64,000 nt of DNA, taken from contig NZ_SPQP01000014.1 in the NCBI RefSeq assembly GCF_004571075.1, positions 1 to 64,000 of the forward strand, written 5' to 3'. Below are positions 1-64,000 of this stretch, piece by piece (the stretch's first letter is position 1; every line of letters begins with the position of its first letter). The notes below the pieces were generated by a model. It was not told the origin of the DNA, searched no databases, and saw nothing but the letters and a program-made list of their open reading frames with translations. Made by a program: the position numbers and the translations under genes. The stretch is from Blastococcus sp. TF02A-35 (GTDB taxonomy: Bacteria; Actinomycetota; Actinomycetes; Mycobacteriales; Geodermatophilaceae).

Positions 1-2400
1 GATCTTGGCCGTGGCCGCCCGCCCGTGCCCCCGCGTGCGGGCACGTCGGCGTCCCGCGGCGGGACGACGGCCTCCCGGGGCGGCACCAGCGCCTCCCGCG
101 GGGGGACGACGGCCGCCCGCTCCGGCGGCGCCGGCTCCGGCCGTCCGCCGGGCCGCCCGGGCACCAAGGGCAGCCCGGCCGCGAAGGGCAAGTCGCCCCG
201 CAACAAGAAGCAGCGCCGCAAGCGCCGGCTGAAGATCGCCGCGGGCGTCATCGGCGGCATGCTGGCGCTGCTGTGCGTCTTCGTCGGCGTCGTCTACGCC
301 AGCACCGAGGTGCCGAGCCCTGACTCGGTCTCCACGAAGCAGACGACGATCATGTACTACGCCGACGGCACCACCGAGATGGCGCGGCTCGGCGACGAGA
401 ACCGCACGAACGTCCCGCTGGACCAGATCGCCGAGCCGGCGCAGCGGGCCGTGCTGGCCGCGGAGAACCGCAGCTTCTACTCCGACCCCGGCATCTCCTT
501 CACCGGCATCATGCGGGCCGCCTGGAACAACGTGACCGGTGGCTCGACCCAGGGTGGCTCGACCATCACCCAGCAGTACGTCAAGAACGCGTTCCTGACG
601 TCGGAGCAGACGTTCAGCCGCAAGTTCCAGGAGCTGTTCCTGGCCATCAAGCTGGACAACAACTTCTCGAAGGAGCAGATCCTCGAGAACTACCTCAACA
701 CCATCTACTACGGCCGCGGTGCCTACGGCATCGAGGCGGCGGCGAACACCTACTTCGGCATCCCCGCCTCGCAGCTCACCGCGCAGCAGGGTGCGGTCCT
801 CGCCGTCCTGGTGCGCAGCCCCTCCAGCTACGACCCCGAGACCAACCCCGAGGGCGCGCAGGACCGCTGGGGCCTCGTGCTCGACGCGATGGTCGAGGAG
901 GGCTGGCTGACGCAGGCCGAGCGCGACGCCTCCGTCTACCCGCCGGTGCTGCCCAAGGGCGGCTCCGCGCTGGGCATGCCCGAGGGCCCCGAGGGCCACA
1001 TCGTCACGCAGGTGCGGGCCGAGCTCGAGGCGCGCGGCTACGACGAGCAGCAGATCAACGCCGGTGGCCTGCGGGTCACCACCACGATCAGCAAGCCGGC
1101 GCAGGACGCCGCCACCGCCGCCGTCGACGCCGTGATGACCCCGGAGCAGCCGGCCGAGCTGCGGCAGGCGCTGGTCGCCATCGACCCGCGCACGGGCGGG
1201 GTCGTGGCCTACCACGGCGGCAAGGACGGGGTCGGCCAGGACTACGCCCAGGTCAAGCGCCAGCCGGGGTCCTCGGTCAAGCCGTACGTCCTGGCCACCG
1301 CGCTGGACCAGGGCATCGGCATCCAGGCCCGGCGCGACGGCAGCGACGACCAGAAGTTCCGGGACCGCGAGAAGCCGGTGACCAACTCCGGTGGTGCCAG
1401 CTGCCCGGCCTGCACGCTGACCGAGGCGATGACCCGGTCGCTGAACACCACGTACTACGGCCTGGCCTACGAGGTCGGCCCGGAGAACGTGCGCGACACG
1501 ATCATGGCCGCCACCGGCCTGCCCGACACCTGGGGCGGGAACGACTTCTTCACCGGCAAGAAGGTCCTGACCGGTGGTGGCGGGACGACCGGTTCCTCCA
1601 TCGGCATCGGCGAGTACGAGATGCGCCCGATCGACCAGGCGCAGGGCTTCGCCACGCTGGCCGCCGGTGGCGTCCGCCGCCCGGCGCACTTCGTCACCAA
1701 GGTCACCGACAGCGACGGCACCGTCCTGCTCGAGAACCCGGGCGAGGCCGGCGAGCAGGTGCTGCAGAGCGACGTCGTCAACGACGTCACGGTGGCCATC
1801 AAGGGGGTCGCCGCCTACTCGAAGCGGGCGCTGGACGGCGGGCGCGAGGTGGCCAGCAAGACCGGTACCCAGGGCCTGAACACGACCGACAACTCCGACG
1901 CCTGGATGGTCGGCTACACGCCCTCGCTCGCCGCGGCCGTCTGGGTGGGTGCCGACGAGCGGATCGCGATCCGGGACGCCTCCGGGCGGATCATCTACGG
2001 GTCCGGCCTGCCCGGTGCGATCTGGCAGCGCTTCATGAACGCCGCGCTCTCCGGGACGCCCAAGGAGAAGCTGCCCAGCAAGGCGCTCATCAACGGTGAC
2101 TCCGGCGAGGGCGTGCCCGCGCCCACCACCTCGGCGCAGGCTCCGGAGCCCTCGCAGGCCCCGGTGCCGTCGCAGGCCCCGGTGCCGTCGCAGGCCCCGG
2201 TGCCCACGACCGTGCCGACGCAGCCCCAGAACCCGGGCGGTGGCGGAACCGGCGAGGGTGGCGGGGACGGCACCGGGACCGGCGACGGCGGCACCGGGCC
2301 CGGCGGTGGCACCGGCCCCGGCGGCGGGGGCGGTGGTGGCAACGGGCCGGTCGGTGGGCGCCCGGCGCCCGAGCCGATCTTCCCGCCCACCGAGGACTGA
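1..2400 (+). CDS. class A penicillin-binding protein (bifunctional transglycosylase/transpeptidase), 5' end outside window
   Basis: Polymerises lipid II and cross-links peptidoglycan at the outer face of the membrane. The frame is open to the first base of the window, so the true start lies upstream; an internal GTG at 25 would give 791 residues, and numbering below uses it. A repetitive Ser/Thr/Arg/Gly cytoplasmic tail and a basic stretch precede one membrane segment (about residues 73-93). The GT51 domain has the catalytic Glu in AENR (E147) and the QGGSTITQQY motif. The transpeptidase domain has SSVK (Ser416), SLN and KTGT (Lys612). A Pro/Gln then Gly-rich tail of about 90 residues follows. 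The domain order is that of PonA-type proteins. Confidence in the family is high; which PBP paralogue it is cannot be told. Confidence 0.93.
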   Translation, partial: DLGRGRPPVPPRAGTSASRGGTTASRGGTSASRGGTTAARSGGAGSGRPPGRPGTKGSPAAKGKSPRNKKQRRKRRLKIAAGVIGGMLALLCVFVGVVYASTEVPSPDSVSTKQTTIMYYADGTTEMARLGDENRTNVPLDQIAEPAQRAVLAAENRSFYSDPGISFTGIMRAAWNNVTGGSTQGGSTITQQYVKNAFLTSEQTFSRKFQELFLAIKLDNNFSKEQILENYLNTIYYGRGAYGIEAAANTYFGIPASQLTAQQGAVLAVLVRSPSSYDPETNPEGAQDRWGLVLDAMVEEGWLTQAERDASVYPPVLPKGGSALGMPEGPEGHIVTQVRAELEARGYDEQQINAGGLRVTTTISKPAQDAATAAVDAVMTPEQPAELRQALVAIDPRTGGVVAYHGGKDGVGQDYAQVKRQPGSSVKPYVLATALDQGIGIQARRDGSDDQKFRDREKPVTNSGGASCPACTLTEAMTRSLNTTYYGLAYEVGPENVRDTIMAATGLPDTWGGNDFFTGKKVLTGGGGTTGSSIGIGEYEMRPIDQAQGFATLAAGGVRRPAHFVTKVTDSDGTVLLENPGEAGEQVLQSDVVNDVTVAIKGVAAYSKRALDGGREVASKTGTQGLNTTDNSDAWMVGYTPSLAAAVWVGADERIAIRDASGRIIYGSGLPGAIWQRFMNAALSGTPKEKLPSKALINGDSGEGVPAPTTSAQAPEPSQAPVPSQAPVPSQAPVPTTVPTQPQNPGGGGTGEGGGDGTGTGDGGTGPGGGTGPGGGGGGGNGPVGGRPAPEPIFPPTED

Positions 2401-2431
2401 GCCGCGGGGGGCATCCCGCAGACTGCACCAC

Positions 2432-3976
2432 ATGAGCACCACGCCCACGGGCCCGTCCGCCGCCGCGGACGGGTCCGTGGTCGTTCCACGTGGAACGACG
2501 CCCGCCGCCGCCCCCGAGCGCCCCGTCACCCCCGACCGGGTCGTGCCCACGTGGACCGACCCCGTGGTCCGCCAGGCCAGCGAGGTCGTGGGCGGCCCGT
2601 GGGGTCGGTTCGCCGTCATCGGCCGCGCGCTGTTCTGGACCCCGCTGCGGGTCTGCCTGCTGTTCGCGATGCTGGGGCTGGCGCTGGCCTGGGTGAAACA
2701 GGGACCCTGCTCCGACGGCGACTGGACCGGCTCGGTCCAGTACACGCACTTCTGCTACTCCGACACGGTGCCGCTGTTCGGCCTGCACGGGCTCGACGAC
2801 GGCGCGCTCCCCTACCTGGACAGCGGCGTCGAGTACCCCGTGCTCACCGGCGGCTTCATGGCCGCCGCCGCCGCCCTCTCGGGTGCCTACGACCGGGCGG
2901 CAGGCGCCACGGCGCTCCTGCCGTCGGTGCCCGCCGTGCAGAGCTACTACGCGGTCACCTGCCTCCTGCTCACCGCCTGCGCGTTCCTCGTCGTCCGCGC
3001 GGTGCTGGCCCTGGCCGGCCGCCGTCCCTGGGACGCCGCGATGATCGGGCTGTCGCCGCTCCTCGTGGTGCACGCCTTCACCAACTGGGACCTGTTCGCC
3101 GTGGCGCTGGCGACCCTGGGGATGTGGGCCTGGGCCAGGAGCCGGCCGGTGCTCGCCGGCGTGCTGCTGGGCCTGGGGGTGGCGGCGAAGCTCTACCCCG
3201 CCTTCCTGCTCGGTGCGCTCTTCCTGCTCTGCCTGCGGTCGGGGCTGGTCCGCACGTGGCTGCGCACCGCCGTCGCCGCGGTGCTGGCCTGGGTGGCCGT
3301 CAACGCCCCGGTGGCCTGGCTCGCGCCGGAGAACTGGGGCCGCTTCTTCCGGCTGAACAGCACCCGCCCGGCCGACCCGGACTCGCTGTGGAACCTCGCG
3401 CTGCACCTCACCGACGGCCGGATCCTCGACGGGCCGCTCGCCGAGGGGCAGACCCCCACGGTGCTCAACGCGCTCGTGGCGGTCGCGCTGCTCGCCGGTG
3501 TGGCCGTGGTGGGCTGGCTGACGCTCTCGGCGCCGGTCCGGCCGCGCGTCCCCCAGGTCGCGTTCCTGCTGGTCGCCGTCTTCCTGCTGACCAACAAGGT
3601 CTGGAGCCCGCAGTACTCGCTGTGGCTGCTGCCGCTCGCGGTCCTCGCCCTGCCCCGGTGGCGGCCGCTGCTGGCGTGGCAGGCCACCGAGGCGCTGCTG
3701 TGGGTCCCCCGGCTGCTCTGGTACCTGGGGCCGGACAACCGGGGCGTGGACGTGGAGTGGTTCCTGCTCGCGGTCGTCGTGCGGGACCTCGCCGTCCTGG
3801 CGCTCATGGCGCTGGTCGTGCGCGACGTGCTCGACCCGGACCGGGACGTCGTCCGCACCAGCTGGCCCGGCGTCGACGACCCGGCCGGGGGGCCGCTCGA
3901 GCACTCCCCCGACCGGCTCCGCCTGCGCCGGTCGGGGGGACTCCTGGCGCGCCGGTCAGGCGAGCGCGTCCCGTAG
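2432..3976 (+). CDS. polytopic membrane glycosyltransferase, GT87 / DUF2029 type
   Basis: A 514-residue protein with a soluble N-terminus of about 60 residues and roughly ten hydrophobic segments. Short loop motifs such as DSGVEYPVLTGG and the pattern of acidic residues after the first helix resemble GT87 (DUF2029) polyprenyl-phosphate mannose-dependent transferases, which extend cell-envelope glycans on the periplasmic side of actinobacteria. The ATG at 2432 was chosen because it follows the upstream stop by 31 nt and begins the first plausible N-terminus, although the frame is open further upstream. Its 3' end overlaps the convergent endonuclease gene by 21 nt. A parS-like palindrome lies inside its first codons. 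Substrate is not known. Confidence 0.8.
   Translation: MSTTPTGPSAAADGSVVVPRGTTPAAAPERPVTPDRVVPTWTDPVVRQASEVVGGPWGRFAVIGRALFWTPLRVCLLFAMLGLALAWVKQGPCSDGDWTGSVQYTHFCYSDTVPLFGLHGLDDGALPYLDSGVEYPVLTGGFMAAAAALSGAYDRAAGATALLPSVPAVQSYYAVTCLLLTACAFLVVRAVLALAGRRPWDAAMIGLSPLLVVHAFTNWDLFAVALATLGMWAWARSRPVLAGVLLGLGVAAKLYPAFLLGALFLLCLRSGLVRTWLRTAVAAVLAWVAVNAPVAWLAPENWGRFFRLNSTRPADPDSLWNLALHLTDGRILDGPLAEGQTPTVLNALVAVALLAGVAVVGWLTLSAPVRPRVPQVAFLLVAVFLLTNKVWSPQYSLWLLPLAVLALPRWRPLLAWQATEALLWVPRLLWYLGPDNRGVDVEWFLLAVVVRDLAVLALMALVVRDVLDPDRDVVRTSWPGVDDPAGGPLEHSPDRLRLRRSGGLLARRSGERVP
2483..2496. promoter_or_regulatory. parS-like palindrome 1
   Basis: A perfect 14-bp palindrome, GTTCCACGTGGAAC, extended to 20 bp by flanking matches (2480-2499). 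It differs from the common actinobacterial ParB site GTTTCACGTGAAAC only by a symmetric T/A to C/G change. It lies within the start of the membrane glycosyltransferase gene. An identical 14-mer occurs at 46801. Candidate ParB site; function is inferred. Confidence 0.5.
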
Positions 3977-4768
3977 GAGGGCGATCTCCGCCGCGTGGCC
4001 GGCGGCGTCCCCCGGGGTCTCCAGGACGACGGGGCAGTCGGCGGCGCGGGCGACGTCCAGGAGCAGCTCCACCGGGATCTCGCCGTCGGCGAGCGGTGCG
4101 TGCCGGTCGCGGCTGGAGCCGGCGGGGTCGCGGCTGTTGTTCAGGTGCACGAGGTCGACCCGGCCGGTGACCGCCCGGACGTCGTCCACCACGGTGCGGA
4201 GGTCCCACCCGGCGGCCCACGCGTGGCAGGTGTCGAGCACGAAGCCGGCACCGAACTCCCCGACGGCCTCCCAGAGCCGGGCCAGGGCGTCCAGGTCGCG
4301 CGCCATGGCGTTGCCGCCGCCCGCGGTGTTCTCGATCAGGACGGGGACGGGGAACCCGCCGTCGTCGGCCTGCCGGGCGAACGTCTTGCGCCAGTTGTCC
4401 ACGCCGGCGGCGGGGTCGTCGGCCGCCAGCACGTGACCGCCGTGCACGACCAGCCCCCGCGCGCCCACGGCGGCGGCCGCCGCGGCGTGCTGCCCGAGCA
4501 GCTTGCGGCTGGGGATCCGGATGCGGTTGTTCGTCGTGGCCACGTTCAGCACGTACGGCGCGTGCACCACGACGGCGAGCCCGGAGGACCGCAGGTCCTC
4601 GGCGTCCGGCCGCGGCTTCGGCGCCTTCCAGCCCTGTGGGTCGGCGAGGAAGACCTGGACGCCGTCGGCGTCCATCTCCGCGGCGCGGGCGACCGGCCCC
4701 CCGCGGTCGAGCTCCCCGTCGTCGGTGAGACCGGGACCGACGTGTACGCCGATCGGGTGCGAACCCAT
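3956..4768 (-). CDS. deoxyribonuclease IV / AP endonuclease family 2
   Basis: A 270-residue TIM-barrel protein of the endonuclease IV family, which nicks DNA at abasic sites during base excision repair. Metal-binding and fold motifs appear in order: HAPYVLN, VHGGH, ENTAGGG, LDTCHAW, HLNNSRD and ETPG. These supply the His, Glu and Asp ligands of the tri-zinc centre. Length is close to the E. coli Nfo family. The ATG at 4768 is preceded by GGAGCA. It converges on the membrane glycosyltransferase gene and overlaps its end by 21 nt. The family is clear; whether it is the main Nfo or a sugar-isomerase-like relative is less certain. Confidence 0.85.
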   Translation of the reverse strand: MGSHPIGVHVGPGLTDDGELDRGGPVARAAEMDADGVQVFLADPQGWKAPKPRPDAEDLRSSGLAVVVHAPYVLNVATTNNRIRIPSRKLLGQHAAAAAAVGARGLVVHGGHVLAADDPAAGVDNWRKTFARQADDGGFPVPVLIENTAGGGNAMARDLDALARLWEAVGEFGAGFVLDTCHAWAAGWDLRTVVDDVRAVTGRVDLVHLNNSRDPAGSSRDRHAPLADGEIPVELLLDVARAADCPVVLETPGDAAGHAAEIALLRDALA

Positions 4769-4891
4769 GCCTGCTCCTCAAATCCGCGACCACTTGGAGG
4801 TTTACCCGTATCGCCCGCGTCACATCATCGTTGGAGGCGTGACGGGGGTTACTCGCTGGTAGTGGTGTGGTCGACGTGGAGGTAGCAGAAC

Positions 4892-5911
4892 ATGGCAACG
4901 GGTCGCATCCGTCGCACAGCCCGCCGGGGCATCGCCCTGGCGGTCCTCACCTGGCTGGGTGTCGCGGCCGCCTCCGTCGGTACTGCCCCGGCGGCGCAGG
5001 CCGCCCCGACCGCCACCGTGCCGATCCGTGACCTGACCCAGCTGGTCGTCTCGGTGGACGAGGGCGGCACGGTCACCTTCGTCAACGAGCTCCAGGACAA
5101 GCAGCTCAAGGTCGGGGGCAACCTCCTCCCCGCCCTGGTCGACGTCACGGCGAAGACCGAGGTCACGCTGACCCTGCCGTCCGGCCAGAAGCCCCTCGCC
5201 CCGGGGGCCAGCGTCACCGAGAAGTTCGACCGGAGCTGCGTCGTCGGCTGCTGGCTGACCTTCACCTACAAGTACGAGTCCCGCGCCGCCCTCACGCAGC
5301 CGCTGATCGACGCGACGGCGAAGCTGCTGCCCCCGCTCCCGCGCCCCCAGCCCCTCGTGGTCAACACGCTGCTGCCGCTGCCCAACCTCCCGGGCGTGAA
5401 CCTGCCGCAGCTGCCGCCGCTGGCCCTGCCGGAGACGCCGCAGGTGATCCCGAACCCGGCGCCGGCCCCGAACGGTGGCCCGGTCCCCCCGCCGGCCGCC
5501 GCTCCGCCGGCCCCGGCCGGCGGCCCGGTGCTCGAGGGCACCCCGGGCACGCAGTACCAGTACCCGCTCGGCGACGCCGGCGCGGCCCGGCTGGCCCCGG
5601 GGACCCGTGCGGGGATCGCGGCGTTCGACCCGTCCCGGTTCTTCATCCCCGGCACGAGCTTCGGCTCGGCGGACCGGGTCGGCTCCGGTGGTGTGGCGGG
5701 CTCCTACGACGGCGCCTCGGTGCCGGTCTTCGGCCAGCTCGCCGGCCTGGACGGCGCCGCCCTGGACGAGGAGAACTCGGCGGAGACGGTGAACGCCTCG
5801 GCCGCCGAGCCCGTGACCCTGCCGGCCGCGGCGCTGGCGGCGGTCGTCGCCCTCGCCGCCGTCACCGCGGCGCTGGTCCGCACCCACCAGGCGTCCCGCG
5901 GGACGCGCTGA
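4892..5911 (+). CDS. secreted Pro-rich protein with C-terminal membrane anchor, function unknown
   Basis: A 339-residue protein with a signal peptide: basic start, hydrophobic core, and a likely cut after AQA at about residue 37. A beta-rich segment of about 90 residues with two nearby cysteines (SCVVGCW) follows. Then come Pro/Ala-rich low-complexity stretches, a second compact region, and a C-terminal hydrophobic helix with a short basic end. This is the layout of an envelope-anchored surface protein of actinobacteria. The start is an ATG with GTGGAGG upstream. A strong hairpin follows the gene. No known enzyme motif was seen. Confidence 0.75.
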
Positions 5912-5926
5912 CCGCACACCTCGGCC

Positions 5927-5961
5927 GACGGCCGTCGTCCCCCCGCGGGACGGCGGCCGTC
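5927..5961. terminator. strong stem-loop after the secreted protein gene
   Basis: A 15-bp stem (5927-5941 with 5947-5961, one mismatch) and a 5-nt loop, with no T-tract, as is usual in this base composition. It separates the secreted-protein gene from the ribosomal cluster. Confidence 0.65.
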
Positions 5962-6132
5962 GTCGTCCCAGGGGCCCTGTGGACGGCGGGGGAGGCCGCG
6001 GGAGCGCGCGCTGGTAGCCTGGACCCGCGCGTTCCGGCTCTCGTCCGAGGCCACCGGGGCGCGCGACGCATGTACGACCCTCCTGCTGCAGATCCCCTGC
6101 AGCCGCTGAGACCAGAGGAGGTGGGGTTCTCC

Positions 6133-6420
6133 GTGCGCAACTACGAACTGATGGTCATCCTCGACCCCGATCTCGAGGAGCGCACCATCGCTCCCTCGCT
6201 CGACCGGTTCCTGACCGTCGTCACCAACTCCGGTGGCACCGTCAAGACCGAGATCTGGGGCCGCCGCCGGATGGCCTACGAGATCAAGAAGCAGGTCGAG
6301 GGCATCTACGCCGTCATCGACATCCAGGCCGAGCCGGCCGCCGTCCAGGAGCTGGACCGCCAGCTGAACCTGAACGAGTCGGTGCTCCGCACGAAGCTGA
6401 TGCGGCCCGAGGTCCACTGA
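6133..6420 (+). CDS. rpsF: 30S ribosomal protein S6
   Basis: A 95-residue S6 protein beginning with the typical [11 protein letters not shown] and carrying the [14 protein letters not shown] segment; it binds S18 and 16S rRNA in the platform of the small subunit. The GTG at 6133 was chosen over an upstream ATG at 6070 because AGAGGAGGTGG (6114-6124) sits at the right distance and the length then matches the family. It is first in the rpsF-ssb-rpsR-rplI cluster, two bases ahead of ssb. A short CTGCAG inverted repeat lies in the leader just upstream. Confidence 0.95.
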
Positions 6421-6422
6421 CC

Positions 6423-6917
6423 ATGGCCGGCGAGACCGTCATCACCGTCATCGGCAACCTCACCGCCGATCCGGAGCTGCGCTTCACGCCGTCGGGTGCC
6501 GCCGTCGCCAACTTCACCGTGGCGTCGACCCCCCGGACCTTCGACCGTCAGTCGCAGGAGTGGAAGGACGGCGAAGCCCTCTTCCTCCGCTGCAACGTGT
6601 GGCGCCAGGCCGCCGAGAACGTGGCCGAGTCGCTCACCCGCGGTTCGCGGGTCATCGTCAGCGGCCGGCTGAAGCAGCGCTCCTTCGACACGAAGGAAGG
6701 CGAGAAGCGCACCGTCATCGAGCTGGAGGTCGACGAGATCGGCCCCTCGCTGCGCTACGCCACCGCCAAGGTCACCCGCGCCTCGCGCGGTGAGGGCGGC
6801 GGCGGTGGAGGCGGCTTCGGCGGCGGTGGCGGTGGCGGCTTCGGTGGTGGCGGTGGCGGCGGTGCGAGCGACCCCTGGTCGACGCCTGCCGGCCCGTCCG
6901 ACGAGCCGCCCTTCTGA
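6423..6917 (+). CDS. ssb: single-stranded DNA-binding protein
   Basis: A 164-residue SSB with an OB-fold of about 110 residues (starting [18 protein letters not shown]), a glycine-rich linker and the acidic tip DEPPF, which docks replication and repair partners. It coats single-stranded DNA during replication and repair. It is placed between rpsF and rpsR as in most bacteria, with only two bases after rpsF, so it is very likely co-transcribed. Confidence 0.96.
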
Positions 6918-6955
6918 TCCCTCTTCTCTCTCACTGACATTCTCTGGAGAACCAG

Positions 6956-7192
6956 GTGCCCAAGCCTCCTGTTCGCAAGCCCAAGAAGAAGGTCTGCCAG
7001 TTCTGCAAGGACAAGGCGACCTACGTCGACTACAAGGACACGACGCTGCTGCGGAAGTTCATCTCCGACCGCGGCAAGATCCGTGCCCGCCGCGTCAGCG
7101 GCAACTGCAGCCAGCACCAGCGTGACGTCGCCACGGCCGTGAAGAACAGCCGTGAGATGGCGCTGCTGCCCTACACCTCCACGGCGCGCTGA
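6956..7192 (+). CDS. rpsR: 30S ribosomal protein S18, cysteine-bearing (C+) form
   Basis: A 78-residue S18 starting at GTG 6956 with CTGGAGAA just upstream. It carries CQFC and a later Cys/His pair (NCSQHQR), so this is the zinc-binding C+ form. The sequence [18 protein letters not shown] is the S18 signature. S18 pairs with S6 in the small subunit. Many actinobacteria have a second zinc-free S18 elsewhere that takes over under zinc limitation; none is in this window. Confidence 0.95.
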
Positions 7193-7194
7193 CC

Positions 7195-7650
7195 ATGAGC
7201 ACCATGAAGCTGATCCTCACGCAGGAGGTCACCGGTCTCGGGTCCTCCGGCGACACCGTCGAGGTCAAGGGCGGCTACGGCCGCAACTTCCTCCTGCCCC
7301 GTGGGCTGGCCATCGTCGCCACCCGCGGTGCCGAGAAGCAGGTCGAGTCCCTGCGCCGGGCGCGTGCCGCCCGCGACGTGCGGTCCCTCGAGGAGGCGCA
7401 GGCCGTGGCCGGTCGCCTCAGCGGGCTGACCGTCCGGGTCCCGGCCCGCGCCGGTGAGGGTGGCCGCCTGTTCGGCCGCGTCACCACCGCCGAGGTCGCC
7501 GCCGCGGTCACCGCTGCCGGTGGCCCCGAGCTCGACCGTCGCCGGATCGAGCTGCCCAGCAGCATCAAGACCACGGGCCAGCACACCGTCACCGTGCGGG
7601 TGCACCCCGAGGTCACCTCCCAGCTGACGATCGAGGTCGTCGCCGGCTGA
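7195..7650 (+). CDS. rplI: 50S ribosomal protein L9
   Basis: A 151-residue L9 with the N-terminal signature [34 protein letters not shown] (starting here at residue 4), a connecting helix and the C-terminal RNA-binding domain. It binds 23S rRNA near the L1 stalk. The ATG at 7195 overlaps no neighbour and starts two bases after rpsR; a second ATG at 7204 is a possible start. A strong terminator follows. Confidence 0.95.
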
Positions 7651-7682
7651 CGCCGGCGAGCCGCTGAGAGGCTCTGCACCGC

Positions 7683-7722
7683 CCGCGAGGGGCGTCGGAC
7701 ATCCGTCCGGCGCCCCTCGCGG
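7683..7722 (+). terminator. terminator of the rpsF-rplI operon
   Basis: A 17-bp stem (7683-7699 with 7706-7722, one G-U type pair) and a 6-nt loop, 33 bases after the rplI stop. Confidence 0.75.
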
Positions 7723-8187
7723 CGTTCGTGCGCCAGGAGGTGGCTGGGACCACCTCGTGACGACGCCGACGCGGGCGCCGGAGGGCGGCCGGGGCAGGGT
7801 CCAGCACCCGTGTGACTCGTGGTGCGCCGGCCGAAAAAAACTTGGTGACAATTTCCCGTCCACAGCGGTGGGACGGCGTCCGTGCAGGTCGGGGCGGTGG
7901 TCGGGCACCTCACCCACGGCCTGTCCCCCGGCTTCTCCACATGTCGACATGCGTCCGTCCACCGACTTGTCCACAAGTTGTGCAGATCGGCGTGCACACC
8001 GGTGGTGGACGCCGCCGCCCCGGCTTCATAACGTCCTCCTCGGCCACCGCGGATCCGGGACTGTCGGTCCCCTGCGGTAGGCAGTGACCGAACAACTGTT
8101 CGGTCCGGTGCGGTCCGCCGAGCTCGCGTACTTCCCCTGCGCGCAGTGGTGTCGCGGGCGCGCCCGCAAGGAGATGGAGGTACCCCC
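7723..8187. other. gene-free region upstream of dnaB with DnaA-box and AT-rich patch
   Basis: No convincing gene is visible in these 465 bases. They hold an A7 tract in a locally AT-rich patch (about 7833-7855), a perfect actinobacterial DnaA box TTGTCCACA at 7967-7975 set inside the inverted repeat ACTTGT-CC-ACAAGT, and weaker boxes at 7856 (CCGTCCACA) and near 7934. This probably contains the dnaB promoter and its control sites. It lacks the many boxes expected of oriC itself. Confidence 0.5.
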
Positions 8188-9558
8188 GTGGCGGTGGCCG
8201 ACGAGTTCAGCCGACCGTCCGTGACGGCGCCGGAGTACGACCGGCAGCCGCCTCAGGACGTCGCGGCGGAGCAGTCGGTGCTCGGCGGCATGCTGCTGAG
8301 CAAGGACGCGATCGCCGACGTCGTCGAGGTCTTGCACGGCAACGACTTCTACCGTCCGGCGCACCAGGTGATCTTCGAATGCATCCTGGACCTGTACGGG
8401 CGCGGTGAGCCCGCCGACGCGATCACCGTCGCGGCCGAGCTCAACCGGACCGACCAGCTGTCGAAGATGGGCGGCGCGGTCTACCTGCACACCCTCATCG
8501 CCTCGACGCCGACGGCGGCCAACGCCGGCTACTACGCCGCGATCGTGGCCGAGCAGGCCGTGCTGCGGCGGCTGGTGGAGGCGGGCACCCGCGTGGTCCA
8601 GCTGGGCTACGGCGCGGCCGGCGGCAAGGGCGACGTCGACGACATCGTCGACCGTGCGCAGCAGGAGATCTACGACGTCACCGAGAAGCGCATGAGCGAG
8701 GACTACTCGCGTCTCGAGGACGTCCTCCAGCCCACCATGGACGAGCTGGACGCCATCGCCTCCCGCGGCGGGACGGCCCGCGGGGTCCCGACCGGCATCC
8801 GCGACCTCGACGAGCTGACCAACGGTCTGCAGGCCGGCCAGATGGTCGTCATCGCCGCCCGTCCGGGTGTCGGCAAGAGCACCCTGGGGCTGGACATCGC
8901 CCGGTCGGCGACGGTGAAGCACCAGATGCCGGCGGTCATCTTCTCCCTGGAGATGAGCAAGCACGAGATCACCATGCGTCTGCTGTCGGCCGAGGCGAAG
9001 GTGCCGCTGCACCACATGCGGGCCGGCACGCTGTCCGACGAGGACTGGGCCAAGCTCGCCCGCCGCATGGGCGAGGTGGCCGACGCCCCGCTCTACATCG
9101 ACGACTCGCCGAACATGACGATGATGGAGATCCGGGCCAAGGCGCGGCGGCTCAAGCAGCGCAACGACCTCAAGCTCGTGGTGATCGACTACCTCCAGCT
9201 CATGACGTCGGGAAAGCGCGTCGAGAGCCGTCAGCAGGAGGTCTCTGAGTTCTCCCGTGCGCTGAAGCTGCTGGCCAAGGAGCTCGAGGTGCCGGTCATC
9301 GCGATGTCGCAGCTCAACCGAGGGTCCGAGCAGCGCCAGGACAAGAAGCCGATGCTGTCCGACCTGCGTGAGTCCGGCTCGATCGAGCAGGACGCCGACA
9401 TGGTCATGATGATCCACCGCGAGGACATGTACGAGAAGGAGTCCCCGCGGGCCGGCGAGGCCGACATCATGCTGGTGAAGCACCGCAACGGCCCGACCGC
9501 CAACGTCACGGTCGCCTTCCAGGGCCACTACAGCCGCTTCGTGGACATGGCCAACTGA
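8188..9558 (+). CDS. dnaB: replicative DNA helicase
   Basis: A 456-residue DnaB hexameric helicase that unwinds DNA ahead of the replisome. It has the N-terminal primase-interacting domain (PPQDVAAEQSVLGGMLLS) and the RecA-like motor with Walker A ARPGVGKST (about residue 224), the VVIDYLQLM Walker B, and the DLRESGSIEQDAD motif. No intein interrupts it, although these are common in actinobacterial dnaB. The GTG at 8188 was chosen because GGAGATGGAGG (8170-8180) lies just upstream; the frame is open back to 8146. It follows rplI as in other actinobacteria. Confidence 0.95.
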   Translation: MAVADEFSRPSVTAPEYDRQPPQDVAAEQSVLGGMLLSKDAIADVVEVLHGNDFYRPAHQVIFECILDLYGRGEPADAITVAAELNRTDQLSKMGGAVYLHTLIASTPTAANAGYYAAIVAEQAVLRRLVEAGTRVVQLGYGAAGGKGDVDDIVDRAQQEIYDVTEKRMSEDYSRLEDVLQPTMDELDAIASRGGTARGVPTGIRDLDELTNGLQAGQMVVIAARPGVGKSTLGLDIARSATVKHQMPAVIFSLEMSKHEITMRLLSAEAKVPLHHMRAGTLSDEDWAKLARRMGEVADAPLYIDDSPNMTMMEIRAKARRLKQRNDLKLVVIDYLQLMTSGKRVESRQQEVSEFSRALKLLAKELEVPVIAMSQLNRGSEQRQDKKPMLSDLRESGSIEQDADMVMMIHREDMYEKESPRAGEADIMLVKHRNGPTANVTVAFQGHYSRFVDMAN

Positions 9559-9613
9559 CCCCCTCGGTCGGCCCGCCCCCGCCCGCTGCCCCTCCGGGGT
9601 GGCGGGCGGTGCT

Positions 9614-9627
9614 GTTTCACGGGAAAC
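9614..9627. promoter_or_regulatory. parS-like site 2, one mismatch
   Basis: GTTTCACGGGAAAC, one base off the palindromic ParB site GTTTCACGTGAAAC, in the short gap after dnaB. Supported mainly by the presence of two other parS-like sites in the window. Confidence 0.45.
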
Positions 9628-9715
9628 GGCGAACCAAGATCGTCGGATGCAGCGGACGGTTGTGCGCCACGTCACGCTCAGCTAGGAACAGGGTCCCCCC
9701 AGTATTGGAGAACCC

Positions 9716-11632
9716 GTGTCCTCTCGTTCATGGCGCCGGACGACCGCGTCGGTCGTCGGCACCCTCGCCGTGACGCTCGCCGTCACGGCGACAGCGACGC
9801 CCGCGTCGGCGAACCCGGCCAAGGCCACCCCGCTGTCCGTCTTCCCGTCCAACAGCCTCACCGTGCCCGACCGCGGCCAGCTCACCGGTCTGCGCGTCGC
9901 GCTCCCGACCGAGGGCTGCGGCGGCGCGGTGAGCTGCGGCCTGGTCGAGCGGCTGAACCAGCTCGACGGCTTCGACCTCGACCCGCGTCTCGCCGTCCGC
10001 TTCGACGCCCCGGTGGACGCGGCCGCGGCGGCCGCCCGCATCACGGTCGAGGAGACCCGTGGGCGCTTCCGGACCGGCGTGGACCGGGTGGTCTACGACC
10101 CGGCGTCCAACACCGTCTACGCGCACCCGGCGAAGCAGCTGGCACCCGGCACGACGTACACGCTGCGCGTCCAGGGTGGTCCGGCCACCAAGGCCTTCCA
10201 GGACACCTTCACGACGATGAGCGCCACCGACGGGCTGCTGGACCTCACCCGGCAGATCCAGTTCGGCAGCAAGGCGCTGAAGGCGGTCGGCGTGACGCCG
10301 GGCCTGCGCGTCGAGGGCGTCTTCCCCGCCGAGGGCACGAGCGTGGGCTTCCTCGCCGACGGGGACGCCGCTCCCGGCCTGCAGTCCGGGCCCACGGCGC
10401 CGGTCACACAGCCGGTGGCGAAGGGGACCCTGGTCTTCGGCTCCTACCTCGCCCCCAACTGGCTCGGGCCCGACGTCACGATCCGCCAGACCCCGACGCG
10501 CGACCTCGGGCCGCTGCCGGTGAGCGCCGTCCGGCTGCCGTTCGTGGCGGTCCTGCCTCCCGGGAAGGCCCCGGCCGGCGGCTGGCCGACCGCGGTCTTC
10601 GGCCACGGGTTCGGCAGCTCCACGCAGAGCGTCTTCCTGGCCGCCGCGACCAACGCCGCCAGCGGCATCGCCACGATCGGCACCAACGTCGTCGGGCACG
10701 GTGCCGGGCCGGACAGCACGTGGGTCCTCACCAACGGCGGCACGGAGACCAGGATCCCGTCCTACGGCAGGGGCGTGGACCAGGACGACCCGGGCACGAC
10801 GATCGGTGGCACCGAGGGCTCCTCGGCCACCGGCCCCGCCGCGGCCCTGTCCTCGCGGGACGCGCTCCGGCAGACCTCGCTGGACATCTCCACGCTCATC
10901 CGGACCCTCGGTGGCACGGACGTCGACGGTGACCGGAAGGCCGACCTCTCCGGCCGGGACGTCACCTACTTCGGCCAGAGCTTCGGTGGCATCTACGGCA
11001 CCATGCTGACCGGCGCGGACCGGGCGGTCACCCGCTCGGTGCTCAACGTCCCGGGTGGCCCGGTCACCGAGATCGCGCGCACGTCACCGACGTTCCGCGG
11101 CCTGACCACGCAGGCGCTCAGCCAGGTGGGCCTGCTGAACAGCACCGACCCCGGGCGCTTCTACTTCCAGGAGCAGATGCCGCTCCGGGGCGAGGGGCCG
11201 GTGACCGCGACGGCTCCGGGGGCCCTGGCCATCCAGGACTACCTGGCCAGGTCGACGTGGCTGACCCGCCCGGGCAGCCCGGAGACGTTCGCCCCGCTCA
11301 TCGACCCGAAGCGGGTGCTGGTCCAGGTGGCCTTCGGTGACCGGACGGTCCCCAACCCGACGTCGTACACGATCGTGGACGCCGGGAACCTGTGGAAGCG
11401 GACCAGCCTCTACCGCAACGACCGGACGGCGAACGCCGCGAACGACCCGCACGCCTTCCTGCTCAGGCTGAACATCCCCGCAGCGCTGCAGGGGCAGGCC
11501 CAGGTCGCGGCCTTCCTGAAGGGGGGCGAGGTCGTCGACCCCGACGGGGACGGCGCGGTGTGGGAGACCCCGATCGCGGACCCGGCGACGATCCGCGTCC
11601 TGAACTACCCGGCGCCGTTCCTGGCGCCCTGA
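9716..11632 (+). CDS. secreted alpha/beta-hydrolase (esterase/lipase-like) with Ig-like domain
   Basis: A 638-residue exported protein. The signal peptide ends near ASA (about residue 32). A bacterial Ig-like segment (about residues 80-170, LAVRFDAPVDAAAAAARITVE) precedes an alpha/beta-hydrolase domain with an HG oxyanion motif (FGHGFGSS), the nucleophile elbow GQSFGG (Ser422), a likely Asp in VAFGDRTVPN and a likely His in NDPHAF. A DVDGDRKAD loop resembles a calcium-binding repeat. The start is GTG 9716 with TTGGAG upstream. A perfect hairpin follows. It likely cleaves esters outside the cell; substrate unknown. Confidence 0.78.
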   Translation: MSSRSWRRTTASVVGTLAVTLAVTATATPASANPAKATPLSVFPSNSLTVPDRGQLTGLRVALPTEGCGGAVSCGLVERLNQLDGFDLDPRLAVRFDAPVDAAAAAARITVEETRGRFRTGVDRVVYDPASNTVYAHPAKQLAPGTTYTLRVQGGPATKAFQDTFTTMSATDGLLDLTRQIQFGSKALKAVGVTPGLRVEGVFPAEGTSVGFLADGDAAPGLQSGPTAPVTQPVAKGTLVFGSYLAPNWLGPDVTIRQTPTRDLGPLPVSAVRLPFVAVLPPGKAPAGGWPTAVFGHGFGSSTQSVFLAAATNAASGIATIGTNVVGHGAGPDSTWVLTNGGTETRIPSYGRGVDQDDPGTTIGGTEGSSATGPAAALSSRDALRQTSLDISTLIRTLGGTDVDGDRKADLSGRDVTYFGQSFGGIYGTMLTGADRAVTRSVLNVPGGPVTEIARTSPTFRGLTTQALSQVGLLNSTDPGRFYFQEQMPLRGEGPVTATAPGALAIQDYLARSTWLTRPGSPETFAPLIDPKRVLVQVAFGDRTVPNPTSYTIVDAGNLWKRTSLYRNDRTANAANDPHAFLLRLNIPAALQGQAQVAAFLKGGEVVDPDGDGAVWETPIADPATIRVLNYPAPFLAP

Positions 11633-11647
11633 CCCGCCGGTGAGACA

Positions 11648-11683
11648 CCGAGGCCCAGGACCGGAATCGGTCCTGGGCCTCGG
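11648..11683. terminator. perfect bidirectional terminator hairpin
   Basis: A perfect 16-bp stem (11648-11663 with 11668-11683) with a 4-nt loop between convergent genes, the secreted hydrolase and the desaturase. Confidence 0.8.
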
Positions 11684-11711
11684 TGCTCGTCAGGGGTGCG
11701 ACGCGCCTGGG

Positions 11712-12908
11712 TCAGGCGGCGGCCTTCATGAGCTCGCGGCGCACCTTCTTGCCACCGGTGGTCATGCGGACCAGCTTCACGACCTGCGCCGGCGCGTTCT
11801 TCGGCGTCGTCTCGGCCAGCCAGCCGTTGGGCAGCGAGAGGCGGATGACCTTGTGCCACGCGCTCGCGACCTGCTTGTACAGCGGGGCCGAGTGGTAGGT
11901 CAGGTCGTAGCGGTCGAAGATCTCCTTGATCTTCGGCGCGATCTCCGCGTACCGGTTGCTCGGGATGTCGGGGAACAGGTGGTGCTCCACCTGGTGCGAC
12001 AGGTTGCCGGTCATGATGTGCATGGCCTTGCTGCCGGAGATGTTGGCCGAGCCGAGCATCTGCCGGACGTACCACTCACCGCGGGTCTCGCCGTCGATGG
12101 AGGTCTTCTCGAAGGTCTCGACGCCCTCGGGGAAGTGCCCGCACATGATGACCGAGTGCGACCACAGGTTGCGCACCACGTTGGCGGTGAAGTTGGCGAC
12201 CAGGGTGGGGACGAACGACGGGCCCGACAGCAGCGGGTGGACGACGTAGTCCTTGGCGGCCTGGTTGCGGATCTTCTTCAGCACCTGCTTGGCGGCGGCC
12301 CGGAACTTCGGGTCGTTGCGGCGCTTCTTGGTGGCCAGGTTCTTGCCGAGCTCGAGGTCGTACGCGGCGATCCCGTACTCGAAGAAGCAGGCGTTGATGA
12401 AGTTCCAGAGCGGCTGCGCCAGGTACATCGGGTGCCAGCGCTGGTCCTCGTCGACGCGCATGATGCCGTAGCCGAGGTCGTTGTCCTTGCCGATCACGTT
12501 CGTGTACGTGTGGTGCAGCTCGTTGTGCGAGTGCTTCCACTGCTCGGCCGGGCTGGCCATGTCCCACTCCCACGTCGTGGAGTGGATCTTCGGGTCGCGC
12601 ATCCAGTCCCACTGGCCGTGGAGGATGTTGTGCCCGATCTCCATGTTCTCGAGGATCTTGGCGACCGAGAGGCCGACGGTGCCGAGCACGAAGGCCGGCG
12701 GGAACTTCGAGAACAGCAGGACGGCGCGGCTGCCCAGCTCGAGCTTGCGCTGCACGTCGATGACCGTGCGGATGTACTTGGCGTCGTTCTCGCCGAGGCT
12801 GTCGCGCACCTCCTGGCGGATGGTGTCGAGCTCCTTGCCGATCAGCTCGATGTCCTCGGGGGTGAGGTGGGCGATCGGGTTGTCGGGCTTCTTCTGGATG
12901 ACGGTCAT
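11712..12908 (-). CDS. acyl-lipid / acyl-CoA delta-9-type fatty acid desaturase (DesA3-like)
   Basis: A 398-residue membrane di-iron desaturase that introduces a double bond into fatty acyl chains. The three histidine boxes are HNILH, HNELHH and HQVEHH. Hydrophobic segments flank them. The ATG at 12908 follows GAGGAG at good spacing; the frame is open 42 nt further. It lies 23 nt downstream of a ferredoxin-type reductase on the same strand, the arrangement of mycobacterial desA3 with its electron-donor Rv3230c, so the two almost surely work as one unit in stearoyl-type desaturation. Confidence 0.9.
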   Translation of the reverse strand: MTVIQKKPDNPIAHLTPEDIELIGKELDTIRQEVRDSLGENDAKYIRTVIDVQRKLELGSRAVLLFSKFPPAFVLGTVGLSVAKILENMEIGHNILHGQWDWMRDPKIHSTTWEWDMASPAEQWKHSHNELHHTYTNVIGKDNDLGYGIMRVDEDQRWHPMYLAQPLWNFINACFFEYGIAAYDLELGKNLATKKRRNDPKFRAAAKQVLKKIRNQAAKDYVVHPLLSGPSFVPTLVANFTANVVRNLWSHSVIMCGHFPEGVETFEKTSIDGETRGEWYVRQMLGSANISGSKAMHIMTGNLSHQVEHHLFPDIPSNRYAEIAPKIKEIFDRYDLTYHSAPLYKQVASAWHKVIRLSLPNGWLAETTPKNAPAQVVKLVRMTTGGKKVRRELMKAAA

Positions 12909-12931
12909 CGTGCGGCTCCTCGGTCTCGGGA

Positions 12932-14044
12932 TCAGTGGTCGATGGCGCACGCGCCGGCGGGGGCGCTGATGCAGGTCTGGACGAGGACGCCGTCCCCGAC
13001 GTCGTCGGCGGTGGTGATCTCTCCGTTGCGGAGGTCGCGGACCGCGCCCTCGCGCAGCGGAAGCACGCAGCCGTAGCAGATGCCCATGCGGCAGCCGCTC
13101 GGCATGAGCACGCCGGCCTCCTCGGCGGCGTCGAGGATGGGCGTGGTGCCCTCGACGTCCACGGTGGTGCCGTTCTTGGTGAAGGTGACCGCGCCGCCCT
13201 CGCCCGCGCCGGCGAGCACGCGCGGGCGGAACCGCTCGGTGTAGAGCCGGTCGGCGATGCCGACGGACTCCCAGTGCTCCTCCAGCGCCTCGAGCATGCC
13301 GACCGGGCCGCAGGCCCAGGTGGAGCGCTCGTGCAGGTCGGGGACCAGCTCGGCGATCGACCGGGCGTCGAGCAGCCCGGCGGTGTCGGTGTGCTGCTCG
13401 ATCAGCGTGATCCGGCCCTCGGCGGCCAGCTGGCGGAGCTCGGCGCCGAAGACGACGTCGTCGGCGGTGGGGGCGGAGTGCACCAGGACGGTGTCGGTCA
13501 GCTGGTGGGCGTGGTTGCGCAGGATGCCCATGACCGGGGTGATGCCGGAGCCGGCGGTGACGAACAGCGCCTTGGCGGGCGTCTCCTCCGGCAGGCAGAA
13601 CTCACCGGTCGCCTGGTCGAGCTGGATGATCGTGCCCGGCTTCACCCGGTGGACCAGGTGGTTGCTCACCTTGCCGTCGGGGATGGCCTTGACGGTGATG
13701 GTGAAGCAGCCGTCCGCGCGGCCGAGCACCGACGTGATCGAGTAGGCCCGCCACTGGCGGACGCCGTCGATGTCGATGCCGATGCGGACGTACTGGCCCG
13801 GGACGTGCGGGAGCCAGTCGCGACCGGGCCGGATGACGATGCTCGCCGCGTCGCGCGTCTCCTTGTGCACCGCCTCGATGCGACCGCGCAGGGCGGCCCC
13901 GGAGCGCAGCGGGTCGAACAGGTCGAGGTAGTCGACCGGCAGCAGCGGGGTCGTGACCAGCTCGGCGATCTTCAGCACCCGGTCGCGCAGCGCGGGGCGC
14001 GCCGGCCGGCGGGCCGCGTCGGGGCGAGGGGTCGTCGCTGTCAT
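12932..14044 (-). CDS. NAD(P)H:ferredoxin-type oxidoreductase with C-terminal 2Fe-2S domain, desaturase partner
   Basis: A 370-residue reductase with an FAD-binding beta-barrel (RAYSIT motif), an NAD(P) domain (VTAGSGITPVMGILR, then CGPVGMLEAL) and a C-terminal plant-type 2Fe-2S domain. Its cluster ligands are CRMGICYGC followed by a Cys in VQTCIS. This is the Rv3230c-like electron donor for fatty acid desaturases. It is first in the two-gene unit with the desaturase and is divergent from the PucR-type regulator gene, with a 95-nt shared promoter region. Confidence 0.9.
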   Translation of the reverse strand: MTATTPRPDAARRPARPALRDRVLKIAELVTTPLLPVDYLDLFDPLRSGAALRGRIEAVHKETRDAASIVIRPGRDWLPHVPGQYVRIGIDIDGVRQWRAYSITSVLGRADGCFTITVKAIPDGKVSNHLVHRVKPGTIIQLDQATGEFCLPEETPAKALFVTAGSGITPVMGILRNHAHQLTDTVLVHSAPTADDVVFGAELRQLAAEGRITLIEQHTDTAGLLDARSIAELVPDLHERSTWACGPVGMLEALEEHWESVGIADRLYTERFRPRVLAGAGEGGAVTFTKNGTTVDVEGTTPILDAAEEAGVLMPSGCRMGICYGCVLPLREGAVRDLRNGEITTADDVGDGVLVQTCISAPAGACAIDH

Positions 14045-14139
14045 GTACTCAGCTTTCCCAGCGCGGCAGCCAAATACCTGTGCCCTCGACGTGAATCGGG
14101 GGGTAGGTTCTGTTCGCAGGGGACAAAGGAGGCGGGGCG

Positions 14140-15333
14140 GTGTCGGAGGCGCACGACTTCCCGGAGGCGGTGGCGGACGCCATGCGCGCCGAGCTCCCGC
14201 AGGTCGCCGAGCGGGCCGTCGAGGCCATCATCGTGGCGGTCCCCGGGTACGCGGACGCCTTCCAGGGGCCGATGGGCCGCAAGATCTCCAACGCCGTCGA
14301 GCTGACCCTGCGCGGGTTCCTGCAGCTGGCCGCCGCGGGGGGCACCGCCGACGCCGGCACCCCGGGCGGGCCGGTGGTCGAGGCGGCGTACGCGCTGGGC
14401 CGCGGGGAGGCCCGCAGCGGCCGCTCGATGGACGCGCTGCTGGCGGCCTACCGCGTGGGTGCGCGCGTCTCCTGGCGGGACATGAGCGCGACCGCGGTGG
14501 CGGCCGGCCTCGGACCGGAGTCGACGGCGCGGTTCGCCGAGCTGGTCTTCGCCTACATCGACCGGCTCTCGGCGGCCAGTGTGGCCGGGCACGCCGACGA
14601 GCTGGCCTCCAGCGGCCGGGCCCGGGAGCGGCTGCTGGAGCGGCTGGCGGGCGGGCTGCTCCTCGGGATCCCGCAGGCCGAGCTCCTCGAGGCCGCCCAG
14701 CGCGCCGAGTGGGCGCCCCCCCGCACGCTCACCGTCGTCGTCCTCCCGGCGGCGCGGGCCCAGGGCGCGCTGGTGTCCCTGGACCCTCGGACGCTGCGCT
14801 CCACCGAGGAGCTGCCCGACGTGGAGGGCGCCGCGGACCTCACCGTCCTGCTGGTGCCCGACGCCGACGGCCCGGCCCGGCCGGCCCTGCTGCGCTCGCT
14901 GGAGGGCCGGGAGGCCGTGGTGGGCCCCGCGCGGCCGTGGTCGGAGGCACACGCCTCCTACGCGCGGGCCGTCCGGGCGATGCGGCTGGGGCTGGCCGCC
15001 GGCGAGCGGGCGCCGCTGGACACCGACGCCTGCCTCGCCGAGCTGGTGGTCCGGGCCGACGCCGAGGCGCTCGCCGACCTCCGGGCCCGCGTGCTCGCCC
15101 CGCTGGAGCGGGTGGGCGACACGGCGCGCGAGAAGCTCACCGAGACGCTGCGCGCGTGGCTGCTGCACCACGGCCGCCGGGACCAGGTCGCCGCCGACCT
15201 CTTCGTCCACCCCCAGACCGTGCGCTACCGGATGACGCAGCTGCGTGAGCTGTACGGCGACCGCCTGGAGGACCCGGCGACGGTGCTGGAGCTGACGATC
15301 GCCCTCGGTGTCGCCGACCGGCCGGCGGCATGA
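14140..15333 (+). CDS. PucR/CdaR-family transcriptional regulator
   Basis: A 397-residue regulator with a helical sensor-like N-terminal half, a degenerate GGDEF-like middle typical of PucR-family proteins, and a C-terminal HTH_30 domain (QTVRYRMTQLRELYG). The GTG at 14140 follows AAAGGAGGCGG. Divergent placement next to the reductase/desaturase pair suggests that it controls membrane-lipid desaturation. That role is inferred from position only. It overlaps the next gene by four bases (ATGA). Confidence 0.8.
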   Translation: MSEAHDFPEAVADAMRAELPQVAERAVEAIIVAVPGYADAFQGPMGRKISNAVELTLRGFLQLAAAGGTADAGTPGGPVVEAAYALGRGEARSGRSMDALLAAYRVGARVSWRDMSATAVAAGLGPESTARFAELVFAYIDRLSAASVAGHADELASSGRARERLLERLAGGLLLGIPQAELLEAAQRAEWAPPRTLTVVVLPAARAQGALVSLDPRTLRSTEELPDVEGAADLTVLLVPDADGPARPALLRSLEGREAVVGPARPWSEAHASYARAVRAMRLGLAAGERAPLDTDACLAELVVRADAEALADLRARVLAPLERVGDTAREKLTETLRAWLLHHGRRDQVAADLFVHPQTVRYRMTQLRELYGDRLEDPATVLELTIALGVADRPAA

Positions 15334-16217
15334 GCGTCGACCTGGCGGCGGCCGGCCGGTTCCTGGCCGGCTCCGCCCGCGTGCTGGACCGGCGTCGATT
15401 CCAGCTGTCGTTCGAGGGCGGCGGGACCGGGCCGGTGCTGGCCGCGCTCGACGCCTACCGCAACGCCGACGGCGGCTACGGCTGGGGGCTGGAGCCGGAC
15501 CTGCGCTCGGCCACCAGCCAGCCGGGGGGAGCACTGCACGCGCTGGAGACGCTGGCCGAGGTCGGCCGGGACGGCGCCGAGCGCGCCCTGGCGGTGTGCG
15601 ACTGGCTGGGCCGGGCGAACCTGCCCGGGGGCGGCCTGCCCTTCGCCCTCCCGGTCCCGGACCCCGCGGCCTGCGCGCCGTTCTGGGCGTCGGCCGACCC
15701 CACCCGGCCCTCCCTGCAGATCACCGCCGTCGTCGCCGCGACCGCGCACCGGGTGGCCGCCGCCGTCCCGGCGGTCGGGGAGCACCCGTGGCTCACCTCG
15801 GCGACCGACCACTGCCTGGCCGCGGTCGAGCGGATCGACGCCGGCACGCACGCGATGGAGCTCGCCTTCGCCGTCCAGCTCCTCGACGCCGTGGCCGCGC
15901 TGCGCCCCGAGGCAGTGGAACTGGTGGACCGGGTCAGGACGCTCGTGCCGGACGACGGTCTGCTGCACGTGGCCGGTGGCGCGCCGGACGAGCTCATGCG
16001 CCCCCTGGACTTCGCCCCGCTGCCGGGCGGGCCGGCGCGCTCGCTGTTCGCGCCGGAGGTGGTGGAGGCGGAGCTCGACCGGCTCGCGGCCGGCCAGCAG
16101 GACGACGGCGGGTGGCGCGTGGACTTCGACAGCTACTCCCCGGCGGCCGCCCTGGAGTGGCGGGGCCACCGCACCGTCCAAGCGCTCACCCTCCTCCGGG
16201 ACAACGGCCGGCTCTGA
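15330..16217 (+). CDS. alpha-helical toroid (terpenoid-cyclase / prenyltransferase-like fold) protein, function unknown
   Basis: A 295-residue protein translationally coupled to the upstream PucR-type regulator by an ATGA overlap. It contains QW-like turns (NADGGYGWGLEPD near residue 45 and DDGGWRVDFDSYSP near residue 260) of the kind seen in squalene-cyclase and prenyltransferase alpha-alpha barrels. It lacks the DXDD or zinc-ligand motifs needed for those reactions. It may be a ligand-binding partner of the regulator. Family recognition is by fold-type repeats only. Confidence 0.6.
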   Translation: MSVDLAAAGRFLAGSARVLDRRRFQLSFEGGGTGPVLAALDAYRNADGGYGWGLEPDLRSATSQPGGALHALETLAEVGRDGAERALAVCDWLGRANLPGGGLPFALPVPDPAACAPFWASADPTRPSLQITAVVAATAHRVAAAVPAVGEHPWLTSATDHCLAAVERIDAGTHAMELAFAVQLLDAVAALRPEAVELVDRVRTLVPDDGLLHVAGGAPDELMRPLDFAPLPGGPARSLFAPEVVEAELDRLAAGQQDDGGWRVDFDSYSPAAALEWRGHRTVQALTLLRDNGRL

Positions 16218-16224
16218 GGGTGGT

Positions 16225-16818
16225 TCAGGCCGGCCGCAGGACCGCGACGAGGAAGTCCGACCCCGGGGTGAACGGCCGCAGGTCCCAGGTCGACAGCAGC
16301 AGGTCGGGCGCCCAGCCCGTGGCCCGCGCGTCGTCGAGGAACTCGTCGAAGTCGTAGCCGCGCCCGGCGCCGAACCCGATCGCGGCCCGCCCCTCCGCCT
16401 GGATGTGCGCCCGCAGCCGGGCCAGCACGGTGCGCCGGGTCGACGGCGCCAGGAAGGCCATCACGTTGCCGGCGCTCACGATCGCGTCGAACCGCTCGCC
16501 GCCCAGGTCGAGCTCGGCCAGGTCGCCGACCAGCCAGCGAGGACCGGGGTGGTCCTCCTCGGCGGCGGCGACCAGCACGGGGTCGACGTCGACACCGACG
16601 ACCTGGTGCCCGACGGAGGCCAGCCAGCCGCCCACCCGGCCCGGGCCGCAGCCGGCGTCGAGCACCCGCGATCCGCGGGGCAGCATCGCGTCGACCAGGC
16701 GTGCCTCCCCCACCAGGTCCACGCCCTGGGCGGCGAGGTCCCGGAACCGCTGCACGTAGGCCCGCGAGTGGTCCGGGTCCTCCTGGGTCATCCGCGTCCA
16801 CGCGCTCGGCTCGGTCAT
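16225..16818 (-). CDS. class I SAM-dependent methyltransferase
   Basis: A 197-residue methyltransferase with the SAM-binding motif VLDAGCGPGRVGGWLA, the acidic residue closing strand 2 (VVGVDVDP) and motif FDAIVSAGNVMAF. The substrate is not indicated. The ATG at 16818 is the first in frame. It is convergent with the cyclase-fold gene and ends eight bases from it. The FAD enzyme gene upstream on the same strand ends 22 nt before its start. Confidence 0.8.
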   Translation of the reverse strand: MTEPSAWTRMTQEDPDHSRAYVQRFRDLAAQGVDLVGEARLVDAMLPRGSRVLDAGCGPGRVGGWLASVGHQVVGVDVDPVLVAAAEEDHPGPRWLVGDLAELDLGGERFDAIVSAGNVMAFLAPSTRRTVLARLRAHIQAEGRAAIGFGAGRGYDFDEFLDDARATGWAPDLLLSTWDLRPFTPGSDFLVAVLRPA

Positions 16819-16839
16819 GCGGCCATCCTCGCCGATGGC

Positions 16840-18411
16840 TCAGCGGGCCGGCAGCTCGTCCAGCAGCACGCCGGGGTTGAGGATGCCGGCCGGGTCGAGA
16901 GCGGCCTTCGCGCCGCGCAGGGCCAGGGCGAACGGCTCGGGGCGCTGGCGGTCGTAGCCGGGCCGGTGGTCGCGGCCCACCGCGTGGTGGTGGGTGATCG
17001 TGGCGCCCAGCCGGCCGAGCACCTCCGACGCCGCCGTCTTCACGTCGTCCCACATCGCGACCTCGGAGCCGGGGCGCCCGGCGGCGACCACCGTGAAGTA
17101 GGGGGCCGCGCCGTCGGGGTAGACGTGGGTGAAGCGGCAGTTCACCAGGCCCTCGGCCCCGGTCACCTCGCGCACCGCGGCGCCGACCTCCGAGCGGACG
17201 GCGGCGTACAGCTCCTCCACCCGGTCCCAGGTGCAGGCGGTCTCGAAGGTCTCCACGACCGCGCTCATCCGCGCCATGCCGTCCCGCACGTAGGGCATCC
17301 GCAGGAAGGTGCTGCGCCAGGCGTCGGCCGCCGAGTCCCGGCCGCCGTCTGCCACGGCCACCACGCCACCGTGGGCTCGGGCCAGGTCGGTGAGCTCGGC
17401 CAGCCGCCCCTCCACCGGGACGGCCGCGGACTCGACGCCGAGCACCAGCACCGGCTGGCCGCCCGAGGCGCCCGACAGCGCCGCCTCGCCCGGGTCCAGG
17501 AGCCGGCAGTTGGCCGGGTGCAGGGCGGCCTGGGCGATCGCCCGGACGGCGGCGATCGCAGCCGTCATGTCGGGGAAGGTCGCCGACGCCGAGGCCTTGG
17601 ACCGGGGCCGGTCCTGCAGCCGCATCCAGGCCTCGGTGATCACCCCGAGGGTGCCCTCCGAGCCGAGGAAGAGCCGGTCGGGCGAGGGGCCGGCGCCCGA
17701 GCCGGGCAGCCGCCAGGACTCGCTGGTCCCGGCCGGGGTCACCACGCGCATCGACTCCACCAGGTCGTCGATGTGGGTGTGCAGGGTGGCGTAGTGGCCG
17801 CCGGCCCGGGTGGCCAGCCAGCCGCCGAGCGTGGAGAACTCGAAGCTCTGCGGGAAGTGGCGCAGCGTCAGGTCGTGCGGGCGCAGCTGCGCCTCCAGCG
17901 CCGGCCCGAACGCGCCGGCCTGGATCCGCGCGGCCCGGCTGGTCCGGTCGATCTCCAGCACCTGGTCCAGGGCGCCCAGGTCGAGCGAGACCCAGGGCCT
18001 CTCGCCGCGGTACTCGACGCCGCCCACGACCGAGCTCCCGCCGCCGAAGGGGACGACGACCACCCCTGCGTCGCCCGCCCAGTCGAGCAGGTCGACGACG
18101 TCGCTCTCGCCGCGCGGGTGCGCGACCGCGTCCGGTGCGCCCCGCAGGTCGCCGGACAGCGCCCGGACGACGTCCCGGTACGCCTTGCCGTACGCGTGCG
18201 CCGCACGGGCCGCGGGGTCGGTGGTGACCGGCAGGGACGGCGGCGGGCCGACCCGCGACGGCGGCAGGACGAGGTCCCGGACGTCGGGCACGGCGCGCGG
18301 CCGGTCGGGCAGCCCCGGGACCATCCCCGCCAGCGCCACGCACTCCTCGTCGGGGAGGGCCTGGTCGGTGCTGCCCCAGCCCCACCAGGACCGGGTCGCC
18401 GTGCTGGTCAT
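16840..18411 (-). CDS. FAD-linked oxidase, alkyldihydroxyacetonephosphate synthase-like
   Basis: A 523-residue member of the FAD-binding type 4 oxidase family. The FAD-binding PP-loop is VPFGGGSSVVGG, followed by LRHFPQSFEFSTLGGW and DRLFLGSEGTLGVITE. The C-terminal HHHAVGRDH is the His-rich active-site motif of alkyl-DHAP synthases, which exchange an acyl for an alkyl chain in ether-lipid synthesis; mycobacterial AgpS is a relative. The start ATG at 18411 overlaps the stop of the broken dinB (ATGA), so it was the last gene of the thiamine/dinB operon and is now cut off from that operon's promoter by the element. Confidence 0.8.
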   Translation of the reverse strand: MTSTATRSWWGWGSTDQALPDEECVALAGMVPGLPDRPRAVPDVRDLVLPPSRVGPPPSLPVTTDPAARAAHAYGKAYRDVVRALSGDLRGAPDAVAHPRGESDVVDLLDWAGDAGVVVVPFGGGSSVVGGVEYRGERPWVSLDLGALDQVLEIDRTSRAARIQAGAFGPALEAQLRPHDLTLRHFPQSFEFSTLGGWLATRAGGHYATLHTHIDDLVESMRVVTPAGTSESWRLPGSGAGPSPDRLFLGSEGTLGVITEAWMRLQDRPRSKASASATFPDMTAAIAAVRAIAQAALHPANCRLLDPGEAALSGASGGQPVLVLGVESAAVPVEGRLAELTDLARAHGGVVAVADGGRDSAADAWRSTFLRMPYVRDGMARMSAVVETFETACTWDRVEELYAAVRSEVGAAVREVTGAEGLVNCRFTHVYPDGAAPYFTVVAAGRPGSEVAMWDDVKTAASEVLGRLGATITHHHAVGRDHRPGYDRQRPEPFALALRGAKAALDPAGILNPGVLLDELPAR

Positions 18412-19520
18412 CCGGGGGTCCTCCAGTCGGGTGGGTCGGCGGCCGACAGCGCCGGGTCGTCGGCGGACAGCGTGCGCACCGGGCCGGGCGGCGTCAACGG
18501 TCCCTCGAAGCGCACGGTCACCCGGCCCAGGCCGCGGCCCCACACCCAGCCGGCGCCCAGCTCCTCGTGGCGCACGTCCTGCCCCGGCCACCAGCGCTTC
18601 TCGACCGGCAGCTCCACGGCCTCGGGGGCGACCTCCGGCTCGGTTGCCGCCGCCTCCGCGTCGGGGCCGTCGTCGGTGAGCAGCCCGTCGGCGAAGAGGT
18701 CGCCCTGCGCGTAGACCGACAGCCCCGAGACGCCGACGCCGAGCAGCCGCAGCCCGCCGGCGGTCCCCGCCTCGGTGAGCAGCCGGCGGGCGGTGGCGGC
18801 GATCAGCCGCGGGTCGTCGGTCGGCTGGGGGAGCGTCTGGGAGCGGGTGAGGGTGGTGAAGTCGTAGCGCCGCAGCTTCAGCGTGACCGTCCGGCCCGAG
18901 ATCGCGCCCTTCCGCAGCCGCTCCCCCACCCGGGCGGCCATCGAGTCGATCTCCCGGCCCAGCACGTGGACGTCGGTCAGGTCCCGCTCGAAGGTCTCCT
19001 CGTGCGAGACCGACTTGACGTCGCGGTCCGGGACGACGGCGCGGTCGTCGTCGGCGCGCGCCAGCGCGTGCAGGCCGGCGCCGTGCGCCCGGCCGACCAG
19101 CGCGACCAGGTCGCTCAGCGACCGCCCCGCCAGGTCCCCGACCGTCTTCACCCCCACCTGGTGCAGCCGCTCGGCCGTCGCCGGGCCGACGCCCCCCAGC
19201 CGGGTCACGGGCAGCGGGTGCAGGACCTCGAGCTCGCGGCCCGGGGCGACGACCACCAGCCCGTCGGGCTTCTGCAGGTCGGAGCCGATCTTGGCCATGA
19301 GCTTGGAGCTGCCGATGCCGATGGAGCCGGTCACTCCCCCGGTCGCCGCGGCGATGCGGTCCTTCAGCTGGTGCCCCAGCGCGGTGACGCCGTCCACGGA
19401 GAGATCCACCCCGTCCGCGGCCGCCAGGTCGACGTAGGCCTCGTCGATGGACAACTGTCGGGTGTTCAAGGCGTGTCGTTGTACTGACCTGTCGAACCCC
19501 CCTGCCAGGGCGCCGATCAT
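18408..19520 (-). pseudogene. dinB: 3' part of chromosomal dinB (DNA polymerase IV), cut by the element
   Basis: Host sequence runs from 18408 to 19453 and encodes Pol IV from SIDEAYVDL to the end, including the helix-hairpin-helix, little-finger domain and a clamp-binding-like AQGDLF. The N-terminal palm with the first catalytic Asp is missing; it lies 20 kb away at 39556-39869. The reading frame continues into the element as far as an ATG inside the left terminal inverted repeat (19520), which adds about 23 foreign residues, so a 370-residue fusion could in principle be made. It would lack the catalytic HLDLDA motif. The stop overlaps the start of the FAD oxidase gene. Confidence 0.92.
19447..19453. 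repeat. left 7-bp direct repeat (ATGGACA) at element boundary
   Basis: ATGGACA, equal to TGTCCAT on the dinB coding strand, covering the codons of Val-Ser-Ile before the catalytic Asp-Glu. The same seven bases occur at 39556. It may be a shared crossover core or a target duplication. Confidence 0.85.
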
Positions 19521-19524
19521 GGTC
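19470..19524 (+). repeat. left terminal inverted repeat (55 bp)
   Basis: Matches the reverse complement of 39487-39541 at 51 of 55 positions; both begin GGCGTGTCGTTGTAC. It contains an outward-facing ATG (19520) that opens the frame fused to the dinB remnant. Likely recombinase-binding arm. Confidence 0.92.
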
Positions 19525-19701
19525 TGCGGACACCGCTGAGCGCGTTGGCGCCGGTGATGCGGCAGTCCTCAGTGACCTGCCGATGCACCTCTACGACACT
19601 GCTCGGCGAGGGCGACCGGCCTTCTCCGGTCACGAGGCGGTGCATGTCAGAGAGCATCCCGCTTCGGGCAGGGTGGATGAAGCAACAGGGTGGGAGGCAG
19701 G
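19525..19701. promoter_or_regulatory. leader of the element dinB with nested inverted repeats
   Basis: Gene-free stretch between the left terminal repeat and the element dinB. It has ATGCACC (19583) paired with GGTGCAT (19639), enclosing a GACCGG-CCTTCT-CCGGTC hairpin (19614-19631). It should hold the dinB promoter. No full SOS box of the TCGAAC-N4-GTTCGA type was found, only a half site TCGAAC at 19492 in the terminal repeat. Confidence 0.35.
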
Positions 19702-21054
19702 ATGCGCGACACCGCCAGCATCCTCCATCTCGATCTTGATGCCATGTTCTCTGCCGTCGAGATGCGCGACAAGCCGTCTCTCGTCGGGAAGCCTGTTGTG
19801 GTCGGCGGAGTCAGAGGACGGGGTGTGGTGGCGACCGCCTCGTACGAGGCGCGGGCCTACGGCGTTCACTCCGCCATGCCCACCGCTGAAGCCCGTCGGC
19901 GGCTGCCCTCGGGTGCCGCCTTCCTCGGCGGCCGGTTCTCGGCTTACCGGATGACGTCCGAGGTCGTGATGGCGGTCCTGTCCGAGTTGTCGCCGATCGT
20001 CGAGCAGGTCTCGATCGACGAGGCGGTCGTTGACCTTGCTGCCAGGGAGAATGCCGACCTGAGCGTGGCGGGGGTGACCGCGCTGGGTGAAGCCTTGAAG
20101 GCGCGGGTGGCGGAAGCGACCGGAGGCGTGACGGCGTCGATCGGAATCGCGTCGTCGAGAATGCTGGCCAAGATCGGCTCGGACTTGAACAAGCCCAACG
20201 GGTTGACTGTGGTTGCTCCTGGTCAGGAGTTGGCCGTGCTACATCCACTGCCGGTGACCCGGATCGCCGGTGTCGGCCCGGCCACTGCGGAACGGCTTCG
20301 TCAGGTCGGCGTCCGCACCGTCGCCGAACTTGCGAGCAAGTCGCTTCATGACCTGGTGACGCTGTTCGGCAAGGCGCACGGGAGCGGGCTCTACCACCTG
20401 GCGCGGGCCGAGGACGACCGTCCTGTGGTGCCTTACCGGGAAGCCAAGTCGATCTCGGCGGAGGAGACGTTCGAGCGAGACCTGACCGACATGCCAGCCC
20501 TGACTCGCGAGATCGAGTTGCTGGCACAACGGGTAGTTCGTCGGCTCCGCGCCGCGAACTCTTCCGGTCGGACGGTGACCCTCAAGGTCCGGCGCTACGA
20601 CTTCACGACGTTGACTCGGTCCCTTACGCTGCCGCACCCGACGGATGATCCGACGGAGGTCACCCAGATCGCTCGGCGCCTCCTTGTGCAGGCGGGAGCG
20701 ACCGGCGGCATCCGCTTGCTCGGCGTCGGTGTTTCTGGGCTGTCCGACTTCGTGCAACAGGACCTCTTCACGGACTCGGTCCCTGAGGATGACGAAGCGG
20801 AGGCCCTTGACGAGGACGCCGCTCCCTCACCTGGCGAGGTGGCGCGACCTGTTCAACCTCGCATCTGGCACCCAGGGCAGGACGTCCGCCACGACGAGCA
20901 CGGGCCGGGATGGGTGTGGGGCAGTGGGCTCAACCGGGTGACCGTTCGATTCGAGGGTCCCGGTACGCCACCCGGCCCAGTGCGCACCTTCTTCGCCGAC
21001 GACGAGGCGCTCCATCCCTCCGAGCCCCCGGATTGGCGGCGCTCGCCGGAGTGA
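19702..21054 (+). CDS. dinB: DNA polymerase IV (Y-family), element-borne full-length copy
   Basis: A 450-residue Y-family translesion polymerase. It has the palm motif [14 protein letters not shown] with the first catalytic Asp and the steric-gate Phe kept (the residue before the gate is Met instead of the usual Phe), YEARAYGVHSAMP, then VSIDEAVVDL with the second Asp/Glu pair. HhH and little-finger domains follow, then a clamp-binding QQDLF near residue 355. The ATG at 19702 follows GGGAGGC. Its sequence is colinear with the split host protein throughout, so it can replace the lost function. At the motif where the host gene was cut its codons read GTC TCG ATC, which removes the TGTCCAT core. 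First gene at the element's left end. Confidence 0.93.
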   Translation: MRDTASILHLDLDAMFSAVEMRDKPSLVGKPVVVGGVRGRGVVATASYEARAYGVHSAMPTAEARRRLPSGAAFLGGRFSAYRMTSEVVMAVLSELSPIVEQVSIDEAVVDLAARENADLSVAGVTALGEALKARVAEATGGVTASIGIASSRMLAKIGSDLNKPNGLTVVAPGQELAVLHPLPVTRIAGVGPATAERLRQVGVRTVAELASKSLHDLVTLFGKAHGSGLYHLARAEDDRPVVPYREAKSISAEETFERDLTDMPALTREIELLAQRVVRRLRAANSSGRTVTLKVRRYDFTTLTRSLTLPHPTDDPTEVTQIARRLLVQAGATGGIRLLGVGVSGLSDFVQQDLFTDSVPEDDEAEALDEDAAPSPGEVARPVQPRIWHPGQDVRHDEHGPGWVWGSGLNRVTVRFEGPGTPPGPVRTFFADDEALHPSEPPDWRRSPE

Positions 21055-21090
21055 GGACGGCCCTGGGGTGCTCGTAGTCGCTGACCGACG

Positions 21091-21107
21091 TCTCAGTTCC
21101 GCTGAGA
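21091..21107. terminator. small stem-loop after the element dinB
   Basis: TCTCAG-TTCCG-CTGAGA between the convergent dinB and XRE genes, 37 bases after the dinB stop. A short stem, so only a weak terminator candidate. Confidence 0.35.
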
Positions 21108-21121
21108 GGTGACGCGACGCC

Positions 21122-21376
21122 CTAGTCCGGGAGAAGGTCCTGCAAACGGAGGCCGAGCGCATCAGCCAAGGCATAGCCGGTGGCGAGCGTGGGGTTCGAG
21201 TCGCCGCGCTCGATGCGCTGGATGTGCTTGAAGTAGACGCCCGAGGCGTGGGCCAGTGACTCATGTGTCAGGCCCGCGTTCTCGCGAGCCGTCTTCACCT
21301 TGCCCCCGAGGGCCTTGCGGCGCTCTTCAGAGAGCGCGAGGTGTTGAGCAGTTTTCCCTCCCGGCACGACTGCCAA
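21122..21376 (-). CDS. XRE-family helix-turn-helix regulator
   Basis: An 84-residue single-domain Cro/CI-type DNA-binding protein: LGGKVKTARENAGLTHESLAHASGVYFKHIQRIERGDSNPTL contains the five-helix HTH_3 fold. It is convergent with the element dinB. Its upstream region (21377-21488) has an unusually AT-rich CATATATGG near 21409 that may be part of its promoter or operator. It is a plausible regulator of the element or of the adjacent small genes. Confidence 0.75.
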   Translation of the reverse strand: MAVVPGGKTAQHLALSEERRKALGGKVKTARENAGLTHESLAHASGVYFKHIQRIERGDSNPTLATGYALADALGLRLQDLLPD

Positions 21377-21488
21377 CCGTTCGTGGCTGGAACCGAAGCC
21401 ACCACCTCATATATGGTCCATCGCTGCGGCAGGCGCCACGTCCGGCGCGAGCCCCAGGGCTCCGCAGAGCCGCTGCTTAGGAGGCGTA

Positions 21489-21842
21489 ATGCGTCCGGCT
21501 TACGACGAGTGCACCTGCTGGCGTGCCAGGACGCCTGAGGGGAAGAGCCACCCCGCCGCCTGGCTCAACGCTCATGACCGCATCGCAGTGACCGCAGTCG
21601 ATGGCTATCGCGTCGAGGGGCGCCCGGCAGGAATGCTCTGGTACACGTCCGAGGACGGCCACGCCCCAGCGCCGGGTCTGTGCATCGATCTGGACGACGG
21701 GTCAGAGATGGACGTACCGGTTGCCGAAATCGAGACGGTCCGCCCCTGGAGACCACGCATCGTGGCGCAGCGACGTGGATGGTTGCGGAAGCACTGGTCC
21801 AGCCCTCCCAGATCCCCGAAGGCGGCTTGGACGTCGAGGTGA
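21489..21842 (+). CDS. small hypothetical protein, element-borne
   Basis: A 117-residue protein of unknown function. It is supported by an excellent AGGAGG (21479-21484) five bases ahead of the ATG and a sensible composition through about residue 85 (YDECTCWRAR, then GYRVEGRPAGMLWYTSEDG). The last 30 residues are basic and may be a frame run-on, because another short frame starts at 21779 inside it. No family recognised. Divergent from the XRE gene. Confidence 0.55.
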   Translation: MRPAYDECTCWRARTPEGKSHPAAWLNAHDRIAVTAVDGYRVEGRPAGMLWYTSEDGHAPAPGLCIDLDDGSEMDVPVAEIETVRPWRPRIVAQRRGWLRKHWSSPPRSPKAAWTSR

Positions 21843-21970
21843 TCGTTGGAGAGCACGAAGTCGTGGAGGTAAGCGTTAAGAGACGTCGCGTGCCATGCGA
21901 CTCCATGACTCCTCCGGAGCCACGAATCGTCTTCACCCTGGTCGACACCGGAGAACTACCTCGCGCCTAG
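21779..21970 (+). CDS. possible 63-residue protein overlapping the previous gene
   Basis: Starts MVAEALVQPSQIPEGG and continues with a beta-strand-like VEVIVGEHEVVEVSV stretch. The composition reads like a real small protein and the frame stops cleanly. The ribosome-binding site is weak and it overlaps the upstream gene by 64 bases. Unknown function. Confidence 0.3.
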   Translation: MVAEALVQPSQIPEGGLDVEVIVGEHEVVEVSVKRRRVPCDSMTPPEPRIVFTLVDTGELPRA

Positions 21971-22041
21971 TGACCGGCTGGCCGGGTGTGGTCCATCGCC
22001 ATCGCGGATCAGCAGTGCCGCAGAAACCCGCTGCCACACGG

Positions 22042-22524
22042 ATGCGGGCCGCCGAATCGAGCAGCACGGCCTCGACTTCTGGACCGGATGGCCGACGGCC
22101 CAGGTTGTACCGGCACTTCCCTGACGTGGAGGCCATCCTGGGTGCCTGGCACGAACGGCAGATCGCCACTCATCTGGAGCACCTGCCGGAGGTAGGGAAG
22201 CAGCCGGGCAGCGTCGGACAGCGCCTCGCGGCAGTGCTGGAGACGTACGCGCACCTGTCCGCGCAGTCGCACGGCTCCGACCTCGGAGCGGTCCTGCATC
22301 ACGGCGAGCACGTCACCCAGGCCCGCCACCGGCTGCGCGACTTCCTGCGCGACCTGATCGCCGAAGGCGTGGCCACCGGAGAACTGCGCGACGACATTCC
22401 GGCCGAGGAACTGGCCACCTTCTGCCTGCACGCACTCGGCGGAGCCCGCGACATGCCCTCATCCCAGGGCGTCCGGAGGCTGGTTGCCGTCACCGTGAAC
22501 GGACTCCGCCCACCGCGCGACTGA
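22042..22524 (+). pseudogene. TetR-family regulator lacking most of its DNA-binding domain
   Basis: The readable part begins at LYRHFPDVEAILGAWHE, which is the end of a TetR HTH (recognition helix onward), and continues through a complete-looking TetR ligand/dimer domain (VLETYAHLSAQ to AEELATFCLHALGGA). The preceding codons in all three frames do not encode the first helices of the HTH. It therefore looks like a 5'-truncated remnant, probably left by rearrangement within the element. A short protein from an internal start is possible but could hardly bind DNA. Confidence 0.6.
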
Positions 22525-22563
22525 GCCGTTTGGCGCGGACCGCCACGACGAGAGGGCCTGGTC

Positions 22564-22989
22564 CTACTCGCTCAGATTCGAGTCGTGGCCGTCGCCGTCG
22601 CCGGTGGCTCGGGACATGGTGACCAGGCGGCGCAGGCAGTGGTCGCGGAGCGGCTCGGGGAAGTCTGCGGCGAGGCGGTAGTAGACGACGCGGCCTTGCT
22701 TGCGGGTGGTGACCAGCCCGGCCGTGCGGAGCAGGCGCAGCCCGTAGCCGACTGAGTCCACCGTCGCGTCCAGGGCCAGGGCGATGTCGCCGACGCAGAG
22801 TTCTTCGACGAGGTCGAGGGCGTAGAGGATGCGTGCTCGCACGGGGTCGGCGAGCAGGCTCAGCGTGCCCGCCAGCCAGCCAGCATCCTCGGCGCTCAGG
22901 CCCCGACTACGGGCGTGGGCGACCCGCGTCGGGTCGACCGGGTGGTCATGCCCGGCGGCGCTGTGCCCGCCGTCGGTCGGCTCGTCCAT
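22564..22989 (-). CDS. ArsR-family metal-responsive repressor
   Basis: A 141-residue winged-helix repressor. The core LADPVRARILYALDLVEELCVGDIALALDATVDSVGYGLRLLRTAGLV is ArsR/SmtB-like, and ELCVGD is the usual position of a metal-binding Cys at helix 3. His-rich N- and C-terminal ends (HSAAGHDH, DGDGHDS) could add ligands. The start at ATG 22989 follows AGGAGG by five bases; a GTG at 22995 is also in frame. It is divergent from the copper-storage gene and flanks a perfect operator-like palindrome, so it likely represses both genes and releases them on metal binding. Confidence 0.82.
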   Translation of the reverse strand: MDEPTDGGHSAAGHDHPVDPTRVAHARSRGLSAEDAGWLAGTLSLLADPVRARILYALDLVEELCVGDIALALDATVDSVGYGLRLLRTAGLVTTRKQGRVVYYRLAADFPEPLRDHCLRRLVTMSRATGDGDGHDSNLSE

Positions 22990-23013
22990 GGCCACCTCCT
23001 ACCGCTGACGAAA

Positions 23014-23037
23014 ATACCCGTGCAACCGCACGGGTAT
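23014..23037. promoter_or_regulatory. ArsR-type operator palindrome
   Basis: Perfect 10-bp arms, ATACCCGTGC and GCACGGGTAT, separated by AACC, lying 25 bases upstream of the arsR-type gene and in its divergent promoter region. The ATA...TAT ends match the style of ArsR/SmtB operators. Confidence 0.7.
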
Positions 23038-23128
23038 CGCCGTGAGTCATCGGGTAGGCGAGCCTTGCTGGGCATTGAGCCGACGGCATCTGGGCCGACG
23101 GCCACCAGCCGAAGGAAGGGGCAAGCCG

Positions 23129-23536
23129 ATGACTGTCGCCGCGCAGATGCTGGACACCTACCCGAAGGACCTCGGCGGAGTGGACAAGGACAAGTTGCGG
23201 GCCTGCATCGAGGCGTGCTTCGAGTGCGCCCAGGCGTGTACTGCTTGCGCCGACGCCTGTCTGAGCGAGGACATGGTCGCCGAACTGACCAAGTGCATCC
23301 GCACCAACCTCGACTGCGCCGACGTCTGCGACAGCACGGGGCGAGTGCTGTCCCGGCACACCGGCTACGACGCCAACCTGACCCGCGCGGTCCTGGAAGC
23401 CTGCGCTGCGGCCTGCAAGGCGTGCGGTGACGAGTGCGAGCAGCATGCGTCGATGCACGAGCACTGCCGGGTCTGCGCCGAGGCGTGCCGCCGGTGCGAG
23501 CAGGCGTGCCGCGACCTCATCACCTCGCTCGGCTGA
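23129..23536 (+). CDS. cysteine-rich four-helix-bundle copper-binding protein (Csp type)
   Basis: A 135-residue protein with about eighteen cysteines spaced along helices (CIEACFECAQACTACADAC, then CAAACKACGDEC and CRVCAEACRRCEQAC). This is the pattern of Csp copper-storage proteins (DUF326 type), which hold many Cu(I) ions in the core of a four-helix bundle. No signal peptide is seen, so it is cytosolic (Csp3-like). The ATG at 23129 follows GAAGGAAGGGG. Its promoter region carries the ArsR-type operator. A double palindrome follows the gene. Confidence 0.88.
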   Translation: MTVAAQMLDTYPKDLGGVDKDKLRACIEACFECAQACTACADACLSEDMVAELTKCIRTNLDCADVCDSTGRVLSRHTGYDANLTRAVLEACAAACKACGDECEQHASMHEHCRVCAEACRRCEQACRDLITSLG

Positions 23537-23559
23537 CAAGCGCCCCCATCAGCAGACCT

Positions 23560-23592
23560 CCGGGCGCCCGGAACACCAGTCCGGGCGCCCGG
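23560..23592 (+). terminator. two copies of a 12-bp palindrome after the Csp gene
   Basis: CCGGGCGCCCGG occurs at 23560-23571 and again at 23581-23592; together they can form one long hairpin with a 9-nt loop. Likely terminator. Confidence 0.6.
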
Positions 23593-23680
23593 ACGCCGTC
23601 ACGGAAATCGCGGCCAGTCAGCAGTGGCAGCAGTCGCGAGGAACGCCCCACACACCGACGAAAGAACGGGGTTCTTTATC

Positions 23681-24289
23681 ATGGCGACGAAGCGCAGCGA
23701 CGAGACAAACCAGCACGCTCACGGCGACGACCAGCACGACGGCGCCAAGATGGAAAAGAAGATGTACCTGCGCTTCGGCGCGATGATCCTCACGGCCATG
23801 GTCGTCATGTACTGGACCATGTTCGCGGGCACGTGGCAGTGGAGCCACGTCCGCTTCAGCGAGAGCCGGGTCTTCATGGCGCTCACCATGGGCGGAACCA
23901 TGGGGCTGGTCATGCTCGGCTGGATGCTGAACATGTACAAGAACACCAAGGCGAACATCGCCATCGTCGCGGCCAGCCTCGTCCTGCTCGGCACAGGCGT
24001 GTTCCTCGACCGCAGCCAGATCCTCGTGAACGACGAGAACTGGATGAGTTCGATGATCCCCCACCACTCGCTGGCCATCACCCGGTCCGAGCGCGCCCAG
24101 ATTTCCGACGTCCGCGTGTGCGAGTTGGCCCGTTCGATCAGCGAGGCGCAGCGACGGGAGATCCTGGAGATGGAGTGGCTCATTGACGACATCAACCGCA
24201 ACGGCGATGCCTCGACGCCGGAGGAGGCAGAGGCGCGGGCGGTCCCCGAGTTTCAGGTGTCGCCCGAACGGGACTGCCCGACCGGCTGA
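23681..24289 (+). CDS. membrane DUF305 protein
   Basis: A 202-residue protein with a His-rich N-terminal tail (HAHGDDQHDG), three hydrophobic segments between about residues 25 and 105, and a C-terminal DUF305 segment with the signature MIPHHSLAI. DUF305 proteins are common in copper and mercury islands and are presumed periplasmic or membrane metal binders. The ATG at 23681 was chosen over an upstream in-frame start because of composition; the ribosome-binding site is weak. It is convergent with a second DUF305 gene. Confidence 0.8.
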   Translation: MATKRSDETNQHAHGDDQHDGAKMEKKMYLRFGAMILTAMVVMYWTMFAGTWQWSHVRFSESRVFMALTMGGTMGLVMLGWMLNMYKNTKANIAIVAASLVLLGTGVFLDRSQILVNDENWMSSMIPHHSLAITRSERAQISDVRVCELARSISEAQRREILEMEWLIDDINRNGDASTPEEAEARAVPEFQVSPERDCPTG

Positions 24290-24291
24290 CC

Positions 24292-24329
24292 GCCATCGGC
24301 GGCGGAGAACACAGTCCGCCGCCGATGGC
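24292..24329. terminator. perfect bidirectional hairpin between the two DUF305 genes
   Basis: A perfect 15-bp stem (24292-24306 with 24315-24329) and an 8-nt loop between convergent genes. Confidence 0.8.
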
Positions 24330-24335
24330 TGTGGC

Positions 24336-24959
24336 TCAGCCGCCCAGTTCGGTCAGCAACTGCCGCATCTCGGCGATCTCGCCGTTCTGCGTATCGCGGA
24401 TGTCGTTCGCCATCTCCAGCGCTTCGGTGTTCTGGCCCTCTCCGGCCTCGGTGGTGGCCATCTCGACGGCGCCGGTGTGGTGCTCGATCATCTGCTCCAG
24501 GAAGAGCCGGTCGAACTCCGCGCCTGAGGCGGCCATCAGGGCGTTCATGTCCTCCTCGGACATCATTCCGCCGCCGTGGTCCATGCCGCCGTGGTCCATG
24601 CCGCCCATGCCGTCGTCTTCGGCGCCCCACTCCTTCAGCCAGCCGGTGAGGGTGTCGATCTCGGGCTGCTGGGCGGCCTCGATGCGGCTGGCCAGGTCGA
24701 GCACGCGCGGGTCCTGCGCCCGCTCGGACGCCATCTGCGCCATCTCGATGGCCTGCTGGTGGTGCGGGATCATGCCCTGGGCGAAGGTGACGTCGGCGTC
24801 GTTGAACGCAGCGTCCTCGCTGGCGGACGTGCTGGTCGATTCGGCGCTGCCGCTGTCCATCGAGTCCATGTGCGAGGCGACGGAGTCATCGGAGCAGGCG
24901 GTGAGCGCGAGCGCGCCCGCGAGGAGGGCACCGGCGAGCAGAGTGGTCTTGCGGGTCAT
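24336..24959 (-). CDS. DUF305 lipoprotein
   Basis: A 207-residue lipoprotein: signal peptide with the lipobox LTAC, then a Ser/Thr linker and a duplicated DUF305 domain. MIPHHQQAIEMA lies in the first half and MIEHHTGAVEMA in the second, separated by a Met/His-rich loop (MGGMDHGGMDHGGG). The paired His and Met residues suggest copper binding outside the membrane. It sits in the copper block of the element, convergent with the membrane DUF305 gene. Confidence 0.88.
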   Translation of the reverse strand: MTRKTTLLAGALLAGALALTACSDDSVASHMDSMDSGSAESTSTSASEDAAFNDADVTFAQGMIPHHQQAIEMAQMASERAQDPRVLDLASRIEAAQQPEIDTLTGWLKEWGAEDDGMGGMDHGGMDHGGGMMSEEDMNALMAASGAEFDRLFLEQMIEHHTGAVEMATTEAGEGQNTEALEMANDIRDTQNGEIAEMRQLLTELGG

Positions 24960-25047
24960 GTCTATCTCCTGAGGACGGGTCTGAGGGAACGTGCGAAGGC
25001 GTCGCCGCAGCCGCGAGGGCTGGGGGCGAGGAGACGCGACGTTCGGC

Positions 25048-25512
25048 CTAGATCCGCATCAGGCAGAGGGAGTACAGGTCCGGCGGCCGGGGTGGGTGCA
25101 GCCCGGCCCAAGAGCCGCCGGTGGTGCGGCGGGTGACTAGCAGTCGGAACTCGGCGAGGCGCCCGGTGAGGACCAGGAGCATCGCGGCGAGCCCGGCGGC
25201 AAGGACTGCCAGGCACACCGCCCACAGGTGCCCGGCCGCGTGCGGCGTGCTGTCGTGGCCTGCCGCGAGGGACATGCCGATGGCCGACCCGGCGACGACG
25301 GCGGCAGGGGCTGCGGCGGTCATGGCGGCGGTCGACTCCAGAACCGGGCCGAGCCCGGCCCCGTGCAGCACGGGGTCGGGCTTGGCCGGGGTGGTGTGGA
25401 CGGTGCCATGCGCAGCGGTGGTGGTCCCGGAGTCGGCAGCGGCGCACTGGAGACCGTGCATGGCGAAGACGGCGGCCAGGAGCAGCAGGACCCACCCGCG
25501 TCGTCCGCGCAT
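25048..25512 (-). CDS. small exported/membrane protein of the copper block, function unknown
   Basis: A 154-residue protein with an N-terminal signal-anchor (RGWVLLLLAAVFAMHGLQCA), a His/Thr-containing linker, a hydrophobic stretch (TAAAPAAVVAGSAIGMSLAAGHD) and a second membrane helix (LWAVCLAVLAAGLAAMLLVL). It resembles the small DUF6153-type membrane proteins that occur beside DUF305 and copper ATPase genes in actinobacteria; that family call is tentative. The ATG at 25512 was preferred to the long upstream frame because the signal sequence starts there. It ends 88 bases upstream of the DUF305 lipoprotein. Confidence 0.65.
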   Translation of the reverse strand: MRGRRGWVLLLLAAVFAMHGLQCAAADSGTTTAAHGTVHTTPAKPDPVLHGAGLGPVLESTAAMTAAAPAAVVAGSAIGMSLAAGHDSTPHAAGHLWAVCLAVLAAGLAAMLLVLTGRLAEFRLLVTRRTTGGSWAGLHPPRPPDLYSLCLMRI

Positions 25513-25559
25513 GCTGCTCACCTCCCGTCCTCGCGTCGTTGATCTCAGGTTAGGTCGGG

Positions 25560-28028
25560 TCAGCGCGACACCGGCTGCGGGGCTCGGGGTGCCGCCGGTT
25601 CGGGAGCGGGTGCCTCCGGGGCCTCGGGCAGCCGCAGCCGCTTGAGCAGCAGCGCGTTGACCGCGACCAGGAACGACGAGCCGGACATCGACAGCGCAGC
25701 AATCTCGGGCCGCAGGATTAGCCCGAACGCGGGCTCGAAGACCCCGGCGGCGATGGGTAGCGCGATCGCGTTGTAGCCGATCGCCCACCCGAGGTTCTGC
25801 CGCATCTTCCGCAGGGTGCCGCGCCCGATCTGCAAGGCGATCGGCACGTCGAGCGGGTCGGACCGCATGAGCACGACGTCGGCGGTCTCGATCGCGACGT
25901 CGGTTCCCGCGCCGATGGCGATGCCGAGGTCGGCCTGTGCCAGCGCCGGGGCGTCGTTGACGCCGTCGCCGACCATGGCCACCCGCTTGCCGGACTGCTG
26001 CAACTCGGTGATCTTGGCGGCCTTGTCGCCGGGCAGGACCTCGGCGATGACGGTGTCGATGCCCAACTGGTCGGCGATTCGCCGGGCGGTGGCGGTGTTG
26101 TCGCCGCTGAGCATGACGACCTCCACCCCGGCCTCGTGCAGCGCGGCCACGGCCGCGACCGAGGTCTCCCGTGCAGCGTCGGCCAGCGCAATCACCCCGA
26201 CGGCGCGGCCATCCACCGCGACCAGCACCGCCGTCCGGCCGCTACCCGCCAACTCGTCCCGCCGGGCGCCCAGGGACCCGAGGTCGACGCCCTCATCGGC
26301 CATCAACTTCGCGTTGCCGACCAGCACCCGACGACCGTTCACTTCAGCGCTCGCTCCGTGGCCGGGCACGTTGCGGAACCGCTCGGCGGCCAGGACAGGG
26401 ACGCCACGCGCCTGCGCCTCGCGGACGACGGCCTGGGCAAGCGGGTGCTCGGACTCCCGCTCGACGGCGGCGGCGAGGACGAGGAACTCGTCCTCGTTCA
26501 TGCCCTCGACGACCACGTCGGTGACCTCCGGCTCGCCCTTGGTCAGGGTGCCGGTCTTGTCCATCACCACGGTGTCGATCCGGGCGGCGGCCTCCAGCGC
26601 GGTGGCGTTCTTGAACAGCACGCCTCGCTGGGCGCCGAGGCCGGTGCCGACCATGATCGCCGTCGGGGTGGCCAGGCCGAGCGCGTCGGGGCAGGTGATA
26701 ACCACGACGGTGATCGCGAACAGCATGGCCATGGCGAACGAGGCCCCGGCCAGCAGCCACACCGCCAGGGTCAGGCCGCCGCCGATCAGCGCTACCAGCA
26801 CCAGCCAGAAGGCGGCGCGGTCTGCCAGCCGCTGGCCAGGCGCCTTGGAGTTCTGCGCCTGCTGGACCAGGGCGACGATCTGTGCGAGTGCGGTGTCCGC
26901 GCCCACCTTCGTGGCGCGCACCCGCAGGGTGCCGGTGGTGTTGACCGAGGCGCCGATGACTTCCGAGCCGGTGGCCTTGTGTACCGGCAGGCTCTCGCCG
27001 GTGACCATGGACTCGTCGACCTCGGACCCGCCGTCCTCCACGACGCCGTCCACCGGAATCTTCGAGCCGGGCCGGATGAGCAGCAGGTCGCCGGTGACGA
27101 CGTCGGCGGTGGGCACCTCGACCGGCTGGCCGTCGCGGATAACGACCGCCCGAGGTGGCGCCAACTCCAGCAGCGCCCGGATGGCGTCGTTCGCGCCGCC
27201 ACGGGCGCGCATCTCGAACCAGTGGCCGAGCAGCACGAAGGCGGTCAGCACGGTGGCGGCCTCGTAGAAGACCTCACCGCCCCCGGTGAGCGTGATGATC
27301 AGGCTGTACAGCCAGCCCGCGCCGACCGCGACCGCGACCAGCACCATCATGTCCAGGGTGCGGGCGCGCAACGCGCGGTAGGCGCCGTCGAAGAAGATCC
27401 AGGCCGAGTAGAAGATCACCGGCAGCGACAGGATCAGCGAGAAGACGTCGTCGCGCAGCCCAAATGGGGCCGCCGCCTCGAAGCCGAGGACCTCTCGGCC
27501 GATCGGTGACCACAGCAGGATCGGGATCGACAGCAGCGCCGCGACCAGGAAGCGGTTGCGCATGTCGCGGGCCATGTCGTCCATCGACATCCCGGCGTGG
27601 TGACCGCCATGCCCCATCGCGTCCTGCGGCGTCATCCCCGCGTGCTCGCCATGCCCGGCGTGCTCGCCCTTGGGCTCTGCGGAGGCCGCCGTCATGGCCG
27701 CGTGGTCGTGCGGTGCCACCGCGCTCACGGCGGGACGGTGACTGTCGTGTGCCATCGCCTGGTCACGCGGCTCAGCGGCCGGGTCGCACACGTGCTGCGG
27801 AACCGACTGTCCGGCGCAGTGGTAACCGCAGTCGCGCACCCAGCCCGCCAACTCCGCCACCGATGTGCGCGACGGGTCGTAAGTGACCGTCGCCGTCTGG
27901 GACACCGGATTCGCCTCGACGCTCAGCACGCCGGGGCGCCTGCCCAGCACGCTCTCCGCCACGGCCTTCTCCGAGGCCCAGTGCACGCCGGAGACCTCCA
28001 GCACGGTGGTCTGATGCTGCGTTGGCAT
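25560..28028 (-). CDS. copper-type P1B ATPase (CopB/CopA-like) with Cys-Pro-Asp motif
   Basis: An 822-residue heavy-metal pump. Residues 1-70 form a ferredoxin-like HMA domain that lacks its CxxC metal site (GVHWASE). A His/Met-rich linker follows (about residues 90-145, including [10 protein letters not shown]). The pump core has about eight membrane segments, the TGES actuator loop, DKTGTLT, SEHPLAQ and [11 protein letters not shown]. The membrane metal motif reads Cys446-Pro-Asp, in place of CPC or CPH. Overall resemblance is to CopB-type exporters. The ATG at 28028 starts the HMA domain. A CsoR-like operator lies 46-60 bases upstream. Likely copper export. Confidence 0.88.
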
Positions 28029-28073
28029 GACCCGCTCCCTCTCGTCGGTGGGCTGTGCCGCCTCCAAGGCTAG

Positions 28074-28088
28074 TACCCCCAGGGGGTA
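28074..28088. promoter_or_regulatory. CsoR-like operator upstream of the copper ATPase
   Basis: TACCCCC-A-GGGGGTA, a perfect palindrome around one base, in the promoter region of the copper ATPase. CsoR-family copper repressors bind G-tract palindromes of this kind with flanking TA. No csoR gene is present in the window, so the repressor would act from elsewhere. Confidence 0.65.
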
Positions 28089-28263
28089 TTCCACCAGGCC
28101 GAAAGTTCTTCGGTCGAGGTCATCATCGGACCGGCACGCCAGCGGCAGGCGCTCTCTCAGCACGGCAGCGGGACGCGGTCCCGCAGAGCCCAAAGCGAGG
28201 AGCGAAGAGATCAAGCCGTGCTGCCCCGGCAGCCGACGGGCCAGAGATGCGCCAGCGCGGGGG

Positions 28264-29133
28264 TCAGCCCGCGTAGCGGGTGTTGAACGAGGTGCCGCCG
28301 TCGGTGCTCACGAGGATGGTCGCCGGAGACACCGCGACGTAGATGCTCTCGACACCGTCTCGGTTGTCGACGAGCAGTGCTTCGGGCTCCGCCTGGACCG
28401 ACCCCTGCTCGGCCCAGGTCGTTCCGCCGTCGGTCGACTCGTGAACGGCGCCGTCCGGCGTGACTCCGTAGAGCGACGAGGTGGCGGGCCAGGCCAGCAC
28501 GGTGACGCCGGGAGCAGCCGGGACGGCCGTCCAGGTCCGACCGCCGTCGCCGCTGCGCAGCAGGCCCTGCTCGGTGGTCGCCAGAAGCACCTCGGGGTCC
28601 TCGGGGTGTACGGCCAGGTCGCGCAGGTTCAGGGTGCTGCGGGTGTCCCAGGTCCGCCCCTCATCGGCGGAGACGAGCAGGCGGCCGGTCGTGGCGTCCC
28701 AGCCGTAGATGCGCCCGTGTGCCACGCGGAGGGCGTGGAAGTCGACCTCACCGCCGAGGGAGACGATGTCCCACGTCTCTCCGGCGTCACTGCTGCGGAT
28801 CAGGCCCAGGTGTGTCGGCAGGTCCTGCTCCTGGAGGTCCGGATGACCCGAGCCGACGAAGGTGTTCGGCCCGGCCACGGTGAACCCCATGGTGTCCTGG
28901 TAGCGGTCCGCGACCCGTTCCGCGTCGCCGTCTTCGGGCACTCGGAAGAGGCCGAAGTGGGTGGCCGCATAGAGCAAGCCGTCAGCGGGATCTACGCCGA
29001 GCCCGTGCACATGCTCCATCCCGACGTCCACTGCGGACCGAGGCGCGGGGGTGTCCGAACGTTCGGTCGTACAGGCGGTCAGCGACAGCGTCAGTCCGCC
29101 TGCAAGGGCGAGAGCGGCGCACCGGCGGAGCAA
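28264..29133 (-). CDS. BNR/Asp-box repeat lipoprotein
   Basis: A 289-residue lipoprotein with the lipobox LTAC and at least five Asp-box repeats ([45 protein letters not shown]), which indicate a beta-propeller. An early [12 protein letters not shown] motif resembles the F510_1955-type proteins that accompany copper genes. There is no evidence for real sialidase activity. It faces the outside of the membrane, and a metal or envelope-stress role is inferred from position between the copper ATPase and the CDF genes. Confidence 0.78.
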
Positions 29134-29233
29134 GGAGGTCTCCCGTCAAGTCAGGGGGTGCGTCGGGCGTGACGCCGCCCGAGCCTACGAGGCTGCCCTG
29201 AGGTCAATCCGTGGCGTCGCAGGGGGCATCCGA

Positions 29234-29857
29234 TCAGACGATGCGGGCCTGGGCCGAGTTCGAGGAGTCGCGGCCGACGCCGGGCACGAACCGGCCGGTC
29301 CGCGCGGCATACGCGACATACGCGCCACCGTGCACCCGGTGCAGATAGGGCTCCTCGACGGCGCGGACCTGCAACTCCACAGCGGCGATCAGCGCGGCGA
29401 GCGCGGCAGCGCTGACCCAGGTCGGCACCAGCAGCAGCATGCCGAACTGGGCGAGCGCCATCGCGGTGAAGATTGGGTTGCGGACGTAGCCGAAGACCCC
29501 GGTAGTGACCAGGTCGGTCCGCTCGGCCTCATCGACGCCGATCCGCCAGGACGCACCCATCCCGGTCTGTCCGGCCAGCGTGGCGGCGAACCCGGCTAGC
29601 GCCAGGACTAGCCCGACGGCGGCGACGACGGGGTGCGGGTCGGCGGGCACGGTGCCGGTCACGGCCAGCAGCGGACCGGCCAAGCCGAGCACGATCGCGG
29701 CGATGAACAGCACGCCGCCCCACCAGCCCGCCTCGGCCGGGGTGCCGGAGATGCCCCGGAAGCCAGTGCTGCCGGTGCGGCGGTGCTGGACCCACGACCG
29801 GACACCGAACAGCACCACGAGCGCGACGACGTACAGGACGAGTGCGACGGTGCTCAT
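29234..29857 (-). CDS. isoprenylcysteine carboxyl methyltransferase (ICMT)-family membrane protein
   Basis: A 207-residue protein with about five hydrophobic segments and the ICMT-type SAM-binding signature VTTGVFGYVRNPIFTAMAL plus the late EEPYLHRVHGGAYVAYAARTGRFVPG. Bacterial members methylate unknown substrates and are often adjacent to metal efflux genes. The ATG at 29857 overlaps the stop of the CDF gene (ATGA), so the two are translationally coupled. It is the last gene of the CmtR-CDF-ICMT operon. Confidence 0.82.
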   Translation of the reverse strand: MSTVALVLYVVALVVLFGVRSWVQHRRTGSTGFRGISGTPAEAGWWGGVLFIAAIVLGLAGPLLAVTGTVPADPHPVVAAVGLVLALAGFAATLAGQTGMGASWRIGVDEAERTDLVTTGVFGYVRNPIFTAMALAQFGMLLLVPTWVSAAALAALIAAVELQVRAVEEPYLHRVHGGAYVAYAARTGRFVPGVGRDSSNSAQARIV

Positions 29858-30630
29858 CGGGTCCGCTCTCTTGTGGTGATCTGGAGGAGGTTCTGCGGAT
29901 CGGCGACGGCGGCGGGTGTGCAACAGCCGTCGGTGCAGCCGTCCGCGCAAGCGCAGCCGCCGGTGGAGCCCTCGCTGCTGGAGTCCGCGCCGGGGCGGCC
30001 GGGGGCGCAGCAGCCCTCGCCCTGCCATGCCTCGATGCCCTCGCGCACGGCGACGGCGGCGATGATCAGCCCGGCGATCGGGTCGGCCCAGCCCCAGCCC
30101 AGCGTCGCGTTGAGCACCAGCCCGACGAGCAGTACGGCCGACAGGTACGTGCACAGCAGCGTCTGGGCGGAGTCGGCGACGACCGCGTGCGAGCCGAGCG
30201 CGCGGCCGGTGCGGCGCTGCGCCCAGGACAGGAACGGCATGATGATCAGCGAGGCGATTGCGAGGCCGATGCCGACCGGCGACGCTTCGGGCTCGCCGCC
30301 GAAGAACAGCGCACGAACCGACTCGAAGGTCACGTACGCGGCCAGCGCGAAGAACGAGAACGCCATCAGCCGCAGCGCCTGCCGCTCGCGGGACTCGGGC
30401 AGCCGGTGACGGAACTGCCACAGGATGATCAGCCCGCTGGAGACCTCGACGACCGAGTCCAGGCCGAAGCCGATGAGCGCGACCGATCCGGCGGCGATGC
30501 CCGCCGCGACCGCGATGATCGCCTCGAAGACGTTGTAGGTGACCGATGCCCCGGCCAGCAGTTGCGCACGGCGCCCGAGCCGGGTGCGCTCGGCGGCGGT
30601 CAGCGTCGGGTGCTCGTGGGTGACGGTCAC
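29854..30630 (-). CDS. cation diffusion facilitator-like metal efflux protein with Cys-rich tail
   Basis: A 258-residue six-helix transporter of the CDF superfamily: GFGLDSVVEVSSG in helix 2 and HAVVADSAQTLLC in helix 5 provide the Asp/His metal site. It lacks the usual cytosolic C-terminal domain and instead ends in a Cys-rich tail (GEGCCAPG, GGCACADGCTDGCC). It exports divalent ions such as Cd, Zn or Co across the inner membrane. The GTG at 30630 overlaps the upstream regulator's stop, and GAGGAAG precedes it. Confidence 0.82.
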   Translation of the reverse strand: MTVTHEHPTLTAAERTRLGRRAQLLAGASVTYNVFEAIIAVAAGIAAGSVALIGFGLDSVVEVSSGLIILWQFRHRLPESRERQALRLMAFSFFALAAYVTFESVRALFFGGEPEASPVGIGLAIASLIIMPFLSWAQRRTGRALGSHAVVADSAQTLLCTYLSAVLLVGLVLNATLGWGWADPIAGLIIAAVAVREGIEAWQGEGCCAPGRPGADSSSEGSTGGCACADGCTDGCCTPAAVADPQNLLQITTRERTR

Positions 30631-31007
30631 CGGGCCGCTTCCTCTCCGTAGGTCGGGCACAACGCGACGGCATCGCCGGTCGCGGCCAGCAGGCGTTCGG
30701 CCGCAGACAGCACGTCAAGCAGGGTCGCGGTGTGGTTCAGCGACCACATCGACGCACGGCCCTGCGGGCGGGAGGTCACCAGGCCGCAGTCCCGCAGGCA
30801 CGCGAGGTGCGCCGAGACGGTGGACTGGGCCAGCCCTAGGTGGGTGGTCAGGTCGACGACCTTGTGCTCGCCCAGGGTGAGGTGACGCAGGATCGCGAGC
30901 CGCGCCGGGTCGCCGAGGCTGCGGAACATGCATGCCGCAGCGGATAGGGCTGTGGTCTCGTTGACCGCAGTCTCAGTGCTAGCGCTTAGATCCGCTTTCA
31001 TCGACAC
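30627..31007 (-). CDS. CmtR-like ArsR-family sensor
   Basis: A 126-residue winged-helix repressor (SLGDPARLAILRHLTLGEHKVVDLTTHLGLAQSTVSAHLACLRDCGLV). The CLRDC pair in the recognition helix and a third Cys near the C-terminus (ALCPTYGEEA) are placed like Cys57, Cys61 and Cys102 of mycobacterial CmtR, which senses Cd and Pb. It heads the operon with the CDF and ICMT genes. GTG 31007 or ATG 31001 may be the start; a promoter-like sequence places the transcript start about at the GTG, suggesting a leaderless message. Confidence 0.82.
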   Translation of the reverse strand: MSMKADLSASTETAVNETTALSAAACMFRSLGDPARLAILRHLTLGEHKVVDLTTHLGLAQSTVSAHLACLRDCGLVTSRPQGRASMWSLNHTATLLDVLSAAERLLAATGDAVALCPTYGEEAAR

Positions 31008-31014
31008 GCGGCGA

Positions 31015-31044
31015 TGATAGCGACCGTGCTGGATGGAGATGCAA
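31015..31044 (-). promoter_or_regulatory. candidate promoter of the cmtR-like operon
   Basis: On the minus strand TTGCAT (-35) and CTATCA (-10) are 18 bases apart; the expected start site falls at or next to the GTG start codon. No ribosome-binding site is visible, in line with leaderless expression. Confidence 0.4.
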
Positions 31045-31171
31045 GATGTCAGTCTGAACAGGTAGGCATCGGTGACCCGATCGGGTGGCCCTACGCCTGT
31101 AGATGTGGACGCCTAGTGCCGACGTCCATGATGTGACTTCGCAGGTCAAGCGGACGGGAGGGAGGGTCTCG

Positions 31172-32281
31172 ATGGTCGACCGCAAGCGCGAGGCGGAGAT
31201 GACCCGCTTCGACTCCTTGCTCTGGCAGTTCGCTGACCTGGGGCAAGACCTCGGCTCCCTCACCGACTCGGTCAGCCGCGCGTCCGGTTCACCGACCGAG
31301 GCGATCGCCGTCGAGACGGTGATCGCTGGCGAGGAGAACCCAATCGCAGTGATCTCGGAGGTTGTCGAGGGCGACCTGCTGACGGTCGGATTGGTGTCGC
31401 TGCTTCGGGTCGTCGATGAGCGCGGTCCGTTCGTGCTCGGCGCGTGGCCGACCGCGCACGAAGGCGTGTTCCACCTCGTGGGTAGCGTCCCCACGACCGA
31501 TCCTCGCTGGCAGAGGGTCGAGCGGTGGGTCGCCAACGTCGCTCCCGAGGTCGTCCCGGTCTTCCTCGACCACGATGACTTCACCGACATCGGCACAGCC
31601 CTCTCGGAGTTCGGTGAGGTAGAGGTCAGCCGACTGACCGCCCGCAAGCGCTCCGACCAGTCCTCGCTGAACCGTGGCTGGGCTGCCCGCTCGGGCTCCC
31701 TGCGCCCGTCGCACCATGAGGCCATCGGCAATGCCGAGGCCGAGGGTGCATCGGTGCGCACCCTGACGCTGCACATCGCCGACCGGATCAGCCTGCACCT
31801 GCGTCGGCGCGCTGGTGCCACCTTCTATACCGGCGACTTCGTCCTGTTCGACCGCATCGTCCTCGGCCGTCTGGCCACTGCGGCGAACCGGCGTCGCGCC
31901 CTCATGGCCGGACGCCAGCGCCAGATCGACGCCCCACCTCCGGAGCCGATCACCATCCGACTGCCAGGACCAATCCTGGTCGACGCGGAGGCCACGGGAG
32001 AGGTCCTCGCTGAACTTGAGCGGCAGCGCGGCATCGCGATCGCGGTCCTGCACCGCAACCCTTACCTGCACGTCGTAGTTACCGACTACTCGGACGGCTC
32101 CAACTTCGACGTCTTCGTGACCACCCCGGACGCCATCGAGGTACACCCCGGCTTCCGATCCAGTCTCGGCGCGCTCACCCGCCTCGCGCAGAGCCTCGGC
32201 GACCGCTTCGAAGCCCTAGAGATCACCGAAGCGGCACCGCCGGAGCCCGTGTCGCTCGACGACCTGGTCGCGCCGTTCTGA
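31172..32281 (+). CDS. unknown protein A of a two-gene unit in the element
   Basis: A 369-residue soluble protein without recognised family. The N-terminal third reads like a helix-plus-sheet domain (MVDRKREAEMTRFDSLLWQF, then AVISEVVEGDLLTVGLVSLLRVVDERG), the middle is rich in hydrophobic strands, and the end has SDGSNFDVFVTTPDAIEVHPGFR. There is no signal peptide or membrane segment. GGAGGGAGGG ahead of the ATG at 31172 supports the start. The next gene begins one base after its stop, so the pair is surely co-transcribed. Lower GC at third positions than the flanking chromosome. Confidence 0.6.
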   Translation: MVDRKREAEMTRFDSLLWQFADLGQDLGSLTDSVSRASGSPTEAIAVETVIAGEENPIAVISEVVEGDLLTVGLVSLLRVVDERGPFVLGAWPTAHEGVFHLVGSVPTTDPRWQRVERWVANVAPEVVPVFLDHDDFTDIGTALSEFGEVEVSRLTARKRSDQSSLNRGWAARSGSLRPSHHEAIGNAEAEGASVRTLTLHIADRISLHLRRRAGATFYTGDFVLFDRIVLGRLATAANRRRALMAGRQRQIDAPPPEPITIRLPGPILVDAEATGEVLAELERQRGIAIAVLHRNPYLHVVVTDYSDGSNFDVFVTTPDAIEVHPGFRSSLGALTRLAQSLGDRFEALEITEAAPPEPVSLDDLVAPF

Positions 32282-32282
32282 C

Positions 32283-33296
32283 GTGACTACGTCCTCACCG
32301 CCCGGTGCCGCCGAACAGGCGCTGCTGACCGAGTACGAGACGTACGACCAGCACGTCGACGTGGTCTCAGCGTTGGAGTGGCTGTTCACCGACCCCGCCG
32401 TGAAGGGCATGCCCGCCACGGTCAGCCACTTCGAGCGGTTCCCCCGCATTCCGGTCGCAGGCAAGCGAGACCCCCTGACGCCGGACTTCACGGTGCTCTT
32501 CAGCGACGGCAGTGCCGTCATCGGCGAGATTGCCAAGTTGGCGCTGCACGAGAACAGCCTGGACAAGGTCTGCGCCCAGATCGGCGGCTACGCCGTCCTC
32601 GACCGCGTTCCAGATGGACGTGGTGGGCTGGCTGCGGTGTCCCACCTCGACGTGATGCTGCTCGTGGAGGCCCAGGTCGGTCTCCCCGCGATCCGCCGCG
32701 TGATCAAGGAGCGCTACCTCGACCCCGAGCATCCCTACAAGCCGCCCCGGCCTCCCTGTATCGCCCAGTTCTTCCGCACCGAGTCGGTGTACACGCTCCA
32801 GCGACTGCCCGACCCGGACAACGGCGTCCTCTACAGCGGCCAGCGAGAGCCGCACATCGGTGCCCGCCTCGACGAGGGGCTCAACATCAAGGCCAGCCAC
32901 TTCGTCGCCACCAAGGCGCACCGTGCCTTCATCAACGATCCGATCAAGCCGCTCTACCTGGCCACCCACCTGTGGACTCGCACCTGGCCCACCCAGTTCG
33001 GCGGCGGGCGGGAGGACATCACCGTCGAAGAGAAGGCCACCACCACACTCCTTCAGAAGCAGTACGGCGTCGGCGGGATCACCGTGGTCCGCCGAGCCCT
33101 CGAACTACTGGAACGAGCCGGACTTGCCGCCAACCAGGGGGACGGCACGTGGATCGTCTCCCGCAAACTGCTCGGCCGATCTGGCGAACGAGACGTGCAC
33201 AAGATCATCGCGCGACGGGCGACGACCAAGCCGACTCGCCTAGTCCCACGCCGACCGGCGCCCAAGTCGGCCGCCTCGCAGGACACGCTGTTCTGA
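32283..33296 (+). CDS. unknown protein B of the unit, possible nuclease-fold N-terminus and winged helix
   Basis: A 337-residue protein. Around residues 60-90, LTPDFTVLFSDGSAVIGEIAK followed by SLDKVCAQIGGYAVLD resembles the core of PD-(D/E)xK folds (PD, then Glu and Lys, then a helix with Gln), though the spacing Glu-x-x-Lys is off the classic Glu-x-Lys. The C-terminal part (EEKATTTLLQKQYGVGGITVVRRALELLERAGL) looks like a winged helix. The GTG at 32283 starts one base after the upstream stop. Possible defence, DNA-processing or element-maintenance role; function unknown. Confidence 0.55.
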   Translation: MTTSSPPGAAEQALLTEYETYDQHVDVVSALEWLFTDPAVKGMPATVSHFERFPRIPVAGKRDPLTPDFTVLFSDGSAVIGEIAKLALHENSLDKVCAQIGGYAVLDRVPDGRGGLAAVSHLDVMLLVEAQVGLPAIRRVIKERYLDPEHPYKPPRPPCIAQFFRTESVYTLQRLPDPDNGVLYSGQREPHIGARLDEGLNIKASHFVATKAHRAFINDPIKPLYLATHLWTRTWPTQFGGGREDITVEEKATTTLLQKQYGVGGITVVRRALELLERAGLAANQGDGTWIVSRKLLGRSGERDVHKIIARRATTKPTRLVPRRPAPKSAASQDTLF

Positions 33297-33355
33297 CGAA
33301 CGCGGCCCCGCACACGCTCTGGCCATGGGCCTCGCGGATGCGGCGCGCGGGCTAG

Positions 33356-33880
33356 TCAGTCCACGATCACCGGACGCCCCGCTACACGAAGCGGAGCGCT
33401 GACTCCGGCCAGACGTCGCGGCCCGGACTCCAACTCATCGATCCGGTCCTGCGCGGCAGCCAGCCGTTCCTCCAGCACCTCGGCCCGCTGCGCCGCCGTA
33501 GCCCAGTTCCGTTCTGCCTTGTCGAATGCGGCCACCGCTACGGCGAGGTTCTCCACGTACTGGTCGTTCAACGCCTCCAGGCGGGCGACGTCCTCGGTTC
33601 GTTGGCGCAGCCGCTGCTCCAGGGCGCCGATCCGTTCACGCAGCCGGAGGACGTAGGCGGGCTCCTCCTGCTCCCCGGATTCTGCGACGCGCCGGTAGAA
33701 CAAGTCCTTGAGGTCGGTGTGCTTCTGCGTGAGGCAGTGCCGCTTGACACCCGCCTCCTCGGCGAGGTCCTTGACCGTCAGTTTCCGAGTGGTCTGCCCG
33801 TTGAGCAGTCGGTCCATGGCTAACAAGATGGCTTGCCGCTCCTGCTCGTCGGACGTCCTCGCCGAACCAGAGGTGGTCAT
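33356..33880 (-). CDS. HTH plus coiled-coil protein of the recombinase module (TnpC/DUF6262-like)
   Basis: A 174-residue protein with a TetR-like N-terminal HTH (LTVKDLAEEAGVKRHCLTQKH) and a long coiled coil (LRERIGALEQRLRQRTEDVARLEAL to LEERLAAAQDRIDELE). Small HTH/coiled-coil proteins of this kind follow the recombinase genes of Tn554-type elements (TnpC) and help set direction or efficiency. The start overlaps the stop of the upstream zinc-finger gene by four bases. It is the last gene of the five-gene recombination operon. Confidence 0.7.
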   Translation of the reverse strand: MTTSGSARTSDEQERQAILLAMDRLLNGQTTRKLTVKDLAEEAGVKRHCLTQKHTDLKDLFYRRVAESGEQEEPAYVLRLRERIGALEQRLRQRTEDVARLEALNDQYVENLAVAVAAFDKAERNWATAAQRAEVLEERLAAAQDRIDELESGPRRLAGVSAPLRVAGRPVIVD

Positions 33881-34191
33881 CCGGAGGTCCCACTCCCTCG
33901 CTCACTCGGGGCGGCGCCCGCGGCAACCCGATCAGATCGTGACGGCGTGAGGTCACGCTTTTCGGCCGCCGTGGCGAATCGGGCACTCACCCGGAACCGT
34001 GCGAGCAGCCGCTCCACCTGCACTACCGACAGGCCCACCTCCCGCATCAGGTCACGGCGCAGCCGGACCTGACGGTTGAACGCCTGGCGGCAGGCGTCGC
34101 CGCAGAACCGGCGTGCGCGACCCGGACGACGCTCAGCGTGCAGCAACTCGGCGCCACAGTGTTCACACCAGCCGGGCAGGTCCGCCGCCAT
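33877..34191 (-). CDS. small zinc-finger protein of the recombinase module
   Basis: A 104-residue protein with WCEHCGAELLHAERRPGRARRFCGDACRQAFNRQ: two Cys pairs separated by about 18 residues, typical of a treble-clef zinc finger in DNA-associated proteins. A basic region (QVRLRRDLMREVGLSVVQVERLLARF) follows. The ATG shares its A with the stop codon of the third recombinase (TGATG), so translation is coupled. Probably a DNA-binding accessory factor for recombination; no named family can be given. Confidence 0.6.
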   Translation of the reverse strand: MAADLPGWCEHCGAELLHAERRPGRARRFCGDACRQAFNRQVRLRRDLMREVGLSVVQVERLLARFRVSARFATAAEKRDLTPSRSDRVAAGAAPSERGSGTSG

Positions 34192-36050
34192 CAGGCCACC
34201 TCGTGGTCAGCGATCGTGCGGTCGATGTCGGCCATCCGGTCAGTCAGGCGGATCGCGATCGGCTGAGCGGCATGCTCGACCTCCGCCGCCAACCCGGCGC
34301 GTTCAGCCTTCAGCCCCTGGATGTGCCGATCCGTACGGGCGTGGTTCGCGCAGTTGGAGCGGCAGTCGTCGAGGCTTGGGGTTGCTCGCTCCGCAGACGA
34401 CGCGGCAGGCGCGACATGGCATGCGGCGGTGCGCCGCTGGAACACGCACAGGGACAGGGCGCGGGGGTTGTCGTAGACCTGCATGCCGGGCGTCTTGGCG
34501 AGGCGGCGCAGTTCCTTGTCGGTCATCTTGCTGCCCGCGTACTGGCTGTCGTATCGGCTGATCGCCGCCTCCAGGCGTTCGCGGGCCGGTCCGCTGATCC
34601 GACCGCCGTTGCGCCGCTCGTCGGCCACTTCTTCGAGGCGTTCGACGACGGCTTGCATCTCCTCCACGTCGATCAGCCCCTGGAGGCCCGCCTCCGCGCG
34701 GCCTGCATAGCCCTGCCCGGTCACGACCCGGACGTGCCCGTACTGAACTCCGAGTGCCACCTCGCCTAGCGGCTGACGGGCGATGTGCCACGCCAGAGTG
34801 CGCCGGAAGCGAGGCAGGGTGACGGCCCCCTGCGGGTCGGCGGGAATGGGCGCCCAGCCCCTCGCGGCGGCGAGGCCGTCGTTGACGTGGGTGATGAAAG
34901 CGGCGATCCGCCGGTGGGCCTGTTTGGCGATCATCCCCGCGCCGGGGCGACCATCGCGCCTACGGCGCCCCCGAGGTAACAGCAGGTTGCTGTCGGCGTC
35001 TCGCGTGACGTGCCCATGCTCGTCGGTAGCGAGTGCGAGCACGTGTGCCGCTCGGATGGCGTCGGCGCCCGCCTTGATGGTCAGCCACGGCTGCTCGCGC
35101 AGTTGACCGGCGCTGATGTGGCGACCGTCCGCATCGCGAACTCCCTTGAAGTGCTTGCCGCGAACCTCGTAGCGCAGGGCGCCGTTGGGCCTCGTGAGGA
35201 CCGTCAGGCAGTCGCGGTCTAGGGAGAGAACTTCCTGGGGGCGCATGCCGGTCAGATAGGCGACCACGATCAGGCAGGCGCCCTGGAGCCGGTAGATCAC
35301 GCCCTCCGGCAGGACCAGGTCATCTGTGTCGCCGTACTCGTCCAGGAAGTCGCTGATGCAGGCGATGGCAGCGGTCAGCAACGGGCTGATGGTCTCAGGG
35401 GCGATGGGGGGTGTCTTGTTCTCTCCACCCTGCGGGGTGCCGATGAACGGGATCAGGCCCTCGGTCAGCCACCGGGGTGGGGGCAGACGATCGGCTGGCG
35501 GCAGCGTCCACAGGCAGCCGTACAGGCGGGCGACAGCGAGCAGCGGAGCCGCCCGCGCCTGGTAGGTGTTGCGGGTCTGCCTGATGTGGGTCGCGTAGTC
35601 GCGCAGGTCTTCGGTGGTGACGTCCCCGAGGCGCCGAACGAGGGGCCGCTCGGTGTTCAGCCAGCGGGCGAAGACACGCCACGAGTGCACGGCGTTGAAG
35701 GCGGTGGCGGCCGACGGCCACTGGGCCAACGCGATCGTCCGCTGGCCCACCATCTCCTCAGCCAAGCCCTGGTTGAGCATGGTCCAGGCGGCGGCACGCA
35801 GGACCTCGCGGAACCGCTCGGGCCACTCAGCCCAGGTGATGTTCCGCCGATCCATGGTGTCGCCGTGGTTGAGCATCGCCAGATCCCAGACGCCGTCCCC
35901 GTAGCGCGGGGCGGCGGAGGCGGCGTCGGCACGCACCTGATCGATTGGGAACGCGCTCATGGCCGGGTCCCAGGTCCACGCCTCCGTGTCGCCGACGACT
36001 GAGTGGCCCCGACCATCAGCGGGGTGGCCGGTTCGGTCGGGAGCGGTCAC
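34191..36050 (-). CDS. tyrosine recombinase, third of the trio
   Basis: A 619-residue integrase-family protein. The C-terminal catalytic domain has LTGMRPQEVLSLD (Arg I), RFRRTLAWHIAR (His/Arg box II variant) and GQGYAGRAEAG with the likely nucleophilic Tyr. A Cys-rich extension after the catalytic domain (CVFQRRTAACHVA, DDCRSNCANH) suggests a zinc-binding tail like that of Tn554 TnpB-type proteins. The start overlaps the stop of the second recombinase by four bases. It acts with its two neighbours to integrate and excise the element. Confidence 0.85.
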   Translation of the reverse strand: MTAPDRTGHPADGRGHSVVGDTEAWTWDPAMSAFPIDQVRADAASAAPRYGDGVWDLAMLNHGDTMDRRNITWAEWPERFREVLRAAAWTMLNQGLAEEMVGQRTIALAQWPSAATAFNAVHSWRVFARWLNTERPLVRRLGDVTTEDLRDYATHIRQTRNTYQARAAPLLAVARLYGCLWTLPPADRLPPPRWLTEGLIPFIGTPQGGENKTPPIAPETISPLLTAAIACISDFLDEYGDTDDLVLPEGVIYRLQGACLIVVAYLTGMRPQEVLSLDRDCLTVLTRPNGALRYEVRGKHFKGVRDADGRHISAGQLREQPWLTIKAGADAIRAAHVLALATDEHGHVTRDADSNLLLPRGRRRRDGRPGAGMIAKQAHRRIAAFITHVNDGLAAARGWAPIPADPQGAVTLPRFRRTLAWHIARQPLGEVALGVQYGHVRVVTGQGYAGRAEAGLQGLIDVEEMQAVVERLEEVADERRNGGRISGPARERLEAAISRYDSQYAGSKMTDKELRRLAKTPGMQVYDNPRALSLCVFQRRTAACHVAPAASSAERATPSLDDCRSNCANHARTDRHIQGLKAERAGLAAEVEHAAQPIAIRLTDRMADIDRTIADHEVA

Positions 36051-37846
36051 GTGTCATACCTCCGAGCCAGGGTGTTGTCGATCAACGCGCGGTCCTCGTC
36101 GGTGATGCGGCGGGCCGCGTCCTCGCGCTCGGCGGCGGTGAAGTGCCGGTTCAGCAGGTCGGTGAGCCGCAGCCAGTGCGGTGCCCAACGCGCCCAGGCG
36201 GGACTGTCCGCGAGGTGTTCGCGAAGCCCCTCCAGGCGCTGGTGCAGGTAGACCAAGCGCGGCAGGTGCCGGGGCACGACGACCGCGTTAGTGCAGATCA
36301 AGCAGAGCAGGAACGAGACCCGGCACGTCTGGTGGTTGCTCAGCGGGCTGTGATCGACGTCTTTGCACGCCCCGACTGGCGTGTCTAGGACGCCGCTGTC
36401 GATGGCATGCGCAGTACGGGGGTCGAGGTCAGCGTCCTGCTGGCTTGCCTCCGCCGTGGCCCGCAGCACCGTGACCGTCAGGGTGGCGTGGTCCAGGGCA
36501 CCGTTGAGCCCGTCCTCGGTGACGTCCTTGCTCTCTTCTCGCACCGTGGCGTCGTGGAGTTGGTAGACGTTGAGGTTGGTCGCCTCGCTGTGACCTTGCG
36601 GCCGAACCTGGCCGGTGTTCGTCCGTCGCAGCATCCGACGGTGGAACCGGACGGGTTGGCCCGCCTCGTCACGCAGGTTGACGTGGTCGGAGAACAGGCC
36701 CACCGCTCTCCAGAGGTTCGTCTTGCCCGACGTTGCTGCTGAGGTCACCCGGTCCAGCGCGCCCCGGCTTCCGTTTGTGCTGGTACGGGCGTAGATGAGG
36801 ACGGCATTCAGTGGGGTGCCACGTCGGTCCATCGCTCGGCGCCCTGGGGCGGTGATCTCCAAGACTTGGCGCAGGACGCTGGCGCCCGTGCGCAACCCGG
36901 TTTCGACCAGCGTGTTCGCGATGTGTCGCCAAGCGCCGAGCCGGGGCTTGTCCAAGCCGATGTTGTAGACGAGTCGGGCCTCATCGCCGCTGTCGGCGCG
37001 ACGGACGTCGTCGATGGTGAACGTCTTCCACATGTCCGGGTTCCAGCCCTCGTGCAGGCCGATGAGCGACATGATTGCCCCGGCTTCGACGGGGGTGAGG
37101 AACAGCCGTTCGACGGCCGTGACCCCTCGGCGACCGACGAGGCGTGCCGCCTCCGGGGCGATGTCCCTCGTGCCGTTGGCCAGGGTGATGCGGGGGACGT
37201 CGAGGTGCTCCTCCACGTGGGCGAGGAGAGCGCCCCAACGGCCCCTGTCCGTGTCGGGCTCAAGGCGCCCCGCCCGGTACTCCTCAAGGAGCGCCCACGA
37301 GCCCAGGATGCGTTCGTGTGCCGCGTCGAGGACCTCGTGCCCAACCCGCAGCACCCGCCGGGCCTGATCGGTCGTGAGGCTTGGTTGCACTTGTGGTGTG
37401 CGTGTCTTCTGTCGCGCGTTGACGGCGAGCGCGGTTCGGGGCTGCAACTGGCCGGTGGCGACCAGCATGCGTCTCAGCGTGCTGAGAGAGGCCGCCCAGC
37501 CGGGAGGGCGCCCGATGACGTATTCGTCCCACGTGGCGCGGGTCAACTCGCTCAGGGAGGACAGGTGGTGGCCTTCACTCTCCAGCCAGCGGAGGAAGTT
37601 GCCCACCGCATCCCACGAGAACTGGACCGTGGCAGGCCGTCGCCACGGCCCTCCTACGTCCACCTGGGTGGCGAACACCTCCGCCAGAGCCTCGCGGATC
37701 GGTGGTGCGCAGGGCAGACGGTTGAAGTCCCAGGACCCCAGCGGCTCGCCGTCCTCTCCCACAGGGGTGAGCACCAGGTCCGGAGAGAGCACCGGCGGCC
37801 GGGTGTACCCCATGGGCGCCCGGTCGGTGCGCGTGTCCCGAGGCAT
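36047..37846 (-). CDS. tyrosine recombinase-like protein, second of the trio
   Basis: A 599-residue protein of the phage-integrase superfamily, more divergent than its neighbours. A SAM-like N-terminal core-binding region (TVQFSWDAVGNFLRWLESEGHH) is followed by a catalytic-like domain with TGLRTGASVLRQV (Arg I), FHRRMLRRTNTG (box II-like) and NLNVYQLHDAT with a possible Tyr. A Cys-containing C-terminal part (CRVSFLLCLIC) follows. Catalytic residues are less clear, so it may have a structural role. Its start and the upstream stop share one base (37846). Confidence 0.75.
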   Translation of the reverse strand: MPRDTRTDRAPMGYTRPPVLSPDLVLTPVGEDGEPLGSWDFNRLPCAPPIREALAEVFATQVDVGGPWRRPATVQFSWDAVGNFLRWLESEGHHLSSLSELTRATWDEYVIGRPPGWAASLSTLRRMLVATGQLQPRTALAVNARQKTRTPQVQPSLTTDQARRVLRVGHEVLDAAHERILGSWALLEEYRAGRLEPDTDRGRWGALLAHVEEHLDVPRITLANGTRDIAPEAARLVGRRGVTAVERLFLTPVEAGAIMSLIGLHEGWNPDMWKTFTIDDVRRADSGDEARLVYNIGLDKPRLGAWRHIANTLVETGLRTGASVLRQVLEITAPGRRAMDRRGTPLNAVLIYARTSTNGSRGALDRVTSAATSGKTNLWRAVGLFSDHVNLRDEAGQPVRFHRRMLRRTNTGQVRPQGHSEATNLNVYQLHDATVREESKDVTEDGLNGALDHATLTVTVLRATAEASQQDADLDPRTAHAIDSGVLDTPVGACKDVDHSPLSNHQTCRVSFLLCLICTNAVVVPRHLPRLVYLHQRLEGLREHLADSPAWARWAPHWLRLTDLLNRHFTAAEREDAARRITDEDRALIDNTLARRYDT

Positions 37847-39501
37847 CAGGCTTCATCCCCGGCCACGTCTAGGACCCGGTGGGACCGCTGGCTGACCAGA
37901 GTTTCGAAGGCATCGATGTCGTCGGCGGGAGACGCATCCGCGTCCGGCTTGGCTGTCTCGCGGACGAGCGTTTCGAGGGCCTTGACGTCACGAACCGGGC
38001 TGTTCTCTCCGTCGGGCTGATGGATCATGTCCATCAGCCACTCCATCTGGAGACCCCGTACTGGCTCCAGGTACCAGTTCCTGGTCGTTGTGACGTCGGC
38101 GTGGCCCAGCAGGTCGCGGACCAACTCCCACACGTTGCCGAACAGTCGCTGATACCGACGGCGCTCCTCGGCGTCGAGGCCGCTGTCGATCAGGTACGCG
38201 CGCTGAGCGGCGATGAGCATGTGTAGGGCGTAGGAGTGGCGCAGCATGTGCGGCATCGCGAAGAGGGCAACGCCTTCCCGCTTCAATCGCTCGTTCGCGG
38301 CCCGGAAGATGCCGTCCCACTCGCGGTAGGGGAGCGGTGTGCCGTCGTCCTTCAGCCACAGCCACAGGGGCTCCAGCACCGCGCCGCGCTCCGTGGATAC
38401 TTCTCGGTAGAGGCGCATGCGATCGGCGGCTGAGAGGTCGTCCAGCCGCTGCCGTACCGGCTCTGCCGTTGGCTCCCGAGGGTCGAGCGTGGTGACCTCG
38501 GTCCCCTTCCCGGAGCCATGCACCGCCACCAGCAGCAGGCGGTCCTCAACGCGCTCATAGCGACCCTGCGCCTGGGCTCGCTGTACGGCCTGCTGCCGCT
38601 GGAAGCGAATGTAGGCGTGCAGTCCCCGTACGTAGCGCCGTTCGAGGTAGAACCAGCGCCCCTTGCCGCCCTTCCCTAGGGCCTCGGGCACCCATCCGGT
38701 GACCATGCTGCGGGTGCCCTCGTCGGCCGGAATCTCCAGGGTCAACAGCGCGCCGCCCTCCTTGCGGCGCATCCCAGTGCCGTACAGCAGGTTGACGAAG
38801 GCGACGTTGCGAGCCTGCGTGCGTACACGCTCGACGCCACGAGGCAGTCCGTTCGCCCCGTAGTCCTCGAAGCCGATCTGGCGCCACCGCTCGACCGCGC
38901 GGCGGGTTAACCACCGGACGTTCGACTTCCTCGCGTTCGACGGTGCTTGCTCCGCCCGAGGTGTTGACGGCCTGTCGTGGCGCGAGCCTCGACGCGGTCC
39001 CCCGCTGCTCATCACTACAGGGCTCGCGGTGATCAACTTGTCGCTGGCTGCCCACCGGTACAGCGATGACACCGCTGCCAGCACCTTGACCCACGACGAC
39101 CCGGTGATGAGTGTCTTCTTGCGGCCGCGACTGTCCTCGGTCTCCAACCGACGGCGGTCACGCCGCCGGAAGAACTCGAAGTTGCGCACGTCGTCGCTCG
39201 TCGCCCTGCACCAGTCGGTCTCCCCTCGGGTGTCGACGAGAAAGTTCAGCCACACCCTGATCTCAGTCGCGTAGGTCCGCTGAGTGTCGACCGCGTAGTT
39301 GGCCAAGTGGTCCGTCGTGTAGCGCAGCAGGCGCTGGTCAGGGACACCGCTGGGCGGAACGAACACGGCGTAGGGCTCACGGTCGAGTTGGGCCAGGGCG
39401 CGGGCGCGCTCGAACTGCCCCTCGTCCCACAGCGCCTCAACAGGCGCAGGGGTCCGTTGGGGCGACACCCACACCAGCCGCCACTCGACCATGATCGACA
39501 C
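37846..39501 (-). CDS. tyrosine recombinase, first of the trio
   Basis: A 551-residue integrase with a clear catalytic domain: GTGMRRKEGGALLTLEI (Arg I), PHMLRHSYALHML (His-x-x-Arg box) and HADVTTTRNWYLEPV with the nucleophilic Tyr. An N-terminal core-binding domain (YAVDTQRTYATEIRVWLNFL) recognises DNA. Possible starts are GTG 39501 or ATG 39492, both inside the right terminal inverted repeat, so the promoter must overlap the element end or lie in it. It is the first gene of the recombination operon, pointing inward. Confidence 0.88.
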   Translation of the reverse strand: MSIMVEWRLVWVSPQRTPAPVEALWDEGQFERARALAQLDREPYAVFVPPSGVPDQRLLRYTTDHLANYAVDTQRTYATEIRVWLNFLVDTRGETDWCRATSDDVRNFEFFRRRDRRRLETEDSRGRKKTLITGSSWVKVLAAVSSLYRWAASDKLITASPVVMSSGGPRRGSRHDRPSTPRAEQAPSNARKSNVRWLTRRAVERWRQIGFEDYGANGLPRGVERVRTQARNVAFVNLLYGTGMRRKEGGALLTLEIPADEGTRSMVTGWVPEALGKGGKGRWFYLERRYVRGLHAYIRFQRQQAVQRAQAQGRYERVEDRLLLVAVHGSGKGTEVTTLDPREPTAEPVRQRLDDLSAADRMRLYREVSTERGAVLEPLWLWLKDDGTPLPYREWDGIFRAANERLKREGVALFAMPHMLRHSYALHMLIAAQRAYLIDSGLDAEERRRYQRLFGNVWELVRDLLGHADVTTTRNWYLEPVRGLQMEWLMDMIHQPDGENSPVRDVKALETLVRETAKPDADASPADDIDAFETLVSQRSHRVLDVAGDEA

Positions 39502-39541
39502 CCTGGCAGGGGGGTGCGACAGGTCGGTACAACGACACGCC
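39487..39541 (-). repeat. right terminal inverted repeat (55 bp)
   Basis: Reverse complement matches 19470-19524 at 51 of 55 positions. It contains the start codon region of the first recombinase. Confidence 0.92.
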
Positions 39542-39545
39542 TAGT

Positions 39546-39869
39546 TCAGACAGAAATGGACACCGGCTCGACCAGCGGCGAGAGCTCGCGCAGCAGGCCC
39601 ATGACGACGTCGGAGGTGCGCCGGTAGGCGGCGAACCGGCCGCCGAGGAAGGCCGTGCCCGGCGGGCAGCGGCGCCGGGCCTCCGCCGTCGACATGGCCG
39701 AGCGGGCGCCGTAGGCCCGGGCCTCGTAGGACGCCGTGGCGACGACGCCGCGCCCGCCCACGCCGCCGACGACGACCGGCCGTCCGCGCAGCGAGGGCTT
39801 GTCCCGCTGCTCGACCGCGGCGAAGAAGGCGTCGAGGTCGAGGTGCAGGATGCTCGCCTCTCGCCTCAC
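39546..39869 (-). pseudogene. dinB: 5' part of chromosomal dinB, cut by the element
   Basis: Encodes the first 107 residues of Pol [19 protein letters not shown] with the first catalytic Asp and steric gate, then [13 protein letters not shown], ending LVEPVS before reading Ile-Ser-Val and a TGA supplied by the element. The GTG at 39869 follows GGAGG and overlaps the tenA stop by four bases, so this gene is the fifth of the thiamine operon. Without the second Asp/Glu it cannot be a polymerase. The rest of the gene is at 18408-19453. Confidence 0.92.
39556..39562. repeat. right 7-bp direct repeat (ATGGACA) at element boundary
   Basis: Same seven bases as at 19447-19453; it joins the dinB N-terminal part to the element end. 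Confidence 0.85.
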
Positions 39870-40570
39870 CCCTCCATTGTCGACGGGGCCGCGGGGCGGG
39901 GCCGGAGAACGCCCCACTGCTCGCGGTCCCAGGCGGCCTGCCAGAACGCGTGCTCGTACCGGACGGCGGTGGTGAACGCCTGCTGCATCGCGGGCTCGTC
40001 CTGGGGGGCGGTCGCCGCAGCCGCGTCGGTGAGGGCCCGGGCCCGCCTCGTGGCCTCCTGGAAGCCGGGCTCGGCGTAGGCGTCGACCCAGCGCCGGTAC
40101 GGGTGGCCGGGCGCCGTCGCGGCCTGCCGGGCCAGCCGTGCGCCTACGTCGGCGTACACCCAGAAGCAGGGCAGCACCGCCGCCGCGCCGACCGCGTAGG
40201 GCGCCGTGGCCGCCGTCGCCACCAGGTAGGAGACGTAGCCCAGGCACGTGGGTGACGCGGACGCCGGACCCGCGGACGTCCCGAGCAGGTCCTCGGCGAG
40301 CAGGTCGGTGTGCAGCTGCCCCTCCACGACGGCGCACCCGTGCGCGGACGTGGCCCAGAACGCCGCCGCTCCCGCGTCCGGTGCCCGGGCCGCCAGGAGG
40401 GCCAGCGCCCGCGCGTAGCCGGCCAGGTAGAGCGCGTCCTGCTCGAGGTAGTGCCGGAAGGCGGCGCGGGCCAGCGTCCCGGCGCCCAGCTCGCTCAGGA
40501 ACGGCAGCTGGTCGATGGCCGCCCGCAGCTCCGACGTCGCCGCCCACGCGCGGTCGCTGAACGACGTCAC
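39866..40570 (-). CDS. tenA: TenA-family thiaminase II / aminopyrimidine aminohydrolase
   Basis: A 234-residue helical TenA protein that hydrolyses aminomethyl-pyrimidine breakdown products of thiamine to the HMP precursor for salvage. The sequence has [12 protein letters not shown] near the N-terminus, [11 protein letters not shown] with the catalytic Cys, and the late [16 protein letters not shown]. It sits between thiD and dinB with 4-nt overlaps on both sides, fully consistent with a thiamine salvage operon. Confidence 0.92.
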
Positions 40571-41379
40571 GCCGGCCAGATCCCGGCGAAGTGGTGCACC
40601 GGGCCGTGCCCCGAACCGATCCCGAGGCTCTCGCCGGCGGAGAGCGCCCGGTGCAGGTAGTCGCGGGCGCTGTCGACGCGGGGGAGCCAGTCGTCCCCGC
40701 CGTCACGGGCCGCGAGTGCCGCGATCGCCGACGACAGCGTGCAGCCGGTGCCGTGGGTGGCGGTGGTGGCGACCCGTGGCCGGCGGGTGACCCGGACACC
40801 GCTCCGGTCGGCGAGGACGTCGATGCTCTCGGCGCCGTCCAGGTGACCGCCTTTCAGCAGCACGGCCCCGCAGCCCAGGGCCAGCAGCGCCAGCGCCTGC
40901 TCGACCATGCCCTCCTCGTCGGTTGCCGGCGCGCGGTCGAGCAGCGCTGCGGCCTCGGGGACGTTGGGCGTGATCAGGTCGGTCACCGGCACGAGCACGG
41001 TGCGCACCGCCTCCACGGCGGCTGCGTCGATCAGCCGGTCCCCGCTGGTCGCCACCATCACGGGGTCGCAGACGACCGGACCGGGCCGGCGCTCCGCCAG
41101 CACCTCGGCCACCGCGCCCACGACCTCGGCAGAACCCAGCATGCCGAGTTTCGTGGCGTGCACCTCGACGTCGTCCAGCAGCGTGCGCAGCTGCTGTGCG
41201 ACGAACTCCGCCGGTACGGGGTGGATCCCGGTGACCCCCCGCGTGCTCTGCGCAGTCAGCGCGGTGAGCACGGCCGTGCCGTAGACGCCCAGGGCGCTGA
41301 AGGTCTTCAGGTCGGCCTGGATCCCGGCCCCGCCGCTGGGGTCGCTGCCGGCGACGGCGAGCGCCACGGCGGCGGTCAC
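40567..41379 (-). CDS. thiD: hydroxymethylpyrimidine / phosphomethylpyrimidine kinase
   Basis: A 270-residue ribokinase-fold enzyme that phosphorylates HMP and HMP-P for thiamine synthesis. Motifs: [44 protein letters not shown], and [14 protein letters not shown] with the catalytic Asp/anion-hole region near the end. The GTG at 41379 overlaps the thiE stop by four bases; the frame is open far upstream but the family N-terminus starts here. Confidence 0.95.
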
Positions 41380-42047
41380 GACCGTGCTCCCGTGCGGCCG
41401 CGGGCGATCTCCCTGCGCAGCTCCCGGGCCGCCGCCCCCGGGTCGCCGGCGGTGCAGACGGCGGAGACGACGCAGACGCCGTCCACACCGGTGGCCGCCG
41501 CCTCGGCCGCCCGTGCCGGACCGATCCCACCGATCCCCACCGACCGGATCCCGCCCTCCCGGGCCGTGGCCGCCAGCGTGGCCACCTGGTCGAGGCCGAG
41601 CGCGGGGGCGGTGTCGGGCTTGGTCGGCGTGGCCCACAGCGGGCTGAGTCCCACCAGGTCGACCGTGCCCGCCGGCAGGGTGAGGAGCGCGTCGAGCTCC
41701 GACGCGGAGGAGACGCTGACGCCCAGCAGCCGGTCGGGCCCCAGCAGGGCGCGCGCCTCGGCGGCCGGCAGGTCGTCCTGCCCCACGTGCAGGCCGTCGG
41801 CGCCGGACCGCAGCGCCACCTCGGCGTCGTCGTTCACGATCAGCCGCACGTGGTCGTACCCGGTCAGCGCGGCGCCGACGGCCCTCGTCAGCTCGAGGAG
41901 GTCGGCCGGCGCAGCCTCCTTGTCCCGCACCTGCACCGCGGTCACCCCACCGGCGACGGCCGCCCGCACGACGTCGGCCACGGGACGTGGCCGGCAGAGC
42001 ACCGTGTCGGTGACCAGGTAGAGGGTGGGGTCGAGGGGCGGCCTCAC
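41376..42047 (-). CDS. thiE: thiamine-phosphate synthase
   Basis: A 223-residue TIM-barrel enzyme that joins HMP-PP and thiazole phosphate. Motifs include GVTAVQVRDKEA, LIVNDDAEVAL, GADGLHVGQDDLP, SPLWATPTKPD and VGIGGIGPA. It overlaps thiM and thiD by four bases each. Part of the riboswitch-controlled thiamine operon. Confidence 0.95.
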   Translation of the reverse strand: MRPPLDPTLYLVTDTVLCRPRPVADVVRAAVAGGVTAVQVRDKEAAPADLLELTRAVGAALTGYDHVRLIVNDDAEVALRSGADGLHVGQDDLPAAEARALLGPDRLLGVSVSSASELDALLTLPAGTVDLVGLSPLWATPTKPDTAPALGLDQVATLAATAREGGIRSVGIGGIGPARAAEAAATGVDGVCVVSAVCTAGDPGAAARELRREIARGRTGARS

Positions 42048-42841
42048 GCCTCGGCCCGGACGTCGGCGGCCGCCAGGGCATCCCCGTCCACCGCGGCGAG
42101 CGCGTCGAGCCAGTGGACGAGGAAGGTCCCCGGACCGGCGGCGGTGGCGGCGGCGCGCTCGGCGGCGACGGCGACGTGCGCGTGCGCGGCCACCGTTCCC
42201 AGCAACGGGTCCCCGGTGGCCGCGACGTAGGCGGCGACCAGCGCCCCCAGGGCGCAGCCGGCGCCGGTGGTCCGCGTCAGCAGCTCCGAGCCGCCGCCGA
42301 CCCGCACGGTCCGCGTGCCGTCGGTGACGAGGTCGACCGGGCCGCTGACGGCGACCACGCCGCCGGTGCGGCCCACCAGCGCGGCTGCGGCGGCGGTGGC
42401 GTCGTCCACCGCCGCCGTGCTGTCCACGCCGCGGCCACCACCGCCCGCGCCGGCCAGCGCGAGGACCTCCGAGGCGTTGCCGCGGACGACCGCCGGCCTC
42501 AGATCGGCCAGCTCACCGGCGAGCTCCGTGCGGTAGACCAGCCCGCCGACCGCGACCGGGTCCAGGACCCACGGGGTGCCGGCAGCGCCGGCCGAGCGGG
42601 CGGCCAGCAGCATGGCCTCCGCCGTCCGGGCGTGGACGGTGCCCACGTTGACCAGGACCGCGGAGGCGACGGCGGCGAAGTCCCCGGCCTCCTGCGGTGC
42701 GTCGACCATCGCCGGGGCCGCGCCGGCGGCCAGCAGGGTGTTGGCGGTGACCGTCTGGACGACGGTGTTGGTGAGGCAGTGCACCAGAGGTGCGGAGGCG
42801 CGCAGGCCCGCGAGGGCAGCGCGCAGATCGTCGGCATCCAC
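42044..42841 (-). CDS. thiM: hydroxyethylthiazole kinase
   Basis: A 265-residue ribokinase-fold kinase that salvages the thiazole moiety. Motifs: PLVHCLTNTVVQTVTANTLLAAGAAPAM, WVLDPVAVGG, VRGNASEVLAL and TRTTGAGCALGA near the C-terminus. The GTG at 42841 was chosen because family similarity starts there and the riboswitch's last bases (AAGGGA) act as its ribosome-binding region eight bases upstream. First gene of the thiamine operon. Confidence 0.93.
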   Translation of the reverse strand: MDADDLRAALAGLRASAPLVHCLTNTVVQTVTANTLLAAGAAPAMVDAPQEAGDFAAVASAVLVNVGTVHARTAEAMLLAARSAGAAGTPWVLDPVAVGGLVYRTELAGELADLRPAVVRGNASEVLALAGAGGGGRGVDSTAAVDDATAAAAALVGRTGGVVAVSGPVDLVTDGTRTVRVGGGSELLTRTTGAGCALGALVAAYVAATGDPLLGTVAAHAHVAVAAERAAATAAGPGTFLVHWLDALAAVDGDALAAADVRAEA

Positions 42842-42850
42842 GCCGTGACA

Positions 42851-42930
42851 TCCCTTCGCCAGTACGAACTGGAGCAGGTTCGACGGGTGTGTTCTCAGTC
42901 CCCGGTCGGGGACACCCCGTGCCACTTACG
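42851..42930 (-). promoter_or_regulatory. TPP riboswitch (THI element) upstream of thiM
   Basis: The minus strand shows the conserved blocks in order: GGCACGGGGTGTC, GACTGAGAACACACCCG, CGAACCTG, then a small CCAG-CTGG hairpin and GCGAAGGGA. These are the core sequences of the THI-box aptamer that binds thiamine pyrophosphate. Its 3' end merges with the ribosome-binding region of thiM, so control is most likely at translation start. Confidence 0.93.
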
Positions 42931-43002
42931 CCCGCGAACCTACCCGGGACGTGGCGGGTGCTGCACTCGCGGTCCGGGCACCGGTCGCGCTAGGTTGCCG
43001 CG

Positions 43003-43539
43003 ATGGCCAGCACCGACGAGCAGGGCCGACCCGAGCCGCCGGAGGCCGGGGACGAGGTGGCCACCCTGCTGGGCTTCCTCGACTTCCACCGCGCGACGCT
43101 GGCCTGGAAGACCCGCGGGCTGGGCGCCGAGGGGCTGCGGGCCACGGTCGGCGCCTCGACGCTGACCCTGGGCGGGCTGCTCAAGCACCTGGCCGTCGTC
43201 GAGGACTCCTGGTTCCGGTACCGGCTGCACGGCCGCGGCGAGCGCCCGCGCCAGGGCGGGCCGTGGGACGCCGACCCCGACCACGACTGGAACTCCGCCG
43301 CGGCGGACCCGCCCGAGGACCTGCGGGAGCGGTGGGCGGCGGCGGTGGCCTGCTCACGCGAGCTGGTCGCCGAGGCCCTCGCCGAGGGCGGCCTGGACCG
43401 CCTCGCCGCCGTCCCGGACCGGGACGGCCGGGTGCCGAGCCTCCGCTGGATCGTCGTCCACATGATCGAGGAGTACGCGCGGCACAACGGCCACGCCGAC
43501 CTCATCCGCGAGGCGGTCGACGGCGAGGTCGGCGAGTAG
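43003..43539 (+). CDS. DinB_2/DUF664-family (mycothiol-transferase-like) protein
   Basis: A 178-residue four-helix metal-binding protein with FLDFHRATLAWKTRGL, TLGGLLKHLAVVEDSWF and the C-terminal WIVVHMIEEYARHNGHADLIREA. The His residues at these three places form the metal site of the DinB/YfiT fold. Actinobacterial members transfer mycothiol to electrophiles. Despite the fold name it is unrelated to the polymerase gene dinB. It ends one base before the convergent glpK. Confidence 0.85.
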   Translation: MASTDEQGRPEPPEAGDEVATLLGFLDFHRATLAWKTRGLGAEGLRATVGASTLTLGGLLKHLAVVEDSWFRYRLHGRGERPRQGGPWDADPDHDWNSAAADPPEDLRERWAAAVACSRELVAEALAEGGLDRLAAVPDRDGRVPSLRWIVVHMIEEYARHNGHADLIREAVDGEVGE

Positions 43540-43540
43540 C

Positions 43541-45061
43541 TCAGCTGACGTCGTCGTCCACCCAGTCCAGGCTCTTGGTGACCGCCTTCTGCCAGTTGCG
43601 GTAGTACCGCTCCCGCTCCTCGGGCGCCATCTGCGGCTCCCAGCGCTTGTCCTCGGACCACTTGGCCGTCAGCTCGTCCAGGTCGCTCCAGAAGCCCACG
43701 GCCAGGCCGGCGGCGTAGGCGGCGCCCAGCGCCGTGGTCTCGGCGATCTTCGGCCGGATGACCGGGACGTCGAGCAGGTCGGCCTGGAACTGCATGAGCA
43801 GCTCGTTGCCGACCATCCCGCCGTCCACCCGCAGCTCGGTGAGGTCGACCCCGGAGTCGGCGTTCATCGCGTCGAGGACCTCGCGGGTCTGGAAGGCGGT
43901 CGCCTCGAGCACCGCGCGGGCGAGGTGGCCGCGGTTGACGAAGCGGGTGAGCCCGACGACGGCGCCGCGGGCGTCGGCGCGCCAGTGCGGGGCGAACAGC
44001 CCGGAGAAGGCCGGCACGAAGTAGGCGCCGCCGTTGTCGTCCACCTCGCGGGCCAGGTCCTCGATCTCGGGGGCGCTGGAGATCATCTTCAGGTTGTCCC
44101 GCACCCACTGGACCAGCGAGCCGGTGACGGCGATCGAGCCCTCCAGCGCGTAGACGGGCTTGGCGTCGCCCAGCTGGTAGCAGAGGGTGGTGAGCAGGCC
44201 GTTCTGCGACGGCACGGCCTCCTCGCCGGTGTTGAGCAGCATGAAGTTGCCGGTGCCGTAGGTGTTCTTGGCCATCCCGCGCTCGAAGCAGACCTGGCCG
44301 AAGGTGGCCGCCTGCTGGTCGCCGAGGGAGCCGGAGATGGGCACGCCGGCGAGGAAGCCGGACCTGCGACCCCGCCCGTACTCCTCGGAGTTCGACCGGA
44401 TCTCCGGCAGCATCGCGACGGGGATGCCCATCTCCTCGGCGATGGCCTCGTCCCAGGCGAGCGTCCGGTAGTCCATGAGCATCGTGCGGGAGGCGTTCGA
44501 GACGTCGGTGAGGTGCTGGCCGCCGTCGGGACCGCCGGTCATGTTCCACATGAGCCAGGAGTCGATGGTCCCCATGAGCAGCTCGCCGTTCTCGGCGCGC
44601 TGCCGGGCCCCGTCGACGTGGTCGAGGATCCAGCGGACCTTGGGGCCGGCGAAGTACGTGGCCAGCGGCAGGCCGACCTTGTCCTTGTAGCGGTCCGCGC
44701 CGCCGCCGAGGGCGCCGAGCTCCTCGATGATCTTCCCGGTGCGGGTGTCCTGCCAGACGATCGCGTTGTAGACCGGTTCTCCGGTCCTCCGGTCCCACAC
44801 GACCGTGGTCTCGCGCTGGTTGGTGATGCCGATGGCGACGATGTCGTGCGCGCCGGCGTCGCTGCGGGCGATGGCCTGCCCGACCACCTCGCGGGTGTTG
44901 CGCCAGATCTCCATGGCGTCGTGCTCGACCCAGCCGGCCCGCGGGAAGATCTGCTGGTGCTCCTTCTGGCCGACGGAGACGACGTTCCCGTCGTGGTCGA
45001 AGAGCATGCAGCGGGTGCTGGTCGTGCCCTGGTCGATGGCGGCGACGTACTGGTCTGCCAT
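43541..45061 (-). CDS. glpK: glycerol kinase
   Basis: A 506-residue FGGY-family kinase that converts glycerol to glycerol-3-phosphate. The N-terminus [19 protein letters not shown], the segment [23 protein letters not shown], and the [19 protein letters not shown] region near the C-terminus are diagnostic. The length equals the family. It lies 32 nt downstream of the aquaglyceroporin, forming a glycerol uptake and activation pair. Confidence 0.97.
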
Positions 45062-45093
45062 GGGGTCTTCTCCTCCGGAGCGGACGGACGGCG

Positions 45094-45834
45094 TCAGATC
45101 GAGACGTGCGAGAACAGGCCGGCGAGGACCGCGCCCACGAGCGGGCCGACGACGGGCACCCAGGCGTAGCCCCAGTTGCTGCTGCCCTTTCCCCTGATGG
45201 GTAGCACGGCATGCGCCACGCGCGGGCCCAGGTCACGCGCGGGGTTGATGGCGTAGCCGGTCGGGCCGCCGAGCGAGACGCCGATGCCGACGACCAGCAG
45301 GGCGACCGCCAGGGGGCCGACCTCGGTGGGTGTGTCACCGAAGCGGAGCACGACGTAGACCAGGACGAACGTGCCGATCACCTCGGTGAGCACGTTGTCC
45401 GGGATGCTGCGGATCGCGGGCGCGGTCGAGAAGGTGCCGAGGGCGGCGCCCGGCTCGTTCTCCGGGTCGTCGTAGTGCCGGCGGTAGGCCGCCCACGCGC
45501 AGACGGCGCCGGCGAAGGCGCCCAGGAGCTGGGCGACGACGTAGACGGCCGTGCTCGCCCAGGTGACGGGCACGCCGGGGGCGTACTCGTCGACGCCGCT
45601 GGCCCAGAGGCCGACGGTGATCGCCGGGTTGATGTGCGCCCCGGAGCTGGCGCCCACGTACACGCCGGCGAAGACGGCCAGCCCCCAGCCGAACGCGATC
45701 GTGAGGATGCCGCCGGCGTTGCCGTAGGTCTTCACCAGGCTCACGTTGGCGACCACGCCCACGCCGAGCAGCATCAGGACGAACGTGCCGGCGAGCTCGC
45801 TGCCGAAGACGGTCCACAGGCCGAGGGGCTCCAC
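45094..45834 (-). CDS. glpF: glycerol uptake facilitator (aquaglyceroporin)
   Basis: A 246-residue MIP-family channel with six membrane helices and the two NPA half-helices, in HINPAI and INPARD; the Asp after the second NPA is typical of glycerol-conducting members. The GTG at 45834 follows GGAGGCACC and gives the usual N-terminus; the longer open frame upstream is rich in Pro/Arg and unlike the family. It is first in the operon with glpK. Confidence 0.92.
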
Positions 45835-45958
45835 GCCGGTGCCTCCTCCGCGTCGTGGTGCGGCGTCCGGGACGGCTCCGCGGGGGGGATCCGGGCCTGG
45901 CTGGTCCTGTGACCGTAGCCACACCCCAGGGCCGCGGCAACGGGGTGCCGCCCCGCGC

Positions 45959-47695
45959 TCAGCCCTCCGTGAGCGCCGCGGCCGGCAGCCAGTCGGCGTC
46001 CAGCAGCTCGGCGATCTCCTGGAGGGACGCGGTGTCCGCGCCCGCCGTGGAGCCGCTCACCGCCAGCCGCTCCACCATCACCTTCGCCACCTGCTCCTCG
46101 ACGGTGTCCGCGGCGAACGCCACCCGCCACGGCGAGGTCCTCCCGTCGCGGTGCGTGCGCCCGGTGACCTGCCGCGCCTGGATGCCGGAGAACCGCGGCT
46201 GGTGAAAGAGCCCCACCCTGGGCGTCTCCGAGGCGTGCGAGCCGCCGGGCAGCAGCTCGCCGGCGTGCAGGCTGATCGACGCCGTCACCGTGAACACGCA
46301 GACCGCCGCCTCGCCCCGCTGGAACCGGAGCCGCTCGGCCTCGACGTCGAACCGGTCGCGACCGAAGATCGCCGCCACCGGGATGCCGGCGTCGAGCAGC
46401 GCCTCGCGGATGGGGTCGGCTGCCGTCTCCACGAACTCGACCGAGACGGCGACCTGCCGCTCCGCCTCGACCTGGGCCTTCACCCAGTCGACGGTCGCCT
46501 GCACGCGGATCAGCCCGGCCTTCTGCCGGAACCGCAGCAGCGCCGCCCGGCCGCGGGCGGTCTGTCGGCCGCGGCGGGCCAGCTGCATCTCGGCGCGGAA
46601 CTCCGACCACTCCGCCTCGTAGCGGGCGCGCTCGGCCGGTGTAAGCAGGACCGGCGTGCCGGTCACCGACACCGGGCCCCACGGGGCGGGCCGGTGCAGC
46701 GTGGCGGGCGGGTCGGCGTCGGCCAGCCAGGACTGCAGCCGCGCCAGGTCGGCCCGCCGGGCGTCGGGGTCCTCGGTCCACTGCCAGCCGTAGCGGCCAC
46801 GTTCCACGTGGAACCCGTGCCGGTCCAGCGCCTTGGGCAGGTCCGCCCACTCCTTGATCGGCTCCCCGTGCCGGGCGGCGAGCTCCGGCGCCAGGTAGGG
46901 CAGCTCCAGCGGGGTGTGCGCGGGTGTCGCGGTCGCGGCCAGCACGTACGGGGTGTCCTTCACCCGGGCGGCGCCGGAGACCGCCTTCCAGTGCTTCCAG
47001 CGCTGCGTCGTCGTGTGCCGGACCATGTGCGCCTCGTCGGCGACGACGACGTCGAACCGCAGCGTGGCGACCTTGCCCAGCCGGTCCCAGGTGGTGACGC
47101 ACCAGCGCAGCCCGCCGTCGCCGAACCCGGCGATCGAGCGGGCCCAGTGCGGGATGGTGATCGCGGCCGGCCGGTCGGCGACCACCAGCACGGTGCGGAC
47201 CGGCCGCTGGGCGGCGATCTCGTGCACGGCCAGGATCGCCGTCCCGGTCTTGCCCACGCCGGGGTCGTCGCCCAGCAGGAAGACCCGGCCGCCCGCTGCG
47301 GCGTGCGCGGCCACGACCGCGGCGCCGGCCTCCTGCGGCTCGCGCGGCACCAGGGCCGGCGTGACCGGCAGCGGGCGCGGCGTCTCGTTCAGCTCGTCCT
47401 CGAGGAACCGCTCCAGGCTGTACGCGGGCGGGTCGTAGGGCGCCAGCTCCGGCGGCAGCTCGCGGCCCACCCAGACATGGGCCTGCAGCTCGGGATGCCA
47501 GACGGCGCCGGGCGCCGGGGCGCGGAACGGCACGGCCAGCACCCACACCCGCTCCCCCGGCCCGGCGGTGGGCGGCTCCGGTGCGGCCTTCCTCGTGGCC
47601 GCCTTCCGCGGTGCGGCCTTCCGGGTGCGGCTGCTCGTGGCGGTGGTCCTGGTACTGCGGCTGCTGGTGCTCGTGCTCCGCCGTCGTCCTGGCAT
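45959..47695 (-). CDS. SF2 helicase (DEAH, SNF2-like), orphan
   Basis: A 578-residue ATP-dependent DNA translocase. After a basic Ser/Thr/Arg/Lys tail of about 45 residues come Walker A DDPGVGKTGTA, VVADEAHMVRH (DEAH), LAATATPAHTPL (motif III) and the C-terminal QVTGRTHRDGR (motif VI). The compact size and lack of accessory domains resemble phage and mobile-element helicases. A parS-like 14-mer lies within the coding sequence. Function in this context is unknown. It is divergent from the esterase gene. Confidence 0.8.
   Translation of the reverse strand: MPGRRRSTSTSSRSTRTTATSSRTRKAAPRKAATRKAAPEPPTAGPGERVWVLAVPFRAPAPGAVWHPELQAHVWVGRELPPELAPYDPPAYSLERFLEDELNETPRPLPVTPALVPREPQEAGAAVVAAHAAAGGRVFLLGDDPGVGKTGTAILAVHEIAAQRPVRTVLVVADRPAAITIPHWARSIAGFGDGGLRWCVTTWDRLGKVATLRFDVVVADEAHMVRHTTTQRWKHWKAVSGAARVKDTPYVLAATATPAHTPLELPYLAPELAARHGEPIKEWADLPKALDRHGFHVERGRYGWQWTEDPDARRADLARLQSWLADADPPATLHRPAPWGPVSVTGTPVLLTPAERARYEAEWSEFRAEMQLARRGRQTARGRAALLRFRQKAGLIRVQATVDWVKAQVEAERQVAVSVEFVETAADPIREALLDAGIPVAAIFGRDRFDVEAERLRFQRGEAAVCVFTVTASISLHAGELLPGGSHASETPRVGLFHQPRFSGIQARQVTGRTHRDGRTSPWRVAFAADTVEEQVAKVMVERLAVSGSTAGADTASLQEIAELLDADWLPAAALTEG
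46801..46814. promoter_or_regulatory. parS-like palindrome 3
   Basis: GTTCCACGTGGAAC, identical to the core at 2483, here inside the helicase coding region (encoding Phe-His-Val-Glu on the minus strand). Confidence 0.45.
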
Positions 47696-47766
47696 GCGTC
47701 GGTGCTCCCCCTCGTCCCCGGCACGGTATGCCGCGGCACCGACGGCCCGTCTGGTGGAATCGCCGG

Positions 47767-48618
47767 GTGACCGAGGAGACCGCCGCCGACGAGCGCCTGG
47801 CGGCGCGCACCCTGGGGGAGGCCGGCTCGCGGGTCGTCTTCGTGCACGGCCTGTTCGGCCAGGGCAAGAACTGGACCACGATCGCGAAGGGGCTCTCCGA
47901 CGGGCACCGGGTGACGCTGGTCGACCTGCCCAACCACGGCCACTCCCCCTGGACCGAGCGGGTCGACTACCTCGACATGGCCGGGCTCGTCGCCGCCGAG
48001 CTCGAGTCCTTCGGCGAGCCGGTCACCCTGGTCGGCCACTCGATGGGCGGCAAGGTGGCGATGCAGCTGGCTCTGCGCCGGCCGGAGCTGCTGCGCGCGC
48101 TGGTCGTCGTCGACATCGCCCCGGTCGAGTACCCCCTGCAGGGCGGGCGGACCGAGGACCCCGACGAGGAGGCCTCGCCGTTCGAGGAGTTCATCGCCGC
48201 CATGCGCGCGGTGGACCTGGAGTCGCTGAGGACCCGCGAGGACGCCGACGCCGCGCTGAAGGCCGCCGTCCCCAGCCGCATGGTGCGCAGCTTCCTGCTG
48301 CAGAGCCTGGTGCGCGAGGGGCTGGGGGCCGACGGGCGCTGGCGCTGGCGGCTGAACCTGGAGCTCCTGGCGCGTGACCTGGGCGAGCTGCGGCGCTTCC
48401 CCGACCCGCCGGCGGGCGCCACCTACGACGGGCCGGTGCTGTGGGTCGCCGGGGCGAACTCGCACTACGTGCTGCCCGAGGACCGCGCCCGCATGGACGA
48501 GCTGTTCCCGACCACCCGCCTGGTGCGGATCAAGAACGCCGGGCACTGGGTGCACTCCGAGCAGCCGGAGGTCTTCCTGGAGACGCTGCGCAGGTTCCTC
48601 GCGGCGGTCGAGGAGTGA
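47767..48618 (+). CDS. alpha/beta-hydrolase (YbfF-like esterase)
   Basis: A 283-residue hydrolase: [14 protein letters not shown] (oxyanion), nucleophile elbow GHSMGGK, Asp/His in [12 protein letters not shown] and the final [11 protein letters not shown] with the catalytic His. YbfF-type esterases cleave short acyl esters in the cytosol. The GTG at 47767 is preceded by a 71-nt gap from the divergent helicase. It overlaps the next gene by four bases (GTGA). Confidence 0.85.
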
Positions 48619-48950
48619 CCGTCGCCCGGTCGCTGGCGCTCTTCGCGCTCGCGGCGCTGGCCGAGATCGGCGGGGCCTGGCTGGTCTGGCAGGGGGTGCG
48701 CGAGCACCGCGGCTGGGCGTGGATCGGCGCGGGCGTGATCGCGCTCGGGCTGTACGGGTTCGTCGCCACGCTCCAGCCGGACGCGAACTTCGGCCGGATC
48801 CTCGCCGCCTACGGAGGCGTCTTCGTCGCCGGCTCGCTGGCCTGGGGCATGGTCGTGGACGGCTTCCGGCCCGACCGGTGGGACGTCGTGGGCGCGCTGG
48901 TCTGCCTGGTCGGCGTCGCGGTCATCATGTACGCCCCGCGGGGCGCGTGA
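48615..48950 (+). CDS. YnfA/UPF0060 family small membrane protein
   Basis: A 111-residue protein with four hydrophobic helices in the SMR-like YnfA pattern: [28 protein letters not shown], then [20 protein letters not shown] and [20 protein letters not shown]. Possible small-molecule export. GTG 48615 overlaps the esterase stop. Confidence 0.88.
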
Positions 48951-49022
48951 GCTGCAGGATCCCGCTCCATCTGGGTGGCGCACTGGTTGCGAGACGCATC
49001 AAGTCCTATCGTCCCCAGGGCC

Positions 49023-51792
49023 ATGGAGAACACGGGGGACATCACCCAGCTCGCCGCTGAGCAGCGGGCGCGCGTGCTGATCGACCGCCAGCTGCGTGCC
49101 GCCGGCTGGGAGGTCCAGGACCGGAACAAGGCCAACCTGTCGTTCCCCGGGGTCGCGGTTCGTGAGGCGGTCATGGCGCCGGGCCACGGCCGGGCGGACT
49201 ACCTGCTCTACGTGGACAAGCGCGCTGTCGGTGTCATCGAGGCCAAGCCGGAGGGGACGACGCTGTCCGGCGTCGAGTGGCAGTCCGCGCGGTACGCGAC
49301 CGGGCTGCCGCCGGCCGTGCGTCTCAAGGCGCTCACGCTGGACGACCGGCTGCCGTTCGTGTTCGAGGCGTCCGGCTCGGAGGTGCACCTCACCAACGGT
49401 TACGACCCGGTACCCCGGGCCCGGCGCGTGTTCAGCTTCCCGCGGCCCGAGACGCTGGCCCGCACGATCCGGGAGGCGGAGGCCGATCCCGCTGCAGCCA
49501 CCTGGCGCGCGCGGGTCCGGTCGATGCCGCCGCTCCTCACGGAGGGCTTGCGACCGGCGCAGATCACGGCCATCGAGGGGATCGAGCGGTCGCTGGCCGA
49601 GCAGCGGTACAGCCGGTCGCTGGTCCAGATGGCGACCGGGGCCGGGAAGACCTACACCGCCGTCACCACCTGCTACCGGCTGCTCAAGCACGGCGGCTTC
49701 CGGCGGATCCTCTTCCTGGTCGACCGGAACAACCTCGGCAGCCAGACGCTGGCGGAGTTCCAGAACTACGCCACGCCCGACGACGGCCGGCGGCTGACCG
49801 AGATCTACAACGTCAACGCCCTGACCAGCGCGGGGATGCTGGACTCCTCGTCGATCGTGGTCTCGACGATTCAGCGGGTCTACGCCGCGCTGCAGGGCCG
49901 GACGGTCGAGGACGTCGACGACCCGGGCGTGGACAACTACGTCCCGGACGCGCCGGTCGACGTCTCCTACAACCCGCAGATGCCGCCGGAGGCCTTCGAC
50001 CTGGTCATCGTCGACGAGGCGCACCGGTCGATCTACGGCGTCTGGCGGGGCGTGCTCGAGTACTTCGACGCGCACATCGTGGGGCTCACCGCGACGCCGG
50101 TGAAGCAGACGTTCGGCTTCTTCCAGCAGAACCTGGTCTCGGAGTACACCTACGCCGAGTCCGTGGCGGACAATGTGAACGTCGACTTCGACGTCTACCG
50201 GATCAAGACGCAGATCTCGGACGCCGGCGCGACGATCGAGGCGGGCACCGTCATCCCGAAGGTCGACCGCCGGACGCGTGTGCAGCGGTACGAGTCCTTG
50301 GACGACGACGTCACGTACACCGCGACCCAACTGGACCGGGCGGTGACGGCGAAGAACCAGATCCGGTTGGTGCTCGAGACTTTCCGGGACCGGTTGTTCA
50401 CCGAGATCTTCCCGGGCCGGTCGACCGTGCCGAAGACGCTGATCTTCTGCAAGGACGACAACCACGCCGAAGAGGTCGTGACGGCGGTCCGCGAGGTGTT
50501 CGGCCAGGGGAACGACTTCGCAGCGAAGATCACCTACAACGCCAAGGACCCGAAGGGCGCGCTCAAGGCGTTCCGGACCTCGCCGACCCTCCGTGTGGCG
50601 GTGACCGTGGACATGATCGCGACCGGGACCGACGTCCGGCCGCTGGAGTGCGTGTTCTTCATGCGGGACGTGCGCTCGGCGTCCTACTTCGAGCAGATGA
50701 AAGGGCCGCGGGTCCCGGACCATCGCCCCTACGGACTTCCAGCTGGTGACGCCGGACGCGGAGACCAAGACCCGGTTCGTGCTGGTGGACGCCGTGGGTG
50801 TCACGGAGCACCCGCACGTGGACGCGACGCCGCTGGAGCGGAAGAAGTCGGTCTCGCTCAGCCGGCTGCTGGACAAGGCCGGGATGTACGAGCTGGACGA
50901 GGACGAGACGGCGTCGCTGGCGTCCCGGCTCGCGAAGCTGGAACTCGATCTCACCCCGGCCGAGCGCGCCGAGCTCGACGAGGTGGCCGGTGGGTCGATG
51001 CGGTCGATCGTCCAGGGGCTCGTGCACGCCGTGGACCCCGATGAGCAGGCCACGGCGATCGCTGCTCGACCCGACGACCCGGCGGGGGCGGTGCAGGACC
51101 TGCTCGATGCGGCGCTGGAGCCGCTGGCGTCACGTCCCGAGCTGCGGGAGCGGATCAAGGAGCTGCGCCGCCAGCACGACCAGCTGATCGACGACGTGAC
51201 CCCGGACGTGCTGATCGATGCCGGCGGTGTCGTGGACACCGCGAAGGCGCGATCCGTCGTGACGTCGTGGAAGGCGTACCTGGAGGAGCACCGCAGCGAG
51301 ATCACGGCGCTGGAGCTGCTGTACTCGCAGCCCGGGGACAAGAGCGTGACGTTCACCGAGCTCCGCGAGCTGGCCGACCGGATCAAGCGACCGCCGCACA
51401 ACTGGACGCCGGACCTGATCTGGGCGGCGTACGAGGCGATCGAGGTCGGCAAGGTCACCCACGCCGACCGGCACACGGTGACGGATCTGGTGTCGCTCGT
51501 GAGGTTCACTCTGGGGGCCGACGACCGCCTCGAGCCCTTCGCCACGAAGGTGACCGAGCGGTACCGGGCGTGGCTGACGCAGCAGGAGCAGGCCGGAGCG
51601 GCCTTCACCGAGCGCCAGCGCTGGTGGCTGGACCGGATGGCCGACGTGATCGCCGCGTCGGCCGGCATCACGGAGGACGACCTGGACAACGTGCCCTTCA
51701 CCGAGCACGGCGGAGTCGACGGCCTGATCCGCGACCTCGGCGACAAGGCGGCCGTGTACCTCGCCGACCTCAACCGCGAGCTGACGGCGTGA
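49023..51792 (+). pseudogene. hsdR: type I restriction enzyme R subunit, single-base frameshift
   Basis: Translating ATP-dependent endonuclease subunit. The first frame (49023 to about 50703) holds the nuclease core HGRADYLL...VIEAK, Walker A QMATGAGKTYT, VDEAH and GLTATP, and ends at SYFEQMKG. One extra G in GGG (50703-50705) shifts the frame; if it is removed the sequence continues KGRGSRTIAPTDFQLVTPD into the second frame, which runs to 51792 and has the C-terminal helical domain. The intact protein would be about 922 residues, normal for this family. The ATG at 49023 fits the family N-terminus. Either a real inactivation or a sequencing error; both halves are otherwise intact. Confidence 0.85.
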
Positions 51793-53078
51793 GCGGGGTC
51801 CCCGCGGGCTGGCGGGAGCTCTCGCTATCTCAGATCGCCGAGGGTGGCGTGTTCAGCGACGGTGACTGGGTTGAATCGAAAGATCAAGACGCCGCCGGCA
51901 CCGTCCGGTTGACGCAGCTCGCGGACGTAGGTACCGCCCGCTTCAGGGATCGTTCGGACCGGTGGATGCGTCCGGATCAGGTCGCAGCCGTTCGCGGAAC
52001 GCTGCTGAAGCCTGGTGATGTGCTGATCGCCCGAATGCCAGACCCGATCGGCCGAGCATGCTTGTTCCCTTCCGGTATGCCCTATGAGGCGGTGACGGCA
52101 GTAGACGTTGCGATCCTTCGAATCGCACGTCTGGACATCGACCCCGCATATGTCATGTGGGGTATCAACTCCCCCGGATTCCATGCCCGCGTGGTTGCAC
52201 AGCAGTCAGGTACAACGCGGAAGCGAATCTCGCGGAAGAAGCTCGCGGCGTTGACGTTGCCCGTGCCGCCGTTGCCCGAGCAGCAGCGCATCGTCGAACT
52301 GCTGGAGGACCACCTCTCCCGCCTCGACGCCGCACGGGACTACGTGGCCGCGGTGGGTGCACGTACGGCTGCTCTGGCGGCATCCGCACTGGCGGCGGCA
52401 CTCAGTCGGAGCTCGGCGAGAACGGTGCAGCTCGCGGAGGTCTTGTCTCAGCCAATCGCGAACGGTCGGTCAGTGCCGTCGCACCACGAGGGCTTCCCCG
52501 TGCTCCGTCTGACGGCGCTCAAATCCGGTCGAGTCGACCTCGGACAGAGGAAGTCGGGGGCCTGGACCGCGGAGGAGGCAGCCCCCTTCCTCGTGCGCCA
52601 GGGTGACTTCATGGTGGCTCGCGGAAATGGGAGCATCCGCCTCGTTGGAGGCGGCGGGCTGGTGCCTGCTGTACCCGAGCCTGTTGCGTTTCCAGACACC
52701 ATGATGAGAGTCAGAATCGATGAGACGCTCATGTCCGCGGAGTTCCTCTCTCTTGTGTGGAACTCACCTATCGTTCGCCGACAGATCGAATCTCAAGCAC
52801 GAACGACCGCGGGGATCTATAAGGTCAACCAGAAGCAGCTCGCTGCAATCCAGCTCCCCTTGCCGTCGATCGGCGATCAGCAGTCGATCATCCGATCCGT
52901 GGGCGTCTTGACCGAAGGCGCAGTCCGCCTTGAGGCAGCAGCTTGGACCGCGGCGGCAAGAGAAGCGGCGCTCCGCCGGGCCCTCCTCGCGGCTGCCTTC
53001 TCGGGGCGGCTGACTGGGGCCCGCGCCAACACGGTGCGTGGCGAGGGGCTGGCGGAGCGCCGTGCCGGCCTGGGGTGA
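51789..53078 (+). CDS. hsdS: type I restriction-modification specificity subunit
   Basis: A 429-residue HsdS with two target-recognition domains, each followed by its conserved coiled repeat (LPVPPLPEQQRIVELLEDHLSRLD near residue 165 and LPLPSIGDQQSIIRSVGVLTE near residue 355). It sets the DNA sequence methylated and cut. The GTG at 51789 overlaps the hsdR stop. It is intact even though hsdR is shifted, so methylation can still work with hsdM. Confidence 0.9.
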   Translation: MSGVPAGWRELSLSQIAEGGVFSDGDWVESKDQDAAGTVRLTQLADVGTARFRDRSDRWMRPDQVAAVRGTLLKPGDVLIARMPDPIGRACLFPSGMPYEAVTAVDVAILRIARLDIDPAYVMWGINSPGFHARVVAQQSGTTRKRISRKKLAALTLPVPPLPEQQRIVELLEDHLSRLDAARDYVAAVGARTAALAASALAAALSRSSARTVQLAEVLSQPIANGRSVPSHHEGFPVLRLTALKSGRVDLGQRKSGAWTAEEAAPFLVRQGDFMVARGNGSIRLVGGGGLVPAVPEPVAFPDTMMRVRIDETLMSAEFLSLVWNSPIVRRQIESQARTTAGIYKVNQKQLAAIQLPLPSIGDQQSIIRSVGVLTEGAVRLEAAAWTAAAREAALRRALLAAAFSGRLTGARANTVRGEGLAERRAGLG

Positions 53079-53547
53079 ATTCTCGATTGCGCAGGCTCGC
53101 CATCTGTTGAGTGGCCGGGCCAACGCGCTCGTCATCGGGCCAGTCGTTTGGACAGCAATCAATGGCGCCTGGCGTGGCCGGGTCGAGTGCCTTGTGGCGA
53201 ACATGCCTGGATGCGCTGTCGTGCTCGAGATCCAAATACGGCCTTCGCGACCGAGTGAACCCACTGTCGTCCTCAATCTCAACGGCTCCCTGTGCCGTCG
53301 CGTTGACGTCAACGGTGCCCACCGCGTCGGCCCTCGCTTGAAGAGATGGACGCACGTGCAGGGGCGGGACAGCTCCGACGAGCCCGATCGGCTGATGCCT
53401 GACCCGCCCGAGTGGTTCCCCGACGTGCCGTTTGGCTCGGTGGTCTCACCGGACGCCTACCATCAGGTGTTCGTCGCGGCGGCAAGACTCTTCCAGATCG
53501 AAACCTCCGGCCTGAACTGGGACGATCCACCTGAGGAGGCGCCATGA
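53062..53547 (+). CDS. unknown protein X between hsdS and hsdM
   Basis: A 161-residue soluble protein. The N-terminus ISIAQ-like FSIAQARHLLSGRANALVIG is followed by beta-rich segments and a His-containing WTHVQGRDSSDEPDR stretch. Not recognised. GTG 53062, with GGAG upstream, was preferred to GTG 53038; either overlaps the end of hsdS. It overlaps the next gene by four bases, so the pair is coupled and belongs to the restriction operon. Confidence 0.55.
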   Translation: MPAWGEFSIAQARHLLSGRANALVIGPVVWTAINGAWRGRVECLVANMPGCAVVLEIQIRPSRPSEPTVVLNLNGSLCRRVDVNGAHRVGPRLKRWTHVQGRDSSDEPDRLMPDPPEWFPDVPFGSVVSPDAYHQVFVAAARLFQIETSGLNWDDPPEEAP

Positions 53548-54314
53548 GCATCGATGTCGATTTGGACTTGGCGGCCGTCTTCTCGGGCGCCGTGAGGGAA
53601 AGCGCCATCGACGTGCCGTACGGAGACGGTCGTCTACTGACGCTGCCGTGGGCTCTGCACAACGGCGAGTGCGTTGCGATCTTGGTCGAGCCGGTGGCTG
53701 AAGGTCTGTATCGCCTCAGCGACCGAGGCTTGGCAGCGGATGCGCTCGCCACGGCCAACGTCGACTTGGGCAGCCCGAGCCTGCAAGGCCGGTGGCAGGC
53801 AGTGCAGCGTTCGCTTGCGTTGCGCCCATCCGTGGTGCCACCGCCCAACGCTTACGAGTTGTCCGGCGACGCGACGACCGATGAGCTCGGGACTGCACTG
53901 ACAACACTCGCTGAGGCTGTCTTGCGAGCGGACGGTTTGCAGATTTTGGGTAAGCCCGACCGTCAGCTGACCTTTGCCGAACGGGTGGTCAAAGACGTGT
54001 ACGCCGCGGAGCTACCGGCCACTCCGCGCGCCCCACTGCCGAACCGATTCGGAGGGCAGCGCCGAGTCACCTGTCGGATCGATCCCCCGCGTAAGCCTGC
54101 ACTGTTCGTTCAGGCCCTGGCGTCCGGTGACCCGAACGCGTCGTACGACCATGCGCGGGCGCTATTCGCTGATGCGCAGATCGACCGGCAGCAACTGGTC
54201 TCCGTCATCCAGCCGCACTGGGGCCAGCCGTGGCATCGAGAGGCATTGGCGGCCGTTAGTCACGTGGTCGATGGAGATCAGTGGCACGCCGAGCTTCGAC
54301 GGCTGGCAGCCTGA
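53544..54314 (+). CDS. unknown protein Y between hsdS and hsdM (DUF1828-like N-terminus)
   Basis: A 256-residue protein. Residues 20-65 (SAIDVPYGDGRLLTLPWALHNGE, then GLYRLSDRGLAADAL) recall DUF1828-type modules, which occur in defence and anti-phage gene sets; this match is tentative. The middle is helical and the end has HWGQPWHREALAAVSHVV. Four-base overlap with protein X. Probably an accessory gene of the restriction system. Confidence 0.55.
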   Translation: MSIDVDLDLAAVFSGAVRESAIDVPYGDGRLLTLPWALHNGECVAILVEPVAEGLYRLSDRGLAADALATANVDLGSPSLQGRWQAVQRSLALRPSVVPPPNAYELSGDATTDELGTALTTLAEAVLRADGLQILGKPDRQLTFAERVVKDVYAAELPATPRAPLPNRFGGQRRVTCRIDPPRKPALFVQALASGDPNASYDHARALFADAQIDRQQLVSVIQPHWGQPWHREALAAVSHVVDGDQWHAELRRLAA

Positions 54315-54357
54315 TCCTGCTTGAGCGGTCCCCCGCGCCGAAAGGCGACGGCCGAGG

Positions 54358-55572
54358 TCAGGGGCCGGCCCGGCTGAGGACTTCCGTCCCATCCGGCCGG
54401 TACGTGTGCCAGCGGCCGGTGCCGGGATCTCGGCGGATGGTGAAGCCGCCCTCGTGGCAGCTCGTGTGGTGGCGCTCGCAAAGAAGAGCGCCGTTGTCGC
54501 AGCTGGTCGGACCGCCGTGCGCCCAGTGGACGACGTGGTGGACGTCGCACCACTCCGGCGGGGCGTCACAGCCGGCGAAGACGCAGTGCCCGTCGCGGAG
54601 CTCGATAGCTCGGCGGATCGCCGCGCTCGCCGTCCGCTGAGCGCGGCCGACGTCCAACGGCAGACCGTTGGGCCCGGTGATGATGCGGACGACGCTCGCG
54701 TCGCAGGCCAGCCGCCGCGCCGTCTCCGGGTTGATCGGACCGGCCCAGCCGAGGGAACCGCCCGAGACGCCCGGGGCCCCACGCTCTGCGCACAGCGCGA
54801 ACCAGTCGATCGTCACCCGCACGTGCGGCCGCTCGCCGCGGACAGCGGGGAGCGAGCCGCCGTCGAGGGCCCCGCGTGCCAGCGCGACCAGCGCGTCGCC
54901 CTGCCGCTCGGCGTGGGAGCGGAGATCGCCGGCGGGGCGGTCGCCGTTCATCAGGGCGCCGAGAGCGGTGTGCAGGCACTCGCCGCCGGCGGCGTCCAGC
55001 TCCCCGCGCAGGTACACGCGCCCGTCCATGCCGGTCGCCATGGTGAACCGCCGGCGGACGTCGGCGGCGTCGTCGAGGCTGCCGTCCGGATCGACGCCGG
55101 CCACCCACGCCTTCACGCCGCGGGCAGTCTCGTGTGGGGCGGTCGCGCGGGCCAGACCGGCCAGGATGGCGTCGGTCTCGCCGAGGTCGATCCCCGCCTC
55201 GGCCGCCTTGGCGATCCGCCCCGGCGTCAGCGCCTTCGTGATGACCCGGGCGTGCGCTGCGCTGATGGCTCCGTCAGCGAACGCGGCCGCCGTCTCCGGC
55301 AGCTGCTCGAGCCGCCGCCCCGTCGACACCGTCGCCGTCGCCTGCTCCGGCGCCATCCGGCAGCTGCCGCGCAGCCAGGCCTTCATGGAGACCGCGCCGT
55401 CGCGGCGGTAGGCCTCGCGGCGGTCGGCGGCGCGCACGGCCGAGGTGAGCGCCGCGGCGACGCGATTGGCCGTGGTGCTCAGCTCGCCGACGAGGTCGAG
55501 CAGTGTGTCGTCCGACAGCTCGGCGAGCTCGACGGCAGCCAGCTGGTCGAGGGCGGAACGGAGTTCGGACAC
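54358..55572 (-). CDS. DUF222 / HNH endonuclease (REP13E12-like)
   Basis: A 404-residue protein with an N-terminal DUF222 domain (LIAELSDDTLLDLVG-like start, RREAYRRDGAVSMKAWLRGSCRMAPEQA, GRRLEQLPETAAAFADGAISAAHA) and a C-terminal HNH nuclease: CVFAGCDAPPEWCDVHHVVHWAHGGPT, then CDNGALLCERHH. This is the 13E12 repeat-family protein, present in many copies in actinobacteria and often mobile. It lies opposite to the restriction genes between protein Y and hsdM, so it looks inserted into that locus. ATG 55572. Confidence 0.9.
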   Translation of the reverse strand: MSELRSALDQLAAVELAELSDDTLLDLVGELSTTANRVAAALTSAVRAADRREAYRRDGAVSMKAWLRGSCRMAPEQATATVSTGRRLEQLPETAAAFADGAISAAHARVITKALTPGRIAKAAEAGIDLGETDAILAGLARATAPHETARGVKAWVAGVDPDGSLDDAADVRRRFTMATGMDGRVYLRGELDAAGGECLHTALGALMNGDRPAGDLRSHAERQGDALVALARGALDGGSLPAVRGERPHVRVTIDWFALCAERGAPGVSGGSLGWAGPINPETARRLACDASVVRIITGPNGLPLDVGRAQRTASAAIRRAIELRDGHCVFAGCDAPPEWCDVHHVVHWAHGGPTSCDNGALLCERHHTSCHEGGFTIRRDPGTGRWHTYRPDGTEVLSRAGP

Positions 55573-55797
55573 GTGCTCGCTCCCTTCCCGGACGACCTCG
55601 CCGACACCCCGACACTAGGCGGGGGGTACGACAGAAAAGTCCAGCTCAGAAGGGATACGAGAAGACGTCGTCGATGAATGGGAAGCCGGTCCGCAGGCGT
55701 CCCGCCACGCCGGGCCGACCGCTGAGGGGAGGCCGCTCGCGCGGCGTGCGAGCATCGAGGGCATGCGGGGAACGCGCCCGCCGACGCGGGGAGAGCA

Positions 55798-57294
55798 GTG
55801 ACCGAGGCACGGCGGCTGGTCGACAAGCTGTGGAGCTACTGCAACGTCCTGCGCGACGACGGCGTCTCCACCATCGAGTACACCGAGCAGCTGACCTACC
55901 TGCTCTTCCTCAAGATGGCCCACGAGCGCGAGACCCGGCCGCTCAAGCCCGAGCGCATCGTCCCGGCGCACTGCTCCTGGCAACTCCTGCTCGACGCGGA
56001 CGGCGACGAACTCGAAGACCTGTATCGGCGCATCCTGCAGGACCTCGCCCGTCAGCCCGGCGTCCTGGGCGTCGTCTTCCGCAAGGCGCAGAACCGGATC
56101 CAGGACCCGGCCAAGCTCAAGCGCCTCGTCGTCGACCTGATCGACAAGGAGAACTGGTCGGCGTCGGGCACGGACATCAAGGGTGATGCGTACGAGTCGC
56201 TGCTGGCCAAGGGCGCCGAGGACATCAAGTCGGGCGCCGGCCAGTACTTCACCCCGCGCCCGTTGATCCAGGCGATGGTCGACTGCCTGCAGCCGACGGC
56301 GGCGGACACGGTCATCGACCCTGCCGCCGGCACCGGCGGCTTCCTGCTGGCCGCGCACGAGTATGCCTCGAAGCACGCCCAGGACATGACGCCGGAGGAG
56401 CGCGACCACCTGCGGGACGCCTTCGCGCACGGGGTCGAGCTGGTCGACGGCACCGCCCGGCTGGCCGCCATGAACCTCATCCTGCACGGCATCGGCAAGC
56501 CCAGCGGGCAGAGCCTCATCGAGGTGAAGGACGCGCTGCTCGCCGACCCGGGTCAGCGGTACTCCGTCGTCCTCTCCAACCCGCCGTTCGGGCGGAAGAG
56601 CTCGATCACGATGGTCGGCGCCGACGGCCGTGAGGCGCGCGAGGACCGGGAGATCGAGCGGGCGGACTTCGTCGTCACCACGGCGAACAAGCAGCTCAAC
56701 TTCCTGCAGCACATCGCCACGATCATGAAGATGTCCGGCCGGGCGGCCGTGGTCCTGCCCGACAACGTGCTCTTCGAGGGCGGCGCCGGCGAGACCATCC
56801 GCAAGAAGCTGCTGCGGGACTACGAGGTCCACACGCTGCTCCGGCTGCCGACCGGCATCTTCTACGCCCAGGGCGTCAAGGCGAACGTGCTGTTCTTCGA
56901 CAAGAAGCCGGCCGCCGACCATGCGTGGACCGAGAAGCTGTGGGTCTACGACCTGCGAACCAACCAGCACTTCACGCTCAAGCAGAACCCGCTCCGGCGC
57001 AGCCACCTCGACAAGTTCGTCGAGTCGTACCGGCCCGGGCGTCCGCGCACGGAGCGGGTCGAGAGCGAGCGCTTCCGCTCCTTCACCTACGACGAGATCA
57101 TGGCCCGCGACAAGGCCAACCTCGACATCACCTGGCTGAAGGACGCCTCCCTGGAGGACCTGGACGACCTTCCGGCGCCCGAGGTGATCGCGCGCGAGAT
57201 CGTCGACGACCTCACGGCCGCGCTCGCCGAGTTCGAGGCAGTGGCGCTGGCGCTGGAGGAAGCCGGAGCGGCAGCGACACCCCTGGAGCCCTGA
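55798..57294 (+). CDS. hsdM: type I restriction-modification DNA methyltransferase subunit
   Basis: A 498-residue N6-adenine methyltransferase with the helical HsdM N-domain (YTEQLTYLLFLKMAHERE), GQYFTPRPLIQAMV, SAM motif DPAAGTGGF (Asp174) and the catalytic NPPF (Asn261). With HsdS it protects host DNA. GTG 55798. It is separated from hsdS by proteins X and Y and the opposite-strand HNH gene, an unusual order (R-S-X-Y-[HNH]-M). It is divergent from the HNH gene, so it must have its own promoter in 55573-55797. Confidence 0.93.
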   Translation: MTEARRLVDKLWSYCNVLRDDGVSTIEYTEQLTYLLFLKMAHERETRPLKPERIVPAHCSWQLLLDADGDELEDLYRRILQDLARQPGVLGVVFRKAQNRIQDPAKLKRLVVDLIDKENWSASGTDIKGDAYESLLAKGAEDIKSGAGQYFTPRPLIQAMVDCLQPTAADTVIDPAAGTGGFLLAAHEYASKHAQDMTPEERDHLRDAFAHGVELVDGTARLAAMNLILHGIGKPSGQSLIEVKDALLADPGQRYSVVLSNPPFGRKSSITMVGADGREAREDREIERADFVVTTANKQLNFLQHIATIMKMSGRAAVVLPDNVLFEGGAGETIRKKLLRDYEVHTLLRLPTGIFYAQGVKANVLFFDKKPAADHAWTEKLWVYDLRTNQHFTLKQNPLRRSHLDKFVESYRPGRPRTERVESERFRSFTYDEIMARDKANLDITWLKDASLEDLDDLPAPEVIAREIVDDLTAALAEFEAVALALEEAGAAATPLEP

Positions 57295-57318
57295 GCCGCC
57301 CGCTGCCATCCTGCGGGC

Positions 57319-58173
57319 ATGCGGCAGGAGTCGATGGTGCACCGCCCGCACCCCGCGCTGCGCCCGTACGTCGCCGCGGCCGTCGGCTACGCGCACGAGG
57401 GCTTCCCGCCCGGCGAGCACCTGGGTCTGCCCTCCCCCTGGCTGACGCTGGTCCTCACCCTCGACGAACCGCTGGTCATGGCCGCCCACCCCGACCCCGC
57501 GCAGGCGCCGGGCAGCTTCGACGCGCTGGTCGGCGGCCTGCACACGCGGCCGGCGCGGATCGTCCACCCCGGCCGGCAGGCCGGCATCCAGCTCTCCCTC
57601 ACCCCGGCCGGCGCCCGGGCGCTGCTGGGCGTGCCCGCCGGCGCGCTGGCCTCGGTGGACACGCACCTGGAGGACCTGCTCGGTCCCGCGGCGGCCGAGC
57701 TGCTGGACCGGCTCCGGGCTTCCGCCGGCTGGGCAGCCCGGTTCGCGACGCTCGACGCCGCGCTGGTGCGCCGGCTGCGCACCGCCGACGACGTCCCGGC
57801 CGAGGTCGCCCGCGCCTGGCGGCTGACGACGGCGTCGCACGGCCGGCTGCGGGTGTCCGACGTCGCTGCCCGGGTGGGCTGGTCGACCCGGCACCTGGAG
57901 CAGCGGTTCCGCGCCGAGACGGGGCTGGGCCCCAAGGAGGCGGCGCGGGTCGTCCGCTTCGACCGCGCCCGGCGGGCCCTGGCCGGTCGCGTCACCGCGG
58001 GCCTGCCCGCCGACCTCGCCGGCCTGGCCGCCCGCTGCGGGTTCTCCGACCAGGCACACCTGACCCGCGAGTGGCGGGCCTTCTCCGGTCTGCCGCCCAC
58101 CCGGTGGCTGGCCGCCGAGCTCGGATACGTCCAAGACACGACGGCCCTCGACGCGGCACTCTCCGGCTCATGA
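57319..58173 (+). CDS. AraC-family transcriptional regulator
   Basis: A 284-residue regulator with a DUF6597-like N-terminal domain and a C-terminal double HTH (LRVSDVAARVGWSTRHLEQRFRAETGLGPKEAARVVRF, then LAGLAARCGFSDQAHLTREWRAFSGLPPTRW). It overlaps the VOC protein gene by four bases, so it may control it. Confidence 0.88.
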   Translation: MRQESMVHRPHPALRPYVAAAVGYAHEGFPPGEHLGLPSPWLTLVLTLDEPLVMAAHPDPAQAPGSFDALVGGLHTRPARIVHPGRQAGIQLSLTPAGARALLGVPAGALASVDTHLEDLLGPAAAELLDRLRASAGWAARFATLDAALVRRLRTADDVPAEVARAWRLTTASHGRLRVSDVAARVGWSTRHLEQRFRAETGLGPKEAARVVRFDRARRALAGRVTAGLPADLAGLAARCGFSDQAHLTREWRAFSGLPPTRWLAAELGYVQDTTALDAALSGS

Positions 58174-58559
58174 CGACTCCCCCGCCCACGGTCTGGCCCG
58201 CCTTCCGCGCGACCGACGCGCCCGCCCTCGTCCGCTGGCTGGTCGACGTCCTTGGCTTCACCGAGACCCTCGTCGTCCGCGACGGCGACCTGGTGGCGCA
58301 CGCCGAGCTCGCCTGGCCGCCCGGTGGCGGCGTGATGCTTGGCTCGGTCCGCGACGACGGGGACTGGCCCGCGCGGACGGCCGGCGCCTACGTCGTCACC
58401 GACGACGTCGAGACGGTGTGGGCACGCGTGCAGGCGGCCGGCGCCGACGTCCTCCGGCCGCTGCAGTCCCCGCCGTACGGCGGCCAGGAGTTCACAGTCC
58501 GCGACCCGGAGGGCAACAGCTGGAGCGTTGGCAGCTACCGCGGTGCGCCGCGGCCGTGA
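58170..58559 (+). CDS. VOC (glyoxalase/bleomycin resistance-fold) protein
   Basis: A 129-residue VOC-fold protein: WLVDVLGFTETLVVRDGD, AHAELAWPPGGGVMLG and the end EFTVRDPEGNSWSVGSY. Metal ligands are partly present. Starts ATG 58170 within the AraC stop; couples to the next gene by a four-base overlap. Function unknown, possibly small-molecule binding. Confidence 0.85.
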   Translation: MTTPPPTVWPAFRATDAPALVRWLVDVLGFTETLVVRDGDLVAHAELAWPPGGGVMLGSVRDDGDWPARTAGAYVVTDDVETVWARVQAAGADVLRPLQSPPYGGQEFTVRDPEGNSWSVGSYRGAPRP

Positions 58560-58882
58560 CGCCCGCTGAGGTCCGCGCCCTCGCCCTCGCCCTGCCGGAG
58601 GTGACCGAGGGCGACCACCACGGCCGGAACGCCTTCCGGCTCGGCACCCGGGTGCTGGCCACCCAGTGGGCCGACGACCAGCTCAACGTGATGCTCGACG
58701 AGCCCACCGCCCGGGCGGTCGAGGGCGGTCCGTGCAGCCTCCTGCGGTGGGGCGAGAAGCTCGCCGGCGTCCGGGTCGACCTCTCCGCGGCGACCCCGGA
58801 GCTGGTCGGCGAGCTGCTGCAGGAGGCGTGGGCCCGGCGGGCGCCCGCCCGGCTGCTGCGGGAGCACCCCCCGAAGGTCTGA
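58556..58882 (+). CDS. MmcQ/YjbR family protein
   Basis: A 108-residue CyaY-like-fold protein: [36 protein letters not shown], and the end [18 protein letters not shown]. Start GTG 58556 overlaps the VOC gene. DNA-binding-fold relative, function unknown. Confidence 0.85.
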
Positions 58883-58925
58883 CCGTCGGTCGCGCGACGG
58901 CGGCGCGGCAGCCAAGATCAACGGC

Positions 58926-60560
58926 ATGAGCGAAGGACGTGCCGGACAGCCCGCCCAGCCCAGCGACCTGATCGACGTCGCCTCCCTGGTCACGGCCTAC
59001 TACACGCGCGAGCCGGACCCGGCCGACCCCGGCCAGCAGGTCTCCTTCGGCACGAGCGGCCACCGCGGGTCCGCCTTCGACTCGGCGTTCAACGAGGCGC
59101 ACATCCTGGCCACGACCCAGGCCATCTGCGAGTACCGCGCGGCGCAGGGCTACGACGGCCCGCTCTTCCTCGGTCGCGACACCCACGCACTCTCCGAGCC
59201 GGCGTGGGCCAGTGCCCTGGAGGTCCTCGCCGCCAACGACGTCACCGTCCTGGTCGACGCCGCGGACCGGTACACGCCCACCCCGGCCATCAGCCACGCC
59301 ATCCTGCGGGCGAACCGGGGCAAGCAGACCGGCCTCGCCGACGGCATCGTCGTCACCCCGTCGCACAACCCGCCCCGCGACGGCGGCTTCAAGTACAACC
59401 CGCCGTCGGGCGGCCCGGCCGACACCGATGCCACGAAGGTCATCGCCGACCGCGCCAACGAGCTGCTGCGCAGCGGGCTCGACGGCGTCCGCCGCATCCC
59501 CTTCACCCGCGCGCGCGGCCTGGCGCAGGCGCACGACTTCCTCGGCGACTACGTCGACGACCTGCCGAGCGTCCTCGACCTCGACGCCGTCCGCGAGGCC
59601 GGGGTCCGCATCGGCGCGGACCCGCTCGGCGGCGCCAGCGTCGACTACTGGGCCGCGATCGCCGAGCGGCACCGTCTCGACCTCACCGTCGTCAACCCGC
59701 TGGTCGACCCCACGTGGCGGTTCATGACGCTGGACTGGGACGGCAAGATCCGCATGGACTGCTCGTCACCGGCGGCGATGGCCTCGCTGATCGACAAGCG
59801 GGGGGACTACGCGATCGCCACCGGCAACGACGCCGACTCCGACCGCCACGGCATCGTCACACTCGACGGCGGCCTGATGAACCCGAACCACTTCCTCGCC
59901 GTCGCCATCGACTACCTGTTCCGGAACCGGCCGGCGTGGGGTGCGGACGTCGCCGTCGGCAAGACGCTGGTCTCCTCCTCGCTGATCGACCGCGTGGTGG
60001 CCGGCATGGGCCGGCGGCTGGTGGAGGTGCCGGTCGGCTTCAAGTGGTTCGTCCCCGGGCTGCTCGACGGGTCGGTCGGGTTCGGTGGCGAGGAGTCCGC
60101 CGGGGCCTCGTTCCTCCGGCGGGACGGCAGCGTCTGGACGACGGACAAGGACGGCATCCTGCTCGCGCTCCTGGCCAGCGAGATCCAGGCCGTGACGGGC
60201 CGGTCCCCCTCGCAGCTGCACGGCGAGCTCACCGCGCGGCACGGCGAGTCGGCGTACGCCCGCATCGACGCCCCGGCCACGCGCGAGCAGAAGGCCGCCC
60301 TGGGCAAGCTCTCCCCCGAGGACGTCCGTGCCTCCGAGCTGGCCGGCGAGCCGATCGTCGCCAAGCTGACCAGGGCGCCGGGCAACGACGCCTCCATCGG
60401 CGGGCTCAAGGTCGTCACCGAGAACGCCTGGTTCGCCGCGCGCCCCTCCGGCACCGAGGACGTCTACAAGGTCTACGCCGAGTCCTTCTCCGGCCCCGAG
60501 CACCTCGCCCGGGTGCAGGAGGAGGCGCGCGCGGTGGTCACGGAGGCCCTCGGCGGGTGA
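58926..60560 (+). CDS. pgm: alpha-D-glucose phosphate-specific phosphoglucomutase
   Basis: A 544-residue phosphoglucomutase interconverting glucose-1-P and glucose-6-P, a branch point for glycogen and envelope sugars. The phosphoserine loop [13 protein letters not shown] (Ser146, the same number as in E. coli Pgm), the Mg loop [12 protein letters not shown], the sugar-binding FGGEESAG, and the C-terminal [13 protein letters not shown] phosphate loop are all present. ATG 58926. A hairpin overlaps the stop. Confidence 0.96.
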
Positions 60561-60566
60561 CCCGCC
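60552..60566 (+). terminator. hairpin at the pgm stop codon
   Basis: GGCGGG-TGA-CCCGCC; the loop is the stop codon itself. Short stem, possible terminator. Confidence 0.4.
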
Positions 60567-60630
60567 CCCAGGGGTGAGGGCGGCCGTGTCGGCGTGGGTC
60601 CCGGCCCGCGCGGCGGGGCAGACTGGCCGC

Positions 60631-61263
60631 ATGACGGACGGTCAGCAGTGGGGCCAGCCGCCGGTGGACCCGGGGGCGCAGCAGGGCCCGTACGGCCAGC
60701 CCCCGTACTACGGCCAGCCCCAGTACGGCCAATCCCCGTACTACGGCCAGCCCCAGTACGGCCAGCCCCCGTACGGCCAGCCCCCGTACTACGGGCAGCC
60801 GTACCAGCCCTACGGCCAGCCGGCCTACCCCGGGCCCGGCGGGTGGCCCGGCGCCGCCTGGCCGCACGGCCCGGGCCGTCCGGGCGCGGCGACGACGGCC
60901 ACGGTGTTCGGCTTCGTCACCGGCGGGCTGACCGCCTTCGGCTCCCTCGTCATGCTCCTGGCGGTGCTCGCCGGTGACGCCGACGGCGCCACGCTGGTGC
61001 TGGCCCTCGGCCTGCCCTGCGCGGTCGGTCTGGTCGTCGGCGGTGCGCGCCTGCTGCAGCGCCGGTCGACCAAGGTCCTCTTCTGGTCGGCGATCGCCGC
61101 GCTCGCGGTGCTCGCGGCGGCACTGCTGACGGCCGTGGCGGACATGCCCGGCGACGAGGCCGCCGCCGTCGCGGCGTTCGTGCTGATGGCCTGCGTGCTC
61201 CCGGTCGTCACGGCGGTGCTCAGCCGCGTCCCGACCGTCACCGGCTGGGCCGACTCCGCCTGA
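60631..61263 (+). CDS. DUF-type membrane protein with Tyr-Gly-Gln-Pro repeat tail
   Basis: A 210-residue protein with an N-terminal low-complexity tail of Tyr/Gly/Gln/Pro repeats (about residues 20-65) and four hydrophobic segments ([78 protein letters not shown]). Such repeat tails occur in actinobacterial envelope proteins and may bind or condense with partners. ATG 60631 was preferred to the upstream in-frame GTG at 60574. Function unknown. Confidence 0.75.
60691..60822 (+). repeat. tandem DNA repeats encoding YGQP units
   Basis: Repeats of about 15 and 30 bases built from TACGGCCAGCCCC, encoding the Tyr-Gly-Gln-Pro tail; near-identical units suggest slippage-prone sequence. Confidence 0.7.
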
Positions 61264-61288
61264 CCCCCGCCTCGGGGCCGCCGGGTCA
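61261..61288. terminator. hairpin between convergent genes
   Basis: TGACCC (61261-61266) pairs with GGGTCA (61283-61288); its ends are the stop codons of the two convergent genes. A GC-rich inner part strengthens it. Confidence 0.45.
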
Positions 61289-62188
61289 GCGGCGGGCGTC
61301 CGGGCGCCGGCGGGCCTTGTCGGCGTACATGTCGTCGTCGGCCTCGCGGACCAGGCGCTCGTACACCTCGTCCGGCGCCTCGCCGCCGCGGGCGGTGCCG
61401 ATCCCGATGCTGATGCCGACCGGCACCTGGGTGCCGTCGAGGTCCAGCGGCTCGGTGACCGTGGTGCGCAGCCGGTCGGCCAGCGCCTCGGCGTCGGCCC
61501 GCTGGGTGTTCTCGCAGACGATGCTGAACTCGTCGCCCCCCAGCCGCGCGGCGGTGTCGCTGGCCCGGAGGACCGAGCGGAGCCGGTCGGCGAAGGAGAC
61601 GAGGACCAGGTCGCCCATGGGGTGACCGAGCTCGTCGTTGATCTTCTTGAACCCGTCGAGGTCGATGACCAGCACGCAGGTCGGGGTGTTCTCCCGGTGC
61701 CCGCGGTCGAGGGCGTGGCGCAGCCGGTCGTGGAACAGCAGGCGGTTCGGCAGCCCGGTGAGCGGGTCGTGCAGCGAGCGGTGGACCAGCTGCGCCTCCA
61801 GCGCCTTCCGCTCCGTGATGTCCTCGATGATCAGGACCAGGTGGGCCGCCTGGCCGTCGCCGGTCTCCGCCACCCAGGACGCGGTGATCTGCACCGGGAC
61901 CGCGGAGCCGTCCTCCCGGACCAGCCGCGTCTCGTGCCGCATCGGGCGGTCCGGCTCGGCGCTCAGCGTCAGGTGCGCCTCGCGGGCCGCCCCGACGGCC
62001 TCCGGGTCGACCAGGTCCATGACGGAGCGGCCGTGCAGCTCCTCGGCCGACCGGCCCACCATCGCCGACAGCGCGGGGTTCACGTCCACGAGGAGGCCGC
62101 CCGGGGTCGTCAACGCGATGCCCATCGGCGCGTTGGCGAAGGCGCTCCGCCGGTCCGCCGGGGGCAGCGTGCCCACCACCTCGGTCAC
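61286..62188 (-). CDS. PAS-GGDEF diguanylate cyclase
   Basis: A 300-residue protein: PAS domain (FANAPMGIALTTPGGLLVDVNPALSAM, PVQITASWV), a linker helix (LIIEDITERKALEAQLVHRSLHDPLTGLPNRLL) and a GGDEF domain with an intact GGDEF catalytic motif and RASD five residues before it (inhibitory I-site). It makes cyclic di-GMP in response to a signal sensed by PAS. GTG 62188 follows GGGAGG. No membrane segments. Confidence 0.9.
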   Translation of the reverse strand: MTEVVGTLPPADRRSAFANAPMGIALTTPGGLLVDVNPALSAMVGRSAEELHGRSVMDLVDPEAVGAAREAHLTLSAEPDRPMRHETRLVREDGSAVPVQITASWVAETGDGQAAHLVLIIEDITERKALEAQLVHRSLHDPLTGLPNRLLFHDRLRHALDRGHRENTPTCVLVIDLDGFKKINDELGHPMGDLVLVSFADRLRSVLRASDTAARLGGDEFSIVCENTQRADAEALADRLRTTVTEPLDLDGTQVPVGISIGIGTARGGEAPDEVYERLVREADDDMYADKARRRPDARR

Positions 62189-62341
62189 TCCACACCTCCC
62201 GTGCTGCACCCATCTTGCGGGACGCCTCCGACGCTCTGCTCCCCGGACCGGCCGCTCCCGTTCCGAGACGCCTGATCGGGGGAACGAACGGCAGGGGTGC
62301 AGGATGCTGGGGTACCCGCTGCACGCCCGGAGGAGACGCCG

Positions 62342-63280
62342 ATGTCCGAGTTCGACCTGGTGCTGCCCACCACGGTGGACGTCCGCGAGGTCGGCATGCG
62401 CGACGGGCTCCAGCTGGAGGAGCCGGTCCCGCTCGCCGGGAAGCTCCGGATGCTCGAGGCCCTGGTCGCGACCGGTGTCCGACGCATCGAGGCGACGTCG
62501 TTCGTCTCCCCGAAGGCAGTCCCCGCCCTCGCCGACGCCGACCAGCTCGCCGCCGAGCTCGCCCGCTGGCCGGAGGTGCACTGGTCGGCGCTGGTCGCCA
62601 ACGCCCGCGGCGCGGTGCGCGCGGTGGACGCGGGCGTCGCCGACCTCGAGTACGTCGTCTCCGCCTCCGACGGGCACAGCCGCGCCAACGCGGGGCGCAG
62701 CACCGCCGAGGCGCTCGGTGCCGTCGGCGAGGTGGCCGCCCTGGCTCACGGGGCCGGCGGGTCGCTCGAGGTCATCATCGCCACCGCCTGGGACTGCCCC
62801 TTCGACGGGCGCACCCCGGTGGGGCGCACGGTCGACGTCGCCCGCGCCGCGGTCACCGCCGGTGCCGACCAGCTGTGCCTCGGCGACACGATCGGGACGA
62901 CGACGCCGCTGCGCGTGGTCACCCTCGTCGACGCCGTCCGCCGCGCGTGCCCGGGCGTGGCCGTGGGCGTGCACTTCCACGACACCCGCGGCACGGGCCA
63001 GGCGAACGCGCTGGCCGCGATCCAGGCCGGGGTCACCCAGCTCGACGCCTCCGTCGGCGGGCTGGGCGGGTGCCCGTTCGCCCCCGGCGCGAGCGGCAAC
63101 ATCGCCACCGAGGAGCTGGTCTACATGCTGGAGGAGTCCGGCGTGCGCACCGGGATCGACCTCGACGCGCTGCTGGCCGCCGCCCGGGAGACCGAGCAGC
63201 AGGTCGGCCACGAGCTGCCGAGCTCGCTGTACCGCGCCGGCGGCCGGTCGGTGCCGCGGGTCGTGGAGGCCCGCGCGTGA
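62342..63280 (+). CDS. mvaB: hydroxymethylglutaryl-CoA lyase
   Basis: A 312-residue TIM-barrel lyase that cleaves HMG-CoA to acetyl-CoA and acetoacetate in leucine breakdown. Motifs: VREVGMRDGLQLEE (metal and catalytic Arg/Asp), GDTIGTTTPL, HFHDTRGTG, and GGLGGCPFAPGASGN with the catalytic Cys. ATG 62342, with GGAGGAGACGCC upstream. It overlaps the next gene by four bases. Confidence 0.92.
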   Translation: MSEFDLVLPTTVDVREVGMRDGLQLEEPVPLAGKLRMLEALVATGVRRIEATSFVSPKAVPALADADQLAAELARWPEVHWSALVANARGAVRAVDAGVADLEYVVSASDGHSRANAGRSTAEALGAVGEVAALAHGAGGSLEVIIATAWDCPFDGRTPVGRTVDVARAAVTAGADQLCLGDTIGTTTPLRVVTLVDAVRRACPGVAVGVHFHDTRGTGQANALAAIQAGVTQLDASVGGLGGCPFAPGASGNIATEELVYMLEESGVRTGIDLDALLAAARETEQQVGHELPSSLYRAGGRSVPRVVEARA

Positions 63281-63783
63281 CCGCCGAGGAGACCCCGCGG
63301 ATCGTCGACCCGCGGCTGATGCGGGACGTGCTCGGCCACTTCGCCTCCGGGGTGACGGTGCTGACCGCCCAGACGCCGGACGGGCCGATCGGGTTCACCT
63401 GCCAGTCCTTCAGCTCGCTGTCCCTGGACCCGCCGCTGGTCGCCTTCGCGCCGGCGCGCACCTCCCGCACCTGGCCACGGCTGCGCGACATCGGGCGGTT
63501 CTGCGTCAACGTCCTCGCCGAGGGCCAGGACGACGTCTCGCAGAACTTCGCCCGGTCCGGCGTGGACAAGTTCGCCGGGGTGCCGTGGGCGCCCAGCCCG
63601 CACGGCTCCCCGGTCCTGGACGGCGTCATCGCCTGGATCGACGGCGAGCTGTGGGCCGAGTACGACGGCGGCGACCACACGATCGTCGTCGCCCGGGTGC
63701 TGGACCTGGGTGCCTCCGCGGAGCGCCGTCCCCTGCTGTTCCACCGCGGCGCCTACGGGCTGCTGCACACCGGCGAGCACTGA
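63277..63783 (+). CDS. flavin reductase-like (FMN-binding) protein
   Basis: A 168-residue FMN-binding split barrel: LGHFASGVTVLTAQTPDGPIGFTCQSFSSLSLDPPLVAFAPARTSRTWPRL, then FCVNVLAEGQDDVSQNFA and HTIVVARVLDLG. It reduces flavins for a monooxygenase partner, such as HpaC-type systems. GTG 63277 overlaps mvaB by four bases. Confidence 0.9.
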   Translation: MTAEETPRIVDPRLMRDVLGHFASGVTVLTAQTPDGPIGFTCQSFSSLSLDPPLVAFAPARTSRTWPRLRDIGRFCVNVLAEGQDDVSQNFARSGVDKFAGVPWAPSPHGSPVLDGVIAWIDGELWAEYDGGDHTIVVARVLDLGASAERRPLLFHRGAYGLLHTGEH

Positions 63784-63852
63784 CGGTTCCCGCCGCTCGC
63801 TCCGGGGCACCGAGGGTGCGGGCACGCCCGCCGTGCCCGGACCGAGGGAGGC

Positions 63853-64000
63853 ATGGCGATGGGACTGTTCGACCGGCTCTTCGGCCGCCGGCGGCGAGAC
63901 GAGGACCGCTACCAGGACCGCGGCTACGAGCAGGGCTACGGCGGCGGCTACGACCAGGGGTACGGGCAGCCCGCCCCCCGGCGGCCCCGCTCCGCCGACG
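63853..64000 (+). CDS. small Arg/Tyr/Gly-rich protein, 3' end outside window
   Basis: The first 49 residues (MAMGLFDRLFGRRRRDEDRYQDRGYEQGYGGGYDQGYGQ...) form a basic helix and a Tyr/Gly/Gln-rich low-complexity stretch. GAGGGAGGC precedes the ATG at 63853; a second ATG at 63859 may also serve. The gene runs past the window edge. Confidence 0.6.
   Translation, partial: MAMGLFDRLFGRRRRDEDRYQDRGYEQGYGGGYDQGYGQPAPRRPRSAD

Follow-up and report, generated by a model that had tools for sequence, protein, structure and literature searches.

How does an element come to lie in the active-site motif of a conserved DNA polymerase gene, and does the complete copy of that gene which it carries stand in for the one that it destroys? 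This question is raised by a locus of Blastococcus sp. TF02A-35 (genome G000), for which the window, the whole stretch of DNA that was analysed, comprises 64,000 nucleotides. Its features are given below, and the two ends of the element are named by their distance from recombinase gene A.

18408..19453, minus strand: 3' piece of host dinB, starting in the V-S-I codons and containing the D-E of SIDEA (Pfam IMS_C, 4.3e-29)
19447..19453, no strand: A-distal junction core ATGGACA, host-dependent (from the sequence)
19454..39555, no strand: the element, from core to core (20,102 bp; 99.92% identity to the copies in G012 and G505)
19469..19524, plus strand: A-distal inverted end, matching the opposite end at 52 of 56 bases
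19690..21054, plus strand: element dinB (Pol IV), complete, 454 aa (Pfam IMS, IMS_C, HHH)
39487..39542, minus strand: A-proximal inverted end, matching the opposite end at 52 of 56 bases
39556..39562, no strand: A-proximal junction core ATGGACA, host-dependent (from the sequence)
39556..39869, minus strand: 5' piece of host dinB, ending in the V-S-I codons (Pfam IMS, 1.9e-27)

The piece at 39556-39869 contains the N-terminal part of the IMS domain according to Pfam and the piece at 18408-19453 the remainder, and the cut at the VSIDEA codons parts the first catalytic Asp, in one piece, from the Asp-Glu pair in the other. A preliminary description of this DNA had reported the split, the ATGGACA repeats at both junctions and a complete Pol IV in the element colinear with the host gene, and all three are borne out; the element DinB has 68% and 77% identity to the two host pieces. 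The inverted termini that it gave as 55 bp are present and were measured at 56 bp, with 52 matching bases, a figure that is the same when the comparison is made against the copy in G012.

The element interrupts the same codons of dinB in two further species (G012 and G505), the latter assigned to another genus by the genome taxonomy used. Its copies are 99.92-99.98% identical, with 16 substitutions and 1 indel between G000 and G012, 17 substitutions and 1 indel between G000 and G505, and 5 substitutions between G012 and G505, whereas the flanking host dinB is only 82-90% identical. Between hosts, the 3' pieces share 82-84% identity (that of the window 84% with G012 and 82% with G505) and the 5' pieces 89-90% (that of the window 90% with both), and in a tree each split host dinB clusters with its own relatives. 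The near-identity of the element (99.92%), the divergent flanks and the tree grouping together indicate that the element moved recently between lineages and into the same codons each time. The three copies are separate insertions of one recent element. The 16 substitutions between G000 and G012, sorted by their effect in ORFs (9 non-synonymous, 7 synonymous), gave no clear signal. All three strains came from granite of Fort Tiruchirappalli, India, according to the available part of PMC9516006; the hosts are stone-dwelling Blastococcus bacteria of the Geodermatophilaceae.

Read in the sense of dinB, the junction core is TGTCCAT at both ends in G000 and TGTCGAT at both ends in G012, while in G505 it is TGAGCAT at the A-proximal and TCTCGAT at the A-distal end. 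These host-specific cores argue for separate site-specific insertions and against an artefact. The G505 ends differ at four adjacent bases, which a simple target duplication does not explain and which fits the exchange of a short spacer with one end keeping the donor's; the agreement of the two ends in G000, and in G012, is neutral on this point. Since CTGTC is symmetric in both end arms, the stretch that is exchanged is likely to be 6 bp long (GTCCAT in the sense of dinB) and to lie within the 7-bp repeat. There are 14 versions of the spacer among 58 family dinBs (G448 unread, the partial G429 excluded); 40 of these genes have the left arm T[C/G]GAGCCGGT and 45 the right arm CGACGAGGCCTA. With the arms conserved and the spacer variable, recognition seems to lie in arms fixed by the protein sequence, leaving the spacer free.

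The element carries five genes, in the order A-B-C-(D)-E, that make up a putative recombination module.

33356..33880, minus strand: small protein E, 174 aa, coiled-coil-like, aligning with the ORF after C in relatives
33877..34191, minus strand: small Cys-containing ORF D, 104 aa (no Pfam match)
34191..36050, minus strand: recombinase C, 619 aa (alignments; model like Cre, XerH and Tn1549 Int)
36047..37846, minus strand: recombinase-like B, 599 aa, without the box-I Arg (alignments; model weakly Cre-like)
37846..39501, minus strand: tyrosine recombinase A, 551 aa (Pfam Phage_integrase, 5.4e-10; R, HxxR, GH and Y in the alignment)

B and C have no Pfam or NCBIfam match. Their predicted models (mean pLDDT 65 for B and 73 for C) find tyrosine recombinases as best matches, with an E-value against Cre of 2.3e-5 for C and only 4.6e-3, a weak match, for B. 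In C, R270, R417, H439 and Y448 are invariant across six sequences (C and five relatives). None of the scanned ORFs was recognisable as a conjugation gene. A reading of the locus as a defence system was rejected, the PADLOC matches on E being to coiled-coil proteins and those on an 84-aa HTH protein generic.

Mobile elements usually limit the harm that they do by using gene ends or tRNA genes, and some phages and islands limit the damage by rebuilding the end of the target gene: a gene end, not a whole orthologue. Tn554 has radC as its target, in place of the dinB used by all three copies here, and has two recombinases (TnpA and TnpB) with TnpC and without a middle member, in contrast to the three recombinase-type genes of the present element; we know of no target copy in Tn554. 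It is like the present element in its tyrosine recombinases, its fixed target in a conserved gene and the donor core that it carries along, as far as the available part of PMC10214605 describes it. The same source, to the same extent, describes the strand-biased circularizing elements (SEs), whose circles form without an empty site being left behind. SEs share with our element the order intA-tfp-intB-small gene, a non-canonical middle member, inverted ends and probably also a 6-bp fingerprint and footprint, although they are reported there only from Gammaproteobacteria and the hosts here are Geodermatophilaceae. The operon is of the SE type in that A and C keep their motifs, B is without the box-I Arg and E comes last, after the extra ORF D. 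GInts, in the part of PMC5385486 available to us, likewise combine three recombinase-type genes with a small protein; their cargo varies, their direct repeats are short and imperfect and their targets are fixed, although it is their third recombinase that lacks the first Arg, whereas here the second gene (B) lacks it and ORF D is added before E. GInts also have a short 3' end with AT-rich stretches; in the present element the GC content of the A-distal 236 bp is 65%, against 69% for the whole element. By order and motifs, then, and as far as these partial accounts allow, A-B-C-(D)-E resembles intA-tfp-intB-srap of the SEs and, more loosely, ginABCD of the GInts. GInts are described as inserting at gene ends or between genes, and their targets as probably not fully inactivated, gene ends being used or a promoter supplied, and replacement of a target does not figure there (PMC5385486, same part); unlike the GInts so described, the Blastococcus element cuts its target in mid-gene and brings a whole orthologue.

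The target is widely conserved. A dinB orthologue was found as one match of at least 64% identity, with no second match at that level, in 96 of the 112 family genomes, and as one single-piece match in 20 of the 23 genus genomes. Three of the 112 have dinB split by the element, and three more have it in fragments without the element (two overlapping pieces in G013, pieces at contig ends in G429 and G490); the ten without an orthologue match comprise nine from three divergent genera and one incomplete genome. A single TGA was reported inside the matched stretch in 6 of the 96 single-piece matches, and the three of these examined by tblastn had no stop inside the gene. Intact dinB in relatives, together with the same insertion in three genomes, supports the claim that this is an integrative element with its target in a conserved motif; none of the 96 single-piece genomes has both dinB pieces and the second copy without the element. 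A cost of insertion to the host is plausible. Each of the 23 genus genomes also has a second Pol IV paralogue, 42-45% identical, and the host may therefore be able to bear the loss of dinB even without rescue.

The element dinB lies just inside the A-distal end, in the orientation opposite to host dinB, and with the two genes inverted, recombination between them would invert the element and not delete it. Judged by sequence, it is an orthologue of the target gene: the protein has 64-73% identity to DinBs of the family and at most 61% to those outside it, among the matches listed for a 394-genome class sample. In the DinB tree it falls outside all 62 family tips, among which one genome (G015) is present twice, with a modest support of 83, and a class sequence (L093) falls between it and the family tips (support 84). 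Measured to four outgroup sequences, it is about as distant as the average family DinB; in one instance both values are 2.03 (family range 1.81-2.29). Recent capture of a sampled chromosomal dinB was rejected on account of its position outside the family tips.

The carried gene looks constrained in pairwise comparison. In four comparisons with intact dinBs, which include the host branch, and with 200 neutral simulations for each, it has zero stops, where the simulations average 8.0-8.9 and never fall below 2, and differs at 119-129 amino acids, where they gave 232-244. The catalytic Asp and the Asp-Glu pair are kept. In an alignment of 73 DinBs, including the three joined host genes, the element DinB deviates at 15 positions with a conservation of 90% or more, 5 of them invariant, and these departures suggest that its activity may differ. 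One of them, Phe to Met, lies beside the steric-gate position in an alignment to E. coli-type Pol IV; we take the residue adjoining it to be the steric gate of Pol IV. The element DinB therefore looks like a distinct Pol IV that is under constraint. No consensus promoter, of the sigma-70 type alone, was found in the 361 bases scanned upstream of the gene, and no SOS box upstream of it; the SOS-type GAACNNNNGTTC has two occurrences in the window, at 8090 and 37100, both away from the two dinBs.

We consider it likely that a three-recombinase site-specific element, GInt- or SE-like and related in kind to Tn554, integrates in the VSIDEA codons of dinB and that the dinB it carries restores Pol IV. 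A, B, C and E would make a circle with a short spacer at its joint, and integration would swap this spacer with that of the target, so that the target's core comes to lie at the A-proximal end while the donor's stays at the A-distal end, an exchange like that reported for Tn554, SEs and Tn552-II. The carried dinB would restore Pol IV function and so remove the price of landing in a conserved gene; such rescue would let the element exploit a target found in nearly every relative. We infer that the element DinB replaces the host enzyme. The suggestion that the element pays its host back accordingly stands in so far as the gene is an intact, apparently constrained orthologue of the target, and its function is presumed from that likeness. 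The element itself is real, recently mobile and site-specific, and the case is strong as regards its anatomy and its movement. With all three copies being one recent element, a target paired with its substitute has been observed a single time.

That single count leaves some room for the reading that the element dinB is ordinary mutator or repair cargo whose match to the target is a coincidence, as do the Y-family polymerases sometimes found on mobile elements (DinB relatives occur in 107 plasmid records at E<=1e-60). We regard this as unlikely: the carried gene is the orthologue of the very gene that is cut, chromosomal DinBs of the family are nearer to it (64-73%) than those of plasmids (all 107 below 60%, the top match 44.7%), and a chance match has a probability of roughly 0.5% by a rough estimate from about 20 cargo genes and about 4,000 host genes. 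It is quite improbable that the element dinB is a decoy, a target mimic or a recombination partner offering a further insertion site more than it is a replacement. The gene does retain a target-like site, with left arm TCGAGCAGGT, spacer CTCGAT and right arm CGACGAGGC followed by GGT, and its spacer equals the A-distal spacer of G505, much as the target-gene-like (tgl) gene of Tn552-II contains a core equal to the right-end core (PMC12486829). Yet CTCGAT is the spacer of 10 of the 58 host dinBs too, so that the match proves little, and a decoy has no need of a constrained frame of 454 codons. The left arm TCGAGCAGGT is found in 3 of the 58 host dinBs and GGT after the right arm in none. An assembly artefact or cross-contamination between isolates, which come from one site and one sequencing project according to the available part of their report, can be set aside as extremely improbable, given that the insertion recurs in two more assemblies with different flanks, every copy continues, on one contig and through a core of different sequence, into the dinB of its own host, and 5 to 17 substitutions separate the copies from one another.

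The idea that a recoded site in the element dinB confers self-immunity was weak, the Pro to Gln change concerned being shared with one of the 44 family DinBs and three of the 29 from the class. Tyr113 to Val of the element DinB occurs in none of the 73 DinBs, and many other conserved positions are also altered.

Replacement of the target by the element thus remains our preferred reading, and the principle of an element carrying a homologue of its target is not wholly new. Tn552-II, a tnpABC transposon, carries a target-gene-like gene and brings in a 7-bp core at its far end; its authors proposed, and did not demonstrate, rescue of the target by the homologue (PMC12486829, Wan et al. 2025), and according to the same paper similar data on Tn553 had been published (its reference 22). 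Our element is like Tn552-II in carrying a homologue of the gene that it disrupts, and probably also in exchanging a short core and bringing the donor core to the far end. Tn552-II differs in its host (Staphylococcus), its target (a yolD-like gene or plasmid homologue), its tnpABC genes and its beta-lactamase cargo, whereas the Blastococcus element has three recombinase-type genes, a complete DNA polymerase and three hosts. What is new here is a substitute that is an entire DNA polymerase, found in another phylum and at three independent insertions, which makes a stronger case than Tn552-II. Among the papers listed by searches of the open-licence literature, none describes an element in dinB. 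The supposition that whole-gene replacement may be undescribed accordingly holds for dinB in that literature and fails for the principle, published for Tn552-II in 2025 (PMC12486829).

Tn552-II and the present element are now two cases from different phyla, and target replacement becomes a strategy that can be tested, here with a DNA polymerase cut in its active-site motif while a whole substitute arrives with the element. Should the element's Pol IV differ in behaviour, host mutagenesis would be reset by a mobile element as a by-product of its landing site. More tentatively, some three-recombinase elements may be target-replacement elements, each with a permanent, complete and element-adapted orthologue of its conserved target that opens up an otherwise costly site; in this case an altered Pol IV (Phe to Met beside the steric gate) would take the place of the host's and change mutagenesis.

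Matches to recombinase A were found in 3 of 23 genus genomes (about 100% in G000 and G012, 31% in G021), in 5 of 112 family genomes at E<=1e-25 (about 100% in G000, G012 and G505, 37% in G500, 31% in G451) and in 2 of 396 phylum genomes (G000 and G414). Distant relatives, at 31-37%, are thus in G021, G414, G500, G451 and G505, the last having two of 35% besides its copy of the element. A peptide-pattern scan of 84,980 genomes, which reaches close relatives only, gave two loci, both copies of the same element. Relatives of A occur on 156 plasmid records, all below 60%; no plasmid record covers 80% of the element, and the best 20 of 147 records all match the metal ATPase. A had no phage match at E<=1e-10 and no pattern match in viral_contigs. 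Ten loci with relatives of A were searched for a homologue of the A-proximal flank inside the element over 7.6-21.4 kb per locus (under 20 kb in eight of the ten, most far ends uncovered; a flank of 372 bases only in L049, an approximate start of A in L051 and L136), and none had one, leaving the window as the one positive among eleven; as a weak negative, this does not show target replacement to be general among such recombinase elements.

The rest of the element is mainly cargo.

22564..22995, minus strand: ArsR-type regulator (Pfam HTH_5)
23042..24959, both strands: DUF326 (+), DUF305 (+) and DUF305 (-) proteins, probably metal-related (Pfam)
25560..28214, minus strand: heavy-metal P-type ATPase (Pfam E1-E2_ATPase, HMA)
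28264..31007, minus strand: F510_1955 protein, CDF transporter and ArsR-type regulator (Pfam, NCBIfam)
31103..33296, plus strand: two ORFs beside the recombinase module (no match in Pfam, NCBIfam, PHROGs or PADLOC at the limits used)

The gene content suggests copper or metal resistance, DUF305, DUF326 and F510_1955 being presumably linked to copper. The P-type ATPase gene has 80-83% DNA identity to actinobacterial plasmids among the matches listed.

The inverted end of the element (19469-19524 and 39487-39542 of the window) extends into the reading frame of recombinase A, where it overlaps the first 15 bases, and a copy of those bases is therefore present at the far end. At that end, the A-distal one, the element provides the host 3' dinB piece with an ATG in the correct frame plus roughly 22 codons (18408-19520 with the piece included), such that a truncated IMS_C-domain protein could be produced.

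Two further reading frames lie beside the recombinase module, and a related three-recombinase element was found in another element-bearing host:

31103-33296, plus strand: a 392-aa and a 337-aa ORF, next to each other and to the recombinase module
L049 (G505:C48:100000-119000), at about 4560-18650: tandem pair of the related three-recombinase element

Neither the 392-aa nor the 337-aa ORF had a match in Pfam, NCBIfam, PHROGs or PADLOC at the limits used. The L049 duplicate is near-exact with a period of 7,046 bp, its copies sharing identical runs of 78 and 6,969 bases separated by one mismatch. G414, a phylum-sample genome from the same taxonomic order, has a pair of related recombinase modules (L051 and L052) that share their A-type start, and one of them is apparently degenerate.

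An element-free dinB (L127; G013:C15:62500-64500) was recovered as two overlapping matches, a pattern as would be expected from a frameshift, whether through sequencing error or decay.
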